DNA from: Cephalotus follicularis
Lineage: Eukaryota > Streptophyta > Magnoliopsida > Oxalidales > Cephalotaceae
Direction: 5' to 3'
Length of the DNA: 64,000 nucleotides
NCBI GenBank assembly: GCA_001972305.1
Contig: BDDD01002656.1
Span: 108,081 to 172,080, forward strand
Shown here piece by piece: positions 1 to 64,000 of this stretch. Every line of letters starts with the position of its first letter. Positions within the stretch are counted from its first letter, which is position 1. The notes beneath the pieces are model-generated. The model was not told the origin of the DNA, did not search any database, and saw only the letters and a list, made by a program, of their open reading frames with translations. Position numbers and translations under genes: made by a program.

Positions 1-783
1 GGGGGGGGGGGGGGGGGGGAGATCTAAAGGATGTTAACCATAGTCTCGAACACACGAGTATACAAAGATTCTAATTGTAAAAACTCATTTTCTAGTACCG
101 TAGATGATCGTAATTATTAGTTTGATCTTTGGTACTACTACAAAAGTTTAAATTCCATGGTAAGAAATTACCACTACTAAAAGGAATAACCTTTTTAGCA
201 TACCTTTAAATGGAATTTAGATCTCTGAAGTTTTTAACCGAATCACAATTTTTATCAGGAGTGTAGGGCTACTTGTACTTACTATTTTTTACTTGAGGAA
301 CAATTTTGGTTTCTACTTACCGTACTCCTTCTAAAGTTCTTTTACTGGTATCTATTGTTTCGGAACTTATAAAACGAATACAGAAACCTATTTCGACTCA
401 TGTTAGAATAATCTTCTACATGGAGGGGTGTACTTCACACCTTTAACGAGTAAGAATGGGTGCTCCCATGGCTCTTTTAATTTTTTCGATTTGAACGAAA
501 CGATTTATCTCTGATACTTAACAAATTCTATGTTGGTTTACTTAGCTAGTTTTAAATTATTAGCTAATGAACTATAATGATTACGAGAAGAGCCAGAGCC
601 GTTCCATAAACCCTTTCTACTCGAACAATCCTTTAACGAACCTACGGAGTTACTACTTACCCTTGGTTTACAGTATCGTTAACTCCTTAGTTTCCTGGAT
701 TTCCGTTACCTCTAATTTCTTAACGAACGAAGAGAATACTGAGTATTTCAATTTAACTTGTTCTTTTGTTAGGGAGCTCTTCT
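1..783. other. String-reversed block: Copia LTR end, PBS and gag readable only as the unreversed complement
   Basis: Neither strand of this block codes for anything recognisable when read 5'->3'. If each base is complemented and the order is kept, the text becomes a standard Copia 5' region. It shows a C-run, TCTAGATTTCCTACA (LTR end), the tRNA-iMet primer-binding site TGGTATCAGAGC (37-48), then Copia gag. Readable gag pieces include YWKNRMEIYLKSRDF (186-230), MTIDNKALNILLMSLDKAEY (343-402) and LLASLMTHKVKL (about 722-757), with two frame changes near 285-300 and 550. This equals a reversal, without complementing, of what should stand on the + strand left of the minus-strand LTR at 784. The 19-base G run at the left edge and the GGGG at 784-787 fit the two sides of one broken G tract. 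The right edge lies between about 765 and 787. An assembly or file-handling error is the most likely cause. Confidence 0.88.
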
Positions 784-1894
784 GGGGAATAGACTAATAA
801 AATTATACTAGCAAATAATCTAAGAAAACTCATTATCAATCACATAAATTCTGAATTTAAAGAGTGCAGGGTTGAGAGATTTGCAAACAGATATATAGTG
901 GTTCGGCAAACCGCCTACGTCCACTCCCCAAGGCCACCCCTTGAGTATTTAACTAGTGTGCCCCAACTGGGCTTGAAACTCCTACCGAGATTCAAAAACT
1001 TTCGCTTCAACCAAGCGATTACAGGTTTGCTCCCTCCGAGCTTGAACCTCCAACTGAGCTTCAATAGTTTTGCTTCAAACGATCGATATCACTCTTTGCT
1101 CCAACCGAGCTATACAAGAGACAACCTCTCTTGTTTACAAGTGATTGAATGTGTATACTGTTTTACAAAGTCAAAGAGACTTTGTTTACAATTTATCTCA
1201 ATACAAACAAAGCTCTAATGATATAAGTTAGAAGAATAAATTCTTTGTAATATGTAGAATTCCATAAAGACATTTCTTTGGCTATTGAAAGTGTTGTGGA
1301 TGTTGCCTTTTGGTTCTTGAAAGACTTGAGAACTTTCTCACAACTGACTTGAAGGAAATACCCCTTTATAGCTTATAAAGACATTCTCCAATGGATATAT
1401 TTTTAATAGTCAAAACCATTCCAGTCGAATGGACAATCTTGGCAGTCAGCTGGAGTTGATGGCTTGTATTTCAAATTATAGCCGTTGGTGCTGGCAGTCG
1501 CTGCTTTACCTAAATAGTCTGCTGGTGCTCTATTCCAGTCAGCTGGTGGAGGTAGTGAGGATTTCCAAAAAGCTATTGGAATAATTGGACAGTCAGCTGG
1601 CCATTCTGGGTAGTCGACTGTTTTACCTAGATAGTTGGCTGGAGCCTTACTCCAGTCAGCTAGATAAGGTGCCATTCCAGTTTCTGGGATTTCTTACATT
1701 TCAAGTCAGCTGCTCAAAATCAGATAGTCAGCTATTCATATTGGGCAGTCAACTATTTTGGTATGTACCTGAATTTTTACGCTTTGCAACACTTTGGACA
1801 TTATTTCAAGTATGTATATGAGTTTGTAAGTTAGAAAAATATGCATGCATGTATTCCATATTTGTTAATCATCGAAATATCAATCTTTAAAACA
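784..1894 (-). mobile_element. Copia LTR (N), minus orientation
   Basis: On the minus strand this LTR starts TGTTTTAAAG with the 'GATGATTAACAAA' box typical of many plant Copia LTRs. It ends toward 784 with an LTR tail running into the C-rich end, whose last ~34 bases lie in the reversed block. The segment 895-945 (TTCGGCAAACCG, TACGTCCACTC) matches the reverse complement of Copia LTR K near 33660-33702, which fixes family and orientation. About 1020-1110 has imperfect repeats of a CTCC-N-CCGAGCTTGAA type. It is probably the 5' LTR of the element whose internal part is scrambled in 1-783. No open frame here is credible as a gene. Confidence 0.72.
1422..1756. repeat. Phased CAGTCAGCTG/CAGTCGACTG palindrome array in LTR N
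   Basis: Twelve copies of a degenerate 10-bp palindrome (CAGTCAGCTG, TAGTCGACTG, CAGTCGAATG and others) start at 1422, 1443, 1495, 1515, 1536, 1590, 1611, 1632, 1653, 1703, 1725 and 1746. Spacings are 21, 52, 20, 21, 54, 21, 21, 21, 50, 22 and 21 bp. The spacers differ in sequence, so this is not a simple tandem repeat. The array lies about 150-470 bp inside the LTR's 5' end, where U3 promoter sequence is expected. Confidence 0.9.
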
Positions 1895-1924
1895 TTAAAA
1901 GGGGTGGCGAAGGCCAACACTCAT

Positions 1925-3535
1925 CGAAGGCACTGATGAACCCAACATCATCGAGGATGATGAGCCTGCCAGCTATCAGGAAGCAGTGTAGAGAACTGAA
2001 TCTGATGAATGTCTAAGAGCCATAAAATCCGAGATGGATTCCATGTATGCCAACCAAGTTTGGAACTTGGTTGAAGCTCCCATAGGTATAATTCCTGTCG
2101 GTTGCAAATGGATCTTCAGGAAGAAGAATTGCGTAGATGGAAAAATTGAGACATGCAGAGCGCGATTGGTTACGAAAGGGTATAGACAACGACATGGTGT
2201 CGATTATACCGCAACTTTCTCACCAGTCGTGATGCTCAAATCTATTCGGATATTGCTTACCATTGCTTCTCATTATGATTATGAGATATGAAAAATGGAT
2301 GTCAAGACTGCGTTCTTAAATGGACATTTTGAAGAGGACATTTATATGTCCCAACCCGAGGGGTTTACATCCAAGGAGTCGTCGTACATGGTGTGCAAGC
2401 TTTAAAGGTCAATTTATGGCCTAAAGCAAGCATTAAGAAGGTGGAACATACGTTTTAATGAGGCTATCAAGTCTTTTGACTTCATTAAAAATGTAGACAA
2501 GCCTTATGTCTACCGGAAAGAGGATGACTCATGTATCACTTTCTTGGTACTATATGTGGATGACATCCTACTCATTGGGAATGATATAGGGATGTTGGAA
2601 TCCATGAAAGTATGGCTTGTCAAGAACTTCTCCATGAAGGATTTGGGAGAAGCCTCCTACATACTGGATATAAAGATCTACATAGAGAGATCTAGTAGAT
2701 TACTTGCGGTTTCTCAAAGCCAGTACATCAGCAAAGTGCTGAAACAGAAAAGGGGCTTATTGCCAATAGGCCATGGAATTCAACTTTCCAACAAGATGTC
2801 CCCACAAAAATATGAGAAAAGAACACACATGAGTCGGATGCCTTATGCTTCAGCTGTAGGATCGATCATGTATGCCATGCTGTCTACTAGGCCTGATGTC
2901 GCACATTCCTTAGGAATGGGAAGTCGATTTCAGTCTACTCCTGGTTAGAAACATTGGGAAGTAGTCAAGGTGGTACTTAAGTACCTTAGAAAGACTTAGG
3001 ATGCTTTCTTGATCTACGGAGGAGATAGTGAGTTGATATTGGAGGGATACACTGACTCCAGTTACAATAGTGATCCGGATGATCACAAATCAGTGTCAAG
3101 ATATGTCTTTATCCTGAATGGCAGCGCGATTAGATGGAGGAGCTCAAAGCAGGAGACTAATGCAGACTCCACTACGGAAGCTGAGTATATTGCAGCCTCA
3201 GATGCTGCAAAGGAAGGTGTTTGTATGCAAAAGTTCATAACAGAACTTGGAGTGGTTCCATCCATTAGTTGTCCTATAGTGATATACTGTGACAATAATG
3301 GGGCTGTTGCACAAGCCAAGGAGCACAGGTCTCACCATCAATCCAAACATATCCAGTGGCATTATTACTTGATTCTTGAGATCATTGACAGATGAGACAT
3401 AGTTTTAGAGAGGGTTGCCTCAGAGGTAAATATAGCAGACCCACTGACCAAAGTTTTGTATAGCAATGTATTCGAGCATCATCGTAGTATGATGGCCTTG
3501 AACTATAGGTCTTCGTGGCTTGAGAGCTAAGTGGG
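1925..3535 (+). pseudogene. Copia pol fragment: reverse transcriptase and RNase H
   Basis: A decayed Ty1/Copia polyprotein 3' half. The RT (RVT_2 type) begins near 1935 and is clear from 2034 (NQVWNLVEAP, GCKWIFRKK, ARLVTKGYRQ). It continues through MDVKTAFLNG (2297), SIYGLKQA (2411) and the catalytic YVDDILLIGN near 2553. RNase H follows, with GYTDSSYNSDPDDHKS (3045), TEAEYIAAS (3175) and DNNGAVAQAKE (3292). Stops interrupt it near 2289, 2403, 2946, 2998 and 3393. Gag, protease and integrase are missing, and it abuts LTR N at about 1900. It leads directly into a purine-rich tract (AAGTGGGAGA, 3529-3538) and the family-A LTR at 3540, so it is the 3' part of a family-A Copia element. It is not functional. 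Confidence 0.93.
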
Positions 3536-3539
3536 AGAT

Positions 3540-4821
3540 TATTAGAGAGTGTGTGACCCATCAAGCCATGAGGTGGCTAGTTGTACTTGTACTCTGCTCA
3601 TTTGATATATAATTTTATTCTTTTAATGTTACTTTGTGCAATTACTTTTTTATTATGGCATACTATATATGTTTTATCATATAATTGAAGCACATTACTT
3701 GCTTACGTATATGGTGCCCAGTCACATCAAGGGTTGGATGTCGAGCAAAGGGCTATGAGAACGACTCCCTTATTACCTATGACTAAACCATTCCAAGTAA
3801 GAGGTTCACTTCGATAAGGCATTAGTGAACCGCTTAGACTTGCCGTGTTATGCTTGCTTCCATGAATGGGAGAGTGGAGTATCTCATTGCCACTTTGGTG
3901 GGACGATAAAGCTAATGCGGGGTGCGTGCTGGGAGCATGTACACTGAACTAGACCCACTATGGAAATCCTATTTGGATGGTCAAATATCCCGTGTAAGTA
4001 GAGTTTCCCATATGAGACAGTAATGTATAGGTTCTACGAGCCTAGCATGTCTTTGACGGTCTTGTCTAATCCTTAGACCTGAGTGGCTGCTCTGCATTAT
4101 GTAAAGATTGTTTGACTTTGATTTCCTCCCTACCCAGTCTTTCGTGGGGCTGGTAAACATGTAGCTTTTGGGTCTTATAGGATTTATGTGAATGTAAGAG
4201 AGTTCGCTAACAAGGAATCGTCACACCAGATGTGAAGGTGATTGGCTATATAGTATCTGTATTCATTGTGGACTTTTAAATTCCTGGCCAGGTTCAGGCA
4301 AGCTGGAACTTAGGGTTTCCGAAAAAGCTTGTCGATAGTCATAATGGTAATTACGGATTTAGAGATACTGGCAAATCTAGGGTTGACACATATCCTTACC
4401 TTATGCTACTATCGGAGTCGAGGATGATGAGGGATTATAGTACACGATAACTATCGTCAGGATAAAGTATCGGATATATCGGAAACGAACTTATATTGTG
4501 GGAATTAATTTGGGTTTAATTTACACGCCTAGAATATGTTGGTCATAATTTCAGGGTCTTAATATAGCCGGGGACTATTTTCGGTGACTTTACCTAAGTG
4601 CGTTGGAGCTATGGTAGTTTACCGATGTTACCGATTTTATTCCGGACTTTAGGGTCCCACCTCACGATGACATATATGGATACATGTCATTGTGTAATGA
4701 CATGTGAAAACACATGTCATCATGTGGTGTATTAGTGTATTAGGCGACTAATTAGTTGACATGTGTCAATTAATACACTAAAGGATTTTGGTAAGAAGAA
4801 TCTTCTGGATTCTTATATTTC

Positions 4822-4857
<36 letters not shown>

Positions 4858-5316
4858 TATTGGTAGACAATAACATTTCATTATATATGGAAATGACAGG
4901 ATTGAATTCAGGGAATTCAAATCCAAAACATGTCTCAATAATCTGGTGCTTCCTAACCCTTTAACACAGGATAAGATTCATTCAGGAAACGGAAACACAA
5001 ATGTCATGGTGCCAAGTAAGGAAACAATAGGATTTGAATTCAGGGAATGCAAATTCAAACGCGTTGTTGGTTGCTTTGCTTGATCTCAATCCTGTTTTTT
5101 GTGGGATTATTCACTGGGTGATGAGATCAATAAGTTAACACGACATTTTAATTTTTGCAGGGTGTGGAGCCTGGATGTTTTATGAGAAAAACAGAGAGAG
5201 AAAAAGAAACAGAGGAGAGAAAAGCTTGAAGTTGAGGGATGAAAGCTCACACCATTATCTTTAACACCACACCTTGATCTTGATAGGTGGAGTGTTGCTT
5301 TCTTTGAAGCTTTATT
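3540..5316 (+). mobile_element. Family-A Copia 3' LTR, first part (interrupted)
   Basis: It starts just after the polypurine tract, with TATTAG in place of the TGTTAG seen at 49845. Blocks at 3720-4480 (for example GGTTCACTT with GAACCGCT, and GACTTGCCGTGTTATGCTTGC) recur in family-A LTRs at 43281, 49845 and 54328. The LTR is cut at 5316 by the insertion of a Gypsy element and resumes at 11481, shown by the TTATT duplication on both sides. Its conserved hairpin arm (GATAGGTGGAG, about 5282) lies just before the break. Confidence 0.85.
4826..4855. repeat. (CT)n microsatellite
   Basis: About 30 bp of nearly pure CT dinucleotides in the second half of the family-A LTR. Confidence 0.95.
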
Positions 5317-6591
5317 TGTCACACCCCGTATTTCCATTCACGTACAATGGACCAGCATATGTGGTGATATCAGAAATAAGCATAAAAAAAATATTTTGGC
5401 ACAATCCATAAGTAAATTTGCGGAAGCATTTAATTAAACCGAAACATAAATATAAGTCGTCCACACGCATCCCATACTACGCGTGGGTAAAACAACAGTT
5501 ATTCCTTATAAGGAAAATACATTAACGAGGTATGAACCGTTCAATACCAAATACAATACATCATCAGTATTAAAATAACAACCTTAAATCAAAGATAAGA
5601 AGCTCTCCAAGCTTCAGCAGTAGTCTCCAAAGTCCTTGCTTAATCTGAAATTGTAGGGGTTAGCCGTTGTCCTCACTTGGCTAAGTAGAATGATAATGTA
5701 TGATACAGAATATATAAATGCAATATGTAGGGCAGTTTATATCAAAAAAACATTTGAATGAGCCAATATATAAGCAATCATGCCAAGTGGCCATAAACAA
5801 TCCATATGCAAGAATACCGCACAAGGGTACAATCAATCAGTCCAGTGGTTTGTCCGAAGACCAGTATTGACTCAAGACGTCGCCAACCCATGGCCTACGT
5901 CGAGCACCTAGCTATCACCCCAACTCCGCAGATGATAGGAGGCAAACAGTACTACCGGCATTTAGCGGGTAGCGAACAGTCACAGTGTGGATCTAGCCAA
6001 CTCTTGGCACGTAGAACCATCCCCGTAGTCAGTGATGGCTCCTATCACTCAACCACGGCAGTAGACATAGACAAGCAATTCAATCAGTGCAATTCAATGT
6101 AATATTACATATATGTAGAATATGCAATATGAAAATTGTTTTCTTTAGAAACATTAACAATTCAGTAATCGTACATCTCATCGGATGGAAAACTATCTCA
6201 GTAACAGTAGTGGTTTCCAATTCGGAAACAAAACAGTAACAGTAAAACAGTAGGTGGTAAATCAGTAGTTTCTTGAAAATGATAGAAACCAAACAGTAGG
6301 TACCTCTCATATAGGAGGAAAATCAGTAATTTATCTTAACAATAAGCTTCTTTTAAAAATGATAGTGAATTATCAAAGTTTTGGGTTCAAGTCCCATAAA
6401 TAGTTTTAATCTTGAAAACTATCAGTAGTAGTGGTGTTAATAGCACCAAACAGTATATATGCTAACAAAAATAGTATATGCAGAAACATTTAATTAAAAC
6501 GGTAGTTCTTGTAAAAATGGTAATTTTCATTGAAGGTGGTATTTAAACCATAATTTGTGTATTTAGCACAAACTCATTCGATCGATGCAAT
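5317..6591 (-). repeat. Truncated 3' LTR of element C
   Basis: Nearly identical to 8744-10020, from TGTCACACCCCG to the shared GATCGATGCAAT. At 6591/6592 the match to the other LTR stops and RT coding sequence begins. The first ~1.46 kb of this LTR (in element orientation) is therefore deleted together with the 3' part of pol. Apparent plus-strand frames here (5806-6102, repeated at 9234-9530) are LTR sequence, not genes. Confidence 0.9.
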
Positions 6592-8678
6592 TTCTCCACA
6601 TCACCTTCTCTGATTCTCAACTGATGGTAACCTGTTCTCAGGTCAAGTTTGGAGTATACGGTTGAGCCTTGCAATTGGTCAAACAACTCCTCAATATGTG
6701 GTAGAGGATACTTGTTCTTTACCGTCACTTGATTAAGTAGTCTGTAATCAATGCATAGCCGCATCGATCCATCTTTCTTCTTTACAAACAGAACCGGTGT
6801 GCCCCATGGTGATACACTCGGTCTGATGAAACCTTTGTCCAGGTAATCTTGTAGTTGGACTTTTAACTCTTTCAGCTCAGCAGGAGCCATTCGGTATGGT
6901 GCTCTAGATATAGGAGCAGTTCCAGGCAATAGCTCAATGCTGAACTCCACATCTCTCTCCGGTGGCAACGAAGTGAGTTCATCTGGAAATACATCAGAAA
7001 ATTCACATACAACAGGTACCTGTTCAATATTAGGCGTACCTTTTGTATGATCAATCACATACACCAAGTATCCCTCGCATCCTTGCTTGAGGTACTTCTG
7101 TGCTCGGGTATAGGAGATAATCGGAGCAGTAACATTCTTCTCCCCGATAAACTTGCACTCAGTTCCATCATGCAGGAAAAATGTCATCATCTTGTTGTAG
7201 CAATCAACACAAGCATGATGAGCATACAGCCAATCCATTCCCAAGATTACATCTAAATCTCGGATAGGTAGGACTATCAAGTCAGCGGATAACTCATTCC
7301 CAGCTATCACGATTTCACAGTCTTTCATGACAGTGTCAGATAAAAGACAAGTACCCGCAGGAGTACTCACTTCCAAAACATATGACAGTCTAGAAGTAAC
7401 ACCATGCAAATTGCGAGCAAATTCAGATGCAATGAATGAATGCGTCGCACCAGGGTCAATCAATACATGAGCTAGTATGCCAGATATGTAAATAGTACCT
7501 CCTACAACAGTAGTAGATTATGGCACATCATCTTTAGATAAGGTATAGACTCTACCTTTCATGATTCCCTTCCCGGTGTCTCTCCGCGGTTGAGCCGCCG
7601 CAATACTACCACTAGCGCCAGCACTCCCTTGTTGGCCGCGTACTTGCTCCTTAGTCATTGGGAAATTCATCACTACGTGACCTTGTGAACCACACCTCAA
7701 GCACTTTCCCGACTTTTTCCAACATTCCGATTCATCATGATTCGAACGACCACAGAAGGTACATCCGGTTGCATTCTATTGACGGTTGTGGTTAGGTGTC
7801 CTTGATCGCGTGCATTGAGAACTCCCTTACCCTTTGTTGTCAAATATGGTTAACTTAGCAGGATTATTGCTTCCCTGCCCCCTTGACTGTATAGCCTTCG
7901 ATGTAATAACAAAAGTGGTCAGCTGTAACAATAACAATTTGAACCTGATATCTGGTCGAAGGCCCTTCAAGAACCTTCTGATCATCCAGGACTCACCCTC
8001 AACAAGATAAGGCGTGTGTCTCACCAGCTCCATGAATCTAGTCTGGTATTGAGCTACCGTCATCTCTCCTTGACGTAACTCCATCAGCTCTGTCTCCCGA
8101 CGATCTCGTTCAATCTGCGGTACGTAAGTACCAAGAAACTCGGACTGGAATCTGTCCTAAGTCCTGTCAAGCCCACGGTTCTCCCATTTCGCTTCAGTTC
8201 TCTCCCACCAATAAGTTGCTTCGCCCCACAGGCGGTATACAGCAAAATTAAGCTTTTGGTCATCAGTGCATTCTAGGGCGGCAAATATCTTTTCCAGGTC
8301 TCTGATCCACCGTTCAGCTACGGTAGCATTCAGCTCTCCATTAAAGGTTGGAGGATTCTGTCGCATGAACCGCTCCAGATCCCTGCCAAAAGCACCGACA
8401 TGATTGACTTCTGGAACACACTGTCGGGCTTGAGTAGCCTCATACATTTGTCGTATTTGTTCCATGTTTGCTGCACTGGCTTGGATCTGTTGTTGAAAGA
8501 GATCAGCCATGCGCTCGAAGTTGCTTCTCTCAACATGTACTGGAGGAACGTTCACCTCCGGGGCATGCTCGTGAACAGGCGGGGCATTGTTCCCCTCGTC
8601 AGCTCTACGCCTTCCACGCCTGCCTCTTCTTAGATCCATTCGTTTCCTATATGGAATGAAAAAATCATTAGGAAACAA
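6592..8678 (-). pseudogene. Gypsy gag-protease-partial RT of element C
   Basis: One reading frame from ATG 8639 (or upstream in-frame 8678) to 6592, broken only by in-frame stops near 8157, 7825, 7760 and 7517. Gag comes first (NPPTFNGELNATVAERWIRD; YWWERTEAKWENR). A CCHC knuckle CTFCGRSNHDESEC follows at about 7770, then CLRCGSQGHVVMNFP at about 7700, which has lost its last Cys. The protease has [10 protein letters not shown] (about 7460), with Pro in place of the usual Thr/Ser of D-T/S-G, then [10 protein letters not shown] starts with [15 protein letters not shown] and runs through [16 protein letters not shown] and [18 protein letters not shown]. It stops before the catalytic [F/Y]xDD motif and joins LTR sequence at 6591. 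It lies in the same frame throughout, as is usual for gag-pol fusions of this clade. It cannot encode active RT. Confidence 0.93.
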
Positions 8679-8727
8679 TTCACTTAATTTCCGAGAAACT
8701 TATCCCAGCTTAGCATATATGGAATAT

Positions 8728-8739
8728 GCTCTGATACCA
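8728..8739 (-). promoter_or_regulatory. Primer-binding site, tRNA-iMet, element C
   Basis: GCTCTGATACCA on the plus strand is TGGTATCAGAGC on the minus strand, a perfect 12-base match to the 3' end complement of plant initiator tRNA-Met. It lies 4 bases inside the 5' LTR end at 8744. Confidence 0.93.
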
Positions 8740-10141
8740 TGCTTGTCACACCCCGTTATTTCCATTCACGTACAATGGACCAGCATATGTGGTGATATCA
8801 GAAAATAAGCATAAAATAATATTTCGGTACAATCCATAAGTAAATTTGCGGAAGCATTTAATTAAACCGAAACATAACTATAAGCCATCCACACGCATCC
8901 CATACTACGTGCGGGTAAAACAACAGTTATTCCTTATAAGAAAAATACATTAACGAGGTATGAACCGTTCAATTCCAAATACAATACATCATCAGTATTA
9001 AAATAACAACCTTAAATCAAAGATAAGAAGCTCTCCAAGCTTCAGCAACAGTCTCCAAAAGTCCTTGCTTAATCTGAAATTGTAGGGGTTAGCCGTTGTC
9101 CTCACTTGGCTAAGTAGAATGATAATGTATGATAAAGAATATATGAATGCAACATGTATGACAGTTTATATCAAAATAACATTTAATGAGCCAATATATA
9201 AGCAATCATGCCAAGTGGCCATAAACAATCCATATGCAAGAATACCGCACAAGGGTACAATCAATCAGTCCAGTGGTTTGTCCGAAGACCAGTATTGACT
9301 CAAGACGTCGCCAACCCCTGGCCTACGTCGAGCACCTAGCTATCACCCCAACTCCGCAGATGATAGAAGGCAAACAGTACTACCGGCATTTAGCAGGTAG
9401 CGAACAGTCACAGTGTGGATCTAGCCAACTCCTGGCACGTAGAACCATCCCCGTAGTCAGTGATGGCTCCTATCACTCAACTACGGCAGTAGACATAGAC
9501 AAGCAATTCAATCAGTGCAATTCAATGTAATATTACATATATGTAGAATATGCAATATGAAAATTGTTTTCTTTAGAAACATTAACAATTAAGTAATCGT
9601 ACATCTCATCGGATGGAAAACGATCTCAGTAACAGTAGTGGTTTCCAATTCGGAAACAAAACAGTAAACAGTAAAACAGTAGGTGGTAAACCAGTAGTTT
9701 CTTGAAAATGACAGAAACCAAACAGTAGGTACCTCTCATATAGGAGGAAATCAGTAATTTCTTCAACAATAAGTGTTCTTTTGAAAAGGATAGTAAATAT
9801 CAAAGTTTTGGGTTCTCGTCCCTTAAATAGTTTTCAATCTTTAAACCATCAGTAGTAGTGGCGTTAATAGCACCAAACAGTATATATATGCTAACATAAA
9901 TAGTATATGCAGCAACATTTAATTAAAACAGTAGTTCTTGTAAAAATGGTAATTTTCATTGAAGATGGTATTTAAACCATAATTTGTGTATTTAGCACAA
10001 ACTCATTCGATCGATGCAATACCAGTAGTTGTGATGTTAGATAACATGAAACAGTGTGTACTATATGGTGGTAACATGTACAATTCAGTAACAATATCAA
10101 ACAGTAACAATTCAATCCATGTGTGAGTTTTCTGCCCAGAA

Positions 10142-10212
10142 CAGTCGACTGCCATCAAGAACCAGTCGACTGTTGGGTTGAGTAGTCGACTGCTTTGGGT
10201 GGCAGTCGACTG
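10142..10212. repeat. CAGTCGACTG array, 4 copies at 20-21 bp
   Basis: Palindromes start at 10142, 10163, 10183 (TAGTCGACTG) and 10203. Spacings are 21, 20 and 20 bp, with unlike spacers. Confidence 0.95.
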
Positions 10213-11246
10213 CCTCTGCCCAGAAATTGCAGAAATGGCCAGTCATGATATGTCAATTCAGTATCCAATCAATTCAATACATGCAATTATGCAGAAAATA
10301 ATCATACATGGTATGCAAACTCATATCTTCCATAACATATCATTACCCCTACCTCAATTCGCTATCCCAAGATCAATTGAGTTTGATCTTTCTCTTTGAG
10401 TTCCAAGTCACTTCCACCAACAATTCTTTCAATTCAGTAGTATTGATCTATGCATGTTTGTTTATGAACATATGCATCAATATCAGTAGGTTTCAATAAC
10501 TTTAACAAGCTTAACACTAGCTCATTTATCATCACTTTCTTCATTTCACCACTTTTCCTTTTGAACTCTATGTCAACAATCATTCAATCTCGAATTCATT
10601 GATTTTATCTTGTTTGATAGTAGGTATATACATGAAATCAGTATGTATATATATTCCAATCAATTATAATCATTATCTAGTTGCATCAAGATTTACTAGA
10701 ACTCTTAAGTCTCTAGTTCCATTTAAACACTCTCCATATTCCAATTAATTTACTCAATCCATCTACTGATTTGCATGATTTAACTGTAGGTATATACATA
10801 CTTAGGAGTCATTAAGCATATACTAACATTAACAACAATTGTAATCCATTCTAGAGACTATATCACCAATTCCTCTTGATTTCAATATTACTTTCCATTT
10901 CAATTCCAAAGATTGTTATTCCAATCTATTAACAGAAGATATATAACATTTTTCCTAGTCATTTAATCATCAAAATAACAAGGAATTCGGATTGAGAACT
11001 TACCAAGTCTCTAAAGCCTCAAAGTCCCCCTCCTTGAGCTTTCTAACCTCTCCAATGCAAGCTCCACTAATCCCTTTCTTCTCTCTGTGTTTTTAACACT
11101 CAAACACCATTAAATCATCTGATCAAAGTCCCAGAGCTTATAATTTCGTCAGATTTCTACCTACTCTCATGCACTCACAATTTTCTTTCTTTTCTTTCTT
11201 CCATCACATGCTCCCTCACTCCACTTTCTCCCATGGAATCAGTGGG

Positions 11247-11305
11247 CAGTCGACTGCCTTCTTCACGTGGCAAACAGTCGGCTGTTCCCCTGTGACAGTC
11301 GGCTG
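11247..11305. repeat. CAGTCGACTG/CAGTCGGCTG array, 3 copies
   Basis: Copies start at 11247, 11275 and 11296 (spacings 28 and 21). This is the promoter-proximal cluster of the element C 5' LTR, at the same LTR position as the cluster at 25711-25836 in the solo copy. Confidence 0.9.
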
Positions 11306-11480
11306 TTTGGGTTAAAATTAGGGTTTCTAACCTTTGATACTTTACCAATTGCATATCAATTCACCCCAAACATTTACCAATCATAGAAATTAGTATAATT
11401 GGACAAATAACTCAAATAAAATGTATATTTTATTTCAAAAAATGGATCAATATACATTAATTGAAGTTACGGTTATTACA

Positions 11481-11804
11481 TTATTCTTCCTACCTTGATC
11501 CTAGAATAGGATTAGAAAAAAAGGAGCAAAGGAGGTTGGTTTCTTATTGTTCTGTTGCTGCTCTGGAACTTGAAGATTCAAATTTGAAAATAGAAGAAAG
11601 GACTTTGGTTGCTTGGTATAAATTCCTAAAAACACTTCTTATGTTTAATTATTGTTTTATTCGATTAGGCTTTGATTAGAGATTCTAAGATGGCTGTGAT
11701 CATTTATGTAATTAGATTACAGGATGTTCATAAGCTTAGAGCCGACTTGGATGAAAATTAAAGTTGATCACCCTACACACCAAAGACCTAAATTAGACAT
11801 AAAC
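11481..11804 (+). mobile_element. Continuation of the family-A LTR, then an unassigned junction
   Basis: After the TTATT duplication the interrupted LTR resumes with CTTCCTACCTTGATCC. This is the partner arm of the family-A hairpin, whose other arm is at 5282-5292. The family match fades after about 11,700. I see no gene. A truncation junction with Gypsy element E must lie before 11,805. Confidence 0.6.
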
Positions 11805-11975
11805 CCATAATTATTCTTACAGATCTTATAGAGTTGCCAATGGATGACCTGGATGTAATCCTAGGGATGGATTAGTTAGCAACACACTATGGTTGTGTGG
11901 ATTGTTATAGGAAGGTCGTAACCTTTTGTATGACAGGCCATTCTCAGTTCTAGTTTGTTGGAACCTTAGAGCACT
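11805..11975 (+). pseudogene. Gypsy element E: protease fragment
   Basis: Reads [17 protein letters not shown], a stop, then LATHYGCVDCYRK, the C-terminal half of a Gypsy aspartic protease. Compare [18 protein letters not shown] in element C. It is cut at 11975 by insertion of element D, and the same element resumes after the GCACT duplication at 24860-24864. Its upstream part is lost. Confidence 0.85.
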
Positions 11976-12090
11976 TGTAATATCCCGTTTTCGTCATATG
12001 TTATGTCACATGTTATAGGTGTTATGTATTTTGTTTCGGACCGTTTGATTTTGTTTTGAAAACTCAATTTTGTTTTTTTTTCTGGGCATT

Positions 12091-12240
12091 AAGCATCGAC
12101 GCCTGTGTTCTAAGCGTCGACGCCATAGTGTTGTGGTCTTTTGTGTTTCTTCCAGTATTGTAAACGTCGACACCTTGCTTTGACGTCGATGCTTTTGTGT
12201 AAAAGGGTTAGACGTTGACGCTTTGCATGACCGTCGACAC
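12091..12240. repeat. GCGTCGACGC palindrome array, cluster 1 of D 5' LTR
   Basis: Core centres (C of the central CG) are at 12097, 12118, 12168, 12187, 12216 and 12235. Spacings are 21, 50, 19, 29 and 19 bp. The same cluster in the 3' LTR has centres 22667, 22686, 22715 and 22734 (19, 29, 19). Confidence 0.9.
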
Positions 12241-12840
12241 TTAAGCCGTTCTTCCTTATCTGTTCTTGGATGGTGGCTTAGTTTTGGAAAGGAATTTTTG
12301 CCATAAAACTGATTATTTGATTTTCCTTTTATGTGGACGCGTTTTCTACTCAAATGGTAAGTTTTAGTCCAAACATTTTTGCCATAAAATTCACGATTTC
12401 ACTGTTTTAAAAAAGCTATCACCTGCATGTTAATACAAACCAGAAACACCATTATCTGTAGTGTTTTCAAACAACCATTTTCAATGTCTTTGCAATTTTT
12501 TTTAAAGGTATGCATGCTACTGATTTTCATTATCGGTTTATATTACTATTTTGATGATTGTTAAGCTATTAGATTGATCAAAGTTATGCTACTGATTCAT
12601 GAAAACTGTTTTAATCATATAGTTTGAGAAACCATGTTTTGAAAGTTTATGTTACTATGATCAACTTGAAAATCCATGTGTTCATACGTTTAAACTATTA
12701 TTCTTGTACTTGTCAATCATAAACGACATGTTTTAGACCCTGCATGTTACTGTTATATGATTTATGTTTAAGAAAATTTTATCTGTTCATGATTTCAACA
12801 GTTATAGCAGTGCAATTTTTTTTTTATATTTTTGACTTAA

Positions 12841-13105
12841 AGCATCGATGCCTATATAGTAAGCGTCAATGCCTCTGTATAGAAAAGCTGTTTAAAATGT
12901 CATGAATGAGTCTAAACGTCGATTGTCTTCGTTTTTCTATCGACGCTTATGCCTTAAATGTCGACGCCTTGTTTTGAGCGTCGACGCTTATGTCGTTAAT
13001 TGTTCTGTTTCTTCGACGCTTTGTTCAACGCTTTCATTGAGGCCTTGTGTTTAGACGTCAATGCCATGTTTAAGCGTCGACGCTTTTGTCCATAACGTCG
13101 ACGCT
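12841..13105. repeat. GCGTCGACGC palindrome array, cluster 2 of D 5' LTR
   Basis: Centres are at 12846, 12867, 12920, 12941, 12962, 12982, 13014, 13026 (weak), 13059, 13078 and 13099. Spacings are 21, 53, 21, 21, 20, 32, 12, 33, 19 and 21. One weak copy breaks the pattern. Confidence 0.9.
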
Positions 13106-14448
13106 TTCTTCTGGCAGTATGTATTTTTGTGTAATTTTATTTTATGATTCGATTTGGTTTGTATGTTTAGGGTATCGAAATACCTATGGTGAAGGTTAAG
13201 TCGTTTTTATGTCTACTTTTATTCCGTTCTAGTGTTTGATTAGATTTAATCGGCTAAGGTACGGATTCTTCGTTCTCGGTTTATTCCTTCGATTTTATCG
13301 AAATGATTTCAATGATAATTTTTGTACGGATTTATGTTTCAAATATTACTATCGATTTTATTCAGTTTGATAAATGAAATTGCAAATTTTATTTTGTTAA
13401 CTATTTTAATTATTTTTGGAATTAAGTGAGCATGACTTTCAATTTTGAAGGTATGTTGATATTTTATGGATATGATAATGATTTTGGATATATTTTGAAT
13501 TGTTTTTAGAATAGAACAATATTTTTGGAGTAATGACATACAGAGATATACGTACCTATGGGGTCCCATAGGCGTGTTCTTTGGCATAGAGGACATGACA
13601 CCTTCTATGGCGGTGTGATCAGTCTACGGCGTCTCTCATTGTTATTTTGATCACCTGAGTGTGATATTCGGATAGAGGCGGATGGGTCGACCCTAGTTTA
13701 TTATCGGATTCTGTTTTGGAATTTATTGTGTAGTGCCGTACACGTCGTTCCGTCGGAGCATGTGGGCATTGCGAACCCCTTGCATTTGTGTGTGTGTGTA
13801 TATATATATCGGATTCTCTGTGTGAAATTATTAAATCAAATTAAATTATGGAATTATAATATTATGGAATTTTGACATTTTGGAAATTTTGGAATATCGA
13901 TATTGGATAAAATTATGAAATTTTGGAATTCGGAAAATATTGAAATATTGAAATTTGGATATTATGAAATTTTATAACTGTTTTTAAATATAATGTTTTC
14001 ATTATGAAAGAAAATTTTATTTATGTTTTACATGAAATTGTTCATTTTTTTTTTAAAGTTCAGATATTTATGTATCTTTAAAATTACTGCCTATTGTTTT
14101 ATTTCCTATATCCGTACTGAGGTTTGCTCAGCCGTGTTTTGTTTTCCATGTGGCAGGTTTTCATGAGCGTCATAGGGATGTGTGATGAGAGGTGTCACTT
14201 TATGTCAGAGGATCACCTAGGATATTATCTTGTAGTGTTTTCAATTATGAGTTGGTGATGTGTATACTATTGTTTTGGAAAACAGTGTTTTGATTTTGTT
14301 TTGGAACTTATGTTTTGATTTCGGATTATGTTATTCTTATGTCAGTTCGGACCACCACGTTATTTGAAATAAAGTTAAGCACATGTTTTGATCAGTTTTG
14401 TATTATGACCTGTAAGCGCTCCCAACCGATCGGGGGTGTTACAGATTT

Positions 14449-14465
14449 CGGTATAAGAGAATAGG
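14449..14465 (+). promoter_or_regulatory. Degenerate tRNA-iMet primer-binding site, element D
   Basis: CGGTATAAGAGAATAGG, five bases after the LTR end, matches the usual GGTATCAGAGC with two substitutions. Inferred to be the mutated PBS. Confidence 0.65.
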
Positions 14466-14617
14466 TTTTCCCTTCCTTAGAAGACCTGTCTAGTCTTGAC
14501 CTGTGAGATTGGGTAGAAATTGGGATAGGGTTATTTCTGTATAGTCGTTCCGATATGTCCTTTCTTTAAGCTTTGTGTTTCTTTTCGTTATTTCATGATT
14601 TGGTTGTCGTTTCGTAG

Positions 14618-15805
14618 ATGGCACGAACAAGGAATACCCCTTACAGAACTGAACCAGTTGTGGCTCGGGAAGAGGTTAGAAATGAACATTCAGTTGACGA
14701 ATTGGTAGGACAGGCAGTTGCTTAGGAGGTGAATCGAGTGATTCACACTATGCAAAATCTGGGACAAGGTCATCGGGAGCATGTTGATGAGGAGAATGCA
14801 CCGATTGATGATCAGGCTGACAGGGGAGCTGGGGACCGGCCTGAAACTCCAGTATATGTTTGGCTTGAGAGGTTCCAGAAGCAGAGGCCAAGGTCTTTTA
14901 GTTCAACACCTACACCTATGCAGGATGAACACTGGATTGCACAAATGTAGAAATTTTTTGAAGTGCTGGGGTGTAACGATGAGCAGAAGGTGAAGTTAGC
15001 AGCTTATAAGCTGGAAGGAGACGCTCAACAATGGTGGAAGACGCTGAGGCTAGCTAAGGGAGGAGGATTTATTGATGCTTTGTCATGGTCTGAGTTTTGT
15101 GAAGTCTTCTATCAGTAGTATTTTCCCACTTCTGATAAGGAGGCTTACGCAAGGGAGTTTGTGAATACAAGGTAGAAGGATGGTGAATTAGTCACCGAGT
15201 TCTCTGCCTGGTTAACCAGATTGGCGGGCTTTACTGGATCCGCGGAAGGGTCGGCATTGGAAAAAGCTGAGAAGTTAAAATGGAAGCTGCGTTATTAGCT
15301 CACAGGAAAACTGATAAATTCAAAATTTGCTGATGTATCTGAGGTTGTAAATGCTGTGAAAAATATTGAGATTGAGAGGTTGGATTTCTAGGCTGCTCGG
15401 TAAGAAGGAGAGAGAAAAAGGAGCAGAGGTGACGATCAAGGTCAGGGTTCCAGACAACAAGGTAAGGGTCAAGGCGGCTAGTGGAATAAGCGTCGTGATG
15501 GTAAGTAGCAAAAGAAGAATAATAATCAGAAAAAAGATGGGGGACAACAGAGACAACCGAGAAACGATCAGAGGCAAGTTCAGGGAGCTACTGGTGCGGG
15601 TAACCCCAATGTTCAAATTCCACATTGTGATACTTGTGGGAAGCGACATCCTATTGGGACATGCTATAAGGCTACTGGGGCGTGCTTTGCGTGTGGACAG
15701 ATTGGTCATCCCTTTAAAGATTTTCCAAATCCTCATACAAAGAATAAAGGAGGAAATTGTAATGATGCGAGACAGCATAACATGGGAGGCAGAGTCTCTG
15801 CTTTG
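14618..15805 (+). pseudogene. Gag of element D
   Basis: ATG at 14618 (MARTRNTPYRTEP). The retrotransposon gag core follows (KVKLAAYKLEGDAQQWWKTL, about 14990-15047; SWSEFCEVFY, 15085). The C-terminal zinc-knuckle region reads CDTCGKRHPIGTC and CFACGQIGHPFKDFP at about 15627-15727; the last Cys of the second knuckle is Phe. Stops occur at about 14723, 14948, 15116, 15173 and 15296, and a frame change lies near 15390. Leftover frames on both strands in 15320-15900 are shadows of this gene. Confidence 0.88.
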
Positions 15806-17317
15806 ATGACTCACCAGGCTGCTAACGCTCCAGGTACAGTTTCGGGTTTCATTTATGTTGGTAATCATAAAGCTTTTGTATAGTATGATACTGGATCGAC
15901 TCATTCAGTAGTAGCGAGATCTTTTGTTCGGCATCTTGGGATGCCATCTAAGACTCTTGATCCAGTTCTGGTTCTTTTGACCCCTATGGGGACCTCTATT
16001 GTGATATCTGAGTACCTTTATGATTGCCCTGTTATGTTCGATGACAAAGTTCATGAGACGGATATTCTCCTGATTGATATGCATGATTTTGATATGATTC
16101 TGGGTATGGATTGGTTAGATCATCACCGTGCTTCGATTGATTGTCACGCTCAGAGGATTCTATTTGGAGATGTGGACCGACCTGAGTTTGTTTATCACGG
16201 TTCACGACCGAGGAAGGATGTGAAGATTATCTCAGCTTTGAAGGCTCTGAAATTGGTAGCTAAGGGCACTAAAGGATTCTTAGATGTTGTAAAGGATGTC
16301 TCTAAGGATGAACCTCACCTTGAGGATTATCCTATCGTTAGAGAGTTTTCAGATGTGTTTTTGGAGGAGTTACCGGGTTTGACACCGTAACGGGAAGTTG
16401 AGTTTACCATTGAACTCATTCCTGGAGCGGGACCTATTTCTAAAGCACCCTATAGGATGGCACAGCTAGAGTTGCAAGAATTGTTGGATCGGGGTTTCAT
16501 TTGGCTTAGTGTCTTACCATTGTGTCCTCGGGTTCTATTTGTTAAGAAGAAGGATGGTTTAATGAGATTGTGCATTGAATACAGGGAGCTGAATCGGATT
16601 ACCTACCTTGGATTGATGACCTGTTTGATCAACTCCAAGGTGCTAGGTATTTTTCTAGGATTGATTTGAGGTCTGGATATCATCAGCTACGGATAAGGGA
16701 TGAAGACGTACCTAAGACTGCTTTCCGCACACGGTATGTGCATTACGAGTTTCTGGTGATGCCGTTTGGACTTACTAATGCGCCAGCAGTCTTAATGGAT
16801 TTGATGAATCAGATTTTTCATGAATTCCTAGATAGATTTGTGATTGTGTTCATAAATGATATTCTGGTTTATTCAAAGTCGAGGGAAGAGCATGAAGAAC
16901 AGCTTCGTATAGTGTTGGGGATTTTGAGGAAGAATCAGCTATATGCGAAGTTTTGAAAGTGTGAGTTCTTGTTGAAACATGTGGCATTCTCGGTCCACAT
17001 GGTAACAGCAGAGGGCATCAGTGTGGATCCTACTAAGGATGAAGCTATTACTAAATGGCCGAGACCTACCACAGTGACGGAGGTTAGGAGTTTTCTGGGT
17101 ATGGCTCATTACTATTGGCGGTTTATGGAAGGCTTTTCCTCGATAGCCTTGCCATTGACACAGCTTATGAGAAAGGGAGAAAATTTTGTGTGGAATGAAG
17201 AATGGGAGAAAAGTTTTGAAAAGTTGAAGAATGGTCTTGTGTCTACACCAGTTCTTCGTTTACCATATGGGTTAGGTGGATACAAAATTTTCAGTGATGC
17301 TTCCAAGAAGGGTTTGG
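15806..17317 (+). pseudogene. Protease, reverse transcriptase and start of RNase H of element D
   Basis: The protease has YDTGSTHSVVARSF (about 15886) and MILGMDWLDHHRASIDCHA (16095). RT has [20 protein letters not shown], then a ~30-nt deletion with frameshift at about 16600 that removes the KYPLP segment. It continues [20 protein letters not shown] and [10 protein letters not shown]. The catalytic motif at 16849-16860 reads F-I-N-D instead of F-I-D-D, so a metal-binding Asp is lost. A thumb and RNase H start follow (FLGMAHYYWRF; SDASKKGL). A stop at 16387 and another at 16955 also break it. The RNase H is split by solo LTR F at 17317 and continues at 20555. Confidence 0.93.
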
Positions 17318-20300
17318 TGTACCAACCAGAGTTTTTGTTAAAGTTATTGTTTATGGAAATATGCATACCTAAAGAAAATTTGAGGATAAAAAGCTTATGT
17401 TCCGAATATGATATCTTAAAGCAAGAGAATTCCATGTTATTCTTTTGATGTATAGAAATAAAACTTATGTTGTTCTTTCTGTTGGCAGAGAAAGCGGTGT
17501 ATGTCTCTGGTCAAAGGACTAGCATGTTTTGTAACAGTACTTTGATGAAAGAAATATAGTATTCTAGTAAGTGGACTACTTTTACCTTGGCCTTTGATGA
17601 ATGTTTGGTGTTATGAGTTTTGTATTTGCAGCTACGTCCGAAGAGCTAGGGAGTCCTCAAATAGTATAGCAGAGGATTGCAAGGGTCGTTAGTTATGTGT
17701 TTGAGGTCTTACCTGAGGAGGCAGGTAGTCCTCGGATGTTGAGATATGGCTTTATGTGTTGATGGGTAAGACTTGTTGATCCTCGGATAGCAAGATCGAG
17801 CATGGCAGGAGTTTCCTGTATGTGTTTAAGAGTTCTACCGAGTAGCCAGGGAGTCCTCGGATAGTTAGCTGTTTGATGTTTTAAGGTTGAGATATCTTAG
17901 TCTGAGGTGAGGAGGAGTCCTCGGATGGCTAAGAAGTTAGGCGTGTGAGACTTAATGTTGAGTCCTCAGATGCGCAGTCAGAGGAGAATAAAGAGTGAGG
18001 TCTGTGGCCGACCTCAAGGTTTCATGCGGCAACGTATAATAATGTTTTCTAGCGCTACAGTGCTTAAGTTCGTTAACCTGTGCGTTTTGATGCTTGGCAA
18101 GTGTATGTTAATAAGCGCTCTTTAAGGAAGAGCAGAGGAGAAATGCCCGTGGAGGAGCTGTGTCCTCGGGCGTGAGTACACCTAGGTGTTTAAATGATCA
18201 CGCAAGGAGCACGTGATGAAGCGTTCTTTGGAAAAGAGCAGGGGAGAGAGAGAGCCGTGTACAGATGGTGTCCCTGAGCTTTTAGTAGACCTGGGTGTTT
18301 GGTTTGCACGTGAAAAGAGCATGTGGGCTTCCCGGGCTTAAGTGAAATGGTGAGTTTGGTTCCTTAGTAGTTCCTTTTGAGTCCTCTGCCCCGGCGTTCA
18401 GGTCGGGCGTTATGCAGACCTTGGTGTTTTTAAGTGAGCAAGTGAGGAGCACATGGGTATTCTCCTCGGATGTTTAGTGATGCGGCGCATTTTGGATTTC
18501 TTGGATGAAGGCAGTGTTGGCGACTTAGTGAGTTTGGTTCCTTGTGTGTTTTGCCCTAGCTTTCTCCTTGGGCTTTTTGCATAGTGCGTCCCTGGTGCGA
18601 TCCTTAGTGGGTGCTCGGGCAGTTTTGAGTTGAGAAGGTTGTTGGCATGGTGCGCCATTCCCGCAGGGCACGTCTCCCAGAGCAGAGCAGGAATGGGTCC
18701 TATCACTCTAAATCCTATGTGTGTGGTAGAAAGCAGCAGTGCTTAACCTGTGTATCAGCCGAGGATTCTTTGACAAGCCTGTAAGCAGCGCTTTGGACTA
18801 CAGACTAGTTGCCATATCTAGCTTTTTCTCAATTTGTGAAGTAATTATCTTGATTGAGGGACACATGTCAAGCAAGGGAGTGATGATTTAAGATATTTGA
18901 TGGATAGGGACATGTGTCATCAATTTGTAGGTGGAGGATTTGAGCACATGGGCAACTAAGAGGTGACCCGCATGGGTGATGTCATTAAAGGACAAGGTGG
19001 CGTGGTGACGTTTTATGCATGCTTACTCTCAAAGTTCAACTCCTTATATATGTGTGTAGCTTTGGCTTGAGAATGGGTTGTTTTAGGATGGTTTTGCCGA
19101 GGACAATTCAACTAGGAAAAGGAGAGAAGGAGATTAAAGCAATGAAGGATTCCTACTCATTTTTCTAAAGTATAAATTATTTTGTTTTCTTCTGATATTT
19201 TATAGCAGCTTGTTTTTTTCATAACTTTTTCGTTTCTTCATAAAAAATCGAATGGTTGAATGTTTTGGAAACTTTAAGATGTCCTGTAAAACTATTATGT
19301 TTCGTATGTTTCAAAATTCTATTAACTTCTTGACAAAAAACTATGTTTAAGATTAATGCTCATGTACTATTTTCATATGGAACCTGCAACTTTAAAAATT
19401 CATTGCAGATTCGTTTCTCAACCAAAATTTATGAATTTATCTTTCTGAATTCGTTGAGATGTCTACTTTAGCTTTAATGTTTTACGTTTTCTCTGAAAAT
19501 GAATGTTTATATGTAAAAAAATCAGTTTTAGATATGTTGTACAATGTTGTTTTATGAATGCTTTGAGTTGATCACTCAAAGTATTGAGAAATGTTTTATG
19601 AAATGTGGAAATGTGAAGAACTGAGATGAACAACTCTTGGATTGCGATCCAAAGAGTGATAATGGAGCGGAGAGTGCTCACGGATATGCATGTGATGTAA
19701 GGATAGTAATCGGGGAGTGCACAATGCCCCGGTGAAGCATGGTTCAATTGGGTTATTTAAGTTTATAAAACCCCTCTGTTGTTATGAGACGTTCTGATTC
19801 ATGAGTTCAGATAAGGGAAAGGAATGAATGTGAAATGTGCTGGTTTTTATAAGACATACCAGGAAATGGTTTTCAATGATGTTTTCAAGTACGATTGTGC
19901 TATATGCCAGAAAAAAAATGTATGATTTAGAAATGTTTTTGATAAAAATTATCAAGAAAAGGGATTTTGATAACGTTTTTACGACTATGATTCTTGCTAG
20001 GCTATTTGAGCTCATTCCTTTCAATATTTTGTTTTCAAATAAATTATCCGGCAAATGATTGAACGTGGAATTTTGAGCTTTAGAGGAAGTTCGTAACAGA
20101 AGCTTGGAAAGGAATGATGTTATGCAATAATGTTTTGTATAATTGTTTTATGATGTAATCAGTTTATGTTTTCCGCTGTGTAATGTGTTATGACAAGTTA
20201 TGTGCAACGATTGTTATGATGAGACTATGATGTTTAGTGTTGAAAGTTGTACGACATATTTGAGATAATGAGAAATAAATGAAAGATGTTAGCAATAAGC

Positions 20301-20554
20301 AAAATTTTGATATATAATAGTTTCAATTAAAAGTATGATGATTATAAGGTTTAGTCTTCAAAGTTATATGTACATATCGAAGTTACGAGGTTTTGAATAC
20401 GATATAACATAGATCGTTAAATGATTAAACGATTTGATGGATAATGGTTCAACTTCGAGATTGTTGAACGATTTAAAGGTTCACCACCACGTAACGCACC
20501 GGATCCTCGAGGCTCGCTTTGAGCATAAAGTGAACTCAAATAGGGGATGCTACA
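17318..20554 (+). mobile_element. Solo LTR F, TSD TTTGG
   Basis: TGTACCAACC...GGATGCTACA, 3,237 bp, with TTTGG at 17313-17317 and 20555-20559. Removing it and one TTTGG restores the RNase H frame across ...KKGL/GCVLM. There is no internal coding region or second LTR, so it is a solo LTR made by LTR-LTR recombination, or less likely a non-coding element. It contains dispersed GAGTCCTCGGAT motifs (17651-17970). None of its open frames resembles a known protein. Confidence 0.9.
17651..17970. repeat. Dispersed GAGTCCTCGGAT motif in LTR F
   Basis: Six copies at about 17651, 17726, 17777, 17851, 17915 and 17960 (45-75 bp apart), interleaved with inverted half-sites such as CTGAGGAGG. The TCCTCGG core also recurs in LTR G (57219, 57769, 57931, 58147, 61622, 61870). 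Confidence 0.75.
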
Positions 20555-22421
20555 TTTGGGATGTGTTTTGATGCATTACGGTCATGTTATAGCTTACGCT
20601 TCGAGACAGCTTAAGCCCTATGAAATGAACTACCATACACATGACCTTGAGTTGGCAGCTGTGGTTTTTGCATTAAAGATCTGGAGGCATTATTTGTACG
20701 GAGAAACTTGTGACATTTTCACCGATCACAAGAGTCTCAAGTACATTTTCACCCATAAAGAGTTTAATATGTGACAGAGGCAGTGGTTGGAGATCCTAAA
20801 GGATTACGATCTTAATATTCAGTACCATCCTGGTAAGGCGAATGTGGTAGCTGTCGCTCTTAGTAGGAAGAGTTCGGGGAGTGTGGCGGCTTTTCTCGCA
20901 CAACCTCAGTTGATTGTTGATATGGAGCGGTTGGAGCTGGATTTGTTTGTTCGGGGTTCAGGAGGCTTTGTTGCTAGTATGAATGTAGAACCTACCCTTA
21001 TATCTCGGATTAAGGCGGCTCAGTGTGATGATGGTGAATTATGGGCCTTAGTCCAGAATGTGGAAGAGGGTAAGTAGTTGGAGTTTCATGTGGATGATCA
21101 GGGATTTATATGGTTGGGTAGACATTTATGTGTGCCTGCTGATCCGAAAATTAGAGAGGTCATTTTATCTGAGGCACATAGGTCTCCATTCTCTATACAT
21201 CCAGGTTCTAAAAAAATGCATAGAGACTTGAAGAGAAATTTTAGGTGGAATGGGATGAAGAGGGATGTAGCAAAATTTTTTGGGAGATGTTTGATTTGTC
21301 AGCAGGTTAAGATTGAACATCAGAGAGCTAGTGGATTGCTATAACCTTTGGAAATTCCTGTGTGGAAATGGGAGAGCATAGCTATGGATTTTGTTACTGG
21401 CTTGCTAAGGACATTCAGGAGAAATGATGCTATATGGGTAGTGGTCGATCGATTGACCAAATCGACTCACTTCTTGGCTATTCGAGAGGGCTTTTATATG
21501 GAACGATTACCTGAGGTTTTTCAGCAAGAGATAGTGAGACTTCATGGGACACATGTATCCATTGTATCGGATAGGGATCCCTGTTTCACTTCTAGATTTT
21601 TGAAGGGGTTTCAGAAGGTGTGGGGTACGCGGCTCAATTATAGTACAACTTTCCACCCACAAACAGATAGGTAGTCTGAGAGGACTATCCAGACTTTAGA
21701 AGACATGCTGAGGTCTTGTGCTTTAGAGTGGACTTGAAACTGGGATGAATATTTGAGTTTGGTGGAGTTTGCGTACAACAACAGTTGGCATGCTAGTATT
21801 CGGATGGCACCTTTTGAGGCTTTATATGGGAGGAAGTGTCGAGCTCCAACCTGTTGGGATGGAGTAGGAGAAAGAGTCATTGAAGGACCTGACCTAGTTC
21901 AGATCACTACTAATAAAGTGACAATAGCTAGGGAAAGATTGAAGGCAGCTCAGTCCCAACAGAAGAGTTATGCAGACAAACATCGGAGGAACTTGGAGTT
22001 TAAAGAAGGTGAACATGTGTTTTTGAAGGTTTCACCTTGGAAAGGAGTCCATCGTTTTGGCTTGAAAAGGAAGTTGAGTCCTCAGTTTATAGGACCATTT
22101 GAAGTTCTAGAAAAGGTTGATGGGATTGCCTATCGGTTAGCTTTGCCTCCACAGTTAGCACGTGTCCATAATGTGTTCCATGTGTCTATGTTAAGGGGTT
22201 ATCAATATCATCCCCTGCACGTGGTCCACTATTCCTAGGACAAGATTCAGGAGGATTTATCTTGTGAAGAGGAGGCAGAAGCTATTCTTGATCGGCAGGA
22301 ACGGGTTATGCGTAGTAAGGCCAATCCATTCGTCAAGGTCTCGTGGAAAAACCATCCGGAGCGTGAGGCTACATGGGAGTTGGAGGAGCATATTCAGGAA
22401 AAGTACCCTCGTTTGTTTTAA
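20555..22421 (+). pseudogene. RNase H, integrase and chromodomain of element D
   Basis: RNase H resumes ([67 protein letters not shown]). Integrase has a zinc-binding HHCC region (EAHRSPFSIHPG; CLICQQVK, about 21295) and the DDE core: D in MDFVTGL (21386), D in VSDRDPCF (21566), E in MAPFEALYG (21806). The C-terminal domain reads LSPQFIGPFEVLEKV and VHNVFHVSMLRGY. A chromodomain-like tail follows (EAILDRQERVMRSK; VSWKNHPEREATWELEEHI, to 22421), which places the element among chromoviruses. Stops lie at 20772, 21075, 21342, 21672, 21735 and 22236. Otherwise the frame is well kept, so insertion was relatively recent. Confidence 0.95.
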
Positions 22422-22478
22422 TGAGGTATGTCTTTGTCTATGATTTCGAGACATAATCTTTTTTTTAGGGGTTGTGGA

Positions 22479-24859
22479 TGTAATATCCTATTTCGTTGCC
22501 TATATGCTTGTTGTCATATGTTATGTCACATGTTATAGGTGTTATGTGTTTTTTTTTCGGATAGTTTGATTTTGTTTTGAAAACTCTATTTTGTTTTTGT
22601 TATGGGCATTAAGCGTCGATGCCTGAGCATTGTGGTCTTTCATGTTTCTTCCAGTATTGTAAACGTCGACGCCTTACTTTGACGTCGACGCTTTTGTGTA
22701 AAAGGGTTAGATGTCGATGCTTTGCATGACCGTCGACACTTAAGCCGTTCTTCCTTATCTGTTCTTGGACGGTGGCTTAGTTTTGGAAAGGAATTTTTGC
22801 CATAAAACTGATTATTTGATTTTACTTTTATGTGGACGCGTTTTCTGCTCAAATGGTAAGTTTTAATCCATACGTTTTTGCCATAAAATTCATGATTTTA
22901 CTATTTTTAAAATGCTATCACCTGTATGTTCATACAAACTAGAAATGCCATTATCTGCAGTGTTTTGAAACAACCATTTACATTGTCTCTGCCTATATTT
23001 TTTTAAGGTATGCATGCTACTGATGTTCATTATCGTTTTATATTACTGTTTTGATGATTATTAAGCGATTAAATTGATCAAAATCATGCTATTGATTCAT
23101 GAAAACTATTTTAATCATACAGTTTGAGAAACCATGTTTTGAAAGTTTATCTTACTATGATCAACTTGAAAATCCATGTGTTGATACGTTGAAACTGTTA
23201 TTCCGATACTTGTCAATTATAAAGGACATGTTTTAGAACCTGCATGTTACTGTTATATGATTTATGTTTAAGAAAATTGGATTTGTTCATGATTTCAACT
23301 GTTATAGCAGTGTGTTTTTTTTATATTTTCGACCTAAAGCGTCGACGCCTATATAGTAAGCGTCAACGCCTGTGTATAGAAAAGCTGTTTAAAACGTCGT
23401 GCATGAGACTAAGCGTCGACTATCTTCGTTTTCCAGTCGACGCTTATGCCTTAAACGTCGATGCTTTGTTTTGAGCGTCGACGCCTATGTCTTTAATTGT
23501 TGTGTTTCTTCGACGCTTTATTTAGCGCTTTCATTAACGCCTTGTGTTTAGACGTCAAAGCCATGTTTAAGCGTTGACGCTTTTGTCCATAACGTCGACT
23601 CTTTCTTCTGGCAGTGTGTATTGTTGTGTAATTTTATTTTGTAATTCGATTTGGTTTGTATGTTTAGGGTATCGAAACAGCTGTGGTGAAGGTTAAGTCA
23701 TTTTCGTCTCTACTTTTGTTCCATTCTAGTGTTTGATTAGATTTGATCGGCTAAGGTACGGATTCTTCGTTCTCGGTTTATTCCTTCGATTTTATTGAAA
23801 TGATTTCAATGATAATTTTTGTACGGATTTATGTTTTGTATATTACTATCGATTTTATTCTGTTTGATAAATAAAATTGCAAATTTTATTTTGTTAACTC
23901 TTTTAATTATTTTTGGAATAAAATGAGCATGACTTTCAATTTCGAAGGTATGTTGATATTTTATGGATATGATAATGATTTTTGATATATTTTGAATTGT
24001 TTTCAGAATAAAACAATATTTTGGAATCATGACATACACAGATATACCTACCTATGGGGTCCCATAGGCGTGTTCTTTGGCAAGGAGGACATGACACCTT
24101 CTGTGGCGGTGTGATCATTCTACGGCGTCTCTCATTGTTATTTTTATCACCTGAGTGTGATATTCGGATAGAGGCGGATGGGTCGACCCTAGTTTATTAT
24201 CGGATTCGGATTTGGAATTGATTGTGTAGTGTCGTACACGTCGTTCCGTCAAAGCATGTGGGCGTCGTCGAATTAAATTATGGAATTTTGACATTTCAGA
24301 AATTTTTGAAATTCGATATTGGATAAAATTATGAAATTTTGGAATTCGAAAAATATTGAAATATTGAAATTCGGATATTATGAGATTTTATAATTGTTTT
24401 ATAAATATTCTGTTTTACATTATCAAAGAATATTTTTTTTTATGTTTGACATGAAATTGTTAATTTTTTTAAAGTTCAGATATTTATGTATCTTTTAAAT
24501 TCCTGCTTATTGTCTTATTTCCTATATTCGCATTGAGGTTTGCTTAGACGCGTTTTGTGTTCAATGCGGCAGGTTTTCGGGAGCGTCATAGGGATGTGTG
24601 ATGAGAGGTGTCACTTTATGTTAGAGGATCACCTAGGAGATTATCTTGTAGTGTTTTCAATTATCTGTTGGTCATGTGTAGACCAGTGTTTTGGAAAACA
24701 GTGTTTTGATTTTGTTTTGGAACTTATGTTTTGATTTCGGATTATGTTATTTTGATGTCAGTTCGGACCACCACGTTATTTCAACTAAACTTAAGCACTT
24801 GTTTTGATAAGTTCTATATTATGACCTGTAAGCGCTCCCAACCGATCGGGGGTGTTATA
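22479..24859 (+). repeat. 3' LTR of element D
   Basis: Starts TGTAATATCC directly after a purine-rich tract (about 22466-22478) and ends GGGGTGTTATA before the GCACT duplication. Homologous along its length to 11976-14443, with an internal deletion near 24265. Palindrome clusters lie at 22612-22740 and 23338-23600 (centres 23343, 23364, 23398, 23417, 23438, 23459, 23479; spacings 21, 34, 19, 21, 21, 20). Confidence 0.93.
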
Positions 24860-24864
24860 GCACT

Positions 24865-25534
24865 AGTCAGTTCCGATGATATCTGCTATTCATGCTAACA
24901 GGCTTCTGAGACAGGGATGCAGTGGTTACCTGGCACATGTGACAAATAGCAGGAGATGGGTACCGAGGTTGAAGGATGTCCTAGTTGTCAGTGAGTATCC
25001 TAGAGGAGTTGACGTCCTTACTTCCTGAGAGAGATGTAGAGTTTGTTATGGATCTCCTTCCAGGGACAGCACCGATATCGAGAGCTTCTTGACGCATGGC
25101 ACCTCCAGAATTGACAGAATTTAAATTGCAATTGCAGGAGTTGCTTGATAGAGGTTTCATCAGGCTACGCGTTTTCCCATGGGGAGCACCTGTCCTATTT
25201 GTCAAAAGGATGGATCGTTGCGGATGTGTATTGATTATCAGCAGCTCAACAGGGTTACCGTTAATTTTAAGTACCCGCTTCCGCATATTGACGAATTGTT
25301 TGATCAGTTGAGAGGATCATTGGTGTTCTCCAAGTCATATTTGAGATCAAGGTATCATTAGCTCAGAGTTAGAGCAGAAGATGTTCCAAAGATAGCTTTC
25401 AGGTCACGGTATGGACATTATGAGTTCGTGGTAATGCCGTTTAGGGTAACCAATGCCCCTGTCACATTCATGAGCCGTATGAACAGGGTGTTTAGTCCAT
25501 ATATTGACCAGCTCATCATGGTGTTCATTGATGA
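24865..25534 (+). pseudogene. Gypsy element E: protease end and RT, first part
   Basis: Resumes after the GCACT duplication. It reads RLLRQGCSGYLAHV-like linker sequence, [32 protein letters not shown], then RT ([49 protein letters not shown] at 25520-25534). Frameshifts occur near 25200 and stops at 25092 and 25361. It is cut by a solo LTR exactly inside the catalytic F-I-D-D-I codons and resumes at 28159. Confidence 0.92.
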
Positions 25535-25710
25535 TGTAATAACCGTAATTTTGAATTAATGTATATTGTACACTAGATGAATAAAATATGCATTTTATTG
25601 AGTTGTAATGTCCAGCTGTTATATGAATTATGGATATTGAATTATTTGGGGGGTTTGATTTGGAATGAAAATGGGGAAATAAACTTAAGGAACCATAATC
25701 AGCACCTAAT

Positions 25711-25850
25711 AGCCGACTGTCACAGGGTAACAGTCGACTGGTTGGTTTATGGTAGAACAACCGACTGTCACAGGGTAACAGTCAATTGGTTGGTTTATGG
25801 AAGGACAGTCGACTGTCACAGGGTAACAGTCGACTGGTCTGGCTTAGACA
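25711..25850. repeat. Three ~48-bp repeats, each with two CAGTCGACTG-type palindromes
   Basis: Palindrome centres are at 25714, 25735, 25762, 25783, 25810 and 25831. Within each unit the two are exactly 21 bp apart; between units 27 bp. The spacer within a unit (TCACAGGGTAA) is conserved here, so this part is a true tandem repeat. Confidence 0.93.
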
Positions 25851-26738
25851 GGTGTCTGTGCATGGCATGTGAAACAGGGCAGTGGCATCCTAAACGTGTC
25901 ATACAAGACTGATGCGTGCCACCAGCTGTGTAACATGCAAGAGTGGTGTCTTGCATGTGCTCTATTCCATCTGCAGACCTACAAACCTGCAAAGCATAAT
26001 TGAAAAGAGTAAGAAGATGTGCATGTGAGAGAGAGAAGAGAAAAGGTTGAAACCTTGAGTTATGACTAGAACTGGTCACTGGAATCACGAGTTCTATATA
26101 TCAGTGTTGCATGAGTGTTCAGAGAGTTTAGTAATCATCTAGAGAGAGGAGTTCAACCACTGTATTGATGGTGCATGTTAGATTGGAGTTCCAAGTGGAG
26201 TTAGGGAGCTTGGAATGGATTGGTAAGCTCCTATTATGATTTTGATTGTTGATATAGTTGTCAATGGGTATATGTATACTGATTCCGTTATATATATATC
26301 TTCTATTAACATGCACACATAGTTTAATTGCTGGAATTGGAGTTGAGTTGATATAAAGAGTTTTGGAACTCAAAGTGAGTTTGAGGCTTAGGATCTCTCT
26401 GGTAAGTTGCTGGTCTAATTCAGTGATGGTATGGTAGTTAGTCAACCATATTTAGTTACTGATTTTCGTTCTATATACCTGTCAACATGCATCTATAGCA
26501 TTAAACTTCTGGATTGTTGGTGTTGAGTTGAACTTGGAACTCAAAGAGAAGAATCAATCCAATTTGATTCTGGGATAGCGTTTGAGGTAGGGGTATTGAT
26601 ATGTTCTTGAAGATATAGTATGTATATCATGTATGGATATTTGCTATATGATTACATGCTATTAATTGGTTTGAACTAGAATGTGAACATGCATACCCTG
26701 TTCTGTTAAACTATTGTCTGTCGTTTTTCAGGGCAAAA

Positions 26739-26851
26739 CAGTCGAATGTTGAGCCTAACAGTCTACTGTTCAATGTAAACAGCCGACTGTTAAGGACAAA
26801 CAGTCGACTGCTCAATGTAAACAACCATCTATTCTTATGAACAGTCGACTG
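26739..26851. repeat. CAGTCGACTG array, 6 copies at 20-21 bp
   Basis: Copies start at 26739, 26759, 26780, 26801, 26822 (weak, CAACCATCTA) and 26842. Spacings are 20, 21, 21, 21 and 20 bp. Spacers differ apart from CAATGTAAAC, seen twice. Confidence 0.93.
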
Positions 26852-28158
26852 TTAAGAGATAATTTGCTGATAATAGGTGCTGTTTAGGCTCTAAATTGTA
26901 ATACCCTGGCCTCCAAATGGGATAATTGTAACATTCAATCCTGGCCATATGTAGTTACATTTTAGGAATTAAATAACTAATGATTTTCGTTGTGTGAATT
27001 GTGTAAGAATGACTATGGTTGTGCCTTTGATCCTTTGTTTAAATCCTTGAACTGCTACTGTCTATATTGTTATGTTGGTGTATAATGCTGCTGTTATAGA
27101 TATTGTACATCTATTAAGTATTCATAAACACTATTGTTCCACTTAATTTTGAGGATTGAACCAACTAAGAGCTATAAGCACAAATATGTATTTTAACCAT
27201 GGTTTTCAAAATAAAAAACTTATTGAACTGTTTCCTCCCATGAGAGTTACCACTGTTGTTTTGTTCTCCAAAAGAGACCACTTTTGTATTGTTACTGTTT
27301 CCTCCAAAAGAGAGGTACGATCTTTGAATTGTTAAATGTTTCTAAAAGAAAACTACTACTATATTGCATATTATAAATATATGTATATTGTTAGTGAATT
27401 GATTGAATTGTTTGTCTATGATTATTGCCGTTAGTCGAGTGATAGGAGACATCACTGGCTACGGGGTGGTCCTATGTGTCAGGAGTTGGCTAGAGCTTCC
27501 ACCAAACTTATCTGCAATGCAGATCGTGATTGTTACCTGCCCGCTAAATGCCGGCAGAATTTTTACCTGATATATCATCTTCGGAGTGTAGGGTGATGGT
27601 TAGGTGGTGTGCAGTTGGTGCTAGGAGTTAGCGACATGTGACACCCAACCATTATATTGATTGATTTTACCCTTGTGCGGTATTCTTGAATTGTATTGTC
27701 TATGGCCATTTGGCATGATTGATCATATATATTGGAATAGTTAAATATAGGTTATTTCAAAATAAACTATCACACATGTTTACATTTATATAATCAGTCT
27801 CATGCTTTATTCCTACTTAGCCGAGTGAGGACAAAGGCTAACCCCTACAATTTCAGATTGACGAATTTGTTGGTCAAGTGCTGCTGAAGCTTTATTGGAG
27901 AGCTTCTATCTTCTTAAGGTTGTTAAAGACTGTATTGTAATAATCATACTTCGTAGTTATTTTTACATTTCCAATATGTAAAAGATAACTAGTTTTGTAT
28001 TGTGTAAGCACGGAGTATGGGCTGCGTGCGGATAATCATTATAATCCGGCTATGGAATGCTTCCGCTTTTGTTTAATGAATTTGAGTTTAATGTTGAATG
28101 CTGGATTATTTTAACTGATAACTCCATGTATGTTGTTGCTGGAAAACAGGGTGTGACA

Positions 28159-30410
28159 GATGATATCTTGGTGTACTCCTAGTCTATGGAGGAACATGGG
28201 GAGTATTTGCACTCGGCATTGCAGGTGTTGAGAGATCACCGGTTGTATGCTAAGTTTAGCAAATGTGAGTTTTGGTTGTGAAAGGTGGATTTTCTTGGTC
28301 ACGTTATTTCCAGTGCTGGTTTATCAGTAGATCCAGCGAAGATAGAAGTAGTGAGAGACTGGAAACGGCCTGCAAACATGACAGAAGTTCGAAGTTTCTT
28401 AGGCTTAGCGGGGTATTACCGCTGTTTTGTCAAAGGATTTTCACGAATAGCCACACCTTTGACCCGATTGACGCAGAGAAAGACGGTATTTGTGTGGGAT
28501 GATAGTTGTGAGCAGAGTTTTCAGGAGTTGAAACACAGTTTAATTTATGCATCGATTTTGGCCTTGCCAGAAGGCAATGAAGGCTTTGTTGTGTATAGTG
28601 ATGCATCAGGGAATGGCTTGGGATGTGTTCTGTTGCAGGATGGAAAGGTGATCGCGTATGCGCCAAGGAAGTTGAAGCCTCATGAGGAGAGTTATCCAAC
28701 TCATGATCTCGAGTTAGCAATGATAGTCTTTGCACTACGCAAATGGAGGCACTACTTGTATGGCACGGAGTTTGATGTGTTTATCGATCACAAAAGTTTG
28801 AAGCACCTATTCGCCCCAAAAGACCTTAATATAAGGAAAAGAAGATGGATGGAGTGGCTTAATGATTATAACTGTGAGATACAGTACCATCCAGGCAAGG
28901 CTAATGTGGTTGCAGACATTTTGAGTCACCGATTAGCTTGCCTAATGATTGCTCAGATTCAGGCACGACCATGGTTGTTAGACAGAATCCGAGAATATCA
29001 GGGTATGGATGGAAGCTTGCTCAAGATTGCTTTAAATGGTCAAGGAGGATTGAAACCCGAATTCTCAATTCAGGGTGATGGATTGATCAGATAACAGGGC
29101 AGAGTTTATGTTCTCAGCAGTAAAGAACTGAAGAAAGAGCTTTTGTCACAGACCCATCGCTCCAGTTTCTCAGTGCATCCCAGGAGTAGCAACATGTACC
29201 TAGACTTAAAGCTTAATTACTGGTAGAGTAACATGAAGAAGGAGATAGCTGAGTATGTTGCTTCCTGCTTTGTAGGTCAATAGGTTAAATCGGAACACCA
29301 GAGGCCAAATGGATTGCTTCAACTGTTGCCTGTGGTACAGTGAAATAGGAACACATCACGATGGATTTTGTGACAGAATTGCCAAGGACGAGGACTAACC
29401 GTGATTCCATATGGGTTATCGTTGATCACCTTACTAAATCTACTCATTTTCTAGCAATCAAAATGACTTATTCTCTTGAACGGTTAGCAGCCTTGTATGT
29501 TGGAGAGGTTGTCAGGCTTCATGGGGTACCAGTCAGAGTGGTGTCCGACAGGGACCCCCGGTTTACATTGTAGTTTTGGAAGAAACTGCAGACAACCTTT
29601 GGTACCCAGGTGAGTTTTAGCACCGCTTTTCATCCATAGACTGTTGACCAGTCTGAGCGGATTATCCGGACTCTGGAGGACATGCTTAGGGCATCGTGGT
29701 GGATTGGGGTGGCAGTTGGGATGAGCACCTGCCATTAGTGGAGTTCTCATACAACAATAGTTATCATTCCAACATCGGAATGGCACCATTTGAAGCTCTC
29801 TATGGTAAAAAAATGTAAACCCTAGTTTGTTGGTTTGAGGTTGGCGAGCAGAGTCCTCTAGGGCCAAAGCTTGTGTAAGAGACAATGGAGAAGGCCAAAG
29901 TTATCAGGGAAAGTCTTCTGACAGCCCATAACAGACAAAAGAGTTATGTAGATCATCGTAAGTGAGAGTTGGAATTTTCTGAGGGAGATCATGTGTTCCT
30001 CAAAGTCTCACCTACCAAAGGAATCATGAGGTTGGCAAGAAGGGGAAGCTAGCCCCTCGGTTTATAGGACCTTTCAAGATCCACGAGAGGGTAGGTGCAA
30101 TCGCCTACAGACTTGCCTTACCGCCCAGTTTATCATATGTGCATAATGTCTTCCATGTCTCGATGCCGAGGAAGTATAATCCAGATCCTTCTCACGTGCT
30201 ACAGTTTGAGCCACCGGAGTTGAGGACGGACATAAGTTTTGAAGAAGCACCTATCCAGATCCTTGATCGTTGAGTGAAACAGTTAAGAAGCAAGACCATT
30301 CCATTGCTAAAAGTATTATGGCAGTACCATGGACTGGAAGAAGCTACACGGGAGCGTGAGAAGACATGAGAACAATGTACCATCACTTCTTTTGACCTTA
30401 GGGAATCTTG
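28159..30410 (+). pseudogene. Gypsy element E: RT end, RNase H, integrase, chromodomain
   Basis: RT continues DILVYS after the solo LTR, then [33 protein letters not shown] and the RNase H ([48 protein letters not shown]), open from 28285 to 29094. Integrase reads HRSSFSVHPRS, MDFVTELPRTRTN (29361), VVSDRDPRF (29548) and [20 protein letters not shown]-like text split by frameshifts (29745-29800). The C-terminal part reads VHNVFHVSMPRKYNPDPSHV (about 30139) and a chromodomain-like tail (IQILDR; KTIPLLKVLWQYHGLEEATR) near 30256-30350. Stops occur at 28204, 28279, 29092, 29224 and 29572 and frame changes near 29340 and 29700. A purine tract (AAGGAGGGGAGGA, about 30426-30438) precedes the 3' LTR. 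Confidence 0.94.
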
Positions 30411-31227
30411 GGATGAGATTTCTTTAAGGAGGGGAGGATGTAAGCCCCGGGTCTTGTATAAACTATTTGTATTAAATTGTATCGTGCGATGTTGTATGAT
30501 GGCATGACATGTGTGTTATTACTATCATATTTTCCTTTTATGGTTGTTTTTGGATAGTGTGGGTTCAAGTGAACCTAGGGTAAGTTTTGCGTTTTCACCC
30601 AAAGAAGTCTTTATATAGACAGTTTGTCGCTTTCTATTCTCATTCATCTTCTCACCTCCTGATCTAGAGAGAGACAGTGAGAGGGTGAGTTAGAGAGAGA
30701 AAGCTCGGATTGGAGCAAAGAATGAGTCATTGGACTTGTAGCAGTGTGTAAAGCCCGAGTGAAGAACCAGATCCCGATTTAGCAGCAGATTCTTTTGGAT
30801 CTACAGACGGTTTAGTAGCAGTTTCTTCCAGCTCTGCAATGGGTTCAGCAGCCAGTTCTCCCAGATCTGTAAACCCAATCGTTATCAAGGTAAGTTCTAC
30901 ATATATGCTTTGAAATTATGCATATATAACTACTGTGATTGAATTGTGCTACTATGAACTGCTATATGAGGACTAGATGAATGGGTTAAGGATTTTTAAG
31001 CTGTTTCTGAGTTGTAACCGACCACCGGGGCTTATAGCTCGTCCTGGATAGAGTGTTGGATTGATTAATTGGATTTGGGTTGATTATGAGCTGGTGAACA
31101 ACCGTATTTGTCGATCTGCTAAGTCTATAAACCTTCAACGCTTTGTCAGCGTAAGACTGTTGACATTTCACGTAGAAGATGGGGTTTGCAAATTCAGAGG
31201 ACAAGAGTTGGTCCTGGATAGAAATAG

Positions 31228-31492
31228 GTTTGAAGGTAGACCTCAGTACTTGAAGGAAAGACCTTAGTGCTTGAAGGAAGGCCTCAGTGCTTGAAGGCAA
31301 GACCTCAGTACTAAAAGGCAAACCTCAGTACTTGAAGGCAGACCTGAGTGCCTGAAGGCAAGACCTCAGTACTTGAAGGCCGACCTCAGTACTTGAAGGC
31401 GAACCTCGGTACTTGAAGGCAAACCTCGGTACTTGAAGGCAGACCTTGGTACTTGAAGGCAGACCTTAATGCTTGAAGGCAGACCTCAGAGG
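31228..31492. repeat. Minisatellite, ~20-bp unit, about 12-13 copies
   Basis: Imperfect tandem copies of AGACCTCAGTACTTGAAGGC with substitutions (TTAGTGC, CGGTAC) and 1-2 bp length changes. Confidence 0.93.
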
Positions 31493-31724
31493 AAGAGGTT
31501 AAAGTTCCTCTGACATCAGGTCTTAGGAAAGCTCTAAGGCTGTGTAGCCTAGGTGAACCCTTCTCTGATCAAATGGGTTTCAATACCAATCATCCAAAGG
31601 GTCTTATAGTTGCAGACCTCTAAGGTCATAGCTTTCGCTCGACATTGTTGAGCTCTGATGAGATAGCCCAATCCCGATCTCCACTATATCATGGAGATTA
31701 GGGGGGTAGCCGCTTAGTCTGATG

Positions 31725-32150
31725 GAGAGATAACTTGTAGGACTCACTGTCTGGATGAACTTACAAGGGACATGAATTGTGTGAGATAACTGTAAGGACC
31801 CCGTGTGGTGGTTGTCTTAACAGACAAGTCCTCTCGAAGAGATAACTTGCAGGAGCCACTTTATGGATGGACCCGAGGTACACCAACTATGACAGATAAC
31901 TGTGAGGACCCCATGTAATGGACTAGCCTTAAAGGGGAGATGGCCTGCATGACCCACTGTCTGGATGAACCTACGAGGGACACCGATTGTGGGAGATAAC
32001 TGTAAGGACCCTGTGTGGTGGCTGTCCTAATAGACAAGCCCTCTCAGAGAGATAACTTACAGGGCCCTCTTTATGGATGGACCCGAGGTACACTGACTGT
32101 GAGAGATAACTGTAAGGAACCTGTGTAACTCTGAATATCCCAGACTACTC
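31725..32150. repeat. Two direct ~213-bp repeats
   Basis: 31725-31937 and 31938-32150 align throughout (CACTGTCTGGATGAAC, TTATGGATGGACCCGAGGTA). Each holds two or three copies of GAGATAACTGTAAGGACC, so an older ~105-bp half-unit is likely. Confidence 0.85.
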
Positions 32151-32615
32151 TGTATGCTTCAGCCCTAAAGAGACTAGCATTGAGGAGGGGTTAACAAGTC
32201 CAACGTTATCTCGTCTCTATCCCCTGCGACACTAGTAGTGCGTAGACAATGGTGATGCTACCTCGCGCCGAGGAGGCCGAGGGATGCTTCTCTGGTACCT
32301 CCAGACGAGGGGGCTGAGGAGCATTTATGCTTGTTGACTGCTCTACCTATGACACCAAGAGTGCGTAGAAGGATGGAAGTCCTACCACTCATACCTTGTG
32401 GTTGTATGTATCCCTAGATGATTATAGCTTGTTATGGGTTTTCTATATTAGGGGCAGGTACAAATTATTTATCAAATTGACCAGATGGGCTGGATCACAG
32501 AACAGGGCTTCGTCAGCGGTGCAGTTCTGATTGACCTACCTTGCATAAGAATATTCAATGTATAAGAATGTTCATAAATAAGTTGTTTGACCTGCCGGCT
32601 TGTGGTAGTGTTTGA

Positions 32616-33871
32616 TGTTGACATTTATATGTTACAATCCTTGTTTTGATGATAACAAAACACCTAACATGTTTTTTGAATGTGAAGGAATCTCTAACAA
32701 AGTTTACATGCAATGTAAGAAATCTAAAACTTGCACATCAGTCAGTTTGGCATCAACGTCTAAGATTTAGGCCTCAACATTCTGGGAATAAGTACATGTT
32801 CTGGGCTTGGAAAGATTATCCTCATAAACGTGATCTTTATCCACATCAATGTACTGGGAAACTTATGATTTACGTCAACGTCATGAGGAAAAATGTCAAC
32901 GTCAAAAGGTGATAGTGGCTTGGATGTTAACGTAGAAAACAAGTGGAGTCAACACCTTGTCTATAGACGTCAACGCAAATGGTGCACATTTTGGACAGTA
33001 GGTTTAGACGTTAACGCAAAGACATTATGCCGCCAACATCTTGTCTCTATACTTCAACGCCATGGATGCGCGTCAACGTAAATAGAAGTGAAGATGAATA
33101 AGAGCTTGGAGTATCAACGCAGAAAGCCACAGGAGTTAACGCATAAGGAGATAGACGTCAACGCCATGCATACACGTCAACGCCAGTGACAGCCATACAT
33201 GAAATCTGCAAAAATTGAAGGTGTTGAAATGGTGTGATCCTTTCCATACTTAATTCAAACGGCTCTCTGACGATTTCCGGTCTCTAGCAACGGTAAAATT
33301 CATCTAAAGGATATAAATAGAGGCTCAAACCATGAATAAAAAATCAAGTGAGAATCAAGCAAAGTATCAAGCAAAACTTACAAGTGTTCTTAAGAGATTT
33401 TATTCTTGTAACATCCTTTGATATTGTTTATGAATATCATTTTCATATACAACCTTTTAGAGGAGAAAGAAAACACAAACACACAACCTTTTATTTTTGT
33501 AACCCAAGGTCGTTAGTACTTTACTCAAAAGTTAGGATTTAGATTTGAAAATCCGACTTAGAATTTAGCTCGCAAAAATTCAAGTTTGGATTCATCTTGT
33601 AAAAATCCAGAATCGCTATTTGTGATCGGGGGATTACATTCTAGTGGAACCTCAAATGTGGCTTGGGAGAGTGGATGTAGGCACGGTTTGCCGAACCACT
33701 ATAAAATAGTTTGCATCTCTCTTCTCTTATTCTTTACTTATTTGCAAATTATTTTATTGTCTTGTGTGCTTTTGATTGATATTATCATTGTGTTTTTAAA
33801 TTTTTTAAAATGGTGGTTATTTTCGTCATAACCAATTCACCCCCTATCTTGGTTGCTTTTGTGTACCAACA
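32616..33871 (+). mobile_element. Copia solo LTR K, TSD TTTGA
   Basis: TGTTGACATT...GTGTACCAACA, 1,256 bp, with TTTGA at 32611-32615 and 33872-33876. The start has the TTTTGATGATAACAAA box of Tork-like Copia LTRs. The segment 33661-33702 matches LTR N in reverse complement. TATA-like GGATATAAATAG is at about 33309. The array of GTCAACGC motifs at 32750-33185 lies just upstream of it. Confidence 0.93.
32750..33185. repeat. Phased GTCAACGC array in LTR K
   Basis: Core centres are at 32754, 32775, then 32847, 32876, 32897, 32928, 32950, 32971, 33012, 33034, 33055, 33074, 33115, 33137, 33159 and 33178. Spacings are 21, 72, 29, 21, 31, 22, 21, 41, 22, 21, 19, 41, 22, 22 and 19 bp. The core is GTCAAC/GTTAAC rather than GTCGAC. 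Confidence 0.9.
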
Positions 33872-33989
33872 TTTGAGATACAAGATGTTGATGTATATAT
33901 TTGGGTTTATTTGTCATGCCCCGAACCACGAGGAGGGCCCCACGGTCTGACACGTGGCATGGAACACCATAATAAAATATTTTATTTAT

Positions 33990-35224
33990 CTGGGAGATGT
34001 TATTTTGATGGGGATATTTTATTTTCTGGACACGTGTCAAAAAGTTCATGCAACACCGTAGTCAAATATTCTATCAAAAGGTTAAGTGTTGAACAAGTAA
34101 TGTCTTGGGAGAGATAGCTATGGGGCGGCATTGGGCTTGCAGTGCCCTTACCTTGTTTGGGCTTAATTATAGCCATTTAAATGGCAAGATTCAGCCACCC
34201 TAAGTATGCCCACATTAGCCCATAATTTGAATTCAAATATGGTCAAAGAAAGTCACATGCACATTGAGTGTTTTACACTCAAAGGCTATGACACACACAT
34301 GGGCTTCTGTGACACTTTATGACTAAGGTATGGCTCACTCTTACAAGAGAATGGCCTGCCTTTTTCTTGTCAAAAATTCCGGGGTTTGGTGAGGCAAAAA
34401 GGAAGAGACACACGACATGTGCATGGTCTTACTACACACACAATTGAAAAAGTCTAGCACACCTTTTTCCTTGGTGAACTCGTGAGTATCTCTCTCTTTT
34501 TCTTCCTATCTTTCATCTTTCTTCTTTTCTTGTTAGAAGACAACAAAACTTGCTTGTCTTGAGAGGAAGAAGACCACTCATACCTCCTCTTACCCTCCAT
34601 GTCATGATAGGTGGAGATAACCACTTTATCTTTACTTATTGTGCCATTTAGCTTAGGTTTTCTTTGGACTTTTGGCCTCCATCATCCGTAGCTTCTTTGG
34701 ACAAATTTTTGGGGAATCTTGGAGATCATTAGGGCCTGGTTTTAGAGTGTAGAGGGAGCTCTGGAATGAAGGATTTAAAGACTTAGGTAAGTCATTTTTC
34801 ATCTCCTCCTTTTTCCCCCTTTTCTTGGTGGTGTCATTTTAGGGTTTGGCTTAGGGTTTCCTAACCCTAGCCCCTAGCTAAACCCTAAGGAATTCAAGGG
34901 GACTACCTTTTAATGTATTAGGGTATGGAATTTTAAGGTTTAGGGTTATATGGCAATGGATTAGGGTTTTGGTGTTCAACCCTAATCCATTTTGTGTGTT
35001 GCCATTTTTTAGGGTTATGGAAACCCTATGTGAAGTTGCCCCATGTGCATGTATATCTCTCTTGGTTCAATTGGAAAGTTTAATTAGATGATACTTGGCC
35101 TTATTTGACTAATTATGGACTTATAATTAGGGTACTTCATTGCTTGGGATTTAAAATGGAAAAATTATACCCTAGTAGCTTCTAAACCCTAAATTTGTCT
35201 AACCAGCTTTAAAGCTTTTCAACA
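33990..35224 (+). mobile_element. Family-A Copia 5' LTR, 5'-truncated
   Basis: Matches 51030-52471 from GGGAGATGTTATTTTGATG to the end CAACA. It is followed by a perfect PBS, so it is a 5' LTR lacking its first ~1.2 kb. It contains the family-A hairpin (34606-34640), many TTAGGGTTT/AACCCTAA telo-box motifs (34840-35200) and an inverted telo-box (34956-34990). The 33877-33989 stretch between LTR K and this LTR holds a tail of the E LTR or a partial duplication (ACACCATAATAAAATATT) and no gene. Confidence 0.82.
34606..34640 (+). promoter_or_regulatory. Conserved LTR hairpin (copy B)
   Basis: GATAGGTGGAGATAA, loop CCACT, TTATCTTTACTTATT: a 15-bp stem with four G-U pairs and no mismatch in RNA. 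Homologous hairpins occur at 44944-44972, 51640-51674 and, less perfect, 62271-62314. Confidence 0.85.
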
Positions 35225-35226
35225 AG

Positions 35227-35240
35227 TGGTATCAGAGCGG
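35227..35240 (+). promoter_or_regulatory. Primer-binding site, tRNA-iMet
   Basis: TGGTATCAGAGCGG begins 2 bases after the LTR end at 35224. Confidence 0.95.
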
Positions 35241-35596
35241 CTAATTGAACACCAATTGGACCTAATTTTATTCTTTGGTGTCTTGCTAGATGATTGGAAG
35301 GGCTGGCCGAAATTTTTGGTCCCCAAACCCTAACTGAAAACTAGGTTAAAATCAAGGGGATTTGACCTAATTAAAATTTGTGGAATCAATTGAGTGAACT
35401 AGTGTAATTGATATTTTAATTGGATTGTTTGATGATCCGACAGTAAGTAGTTTGAATGTTTAGGATGCAAGGGGCATTATAACATTCCTCAGTACTGTTT
35501 AGGATCTCAAACATTATAAAGTCAATAAACGGGATTCTAAAGTGTTAGTTAAGTGCAATTTAATTGATAATTTAATTGGATTGTTTGATGAACCGA
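35241..35596 (+). mobile_element. Non-coding leader of the family-A element (part 1)
   Basis: No coding potential is seen. It aligns with 62827-63160 downstream of another family-A LTR. A ~155-bp segment (about 35405-35560) is directly duplicated; the second copy spans the insertion site of element I and continues at 39558. Confidence 0.75.
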
Positions 35597-36188
35597 TGTT
35601 CACTGTTAAAAGAATGTTTTAAAATTTATAGCCGCAAGTGCACGGATCATGCAGTAACGGGTCGAACGCAGGGAAATGTAAACTAGTTATAATCTATCCA
35701 ACCTTGGCGAAGTATACCAAATTTAAGATAAACTATTAAAAACTACTCCTAATTATGCAAAGTAAAATTAACAAACAAAACAAGAAATTAAGACTTCGAT
35801 AATTAAAAACGTTGAATTTAAAATACTAAGAAATAAAGCATGCAATGAATAAAAGGGAAGAGAATATATAATAAAGAAACGGTTTTAGGGTATAGAAACT
35901 CACCGTAGATTGTATTGAACAATTCCATGAATTTGAACGATCATACCTTGATAAACAACGAGAGCTAGGTCTATACGGAGTGCGGCGGTGATGACAAGAC
36001 GTATGAGTAGACATGCTAGATCTATACGAAGTACGACAATGATAATGGCGGCAAGACGTATGAGTAGACATGCTAGGTCTATACGAAGTGTGTTCGTTGC
36101 GACAAATCGTATGAGTAGACTCCGTTGAATTAAGCACCATTTATTCGCCAACATTAAGCTTCACCGACAAGATGTTTGTGGATTTTAA

Positions 36189-38381
36189 TCAGACAGACAA
36201 AGTGTGTGTGAAGGCAGAAATATTGAAGGAGGAACCATGCACAGAAAAGTCATCCATAAATACTTCAAGAGAATCTTCCACCATGTCAGAGAAAATACTC
36301 ATCATGCACATTTGGAAGGTAGCGGGAGCATTGAATAGGCCAAACGGCATGCGTCGGTAAGCAAATGTTCCGAAAGGGCAGATGAATGTGGTTTTCTCTT
36401 GTTCTTGCGGTGCGATGGGAATTTGATTGTATCCGGAGTACCCATCGAGAAAACAATAATACTCATGACCAGCCAACCTATCAAGCATTTGATCGATAAA
36501 CGGAAGTGGAAAATGGTCTTTCCAGGTTGCTGTATTTAACTTGCGGTAGTCAATGCACACCCTCCATCCAGTTTGGATTTTCGTAGGAAGTAAATCATCG
36601 CTGGAGGATTGCACTACCGTTACTCCGGATTTCTTTGGAACAACGTGGAATGGACTCACCCATTGACTATCCGAAATGGGATAAATGTTCCCATTGTCCA
36701 GCCACTTCAGAATTTCTATTTGGATGGCTTCTTTCATCAAGGGATTTGCTCTTCGCTGAGGTTCTCTAGAAGGTTTGGATCCTTCTATGAGATTTATGGG
36801 ATGCTCGCAAATCGAAGGGCTAATTCCTTTGATGTCAGCCATCGTCCAACCAATTGCCTCTTTGTTTTCTTTGAGAAGGTCAATAACCTCCTCTTCCTGA
36901 CTGGGAGTAAGATCGGATGAAATAATAACAGGAAGAGTTTGGTTTTCACCTAGAAATGAGTATTTCAACGTAGAGGGCAATTCTTTAAGTTCAAGTTTTG
37001 GAGGTTCCTCAATTGATGGTTTAGCCAAGGATGTGGACAAGGGGCCCATTGGCTCTAATGGCTGCATACTAAACATATCAACTAAATCACCTCCATCGCC
37101 ATCCTCTAAATCCCGCATGCAATCATTAAAATTTCCATCATAATCAATGTCGAATTGTGTCTCAATATAATCGGGAAAGGCATGGATTGCATTCAATTCA
37201 TCGAAATCACCGGAATGCTTACCCAATCGGAAAACATTGAAATCCACAGACGTATTTCCGAAGCTTAATCTCATCAGACCATTTCGACAATTTATTAACG
37301 CATTACTTGTAGCGAGGAAAGGTCTACCAAGGATAACAGGAATTTGATCATTTAAGTTTGCAACAGGCTGAGTGTCTAAGACGACGAAATCGACAGGAAA
37401 GAAAAATTCTCCAACCTTTATCAACACATCCTCGATTTTTCCTCGAGGTACCTTCAAAGACCAATCAACTAATTACAATGTCATCGTGGTAGGTCTTAAC
37501 TCTCCTAATCCAAGCTTCTAATAGACTGAGGATGGCAACAAGTTCACACTTGCTCCTAAATCGAGCAAGGCATGCTCAATTTTCGTGTTTCCAATAACAC
37601 AAGCGATTGTCGGGCAGCCAGGATCTTTATATTTTCGCATCGTGGGTTGCGAAAATAATGCACTAATGTTGGCTGCCAAGAAAGCCTTTTTCGGGGTCTG
37701 AAAGATCCTCTTTTTCGTGCATAAGTCTTTTAGGACTTTTGCGTAAGAGGGCACCTGTTCAATGGCTTCAAGCAATGGAATATTAATTTGGACTTGCTTA
37801 AATGTTTCAATGATCTTTTCCATTGCCGGGGCTTTCTTGTTTTGCAATCTTTTTGGAAAGGGAGCTAGTGGGTCAAATGAACGTTTTAGCTCCTCGACCG
37901 GTTGTTTCTTCTTTTCGTCCTCTTCTTCCTTCCTCAAATCATCATGCGCATTCAATGGCATTGGTTGCACGGGTGGGTAAACCAATGGTTCTTGATAATT
38001 TTCGTGCGCCAAAGGTTCCTCCATTTGCTCGCTCACGTTTTCCGTTTGATCCGCGGGATGGTATTCAGTTCCACTCCTTAGGGCAAAAACTTGTTTTGAT
38101 GGACCCGAAGAGGAAGCTGAATTTTACGGATTTATAGGTTGTTGGATTTGAGCAGAATGGTTTAAGGTTGTCCTAGGATTCGGGTCAGGTTGTGAGGGCA
38201 TTTTTCCTTTTTCTCTTTCGTGCAAAGCCGATGCTAGTTGTGAAATTTGTTTTTCCATGTTATGCTGACTAGTCATCACAGTGCTGATAAGAAGTTCCAT
38301 GCTCTTTTCTAACGACGACATTCTAGATGTATCTTCCCTTTGGTTTGGCAAGCTTGATGGTTGTTGATCCGCCGACTCCAA
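36189..38381 (-). pseudogene. Athila-like gag C-terminus, protease and partial RT of element I
   Basis: Gag/protease: FDPLAPFPKRLQNKK, FQVQINIPLLEAIEQ-like and CPTIACVIG, then the protease site ALLDLGASVNLLP (about 37570), with D-L-G in place of D-S/T-G. Next come VDFVVLDT and IPVILGRPFLATSNALI (about 37330). RT runs from GWTMADIKGISPSICEH through WVSPFHVVPKKSG, WRVCIDYRKLN, DGYSGYNQI, RMPFGLFNAPATFQ and the intact catalytic VFMDDFSVHG (about 36255). It ends right after at about 36225 in unrelated sequence; the RT thumb, RNase H and integrase are gone. Stops lie near 38123 and 37517 and a small gap near 37460. These motifs are known from the Athila/Tat lineage. Confidence 0.92.
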
Positions 38382-38585
38382 CTACCGTCCATGTACGATC
38401 CATACTAGATCTGACCAACTGCCCATCCTACCTCCTCTACGTTCTTGACAGCCCATCTTTGTCTCAGTAGAGTAAGTGATTGTCTGATAATGAGCAAGGA
38501 ATATACGTCTTTCTGCTAAACAGGATGTATTGAACTCATTATTCATTAGATAATTTTTATGAAGCCGATACAAAGCTATACCATA
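38369..38585 (-). other. Chimeric plastid-derived insert: ycf2 fragment plus spacer upstream of rrn16
   Basis: On the minus strand 38581-38466 encodes [19 protein letters not shown] and [12 protein letters not shown], which I recognise as the plastid Ycf2 protein just before its ATPase-like domain. Directly after it, 38465-38369 reads TCAGATCTAGTATGGATCGT, then ACATGGACGG and TTGGAGTCGGCGG. I recognise this as the plastid spacer between trnV-GAC and 16S rRNA. The two segments are kilobases apart in normal plastid genomes, so the insert is chimeric. 38586-38700 may also be organellar, but I could not place it. The insert lies between the LTR region and gag of element I. Confidence 0.8.
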
Positions 38586-38956
38586 GCACCCAATTTTTCC
38601 GATTCGGCAGTTCGATCTATGATTTATCATTCATGGACGTTGATAAGATCCTTCCATTTAGCAGCACCTTAGGATGGCATAACCTTAATAAATAATACAG
38701 TTTTGTGGAGTTGAAGTGAAATATCCAAATATATGTCTTTTTTTTTTTCTTTCAATAATCCATATTTATAGCAATAAAATACTATTCTTCCTTCCCTAAG
38801 CGCTCAATGATTGATTACAAATAGCTATTAGAACCTTTATTCTCTACTTTATTCTCTATAAGGGACCAGAAAATGTTGATCAAAAACGGAATAAAAGTAA
38901 TCCTAGTTACAAAATATGGCAAAAATCTGAACTTTCTATTTATGCTGCAGAGGAAG

Positions 38957-39345
38957 ACGTCGACTTCTTCTGAAAGGTGTCGACTTCTTTGTGTAAAAAT
39001 CGCGACTTTCTGATATGCGAGTGAAAGGCGTCGACTTCTTCTGTGAAAGACGTCGACTTCTTTTGCTCCAAAAGTTACAGGTCGAATTGGCATAAAGACG
39101 ACGATGTGAATGTCGAAAGATGTCGACTTCTTTCTGAAAGGCGTCGACGTGTTCAAAAAGACATCGATCTCTTGTTCATAGCTCTTTTGAAGATTGTTAC
39201 ATTTTCCAGAAAAGACGTCGACTTCCAAAGAAAGACGTTGACTTCTTTTCTCCAACCCAGAAATGTCATCGATGCTTATGAAAGGAGTCGACTTCTTTGA
39301 TGTAAACCCAGAAAAAACGTCGACTTTTAAGTAAAGACGTCGACG
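38957..39345. repeat. Phased GTCGAC array in element I
   Basis: Motif (A/G)GACGTCGACTTC; GTCGAC centres are at 38961, 38981, 39032, 39054, 39083 (weak), 39124, 39145, 39165, 39219, 39239, 39270, 39289, 39321 and 39341. Spacings are 20, 51, 22, 29, 41, 21, 20, 54, 20, 31, 19, 32 and 20 bp. The array sits about 200-600 bp from the 5' end of the element on the minus strand. Confidence 0.9.
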
Positions 39346-39557
39346 CTTTTGGTCTGTTTTCTGCAGAATTTGGCATTTCTTCAATCTTTACACTTTAAGC
39401 TCCAATTTTGCACACTTTTGGGTAGTATTTTTGCACTTTGGTGATTTAATACTTGTACCTGAAAATCATTAAAACACAACCAAAGTAGTCTATTCCAAGC
39501 ATAAAAATATCACAAATAACGCATTAAAATCAATACATTTTTATGCTAAACAACCGA

Positions 39558-40378
39558 CAGTAAGTACTTTGAATGTTTAGGATGCAAGGGGCATTAAAAC
39601 ATTTCTTAGTACTGTTTAGTATCTCAAACAATGCATTAGAAAGTCAATAAACGGGATTCTAAAGTGTTAGTTAAGTGTAATTTTTCTGCACATATTTTCT
39701 GGCAAATAAAATACGCGGATAATTGCACTAGTTAGTGACAGTCTCAGTACGGGAATTTACTACACAGCTGCTGTGAGCGTCGGCTAAGATTCTGGCAGTT
39801 TTCTGCACTCTTACTGACAGTTTCCAGTACAATTCCAGCAAGTTGCCAATGGGATTCTCGTAAGCTTCCTGTAAGCTTTTAAACGCAGTTTTTGTGCAAT
39901 TTTTGCGCAAAGACTGGCAAGAATACTATATGGAAGGGATAGGCACGTACCAGTTAAAAATAATGGTAAGAGGATAATATTTGTTGCATTATTATTTCAC
40001 TTAGATAATTAATATGGTGGAACCATAAAATGTATGTAGAGAGGGACTACATTAAGGGTAACTAGATTTTATTTTATCTAGTGGGAGTCACATAATTTTA
40101 GCTGCTCATAAATCACAAGGCATCGAATATTAAAATTTTACGTGTTTATTCGTTTTAATATATTTTGGATGTATTATTTTGAATTTCTTGTGCATGCTGG
40201 TAGACTTGAGACTAAACCTAACTGTTGGTTTCTTTTGTGGATGGTTTATTTATTGCTTTATTATTCATTTGGTCTGTAATAAGGCTGCCTGCGTGCGCCA
40301 TAATTTCTTATCCTCTAATTTATTTTCTATAGGTTAGAAATCTCTTCTCCCTCAGAAGTGAGGATCAAGAAGATTGCA
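39558..40378 (+). mobile_element. Non-coding leader of the family-A element (part 2)
   Basis: Continues after the ACCGA duplication. 39680-40365 aligns with 63160-63940 (TTTTATCTAGTGGGAGT; GCATGCTGGTAGACTTG; TTGGTCTGTAATAAGGCTG; CTCTTCTCCCTCA). No open frame is shared between the copies, so this is non-coding. Confidence 0.75.
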
Positions 40379-42908
40379 TGTAACACCCCCGACAGTGGGA
40401 ATGCTTACAGGGACAAATATCAGAACTAAACAAAACATAACAGAACATAAAACTCAACTTCACTAAAAAACATAGTGGTCTAAAACATGATCTAGAACAT
40501 AATCTGAAAATCATAAGCCAAAACCGTAATCCAAAAAGCATAATATTGTTCAAAAGACTGGCCCAAAACATGACCATAACACTACTGAAAACACAAGCGG
40601 ACCAATCTCCTAGATGATCCTCAAATATAGGTAGACATCTCTCATCACACATTTCCCCGATGCTCCTGATAACCTGCCGCATGGAAACAAAAACGCGCTT
40701 GAGCAAACCTCAGTACGGATAAGGAATGTAAAACAGTAAATAGAAATTTGATAGATAAAAAAATATCTAAACTTTAAAATCAGAAAATAGCATAATTAAA
40801 TATTCTTTGTAATGTAAAGCAGAATATTTAAATAAAACAGTTATAAAATCTTCATAACTTTCCGAATAGCATAGTATCATCATTTTCTGAATAACATAAA
40901 TTCATAATTCATACCTTTATCTGATTTCATAATTCCATACAGAGATCTGATCTACATAAATAATATTGAAGGAGTTCGCGAGGCCCACATGCCAAATGGA
41001 ACGACGTGTACGTCACTACACAACCAATTCCTAAAATCTGAATCTGATAATAACTAGAGTCAACTCATACGCCTCAAATGGATCCATACCCCACCCTCAG
41101 GATATATATAGAGAGAGATGTCGTAGACCGATCACACCGCTACGGTAGGTGTCATGTCCTCCATGCCAAAGAACATGCATATGAGACCTCATAGGTAAGT
41201 TTTTCTCTGTATGTCATTAATCCAAAATATTGTTTTATTCCAAAACAATTTAAATCATAAACAAATTTTTTGAACATTTTTTGAACATTTTTTGAACATA
41301 TTATGTCATAAAATCAACATACTTCCAAAAATGAAAGTCATGTCCGACTAAATCAAATCAACATACTTCCTAACGTGAAAGTCATACTCGTTTAACATAC
41401 TTCGATAGTGAAAGTCATGTTCGTTTAATCAAAATCAGCAAACCTTCGAAAGTGAAAGTCGTACTCAACATACTTTCGATAGTGAAAGTCATGCTCTAAT
41501 TATAAAAATCAGTAATATTATACTTTATTCTCAAAGTAATAAAAAATACTTTATAAAACCGTAGTAAATATCCGATAACGAAAATCCGTACTATTCATGA
41601 ACCAAAGGAGTATCAAATAACGAAGACTCCATACCAAAAGCAATATTGAATCCTTTTCAATAAAATCAGAGAATAGCCAAGAAACGAGAAATATCCATAC
41701 CTTAGCCGTTTGAAATCTAAACAAATTCCGAATACGAAACAAAAGCACACTTGTAACACTCTAAGCTCCACCACATATGTTACAATACTCTAATCAGATT
41801 AATCCAAACATTACCACAGCGAAAATAACAAACTGCCAGAACAAAGCATCGACGTGTATGTCAAAAGCGTCGACGTGCATGTCAAAAGCGTCGACGCTTA
41901 ACGTAGGGCATCGACGGTTTCGACACAGCAAAGCCCAAAATACTAATCAAAGAGTCGAAGAACAATATGAAAATCCATGACATAAGCGTCGACGTTCAAA
42001 TCAAAGCGTCGATGTTTAAGTCATAAGCGTCGACGCTTACGATAGGCGTCGACGCTTTACGTCGAAAACATGAAAAACACAGTATTATCTCAGTTGAAAA
42101 CCATGAACAAAATCCCAATTTCTTAAACACAAGTCATAAACAACAATGTGCAGGTTCTGAAACATAGTTATTAAGTTTGTAAACGTCAGTATACATATAT
42201 CAATGCATGAACATATACAAGTTACAAGTTACATATATCAATAACAACTTGAAGACATATTTTTATGACATCTTAGAAGTTTGCATGGATTAATAGCTGG
42301 GTTTTGCATAAAATAAACTTAGTTTCAGCAATATATATGATGAAAACAATGATCAGTAATATCATACCAGAATTTAACAAGAAGACAGTGCAGAAAACGA
42401 TTGCAAAAAGTTTGTTTTCAGTTTTGTAACATATATAGATAATGCAATGACTTTTAAAGAGATTAAAGGCAAAAACGTGTGTTCTAAAGATAGATTCGGT
42501 AGAGTAAAACATTTCCTTTGATGCAAAAATGCGTCCAAACAAAGAAGGAAAAACCAGATAGCAAATTATGGCTCAAATTTCCTTTTCATAAGTAAGCCAC
42601 CGTCCAAACAAAATAGGAAAGCCGACTTAAGCATCGACAGTAAAGGAAAAGTGTCAACGCTTACCCCTTTGAAAGCCAAAAGCGTTGATGTCAAAAGTTT
42701 GGGCGTCAACGCGTTTCATCTCGAAAACACGATGAAATCACAATGCCAAAGCATTGACGCTTATGTTGAAGGCGTCGACGCTTAACGCCTAGAAAAATAA
42801 AAACAAAGAGTTTCAAAAATAAAATCAAATGGTAAAACAATCATAGCATATAAAAGAAGACATAACACATAACAATAAACACGTTATGCCAAGAAACAGG
42901 ATATTACA
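40379..42908 (-). mobile_element. Solo LTR J (element D family), TSD TTGCA
   Basis: TGTAACACCCCCGACAGTGG...AACAGGATATTACA on the plus strand, that is TGTAATATCC...GGGGGTGTTACA on the minus strand; TTGCA at 40374-40378 and 42909-42913; 2,530 bp. Homologous to the LTRs of element D. Palindrome clusters: 42633-42780 (centres 42635, 42655, 42686, 42707, 42755, 42776) and 41848-42064. An extra set of direct repeats (CGAAAGTGAAAGTCAT type, about 41330-41490) is present. Confidence 0.95.
41848..42064. repeat. GCGTCGACGC array, cluster 2 of LTR J
   Basis: Centres are at 41850, 41871, 41892, 41912, 41956, 41990, 42010, 42031 and 42050. Spacings are 21, 21, 20, 44, 34, 20, 21 and 19 bp. Confidence 0.92.
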
Positions 42909-42913
42909 TTGCA

Positions 42914-43280
42914 AGACCAAGTGAAGGCCATGTATGCATGGCTTATGATGTAATAAAGTAGTGATAAATAGGTCACCTAGGAGACCAAGTGATCACGTTT
43001 GGCTCGCATGATCACTAATAGTTTAAGTCCCAAGTCAGGCCATTTTTTTTCTAGGATGCATGAGATGGATGTTTTTCTTTTTACAAACAATCCAAACACG
43101 TCTATGCATTCTCAGCTGTCCAAATGGATTGGAAGATAAAATGGTTATCTTTTAATGGCTTGGAAAAATTGAAATTAAAATGAGACCTCAAATTCCTTCA
43201 AGCATAAAATAATAAATCCATAAGCGGTGAGGCACCATGGGGTGTCTCGTCGTTGGCCTTCCACGGTCTTCGTTGAAAGA
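42914..43280 (+). mobile_element. Non-coding tail of the family-A derivative
   Basis: Lies between the TTGCA duplication and the next family-A LTR. No coding similarity is visible. Probably the rest of the non-coding internal region of the same element. Confidence 0.45.
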
Positions 43281-45600
43281 TGTTAACAGGTCAGATTAGG
43301 GTGTCCCTGCAAGCCACGAGGAAGCTACAGATATATGTACTTTACGTATGACACACTCTTGAATCATACATTCTTATTTCCATTCATGTTCTATTGTGCA
43401 TATTCAGTAAATATTTGCATTTTGCTATATGTATTATCCCAAACCGTATCTACGGATCAGTTGATCACCAAGTCAATTGAATACACATATAGTGGCCCTG
43501 TCACTCGAAGGGTTAGATCTCGTGTCTGAGAGGATATGAGAATGAGATCCTTACTCCTTTATGACAAAAGTTCCAAGTCATAGGTTCACTTTCTTTGGGA
43601 AATTGATGAACCACAAAGACTTGCCGTGTTATGCTTGCTCCAAATGATAGATGAGGATGGATTATCTCATAGCCATTAAGGTTTTAACCTAAAGTTGATG
43701 CAGGGTATGTGCAGAGGCATGACACTAAACCGACCCACCATAGGTTATCTATTTGGAGAGTCAATACCTCTATCAACAGAGTTCTTATTATTGCGGTAGT
43801 GTTTATTCAAAGATGACTAGTACATTATACATGATTTACGTTGTGTGCTTAGGCCTAAACGACAGACATGCATTATGTAGTAACTGGTTGGCTTTGATTT
43901 CCACCTTCCCCAGCACTATCCAGGTGATGGAAAAAGGGTTGTCTTGGGCCTTGTGGGAGGTGTATTGAGATGTATGGGCGAGTGCTCGAGACTGGATCGT
44001 CATACCCGTGTTGATGGTTATAGGCTCTATAACATCTGTGACCATTGAAGACTTAACATCCCGGCCGGGCACTGGGATATTGGGAACAAGAGGTTTTCGG
44101 GGATGTCTCCCATAGTCTTAATGCGTTTGTAGAATTATAGTTATCATGGTTTTACCTAGGGGTGACATTAATCCAAACCCTAGTCCACGGTTGGAGCCGA
44201 AATGATGAAGGACACACGGCAAATAAACCGATGACAATGAGAAAGCACTGGGGAACCGGATTACGAATGATAGAGGTGGTACTTTGTGGCCCACGAATCT
44301 GGGGGTTATTATAGATCACACTGGGGCTATTAGCTGGATAGTCGTACCAGAACTTTGGGACGTTCTAGAAAATTTATCATTGTACTGGAATTCGACCGGG
44401 CTTTTGGGTCCAGCATGATTATTAGAAAAGTGACGCATGCTGCACACAAGCTCGCTTAGTGGTAAATCTAGTTATTCACTCGTATATATTGATTTGACAT
44501 TAGGTGGTTTTTTTTTTCTCCGTAAATTGTCGTATTGATATATAAAGAGGTTTTATAGCCGAGGCATGCTTTAATTAAAAGTGAGAGACTTTAATTAAAT
44601 AAAGAGAGAAACATTAAAACAAAAGTATAAAGGAGAAAGTGTAATTTGGGAAATAAAAACATTAAGCCATTTTACACAATTTTTTGGCGTCGAACGTGCA
44701 CAACACATAGAGAGAGAGAGAGAGACGCACTATGCGTTGACGCGCAAGAGGCATGTTTTCTCGGCCGGACAACGCCCATGCTTCACGACGATGGCAGGGA
44801 AAGAGGCGTCCTTTCTTCCTTGGTACGCCTCTTCCTCTCTCTCTATCTCTCTCCCTCTTTCTCCTCCATTTTGTCTCTTGTGACATTTTTGTTTTTTGCC
44901 ATTTCTTACCCCCGACCTATCTTTCAACCGTCGGTGATCACAGTAGGTGGAGCCAATCCTTGGCTCTACCTATTTTGATAATAGTTTAGGTTGTTCCGTG
45001 CATTTTTTGGCCTGATCTTGTTCTCTGAGTTGACTAAGTCAATGTGGCAAGTTTGTGGCTGTGATACGGTGTTCTGAGTCGAGTCACAGCTAGTCTTGGA
45101 CGGCATTGTGAAGATCAGAAGATTTCATGGTACATAGTGGCGTGTCCGGAGCTCAGGCATCCTTGCCAGTGTTCCGGCAAAGCGCTTCTCTGGTGGGTTA
45201 TGGCGAGTCTCAGCTAGAGAAGCATGGACCCGCTGTTTTGTGGAATTTTTGTGAAGAGACTGGGCTTGCTTAAGGTAGGCGAGTTGACTCACTGAGTTTG
45301 ACTCGTCGTTGGTTGTGATGGCCCATTCTCGAAAAAGTCGCAACGAGTCTCAACCACTAGTGTGAAGATCGCCATCTATGGAGTCCAGATATGGCGCGGA
45401 CGGTCCCTAGCATTTTGAATGGAAGCGTTGAGTCCAACTCAGTGAGTTACCGTTGCTGCCAGCTGCGTCTAGCCATTCCGCTGCACTTCCCGCCGAGTCT
45501 CCGCTAGCAATGGGTAGATTAGAGCTTCTAGAGTCCGATGGGGTCGTGGTTGGAGTTCTGACAGTCTTGCCAAAATCCAGCAGGCGCTCAGGTGACGGGC
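43281..45600 (+). mobile_element. Family-A Copia LTR (A2), 3' end uncertain
   Basis: Starts TGTTAACAGG, then ATTAGGGTGTCCCTGCAAGCC as at 49850 and 54335, and aligns with the other family-A LTRs to about 44450. The hairpin at 44944-44972 is at the expected distance (about 1.66 kb). The tail from 44980 is diverged and rich in GAGTC/GACTC motifs, so the end is not visible. It may be the 3' LTR of the non-coding derivative to its left or the 5' LTR of the Copia relic to its right. A (GA)n run lies at about 44711-44727. Confidence 0.7.
44944..44972 (+). promoter_or_regulatory. Conserved LTR hairpin (copy A2) with compensatory changes
   Basis: TAGGTGGAGCCAA, loop TCC, TTGGCTCTACCTA: 13 bp with one G-U pair. 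Relative to copy B, AT in the left arm has become CC while the right arm changed from AT to GG, so two base pairs changed on both sides. Confidence 0.85.
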
Positions 45601-46436
45601 AGTGGCTGCTGCGATCGCTTAGCGGCATGGTGGTGGAGCCTCCAACATTTGTATGGCTGCTTCCCTTTTGTTTTTATGGTTACTGATGTGAATTCGGTTT
45701 GTATGTTTGTGTGCATGCTTGATTTTGTTTTAGTTCGATTGTTAATTAAACGATGATCATTGGGTTTTTCCTTTGGTACTAAGATGTATGTGTGAACCTT
45801 GACTTGCCGTCTTTGTGTTTCAAAAAATTAAAATTATACACACTTGTGTCCTAGGACCAAATCGACAGGGAACCCTTCCGAGTTTTTCCAACATGACATA
45901 TTAGCGATGGCACTGTGACAGTAGAGGTCCCCCGTGTGACCGTTATTGTTAAATTTAAGTGTGCGGGCACTAGAAGGAAATGACTTTGTTCTGGCATAAG
46001 GACATAGACACATGTGGGTGCTTCAGAACAAGTCAATTTCTTTGAGGATTATGGGTTCAGACTTATACCGGGATCTTATGGTTTACACAGTGACAGTTGG
46101 AACCATTCTAAGCCGAGAGGCCAAAAATTGTGTCAGATCTTACATTTCAAGGGTGGGACCCTAATGTAAATCGACGAAACTAGTCTACCTATTTGGGTAT
46201 TATAGCTCGTATGTCGACAGGTGAGGTCATAATAACCTGGATAGATTCGGATCCCCACCAGGTGGCGGGTGCTTCCTGAATTCCACATGGAGGTGTGGGA
46301 TACGATTAGAATAGTGGGAGGAACCATAACTACTAAAGTCCAAGAGTTAATGGTAATAACATATTTGGAACAATTTTGCTAAAATTCTCTCTCTTTGTTT
46401 TTCTTTAAAGGTAATAACAATACTCCCTAATACTCA
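45601..46436. other. Unassigned sequence between LTR A2 and Copia gag
   Basis: I see no gene, no primer-binding site and no repeat. Presumably a diverged LTR tail and leader of the Copia relic that follows. Confidence 0.4.
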
Positions 46437-46995
46437 TTGGCAGTTAGAGTCAGCACCGTCTTAATGCACATATTATTTAACAATGAGCTAAAAGGGACTA
46501 ATTTCAAAGTTTGGCAACTGCGTCTGTTACTCACGAGCATGAGAGTGGCTCATGTGATGACTGAATACCCCCCATCCCATGATCCCCACCTGTCAGATAA
46601 TGAGAAAATCCAATGGTGGCTTGATCACGAGCGAGCTCATTGCTTAGAATTCGATAGCATGGAGTTATCGTTGCGACGATAGCATGAGCACTTCGTAACC
46701 CTTAAGGCCCTTCTTATCCATCTCGAGGAGTTGTATGGGTCAAAGGAGGCAGATTTTGACCTAGGTAGGCCAAAGTCTACCACGCTCGATCTACCTTCTT
46801 CTCGTGGAACCTATTCCGAAAGGGGCCTTAAATAAAAGAAAATGGGAAAAGCGCGGGGAGTGCAAGGGGTGGTCAAGAAGAAAAAAATGAAAATGACCCA
46901 GAAGAAGAAAACCTGTCTCCATTGCAGGAAGGCATGTCACAGGAAGTGCAAATGTAAAGCGTTCCTCAAGTCTAGATCTAGAAGTACCTCCGGGT
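46437..46995 (+). pseudogene. Copia gag relic
   Basis: LKGTNFKVWQLRLLLTSM (about 46489) and the following HVMTEYPP and WWLDHERAHC are the N-terminal Copia gag domain. A basic stretch (46840-46910) leads to a zinc knuckle CLHCRKACHRKC (about 46915-46950), short by one residue of the usual CX2CX4HX4C. There is a stop at 46681 and frame changes after it. It starts the decayed Copia element ending in the LTR at 49845. Confidence 0.8.
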
Positions 46996-47439
46996 AAGGT
47001 ACTTCCATGTTTAAAACTTCACCTAGCTTATTATGTTTGACTCAAGGGATGGGACTAACATTTTAAACTCTTTGCAGAGGGAAAGAGGAGCTAGGCAGTG
47101 GCAGATGATGAAGTATTGGACTTGCGCCTGAGTGATGAATCGGGGATCCACACTTTTCTATAGGCAATTTTTGAATTGTAATTTTGCAAAGAGTATGTAC
47201 AAAGACTTGATCTTAATAAAGAACTTTGTAACGAACACGTTTTATGTTTCATATTCATATAAGAAGAGGTGGGAGCTCGAATTTTATATAAATTCTTATA
47301 TTCGTATACATAGCATTGTTCTAGTTAGTGCAATGGGGCACATGGATAAAAGGATCCAAGTCTTAAACATAACAGTATAATACCATTAACAATTCAATAA
47401 GGAACCAAAGTAAAAGACAATGAGAGATAAGTGATGTGA

Positions 47440-48120
47440 ATCCTTCACACATATTAAGCATTGCAGATTAGGTCATTCTTGCGAGGCTAGATAAACACAT
47501 TTGGTTAAGGATGGACTTTTGGACATCCGAGATGGGAAGTTCTTTCCATCATGTGAGCCATGTTTGATTGGCATAATGACTAGATCTCCCTTATCCAAGT
47601 GGGAGAAAGGGTGATGGACATATTTGTCTGCACTAACTTTCATGTTGGTCAATGCACTGATCGGGGAGGTCTATACCTGTCTGTGGAATTCCAAAATTAT
47701 GTGACAGATGATGGAATTCTCTCTCAATGGTTTGGTTCATAAAGTATTTTGCTAATCTTCCTATCTCCTTCTGTGGTTATGCATTGCAAGCGGTAGTGTA
47801 CATCAAAATCTAGATTCCTTAAAAGTTCGTATCCTCCATGTGTTACAAGGTTATATAAATGGAGGAAACCCAGCCTTAACCAACCCAAAGGTTTTGGGGT
47901 TGTCAATCATATATTAGAAGGAATGGACCTTCTAAGCTGGAGGCACGTTATGGTCGTTGCTGGTTTGTGGGATATCCTAAGAAAGGCCTAGGATATTATC
48001 TTTACCATCCCAGTGAACAAAAGGGATTTGTTTCGCGTACTGTTGAATCCCATGGAGGGAATTCCTGCTTGCAAGAAACAGTGGGAGTAAGGTGGAACTA
48101 AGGGAGTTGACACCAGGTAA
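47440..48120 (+). pseudogene. Copia pre-integrase and integrase relic
   Basis: A pre-integrase zinc segment (HCRLGHSCEARINTF, about 47460) and integrase traces (LPISFCGYALQAVVYI, about 47755; WFVGYPKKGLGYYLYHPSEQ, about 47960-48020) read in shifting frames with many stops. The catalytic core is not intact. Between 46995 and 47440 only unrecognisable relic sequence is seen. Confidence 0.75.
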
Positions 48121-48289
48121 AACCCACAGGAAAATAAGGAATTAAAGGTGGAATCCTCTACAGACACAATTGGGATTTTAGTCCAATCTGAGATGGAATC
48201 TCAGTAAGACACTTCTCACTTGAGGAAATCAGGCAAGGTTTCAACAGCACATGAGAGAAACAGGGTTTTCTCAATGAAGGTATTGACGA

Positions 48290-49835
48290 ACCTAACGACA
48301 TCAATGATGTCAAGTCTGATGGCTACAAGGAATCAGTGAAGGGCACTAATTCAAGGGCATGACAAGAGGTCATGAAATCCTAAATGGACACCATATACAC
48401 CAACCGAGTGTGGGACTTGGTATGACCACCCGAAGGCATAAAATCATACCGTGTGAAAGTAGATCTTCTAGGGGAAGAGAGGCGCAAATGGAAAGGTTAA
48501 AACCTATAAAGCGAGATTGGTCACGAAAGTATATTGAAAATGTCAAGAGGTTGATCATACCAAAACTTTCAAACTATCTCAATGCTTTGGTTCATTCAGA
48601 TATTGCCTGTAATTGCCGCTCATTAAGAGATTAGGCAAATGGATGTTAAGATGGTAATCTTGAAGAGGACATTGATATGTCCCAACCCGAGGGGTTACAT
48701 CCAAGGAGCACTCGCACTATATGTGATACCTCCAATGGTCTATACCTGACCTTAAGCAAGCAACCAGTATTTAAAACATCTATTTTTGATTTATCCAAAC
48801 ATAGATGAGCCTTGTGTTTATAGGTAATAGGATAACCCCAATATCATATTCTTGGTTCTGTACGTGGACAACATACCAGTCATGGGGAATGAGGTGCGTA
48901 TGTTGAAGCATAGTTTACCAAGAACTTATCCATAAAGGATTTGGGAGAGACTTCCTACGTGTTGGGAATGAAGATCTATAAGGATAGATAGAGTAGGTTG
49001 TTGGGCTTTCCCAAAGCCAATATGTCAGCAGGGTGCTGAAATGGTATGGCACTTAAGAATTCCTTTATTGGCCTACTGCCAGCTGGCCAAGGAATTCACC
49101 TTTCTGAGAGGATGTCATCATAGATGTTTGAGGAAAGGACATACAATAATATGAGGCTTTACACTTAGGGGGTAGGCTCCATCATGTATCATATACCGTG
49201 TACTGTGCCTGATATCACATAAAGCCTTAGGTAAGGCTACTGGTTTTTAGTCCTATCCCAGTGAATGGCACTAGGAAATTGTAAAGAAAATTCTTAAAAC
49301 CTAAGAAGGGCTGAGGATACCTTCTTGACATGAGGAGAAGATAGTAAATTGAAACAAAAAGGTTAGTTTCAATTGTGATCAGGTTGATCACAAATCTTTT
49401 TCAGGATAGGTAGATGTCCTAAACGAAGGTACTGCAAGTAGGAGGAGTTCAAAGTAAAGCACTACTTTGAACTTTACCGAGGAAGTATAATACGTTACAA
49501 CCTATGATACCAAAAGGTTAGCCATTTGGAAGCGGTAGTTCATTATTGAACTTAAAATAGTTCCAACCATCGTTAGTCTAGTTATGGTGTACTGTGTCTA
49601 TGATGGGATCTTGCACAAGCTATGGAACCTAGGTCTCACCACTGCTCCAAACTTATATAGCAACGATATAATTTGATCGGAGATATTATATATAGAGAGA
49701 AAACGTCATATTAGAAAGAGTCGCAGTGGAAGCGAACTTAGCAAACCCACTAATCTTAAGCCATGAGCTTCGCAGTTCATGATAGACATAAATGCGATGG
49801 GCTTAGGCTATAGGTCTTTGTGGCTTGATAGCCAA
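48290..49835 (+). pseudogene. Copia RT and RNase H relic
   Basis: Strongly decayed copy of the pol present at 1925-3535: DTIYTNRVWDLV (about 48388), a YVDN in place of YVDD at about 48862-48873, SQANMSAGC-like text near 49015, and the RNase H end near 49740-49840 (NPLILSHELRS). The end CTTGATAGCCAAGTGGGAGAT is the same polypurine tract context as 3520-3540. Multiple frameshifts and small deletions; no product is possible. Confidence 0.85.
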
Positions 49836-49844
49836 GTGGGAGAT

Positions 49845-52471
49845 TGTTAGATTAAGGGTGTCCTTGCAAGACAAAAGGGTTGGGTGCACACATTTATGTG
49901 TAGTACTCCTAGTTGATACAATCTTAATACCAGTTATGTTTTATCTGCATATATGTAAAAATGGCACCCCCGCTATATGTAAGCATCCCAAACCATATAT
50001 ATGGATGAGCCTAATTTCTATATTAGCTGAATACACATATACCGCCCTTTCGTTCGAGGGGTTGGATCTCGTGCCTAGGAGGTTATGAGAATGAGATCCT
50101 TACTCCCCTAAGACTAAACGTTCCAAGTCGTAGGTTCACTTTCTTAGGGTAATTGATGAACCGCTAAGACTTGCCGTATTATGCTTACTCCCGGTTTTTA
50201 TGTGGAGGGTGGAGTATCTTAATGCCTCTTGGGTATAACCCTAAAGTTGATACGGAGTGCATACTGAGGGTCATGTTACATTGAACCGACCCACCATAGG
50301 AAACCTATTTGTATGGTCAATACCTATGTCAATAGGATACCTATTTGTCTCGGTAGTGTATATCCATGGGAGGATAGTAGGCCATTCATGGCCTGCGATG
50401 TTCCTTAAACCTGAGCGGCTGGCATACATCGTGTAGTAACTCATTGACTTTGATTTTCGCCTTCCTTGGGTCTAACCACAACCTAGAAAAAGGGTTGTCT
50501 TTGGGTCTTGGGGGAGGTACATTGGTGTATGAGTGAGTTGGCACAACATGGGATCGTCACACCCGTAATGAGAGTGAACGACTCTATAATATCTATGACC
50601 ATTGTAGACTTAAACTCCTGGCCAGCTATAGTCAAACCGAAAATGGGGGGACTGTCGATAGTCATAGTGCGTTCATAGATTTATAGTTATTGCAGAATAC
50701 CTAGGGTTGACATTTATCCAAACCCTAGTCTGCAGTCAGAGCCAAGTATGATGAGGGATACATTACACGTAAATCGAGACATGGTAGGAGCACCGGTAAA
50801 CCGGCTAATGAATGATAGATGTGGAACTTTGGTCCACAAATCCGTGGGATGATTGGATCATACCGGGTCTATTTTTGATAGTCCGGGACAATTGGAATTG
50901 TTGTACTAGAATATGGGATGTTCAGGGAAACTTATTGTCGTACCGAGAACCAACCGGGCTTAGGGTCCCACCAGATATTGGAACAAGTTGATTAGTCAGG
51001 TGACCTGTCATTTAGTGAGAGGATAGCATATGGGAGATGTTATTTTGATGATGATTTTTTATTTGCTGGACATGTGTCAAAACGTCCATGCAACACCATA
51101 ATAAAATATTCTGTCAAAAGGTTGAGTGTTGAACAAGTAACGTCTTGGGAAAGAGAGCTATGGAGTGGCATTGGGCTTACAGTGCCATTACCTTTTTTGG
51201 GACAAATCATAGAAATTTAAATGGAAAGATTCAGCCATCCTATGTATGCCCACATTAGCGCACAATTTCAATTCAAATATGGTCAAAGAAAGTCACATAC
51301 ACATTGAGTGTTTTACACTCAAAGGCTATGACACAGACATGGGCTTCTATGAAAATTTATGACTAAGGTATGCCTGTTACAAGAGTATGGCCTGCCTCTT
51401 TCTTGTCAAAAAGGGCCGGGTTTGGTGAGAAAAAAGGACGATACATAATACATGTGCATGGTCTTATTACACACACAATTGAAAAAGTCTATCACACATT
51501 TTGCCTTGGTGAACCCGTGAGTATTTGTCTCTTTTTTTCCTATTTTTCATCTCTCTTATTTTCTTGTTAGAAGACAAAAAAACCTACTGGTTGTGAGAGA
51601 AATAACACCACTCATACCTCCTCTTACCCTCCATGTCGTGATAGGTGGAGATAACCACTTTATCTTTACCTATTGTGCCATTTAGCTTAGGTTTTCTTTG
51701 GACTTTTAACCTCTATCATCCCTAGATTTTTTGGACGAATTTTTGGGGCATCTTGGAGATCATTAGGGCCTAGTTTTAGGTTTTGAGGGAGCTCTTGAAT
51801 TAAGGAGTTATATCCTTAGGTAAGTCATTTTTCATCTCCTCTTCTTTTCCTTTTTTTTGGTGGTGTCATTTTAGGGTTTGGCTTAGGGTATCCTAACCCT
51901 AGCCAAAAACCTAGTGAAATTTTTCTTAGGGTTTGGTAGTGCTTTTCTCAACCCTATCTGAACCCTACCATGAGTTTTGGTAACCCTCAAAACCCCTTAG
52001 GGTTAGGGTTTTGATGCATGTTTTGATAGATGAATGTTTAGGGTTTTATATGTGATGCTTATGTTTGTGTGTTGTGGTGTTGTTTTTGCCTTAGGGTTTC
52101 GGTCTATGGTTTGGTACCCTAGCCAAACCCTAAGGGTTTTAAGAGGGTTGCCTTTTAATGTCTTAGGGTTTGTCATTTTAAGGGTTAGGGTTATATGGCA
52201 TTGGATTAGGGTTTTGGTGTGCAATCCTAATCCATTATGTGTGTTGCCATTTTTTAGGGTTATGAAAATCCTATGTGAACCTACCCCTTGTGCTTGCATA
52301 TATCCCTCTTGATTCAATTGGAAAGTTTAATTAGATGATCATTAGCATTATTGGACTAATTATGGTCTTAGAATTAGGATACTCCATTGCTTGGGAGTTA
52401 GAATTGAAAAATTATACCCAAGTAGCTTTTACACCCTAAATTGGTCCAACCGGGTTTAGAGCCTTTCAACA
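49845..52471 (+). mobile_element. Family-A Copia 3' LTR (A3), complete
   Basis: TGTTAGATTAAGG...CCTTTCAACA, about 2.63 kb, directly after the polypurine tract (49836-49844). It is inserted in Gypsy pol, which begins at 52472. It holds the hairpin (51640-51674) and an inverted telo-box (52202-52235). The 51030-52471 part aligns with 33990-35224. Open frames at 52003-52317 on both strands are repeats of the AACCCTAA motif, not genes. Confidence 0.9.
51640..51674 (+). promoter_or_regulatory. Conserved LTR hairpin (copy A3)
   Basis: GATAGGTGGAGATAA, loop CCACT, TTATCTTTACCTATT: 15 bp with three G-U pairs. The fifth pair is G-C here and G-U in copy B. Confidence 0.85.
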
Positions 52472-54327
52472 TCTAGATGGTGCTTCCTTAGCTTTGAGAC
52501 ATGAAAGACATTATGCATATCTGATAAACTAGGCAGTAAGGCAAGTCAGTAGGTGAATACACCTACTCTCTCAAGGATCTCAAAAGGTTCTATGAATCGA
52601 GGGGCTAATTTCCCCTTCTTGCCGAACCTAATGATTCCTTTGGTCGATGAGACTTTGAGGAATATAGATCTCTCACAGTGAACTCTAATTCACTCCTACG
52701 ATGATCATCATAACTCTTTTGTCTGCTATGGTCTGTTAGAAGCCTTTCTTTGATGACTTTAGCCTTCTCCGTTGTCTCTTGCACCAGCTTTGGTCCCAAT
52801 AGACTCTGTTCGCCAACTTAAAACCAACAAACTGGGGTTTTAAATTTTTGTCCATAGAGAGCCACGAATGGTGCCATTCCGATGCTACAATGGTAACGGT
52901 TGTATGAGAACTCTACCAATGGTAGATGTTCATCCCAACTACAACCCAATCCATCACGCATGCTTCAAGCATGTCCTCTAGAGTTTGTATAGTCCTCTCA
53001 GACTGGCCATCAGTCTGGGCATGAAAAGTTGTGTTGAAACTAAGCCGAGTACCAAAAGCTGCTTGCAGTTTCTTCCAAAACCGCAATGTGAACTAAGGGT
53101 CCCTATCGGACACCACGCTAACTGGTACAACATGGAGTCTGATAATCTCTCCAATATACAAAGTCGCTAACCGTTCAAGAGAAAAGTCATCTTGATCGCT
53201 CGAAAATGAGCAGATTTAGTAAAGCGATCAACGATGACCCATATAGCATCATGGTTATTCCTTGTCCTTGACAATCCAGTTACAAAATATATCATTATGT
53301 GTTCCAATTTCCACTGTGCCATCGCCAATGGTTGAAGCAATCCAGCTGGTCTCTGGTGTTTTGCCTTGATTTGCTGACATCTCAAGCAAGAAGCAACATA
53401 TTTAGCTATCTCCCTTTTCATATTACTCCACTAGTAGTTGAGCTTCAAGTCTCGGTACATCTTGGTATTCCCCGGATGCACTGAGAGACTCGAGTGATGG
53501 GACTATGAAAAAAGTTCATCCTTCAATTCTTTATTGCTGGGAACACAAACTCTGCCCCAATATCTGATCAATCCATCACCCTGAATAGAGAATTCAGGTT
53601 TCAATCTTCCTTGACCATCCAATGCCATCTTAAGCAAGCTTTCATCCATACCTTGGGCTTCTCTAATCCCGTCCAACAACCACCATGGACGTGCCTAAAT
53701 CTTAGATATGGTTAAGCAAGCTAATCGGTGACTCAAAGTGTCTACAACCACATTAGCTTTGCCTGGATGGTACTGTATCTCACAATTATAATCATTTAGC
53801 AATTCCGTCCATCTTCGTTGCCTCATATTTAGGTCTTTTTGGGAGAATAAATGCTTCAAACTTTTGTGATTGGTATACACATCAAACTTTATGCCATACA
53901 AGTAGTGCCACAATTTGGGTAGTGCAAAGACTATCGCTTCCAACTCGAGGTCATGAGTTGGATAATTCTCCTCATGGGGTTTCAACTTCCTTGAGGCATA
54001 CGCGATAACCTTTCCATTATACATCAGAACACATCCCAAGCCATTCCCTGATGCATCACTATATACAATAAAGCATTCATTGCCTTCTGGCAAGGCCAAA
54101 ATCAGCACAGAAATCGAACGGTGCTTCAACTCTTGGAAACTCCATTCATAATCATCATCTCATATAAACATGGTCTATTTCTATGTCAATCGGGTCAGAG
54201 GTATGGCAATCCGTGAAAATCCCACAAAAAAATGACGGTAATACCCCGCCGAGCCCAAGAAACTCTGGACTTCTGTCACATTTGTCGGTCTCTTCCAGTC
54301 CTTTATTGCTTCTATCTTTGTTGGATC
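52472..54327 (-). pseudogene. Gypsy pol fragment M: RT end, RNase H, integrase
   Basis: Minus strand, from 54327 down: [28 protein letters not shown], RNase H ([58 protein letters not shown]), open 54129-53695. Integrase follows: ASCLRCQQIKAKHQRPAGLL and YFVTGLSRTRNNHDAIWVIVD (53421-53167); the DDE segment is in broken frames (VSDRDP at about 53100); the C-terminal part has KGNLAPRFI and HNVFHVSKLRKHHL near 52480-52630. It is closely related to element E. Both ends are cut by family-A LTR insertions, at 54328 within the RT connection region and at 52472 within the integrase C-terminus. Confidence 0.92.
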
Positions 54328-56161
54328 CGTTAGATTGGAGTGTCCCTGCAAGCCAAGAGGTGGCTGCATCCATTTGTATTTTAAATATGATACACCATTT
54401 GTCCACACATTCTTAGTTCAATTCATGTTTGATAGTGCATATTAAGGAAACATTAGCATTTTGCTATATTTATTATCCCAAACCGCTGATACGGATCAGT
54501 TAATCACCATGTTAACTGAATACACATACAACGCCCTGTAGTGCGAGGGGTTGGATCTCATGCCTGAGAGGTTATGAAAATGAGATCCTTACTCCCTTTT
54601 GACAAAAGTTCCAAGTCATAGGTTCACTTTCTTAGGGCAATTGATGAACCGTAAAGACTTTCCATGCTATGCTTGCTCCCGATGTTGGGGAGGCTGGATT
54701 ATCTCATTGCCATTTAGGTTTACCCTAAAGATGATGCGGGGTGCGTGCAAAAGGCATGACATTGAACTGAACCACCATAGGTTATCTAGTTGGAGAGTCA
54801 ACACCTCTGTCAATAGAGTTCCTATTGTCTCGGTAGTGTATAGCCAAAGGTGGTTAGTAGGCCATACGTGACCTGCGTTTTGTCCTTAGACCTGAGCAGC
54901 TGGCATGCGTTGTGTAGTAACCGCTTGGCTTTGATTTCTGCTTTCCCCAGCACTAGCCATGTGCTGGAAAAAGGGTTGTCTTTGGGCCTTGTGGGAGCTA
55001 CATTGAGATGTATGGGCGAGTACACCAGATGGGATCATCACACCCGTGTTGAGGGTTATAGGCTCTATAACATCTATGACCATTGAAGACTTAAAGTCAT
55101 GGCCAGCCACTTGGGAGATTGGAAACAAGTGGTTTCCTGGGATGTCTCTTGATAGTCTCAGTGCGTTCGTACAATTATAGTTATTGCGGCTTTACCTAGG
55201 GTTTACAGTAATCCAAACCCTAGGCCATGGTCAGAGTTGAGATGATGAGGGATACACGACACATAAACCGAAGACTGTTAAGAAAGTACAGGTTATACGG
55301 CTAACATATGATAGATGTGGTGCTTTGGTCCATGGATCCGGGGGTGATTGGAGATCACACTAGGGCTATTTAGATGGTTCGAAGACTATTGGGATGGTAG
55401 TACCAGAACTTTGGGATGTTCTGGGAAACATATCATTGGACCAGAATCCAACCTAACTTTCAGGTCCCGCCTGATTTTGGAACGGGTTGATGTGTGAGTG
55501 ATACATGTCATTTAGTGAGAGATTGGCATCTAAGAGAGATGTTACTTTGCTAGTGAACATTTTATTTGCTGCACATACGTAACTTCATTATAAGTGAGTT
55601 CATGCATCGCCATAATAGAATGTTCCGCGCAAAGGATTGTTTGTGAAAACTTTAAGTGCATTGGGCATTTAATTAAAGATAGTGCAAGTGGGCTTTGAGG
55701 CATTTTGGGCTTGGGACATACTTCCCATTGTGGGCCAAAATTTTGGCTTTACTATGCCTTGAATTGGGCATTTGCATTTGCAAGAGAATGCTTAGCCCAA
55801 TTGTTATTACATAGCCTACAATTGTTGACTTTTCAACCATGAGAATGTCACTTGCTTTTGGGCCTTTTGTGGGCATTGCACCTGACACATTTTGGCATGC
55901 CTTTGGCTAGCCATATGTGAAGAAATGGAGAGGAATGGTGAGTCACTAAAGCATATGAGAAGTTTTAGTGGTGAGTCTTTGACTAGTCTTGCATGTGAGT
56001 CATACTTAGGATATTTTGAGTAAGCTTACTTAACACACTTCACCTATTCTCTCTTCCTTTCACCTATGCGTTTTCTCTCTTCTCTTTTCTCCTCTCCATT
56101 GTCATGAACATGGTCCTCCATTGACGAACTTGGTAGAGCTTTGAAGCTATTTGAGAGAAAA
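54328..56161 (+). mobile_element. Family-A Copia 5' LTR (L4), first part
   Basis: Starts CGTTAGATTGG (T to C at the first base), then GTGTCCCTGCAAGCC. Aligns with the LTRs at 43281 and 49845 to about 55620. Interrupted at 56161 by LTR G (duplication GAAAA) and continued at 62234. Confidence 0.87.
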
Positions 56162-57360
56162 TGTAACAACCCGCATTAATTTTGGATAAATTGATGTTTG
56201 GGCCTCGGGGAAAATTTTTCTTTTCTCCTTGGTTGGTTTCAGCTTGGGCTTGGTGGCTTAAGGCCCATTGGACATGTGTTAAATAAAGAGTGAAGGGATA
56301 AAGAGAAGATATTTTGTGTGGTGCCTTGGGAAGAGTGTGAATCTTCTTCAGGAAGTTTTAATAGTTGGTGGCAGTTGACTTTGGCAAATGTGAGGGTTAG
56401 ATTTGCTCATTTCAATTAGTTCATGTTGGAAGGAGCAGTTGCTGAAGATTTCTTTCTTCCTTTCTTCTTTCTCCTTCTTCATTCTCCCTGAAGCTTCGTT
56501 CGTCATCTGAGGTTGGAACGTTCTTGTCGTCTACACGTTTAGCCAGGTGAGTGTTCTCCTCAGTTTGGTTATGGTGTGAAGCTTCGATGGTAAAGTAATG
56601 GTTTGTGAAGCCGAGGAAGAGCTTGGTTGTGGTTCTTATACATGTGTGTGATACATTCATGTTCCTTGGACTTTTGTTCATAGTTATGGCTAAGCTGTGT
56701 GTGTTGATTTTGTAGAGGTGGATCCATGCGCGGAGTCCGTATAGCAGGGAAGCTAGCGGAGTACTGCAGGTACTAGTGAGTGGGATGTTTCCTTTTCTAT
56801 CAATTGATACTGAGAGTCTATACTTTTTATATGCTTTTCATGATATTGTCTTTGACCAGGATTCTTCTCCTGTTGTCTTGTTGGTTATTGCATGTGAATA
56901 CTATTTTCGAGCAGAGTTACTTGATGTCTTGGGTTGATGTGTTTCCGTTGTTGTTGAGTAGTCATGCTTTCTTAATATCATGTGTTGTTTCCTCGGATAC
57001 TAGTTACTAGTACTTGGATGTGAATGAGACGCATTATGGGTGATAGAGGAGTGGGCGTTCGATTCCAATTCCACTCAGCAGTTCCATTGTCTATGATGAG
57101 CTATTGGGTGTGACTGTGCCTGGGTTCCATACCCGGATCTGCTCATTTCATTGGACTATGATGAAATGTTGCGTGGGAGAAGCCGAGGATCCGCTACTTC
57201 TTCGGTCAGGCCATGATGGAGTCCTCGAACACGAGATTGCCAGCCCGAGATGTCTAAGTGGTGATACTCTTACCTCTAAGCCGAAGTTCTCCTCTGTCAT
57301 CTCGACATGGGTGGAGCCGAGCGGTGATTAGTGGGCCCCTTGGACGATATTAGCGCTATA

Positions 57361-57545
57361 TGATTGTCGGCGAGGTAGCTCCTCGATTGATGTTCATATG
57401 GTGTGGTACTGAACTCGTGATTACCGACAAGGGTGGGCTTGCGTAGCCCCTCGATCGATGTTCATATAGTGAGGTGCGCCAACATGTGATTGCCGATGAA
57501 GGAGTGCTTGCATAGCCCTTCCATCGATGTTCATACGGTGCTCTG
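57361..57545. repeat. Three tandem repeats of ~57-69 bp in LTR G
   Basis: Units start at 57361, 57418 and 57487 with TGATTGCCGA, then AGCCCCTCGATCGATGTTCA and TATGGTG. Confidence 0.88.
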
Positions 57546-58439
57546 GAAGTGGGTATCTATATGCATATATGAGGGATGTGTAAAGTCCTGTAGCCCATGA
57601 CCTCGCTGATGTGGCTCTACCGGAGCTGTTGCTTGTGTTTGCGGATGTGGTTCCGGCTATGGAAATGTGAGTATGATGTGCGCATCCATGTTTCGGGTAT
57701 GTGCATGTGATTGATACAATACCAGTAGTCCTCTTTATCATTGTGATCCTTGGAGTCTTGATCATTTTGTTGATCCTCGGATCCTCGGCATATCTTTATT
57801 ATAACTTGTTATTACTTCCTTGAGGTTAGTCATTGTGTTTGGTAACTCTGATGTCTCCTTGGACTCTTTATTTCTTTGATATTTATGTACATGTTCACCT
57901 CTGCTTTATCCTTGGTGAACAATGGATATGTGGTGTCCTCGGTCCAGTGGGTCATGGCACGTTTGTTTTTTTCTTAGCACCCAGTGGTTGTGGGTTGCTT
58001 GGGAATTTCCTTGATCTTACTCACTAGCCAGTTGGACTAATCCCCTCTCAGTTTTGTGTGCAGAGGAAGTAGGGTTGTAGAGTTCTTAAGATCCACATAG
58101 AGAAAGCGTGTTGGTTATGGTAGACGTCTGATGCAAGCACCTTAGGATGGCTCCTCGGCCATGCCCGACCTTCATACATTTTGGGGCACTCTTGGGGGGT
58201 TTTGTATAGATTTTGTAATGTATAAGATCTGTAACTGTAACGCCCGAATTTTTTACACAAAGTAATATTTCAATTTTATTGAAATATTATTATTGAGTTA
58301 ATGAGAATGGCATAAATTTTGACTTAAATGATGCTTCCAAAATTTAAAAGGTTAGATTTTGGAAGAAGGAATAATGGAGATGTTAAAGAAATTCAAAAAG
58401 ATGCAATTAGAGGCAAAATGGCGCAGTTTTGGACTAAAC

Positions 58440-58585
58440 GCATCGACGTCTTTGTAAAGACGTCGACGCCTATGGGAACTAGGGGCGCACATAAATGCAT
58501 GCACATGAACGTCGATGCAGACGAAGGCATCGACGCCCTTGTACGAAAGAGGAAAAGACATCGACGTCTAAATAAGACGTTGACG
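58440..58585. repeat. GTCGAC array, cluster 1 of LTR H
   Basis: Centres are at 58444, 58464, 58513, 58531, 58562 and 58581. Spacings are 20, 49, 18, 31 and 19 bp. Flanks vary (CATCGACGTC, CGTCGACGCC). Confidence 0.9.
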
Positions 58586-59357
58586 TCTTAAAAAAAGGGA
58601 TATCAGTCACGTTATGAACTGACAGAATAACGTGCAAAAGGGGGGTAATTCTGGCTTGTTGCAGGCACCTTGGGACGCGAAGTGGGACGTGTTGGGCATG
58701 CATAATAGCCTCCTGACCTACATGAATGAAGAAGGAAGAAGAATGTGATAAATGTTGGTATGCATGCAACCTGCAAAAAGGAAATGAGAAGGAAACAAAA
58801 GGGGAATGAAGGAATTGTATAGGGAGGAGGGAGAGAACACGAGAGTGTTCATTTAATGCAGAGAGAAAGAGGGGGAGGGATCCATCTGCATAAGAACCAC
58901 CACATCCCCACCCCTCTCTCTCGTTTAAAACACCTAAGGAGAAGAAAGAAAGAAACAGTGAGTGTGAAGAGGGAGTTCCACCATTACTGGACCAGTGGAG
59001 CTTGGGGAAACTTGGAGCTGGAAGCTTGCAGCAACGGGACAACCTTGGAGCTGTTGTGGACAATGCTTGGAACACAAAGAGGTGGACTTTCAAGGTTTCT
59101 AACTTGAAACCACAGGTAGGGGAAGTATATGTACACTTTTGAGTTCAAGCTAATGTTTTGCCATGAATAAAATGCATGAATTGCATGCCTGTTTTGGAGT
59201 GGATTTGGATGTTAGTTTGATAATATGAACACCTGGTTGAGTGGACTATGCATGCATGTTGAATTCTGTATGAATCCCGTGTTAGACTGCATGTATTATT
59301 GGATTTTATGTTCCTGTTTGGTTGTCGTATGAAAGAGAAAGCGTTCTGGACTCTTAG

Positions 59358-59902
59358 ACGTCGATGCTTTTGAGATAAGCATCGATGTCTTCATGCGGTG
59401 AGGCAATAGACGCCAACGTCTTAGTTAAGCATCGATGTCTATTTCAACCATTTGCAGAACTGCAATGTTTGCCTCTGGACTTGTGGACTTTGATGGATTA
59501 ATGATTTAGTTATACATAAAATAATTGTTGTGCGTGTTATGCCGTAAGTGGTGTAACTGGGAAGTGCATGTGTGGATGGAGGATGGATTCTTCCTTGACA
59601 TGGAGTTTGGTCGAAGTGATACCTCCTGGTACCACTTAAACATCGACGTCTATGGAAGGCATCGACGTCTTTGGTTGCTATGCATTGGGTCTTGCACATA
59701 ACGCGAGGACGTGTTAAGGTTCCTACCTTAAAACGTCGATGCGTTGTGATGAACATCAACGCCTAAGGGTTTTGGCTTGAAGGCATCGACGCCTACAAGA
59801 AAATGTCGACGCGATTCGTACTGTTGCAAGCACTGACCTTGAAGATAAACCTCGACGCTTTTGGGGCAATGAACATCGACGCGTTGAGGAAAGACATCGA
59901 CG
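59358..59902. repeat. GTCGAC array, cluster 2 of LTR H
   Basis: Centres are at 59362, 59383, 59414, 59433; 59644, 59663; 59737, 59757, 59787, 59807, 59853, 59877 and 59898. Spacings within groups are 21, 31, 19; 19; 20, 30, 20, 46, 24 and 21 bp. Confidence 0.88.
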
Positions 59903-60523
59903 TCTTTCCTCCTAGTTTGTACGGTTTAAACCATTTTGGAACAGTTAGTTCCGGAACGATTCTAGAAATGACTATAGGCATGTTTGAGCATATGGTTGCA
60001 TTGCATACTACCGTGAATTGATTTGTTGTAATATCGCATGATTTCTTAAATGAATTTAATTTAAGAAATGTGTATATGATGGTTGTGTGGAAATATGTTT
60101 ATATATATTTTCCAAAAAGGATTGTAAAATGATTTCAATGATTGAGATTATGTATACAAAAATATGTATTCTCGAAGAATTAAATACTGTACAAAAAGGA
60201 CTAGTTATACATTTTGAATAAATGTAATATTGTCAAGTACTTTATACACAATAATTTACTTAAAAATGGACTGTGACGGATATGTATCTTTTCCAAAAAG
60301 GATTGCGAAATGGTTTCACATAATTAAAATTATGGTATACGGACATGAGTATTTTCAAAAGATCGGAGTACATTTTTAATGTATTGTTTTCAAGTATTTT
60401 ATGATACAATAAAACTACTTGAAAAGGATTGAAAATGGACCCTTGTATATTTGACCAAAATATATATATGTTTCAAGAATTTATACTTATAAATTACTTG
60501 AAAAGGACTGTGAATTTTTGATA

Positions 60524-60850
60524 ACTACTAAACCCTGTTGGGTGAGTAATTGGAAACTGTAATTTGTGTTAAAAAGGACTGATGCCCATTCGGGATGTTT
60601 TGATTGCAAGTATTTATGATGTGTTAATTACTTGTGATGGCTTGTTTGGGTTACTAAACTCTATTGGGTAAGTAGCTAGGAATTCAGCTACTGAGCTATG
60701 TTGGGAAAGCAGTTGGAAGTTCCGTATATGGTAGCCACTAAGCTCTGTTGAGTAAGCAGCTAGGGTTTCCCACGAAATGGTTACAGAGCTCTGTTGGGCA
60801 AGTAGCTAGGGACTCCCATTTGGTTGCTAAGCATTGTTGTGTAAGTAACC
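60524..60850. repeat. Six copies of an ACTAAGCTCTGTTGGGTAAG motif
   Basis: Imperfect copies at about 60524, 60652, 60697, 60733, 60780 and 60826, each followed by TAGCTAGG or TAACCGG-like text, 36-47 bp apart except for the first gap. Upstream (60060-60520) are further imperfect repeats of AAAAAGGACTG and TTCCAAAAAGGATTG. Confidence 0.8.
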
Positions 60851-62233
60851 GGTTGTTGAGCCTGAGTGTCAGCAACTTTGATATGGCTTGATGGGTCCTT
60901 AGTGACCTGATCGTTTTATCTAGCTCCTTTGGGGATAGTCTCATACTTGTGTTATTGTGACCCTCGGGTGATACCTGCTTGTGGATATATATATATATAT
61001 TCATGTATATCCTGTGTTACTTATGTACTGCATCATGAATGCATTCATTTCATGTCATTCATTTCTTGGTCCCAAAATGTATTTATGCTTAGCAGAGTGA
61101 GGACAAAGGCTAACCCCCTACTATTTCAGATTGACGGAGATAGTCAGACAAGTGCGGTTAAGGACATTTTGGGAGCTGCTATCTAAAGGTTGTTTAAGTT
61201 AATCTTGTATTATGATAATCCTACTCGTGTTGGAGAGGATGACAAATTGTACTTGTTCAATTTGGATAATTTGTATTTGGGTTTTGGAACAATGTTTCGG
61301 GTTTGATTTATATATGTGAACTTCTCCATGAGAGATATTTATGGTTTAAAATGAAGGTTATATCTCGCTCCGTTTTGTGAGTAATTAACAATGATGATGT
61401 TGTTTGTTGTAACGCGTAGTATGGGATGCGTCTTACGTTGTTAGTTCGGCTTATATTAAAGGCTTCCGCAACTGATGTATCTGTTTTTAAAAGGTTTAAA
61501 TTTTATCGTCAAATGGATAAGCCGAATTATTATGTTAATTACTACCACTTTTATGTCGTTTGAAAAACGGGGCGTGATAGTAACCCTTGTTTAACATCTT
61601 GGTATATAAATCTTGGAGGATAGGAGTCCTCGGCATTTTTGATGTATTTTGTTAGAGGATCATGTATGTTTTACTTGATGATTTTATATGTTTATATATA
61701 CCTTATGATCTTCCTCTGATAGATGTGATATTTTCTCTAAGTGTGTAGATGCCGAGGAAGGGATGGTGAGGTTCATAGACTAGACAGGCCTTAAGTTTGA
61801 CCTTTCAGCTCAGGTTAGTTTGACCTTAGAGTTGAAGTCTGGTGGCGTCCTCAGGAGTTTTGTCCTCGGACGTAGCTCACAGACGTTAGATAAGGGTTTG
61901 AGGTTTTCCTTAGTTTTGCCAACCTCCTGACCTCTGACCAATAAAGTTGCTTAAGATGATTTAATGTATGAACCCATGCGGATCTTTTGAGTACTTGGAC
62001 GTTGTGATATTTCATCTCTTTAGTATTCTTTGAGTCTTTGGGGGACCTCGGGTGGTTCTCCTCTGCACTGCGCTCTCACGCCTGACCTCTTAGCTTAGAT
62101 GGTCTGGCCTTGAGTGTTAGGCCTTTGATGTTAATGTTTTGGTGACCGAGGTTAGGGATCCGGGTGGAGGATCCTTCCTCCTAGCATAGCCGTCCCCTGG
62201 CTGGGGTGATCAGGATTGGGGCGTGTCAGAAAA

Positions 62234-62811
62234 GATCACAAACATCTTCTTCTCACCATCCCAACATAAAATAGGTGGAGATATCATCCTTCAAAGGATT
62301 ACATATTTACTTATGAGAAGTTTAGTTTAGGTGTAAACTCAAAGTTCCATCACAAAGCCCATTTTCCATGTCCATTAAAGAATCTTTTGTGAAGGAGAAA
62401 GTCTTGATTCAAACCTTGGAGGAAAACCAAATTTGTGGGCAAAGAATTAGGTAATGATTCTAACTCATCTCCATGTTAATTTGTGTTCTTTGTGATTGTT
62501 TTGGGATGATGTTGAGGCCGTGTTTGAGGGCTAGGATTGCTGTCCTAGACATGCCCTTTTCTTGCAAGTTGTGTACCCTAGAAAACCCTAAGGGTTTCCT
62601 AGGGTTAGGGTTTGGGTTTGTGGACCAAATGTGATAGGCTTTGGTGTGTTACCCTAATGCATTTTTTGGGAGAGCCAAAGCTAGGGTTTGTGTAACCCTA
62701 GCTCCAACCCCCTATTGATTAGGCATTTCAAATGGATTAAAAAGTTTTGTTATGAAACCCTCAAACCCAAAGTCCCTTAATGTTCTCTTCCGCATTTGAG
62801 CCATTCCAACA
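62234..62811 (+). mobile_element. Family-A Copia 5' LTR (L4), last part
   Basis: Resumes after GAAAA with GATCACAAACATC and ends CCATTCCAACA. It contains the weaker hairpin (62271-62314, with an inner ATCCTT-CA-AAGGAT stem) and many AACCCTAA/TTAGGGTTT motifs (62570-62700), as in the other family-A LTRs. Confidence 0.85.
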
Positions 62812-62813
62812 AG

Positions 62814-62825
62814 TTGTATCAGAGG
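62814..62825 (+). promoter_or_regulatory. Degenerate tRNA-iMet primer-binding site
   Basis: TTGTATCAGAGG, 2 bases after the LTR end; it differs from TGGTATCAGAGC at two positions. Same position as the perfect site at 35227. Confidence 0.8.
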
Positions 62826-62826
62826 T

Positions 62827-64000
62827 TCCTAATTAGGCTCAATTGGACCTCGTTTTAGTCTTTGGTGGCTTGCCATAGAGTCCCCTGAAGTTGGCTTGAA
62901 AATTGGCACTCCAACCCTAAGAGAAAATTGGAAAGATTATGTTATTTGGAATGTTCAATTCCAAGTCATTTTTCCATTTGTTAGAACTAATGGGAATGAC
63001 CAATTAAATGGATAGTTTGATGATCCAAATATTAATACATTGGATGTTAAATGATGCCAGAGGCATTCTAACATCCTTATGTATGATTTAGGATTTCAAA
63101 CGGACCTTAAAATGTCATTCGACAGGCGTTTAAAAATGTTGACAATTTTAGTTCGAAAGTTGGTTACATGCGGGATTTCGGCATTGTTTTTTTTGCACTA
63201 GTGAGTGCAGATTATCTGGCAATTGCCCAAAGGACAAAATTGCACTGGTTAGTTATAGTCTGAGTGCAGGATTATTCTGGGCAGTTTTTGGCAGTCATTT
63301 ATGAGATTTTGGTAATTTTCTGCACTCTTACCGACATTTTCCAGCACGATTACTGATAGTTGACTGAAAGTTTCTGGCGAGCTTTTCTTTGCAGCTTCTG
63401 TGCATTCTTCATACAGTTACTAACAGGAATACTTCATGGACTGGATATGTATGTACCAGGGTGTTCGGACAAATATTCAATTCACTTATGCACATAGTTA
63501 TTTCATTAATGCAACATATTCAAGAGGAATATTAATATTAGTTTTTTCTATTATTTTTATTGCATTATTTTTCTCTCTTTTGGATCCATTGGTGGGATCA
63601 ATGATTAAATATAGTGAGAGACTATATATAGGGGCACTGGATTTTATTTTATCTAGTGGGAGTAGCATTTTATTTAGGCTGATAGATTAATGGTAAATCA
63701 TTAAATATTAAAATTGTCATGTGTTTATTCGTTAACTATATAGCGATTATATTTTTTGAATTTCTTATGCATGCTGGTAGACTTGTGCCTAGACCTAGTT
63801 TTTGGTTTCTTTCATGGGTGAAATTTAAATGCTTTATTATTATGGTTAATCATTTGGTTTGTAATAAGGCTATCTGCGTGCGTCATAATTTTTTTCTTGT
63901 GTATTGTTTTTGGGTAAATTAATTCTCTTCTCCCTCATTATTTTATTCTTATTTTTTCTAGTTACTAAGGTTGTAATTTAATTAAATTTGAGTACAATGG
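62827..64000 (+). mobile_element. Non-coding leader of the family-A element at the window's right edge
   Basis: Aligns in order with 35241-35596 plus 39558-40370. No gag or other coding similarity appears in this ~1.2 kb. Open frames at 63436-63690 and 63719-63922 are not kept in the homologous copy. The element continues beyond the window. Confidence 0.75.

Follow-up and report, generated by a model that had tools for sequence, protein, structure and literature searches.

Arrays of a short palindrome with the core GTYRAC, spaced mostly at near-whole turns of the DNA helix, occur in the LTRs of both Copia and Ty3/gypsy retrotransposons of Cephalotus follicularis. The reading that is moderately favoured, judged from sequence, is that these are promoter-upstream arrays read on approximately one helix face by a putative dimeric factor, which may be encoded by the host or by the elements. 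The analysis started from a 64,000-nucleotide stretch (the window; GCA_001972305.1, contig BDDD01002656.1, positions 108,081–172,080 of the forward strand), in which an earlier note had described such arrays. This observation is confirmed as real and as present across the genome. Two points are new here: one core recurs in Copia as well as Ty3/gypsy LTRs within a single genome, and its spacing is near-helical.

In a 200 kb genome sample, GTCGAC reaches 7.4 times its dinucleotide expectation, the top ratio among the 64 palindromic hexamers. The window holds 47 copies, whereas dinucleotide composition predicts 5.2 and a maximum-order model predicts 30.3. Arrays with at least three sites occur at 42 per 250 kb of sampled genome, compared with 0.3 over an equal length of order-1 Markov control sequence, and 56 arrays form 20 sequence clusters, which include both Copia and gypsy. 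Counting sites with at most two mismatches to the family motif (three for the 12-mer) recovered every array named earlier (Table 1): N has 8 sites, K 8, I 13, H 12, C 7, and the D and J LTR copies 13 each, while a C-like copy at 25.7–26.9 kb and the family at 58.4–59.9 kb have 11 each. The proposed sharing of one core by unrelated families also holds, with arrays in both Copia LTRs and Ty3/gypsy LTRs (D/J, L021 and L027). The earlier note supplied the labels Tekay and Athila, as well as the assignment of K to Copia; Pfam served to separate Copia from Ty3/gypsy for elements other than K. Core and spacing are common to the families, while the flanks vary by family and CGG is present only in the CAGTCGGCTG variant. 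Long gypsy LTRs often carry two arrays, 0.8–1.15 kb apart, with the promoter possibly situated upstream of the second one, which counts against the favoured reading.

Table 1. Palindrome arrays and associated features in the window (gaps in bp)
Feature	Position	Strand	Details
TATA-like box beside array N	1371-1379	-	GCTTATAAA (reverse strand)
Array N	1443..1755	-	8 CAGTCAGCTG-type sites; LTR related to L017 Copia element
C LTR, second array	10142..10212	-	4 CAGTCGACTG-type sites; gaps 21,20,20
C LTR, first array	11247..11305	-	CAGTCGACTG/CAGTCGGCTG
C LTR start	~11480	-	
D/J Ty3/gypsy element, 5' LTR	11976..14441	+	TGTAATATCC..GGGGGTGTTA; approximate ends
D LTR, first array	12093..12240	+	GCGTCGACGC type; gaps 21,50,19,29,19
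D LTR, second array	12842..13104	+	gaps 21,95,20,32,64,21
D/J element, 3' LTR	22479..24857	+	approximate ends
J LTR, first array	22613..22739	+	gaps 50,19,48
J LTR, second array	23339..23601	+	gaps 21,53,21,21,20,32,64,21
C-like LTR, first array	25710..25836	+	LTR start 25535; gaps 21,27,21,27,21
C-like LTR, second array	26739..26851	+	gaps 20,21,21,41
Array K	32872..33183	+	8 ACGTCAACGC-type sites, one orientation; gaps 21,74,41,43,19,85,19
Box downstream of array K	33312..33320	+	TATAAATAG; ~130 bp downstream
TATA-like box near array I	38936..38944	-	CATAAATAG (reverse strand); ~12 bp from array
Array I	38957..39346	-	13 ACGTCGACTT-type sites; partly homologous spacers
H LTR, second array	41846..42055	-	GCGTCGACGC type; gaps 21,21,20,78,20,21,19
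H LTR, first array	42651..42781	-	gaps 52,48,21
Array	58439..58587	+	GACGTCGACGTC type; gaps 20,67,31,19
Second array of this type	59357..59904	+	GACGTCGACGTC type, as in 58439..58587

The sites had been placed at close to whole turns of B-DNA, and the whole-genome counts of GTCGAC pairs bear this out. Pairs 6–36 bp apart number 218,599, vs 3,942 for the reversed word. The narrower classes counted are 24–26 bp (1,643; reversed word 338), 30–32 bp (7,931; 146), 35–37 bp (964; 153), 45–47 bp (6,357; 291), 50–52 bp (26,369; 407) and 55–57 bp (1,424; 88). Near-whole-turn distances outnumber half-turn ones, with 45–47 bp as a partial exception to the whole-turn rule, and the excess at 21, 31 and 52 bp on which the earlier note had staked its claim was found on testing. 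Exact pairs in a 250 kb sample number 0 at 7–18 bp, 31 at 19–22 bp and 6 at 23–40 bp. Among the matches listed for a single contig, 82 of 100 pairs are spaced at 19–22 bp, 10 at 27–28 bp (2.6 turns) and 3 at 12–13 bp; distances of 12, 27 and 28 bp had been named as exceptions in the earlier note, and of these 27–28 bp recurs. Gaps between exact sites of at least 23 bp are in phase with 10.25–10.5 bp and out of phase with 20.5 bp (median p 0.025–0.04 for about 18 gaps, one per homologous interval). Their mean vector is longest at 10.75–11 bp, not 10.5, which counts against the favoured reading, as do gaps of 35, 37 and 56 bp in loci L034 and L037. Degenerate sites, taken once per homologous interval, show no significant periodicity (p 0.115–0.5). 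A coarse deduplication of gaps gave no periodic signal (median p 0.215), and the finer version with one gap per homologous interval was used instead.

The palindromic character of the sites is visible in the flanking bases: at offset 1 and at offset 2, none of 1000 shuffles reached the observed pairing across the dyad (related copies included). The sites of K and N are imperfect dyads in a single orientation (8 of 8 each). Among the matches listed, K-type pairs are spaced at 19–22 bp and 28–31 bp in 67 and 23 of 100 same-orientation cases, 44 and 1 of 50 convergent cases, and 24 and 20 of 50 divergent cases. We infer that a dimeric DNA-binding factor would recognise a 10-bp dyad, composed of the GTYRAC core with its central pyrimidine-purine step and family-specific flanks. 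Neighbouring dimers would then lie on approximately one helix face, mostly 2, 3 or 5 turns apart. Such phased dimers could cooperate or present a single surface, and transcriptional activation would be the predicted outcome.

Conservation follows the sites. In alignments of 60–72% identity, 78% of the CpGs within GTCGAC are retained (n = 157), vs 31% of other CpGs (n = 4,764). Homologous arrays have an identity of 0.94 in sites and 0.65 in spacers, and none of their 68 intervals changes by 3 bp or more, vs 7.8% of 4,057 controls. Between the LTR pairs of single elements, the CpG is kept in 22 of 26 GTCGAC, 32 of 36 other RYCGAC and 197 of 276 sites elsewhere; these small numbers are suggestive of protection of the sites.

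The position of the arrays connects them with promoters in individual cases. TATA-like boxes lie 12–130 bp downstream of arrays K, N and I and of the L017 LTR array, and array I is upstream of minus-strand ORFs, one of which contains RVT_1. Across 56 arrays, TATA[AT]A shows no excess near array edges (0.9–1.8 per kb at 20–120 bp, 2.2–2.7 beyond 200 bp), so a general rule of arrays beside TATA boxes was dropped and kept for individual cases only. One of five patterns tried, a composite, gave 7 outward vs 1 inward match at 20–120 bp, uncorrected for this choice. In L017, whose LTR has 17 sites in a single array, there is also an array followed by a TATA-like box, a leader and a PF20167 ORF, and this order before the ORF was seen in four of five fetched PF20167 loci. 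L034, L035, L037 and L038, inspected over 1 kb each, are a single homologous family, which counts against the favoured reading. In L026, the PF20167 ORF has four sites before it (at most three mismatches; gaps 21, 53 and 21). Where a Copia element has an additional 3' ORF, the array before this ORF would probably serve a second, internal promoter. At L033, which has a CACTA-type transposase ORF, assignment to subterminal repeats was rejected because the array is about 6 kb off, in LTR-like sequence as judged by eye.

The reading of promoter-upstream arrays is thus favoured by the whole-genome counts, the exact-site phase, the paired flanks, the 19–22 bp spacing of K-type pairs in three relative orientations, the retention of CpGs and intervals, the arrays before PF20167 ORFs and the TATA-like boxes at K, N, I and L017. 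It is weakened by the lack of a TATA excess, the frequent 27–28 and 45–47 bp distances and the one-orientation sites of K and N.

The closest precedent, absent from the earlier note, is the palindromic repeated motifs (RMs) of Sireviruses. As far as the available text of Bousios et al. (2010, PMC2829016) goes, these Ty1/copia elements carry 8–32 short-dyad copies, differing per element, in the LTR ahead of the TATA box, with further copies ahead of the ENV-position gene, and the report of 2010 identifies no common binding factor. The Cephalotus arrays resemble them in the palindromic motif, in at least eight copies per element (N, K, I, and the D and L017 LTRs) and if PF20167 counts as ENV, in additional copies before the 3' ORF (L017, L026, L034, L035, L037 and L038); a position upstream of a TATA-like box was seen in the four individual cases above, with no general excess over the 56 arrays. 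The Vitis RM CGGTCGACCG includes GTCGAC. Most Cephalotus cores differ in lacking the CGG-CCG signature, which Tnd-1 likewise lacks, and whereas RMs are described there as restricted to Sireviruses, in comparison with classic Ty1/copia, the Cephalotus core is also found in Ty3/gypsy LTRs. The near-helical spacing was measured in Cephalotus; the available text on RMs contains no spacing analysis. The Sirevirus hallmarks given there are several AGGGGGAG tracts ahead of the 3' LTR and the PBS TATCAGAGC. At least two AGGGGGAG tracts are present in L017, L026, L012 and L018, one in L025 and none in L010 and L031, and in L017 and L026 they could be placed ahead of the 3' LTR; TATCAGAGC is present in L025 and L031 and was not found in L017, L026, L010, L012 and L018. 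Literature searches for GTCGAC together with LTR retrotransposons and palindromes, for YYGTCGACAT, and for CAGTCGACTG with retrotransposon found no paper.

By analogy with the VANC proteins of VANDAL elements, a protein encoded by the elements, e.g., the PF20167 product or that of another extra ORF, might bind the motif of its own family and counter silencing. The flank differences would then represent diverging paralogues, and gypsy families would borrow the factor in trans. This is unlikely, although the family-specific flanks around a common core and spacing would suit it. According to the available text of PMC5735166, the targets of VANC proteins are arrays of motifs outside the coding sequence of the elements, similar to the dense short motifs in the non-coding parts of elements with an extra ORF seen here, and the action of VANC6 extends to an unrelated element. 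The VANC21 motif YAGTATTAY, in contrast, forms one-orientation tandem repeats in one DNA-transposon family, with its density essentially confined to the encoding family (PMC5735166), whereas the Cephalotus arrays span 20 clusters of Copia and gypsy. Only its position makes PF20167 a candidate. Arrays with differing motif flavours precede PF20167 ORFs of differing types, the domain is apparently very abundant in the genome (150 matches scored among 13,073 loose first-look candidates), and the L017 protein starts with MASKRRKS, perhaps a nuclear signal. However, a tblastn search using 120 relatives of a single type found PF20167 only at L017 and L026 in the window and L001–L038, so most arrays seen have no detectable PF20167 ORF nearby. 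Comparison of the protein with PDB sequences yielded nothing better than weak PilJ matches (E 0.09) and showed no DNA-binding fold.

Recognition of the sites by host DREB/CBF (AP2) factors is improbable. CBF specificity is RYCGAC, and AP2 domains bind as monomers, but the paired flanks indicate a dimer. In favour of such factors, the words enriched at a distance of 20–21 bp from GTCGAC include GCCGAC (73-fold), ATCGAC (27-fold) and ACCGAC (15-fold), and no CTCGAC or GTGGAC was seen there; these three enriched words are also plain transitions of GTCGAC, however, and GTCAAC is enriched 27-fold too. The RYCGAC core is present in several families and absent from K and L034-type arrays, the latter having GTCAAC, GTTGAC and GTTAAC cores, all without CGAC. 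The GTTAAC and GTCAAC arrays weaken DREB/CBF as the sole reader. The element CRTDREHVCBF2 of PLACE, preferred by barley HvCBF2, is identical to GTCGAC (quoted in PMC4222965 and PMC4553201), but the available text of these papers does not mention arrays or spacing, and some Cephalotus arrays lack CGAC.

The regular spacing could also be the remnant of repeat units formed by ordinary 20–21 bp tandem duplication, which is very unlikely. The same-orientation K-type pairs (12,217 vs 1,576 and 1,173 for the other orientations, about four times the random-orientation prediction) would fit such an origin, and in element I the spacers are alike (0.5–0.9). On average the spacers within one array are hardly alike (mean identity 0.41, vs 0.375 between loci and 0.33 shuffled), gaps of three and five turns exceed half-turn ones and are out of phase with 20.5 bp, and 19–22 bp is retained in opposite orientations. 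Simple duplication was therefore rejected, as largely refuted, for most families by spacer identity and gap phase, and homologous repeat units including spacers, the mark of a tandem repeat or satellite, were found in element I only. The interpretation of the earlier note stands in the near-helical spacing, the sharing across families and the divergent spacers around retained sites; it gives way in part in element I, where tandem duplication may have contributed. Finally, the arrays could hardly be silencing targets, through a 21-nt siRNA register or a host repressor recognising the elements: the two-turn spacing is close to 21 nt, and maize Sirevirus LTR palindromes are reportedly linked to the host epigenetic response, but gaps of 19, 30–31 and 50–51 bp do not fit a strict 21-nt register, and conservation of the sites between element lineages is unexpected if they harm the element.

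More than 200,000 close GTCGAC pairs are present in one genome, the arrays cross the Copia–Gypsy divide, and their regular spacing is experimentally testable. It is tentatively possible that one dimeric activity controls much of the LTR-retrotransposon load, with Copia arrays in LTRs and before the extra gene, a code to which Ty3/gypsy elements converged or which they captured, and a common circuit. This would illustrate how parasites of different origin within a single genome arrive at a common regulator, and it would offer a testable function for the additional 3' ORF that some plant retrotransposons carry. If the factor were the Copia-encoded PF20167 protein, the system would parallel VANC self-recognition among retrotransposons, with other families exploiting the protein in trans.

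Arrays of ~10-bp palindromes with a GTCGAC-like core, reported in the window by an earlier note, were recovered where that note had located them, and the search was extended to the genome of Cephalotus follicularis (Albany pitcher plant, Oxalidales; 1.58 Gb). A protein of locus L017 matches CFOL_v3_00635 of this species with 100% identity over 81% of its length. The base sample consisted of 20 stretches, each 10 kb long and placed at round coordinates, to which five stretches were added, giving 250 kb; each of the ten contigs sampled holds a match resembling the array of element I, and thus the choice was blind to position, not to contig. The 20 stretches contain 114 copies of GTCGAC where dinucleotide frequencies predict 15.5, which is the top ratio among the 64 palindromic hexamers; under a maximum-order model, the count is 1.5 times the expectation. 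At least one GTCGAC is present in 24 of the 25 stretches, which together contain 42 arrays with at least three sites, compared with 0.3 in Markov controls. The window and the sample yield 56 arrays, grouped by flanking sequence into 20 clusters; the number of families is lower, because some clusters represent two arrays from one LTR family. Within the 200 kb sample, GACGTC is also enriched (47 observed, 15.5 expected) and TCCGGA is depleted (4 observed, 24.6 expected).

The arrays are shared by unrelated LTR families, as had been claimed, since they occur in both Ty3/gypsy and Copia elements. In the gypsy element D/J of the window and at loci L021 and L027, they lie within the direct repeats flanking the coding part. 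The window's LTR family N is 66–68% identical to sequence of L017/L012. At least two AGGGGGAG tracts, given as a Sirevirus hallmark in the available portion of PMC2829016, are present in each of L017, L026, L012 and L018 (20 tracts across 250 kb, 2.4 expected by composition); none of these four loci yielded the Sirevirus PBS TATCAGAGC. Arrays are often paired in gypsy-type LTRs (e.g., window 11976–14441, L013, L022, L023), and the distance from one array to the next is 785–1142 bp in 13 of 36 cases.

Coding features at the array-bearing elements of the window and at other loci (L) of the genome
Element or locus	Class or feature	Position	Domains
D/J	Ty3/gypsy		RVP_2, RVT_1, SH3_Tf2-1
L021, L027	Ty3/gypsy		
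I			RVT_1
L017	Copia		Retrotran_gag_2, Pol_BBD, gag_pre-integrs, rve, SH3_retrovirus
L026	Copia		RVT_2
L010, L025	Copia domains close to arrays		
L017	PF20167 ORF	1612–2721	
L026	PF20167 ORF	1797–2825	

The unit of the site is a dyad of ~10 bp, since bases pair across it at the first (0.73, expected 0.37) and the second (0.48, expected 0.32) position outside the hexamer, with 0 of 1000 shuffles reaching either value (114 sites, related copies included). The hexamers enriched 20–21 bp from GTCGAC include GTCGAC itself, GCCGAC, ATCGAC, GTCAAC and ACCGAC, mostly transitions, and the transversion GGCGAC is enriched 12-fold on 4 cases.

Exact GTCGAC pairs in the 250 kb are never closer than 19 bp, with 31 at 19–22 bp and 6 at 23–40 bp. 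Genome-wide counts, which reflect copy number besides families, were compared with those of the reversed word CAGCTG (in brackets): 218,599 (3,942) pairs at 6–36 bp, 1,643 (338) at 24–26 bp, 7,931 (146) at 30–32 bp, 964 (153) at 35–37 bp, 6,357 (291) at 45–47 bp, 26,369 (407) at 50–52 bp and 1,424 (88) at 55–57 bp. The 40–42 bp class was left out because two summed steps of 20–21 bp land there. Among 100 pairs listed, which all come from the initial 358 kb of contig C1 and include homologous ones, 82 are at 19–22 bp, 10 at 27–28 bp and 3 at 12–13 bp. The pairs of CGTCAACG, the site type of LTR family K, number 12,217 in the same orientation (control 49), 1,576 convergent (control 0) and 1,173 divergent (control 3), an approximately fourfold over-representation of the same orientation. 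Among the places listed, 67/100 same-orientation, 44/50 convergent and 24/50 divergent pairs are at 19–22 bp, and 23/100, 1/50 and 20/50, respectively, at 28–31 bp.

The near-helical spacing proposed earlier is supported for exact sites, with an excess near whole turns: across window plus sample, consecutive gaps of 23–110 bp keep phase with 10.25–10.5 bp (p 0.0025–0.004) and are out of phase with 20.5 bp, and their mean vector peaks at 10.75–11 bp. With one representative per homologous interval, exact sites are nominally significant (median p 0.025–0.04, ~18 gaps), whereas the degenerate site sets are not (p 0.115–0.5). Gaps of three and five turns, being odd multiples, are not expected if a 21-bp repeat lost units. 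An origin of the arrays as ordinary tandem repeats is unlikely for most families given the low spacer identity, with the exception of element I. The claim that spacers differ stands for most arrays, with an identity of 0.41 within the same array (42 comparisons), 0.375 across different loci (1,344 comparisons) and 0.33 for shuffled letters; it fails clearly for element I, whose spacers are 0.5–0.9 identical. The window also holds a 20-bp tandem repeat of 12.9 copies (31230–31489), another unit of about two turns, unrelated in sequence, followed by a 210-bp repeat (31741–32118).

Conservation was assessed in 137 alignments of 60–72% identity, each read in both directions. The CpG is retained in 78% of GTCGAC sites (n=157) and 31% of other CpGs (n=4,764), and the entire hexamer in 57% for GTCGAC, 9.6% for other CpG hexamers and 14.6% for non-CpG hexamers. 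Five hand-picked pairs of different insertions retain the CpG in 54/59 GTCGAC, 17/26 other RYCGAC and 125/248 other CpG sites; the values for four LTR pairs of single elements are 22/26, 32/36 and 197/276. In such pairs (window, L017, L021, L027), array-type sites retain 54/62 CpGs against 197/276 elsewhere, perhaps through germ-line shielding from methylation. In homologous arrays, the identity is 0.94 for sites and 0.65 for spacers, and the length is altered in 21% of 68 intervals (33% of 4,057 controls), by at least 3 bp in none (7.8% of controls); these effects are upper bounds, because the intervals were selected for being bounded by a site on either side in each copy, and because an aligner can favour site-on-site alignment.

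Several arrays precede TATA-like boxes. At L017, the array stops ~17 bp ahead of TTTTATAAACC; a leader comes next, and then the ATG that opens a PF20167 ORF of 370 residues, 3′ of the Copia integrase region. In L026, the RT region is likewise followed by four sites (gaps 21, 53, 21) and the PF20167 ORF. Among the 1 kb upstream regions of 5 of 150 PF20167 matches, 4 contain an array of the K type together with a TATATA box 14–33 bp past the last upstream site, and 3 of these 4 have a further site just 3′ of the box; the fifth locus, L036, was not counted, as its array, resembling that of LTR family C, reads as an inserted LTR. The four loci (L034, L035, L037, L038) form one homologous family, with gaps of 31, 50, 19, 31, 41, 19 and 43 in L038, 19, 31, 50, 50, 41, 19 and 43 in L035, and off-pattern gaps of 37 and 35 in L034 and 56 in L037. 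The ATG is present in all except L038, and the L035 ORF has an early stop. Their site centre is CA, TG, TA or CG, which would suit a dimer that tolerates flexibility at the central step. TATA-like boxes also lie 12–130 bp past the LTR arrays of K, N, I and L017. Counter-evidence comes from a scan of all 56 arrays, in which TATA[AT]A showed no outward excess near the edges; one of five patterns tried gave 7 outward and 1 inward matches. The PF20167 family looks very abundant in the genome (13,073 loose first-look candidates; 150 scored, and these matched).

The closest known system is the Sirevirus motif, whose anatomy, as far as the accessible text of Bousios et al. 2010 (PMC2829016) describes it, matches the Copia arrays; however, its CGG-CCG core is mostly absent from them. 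The same text terms the motif Sirevirus-specific relative to classic Ty1/copia elements, a distribution outside which the gypsy arrays fall, and reports finding no site shared by the motifs that one factor could bind; a spacing analysis was not met in it. Neither Copia/gypsy sharing nor array spacing was found in the literature searched, which left most subscription journals out of reach.

The best explanation, favoured with moderate confidence, is that the arrays would act upstream of promoters by docking a putative dimeric factor. This reading draws on the dyad, the spacing near one face, the retention of sites despite CpG decay and the TATA-like boxes after arrays in several elements, and is tempered by the absence of the PBS, by gaps that are irregular and by the imbalance among K-type orientations. 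The factor may be a host protein or element-encoded. Position only makes the PF20167 protein a candidate. In a sunflower Athila element, an extra ORF on the 3′ side shows PF20167 similarity and a predicted nuclear signal, according to the portion of PMC11728184 available. The family-specific flanks would fit diverging paralogues.
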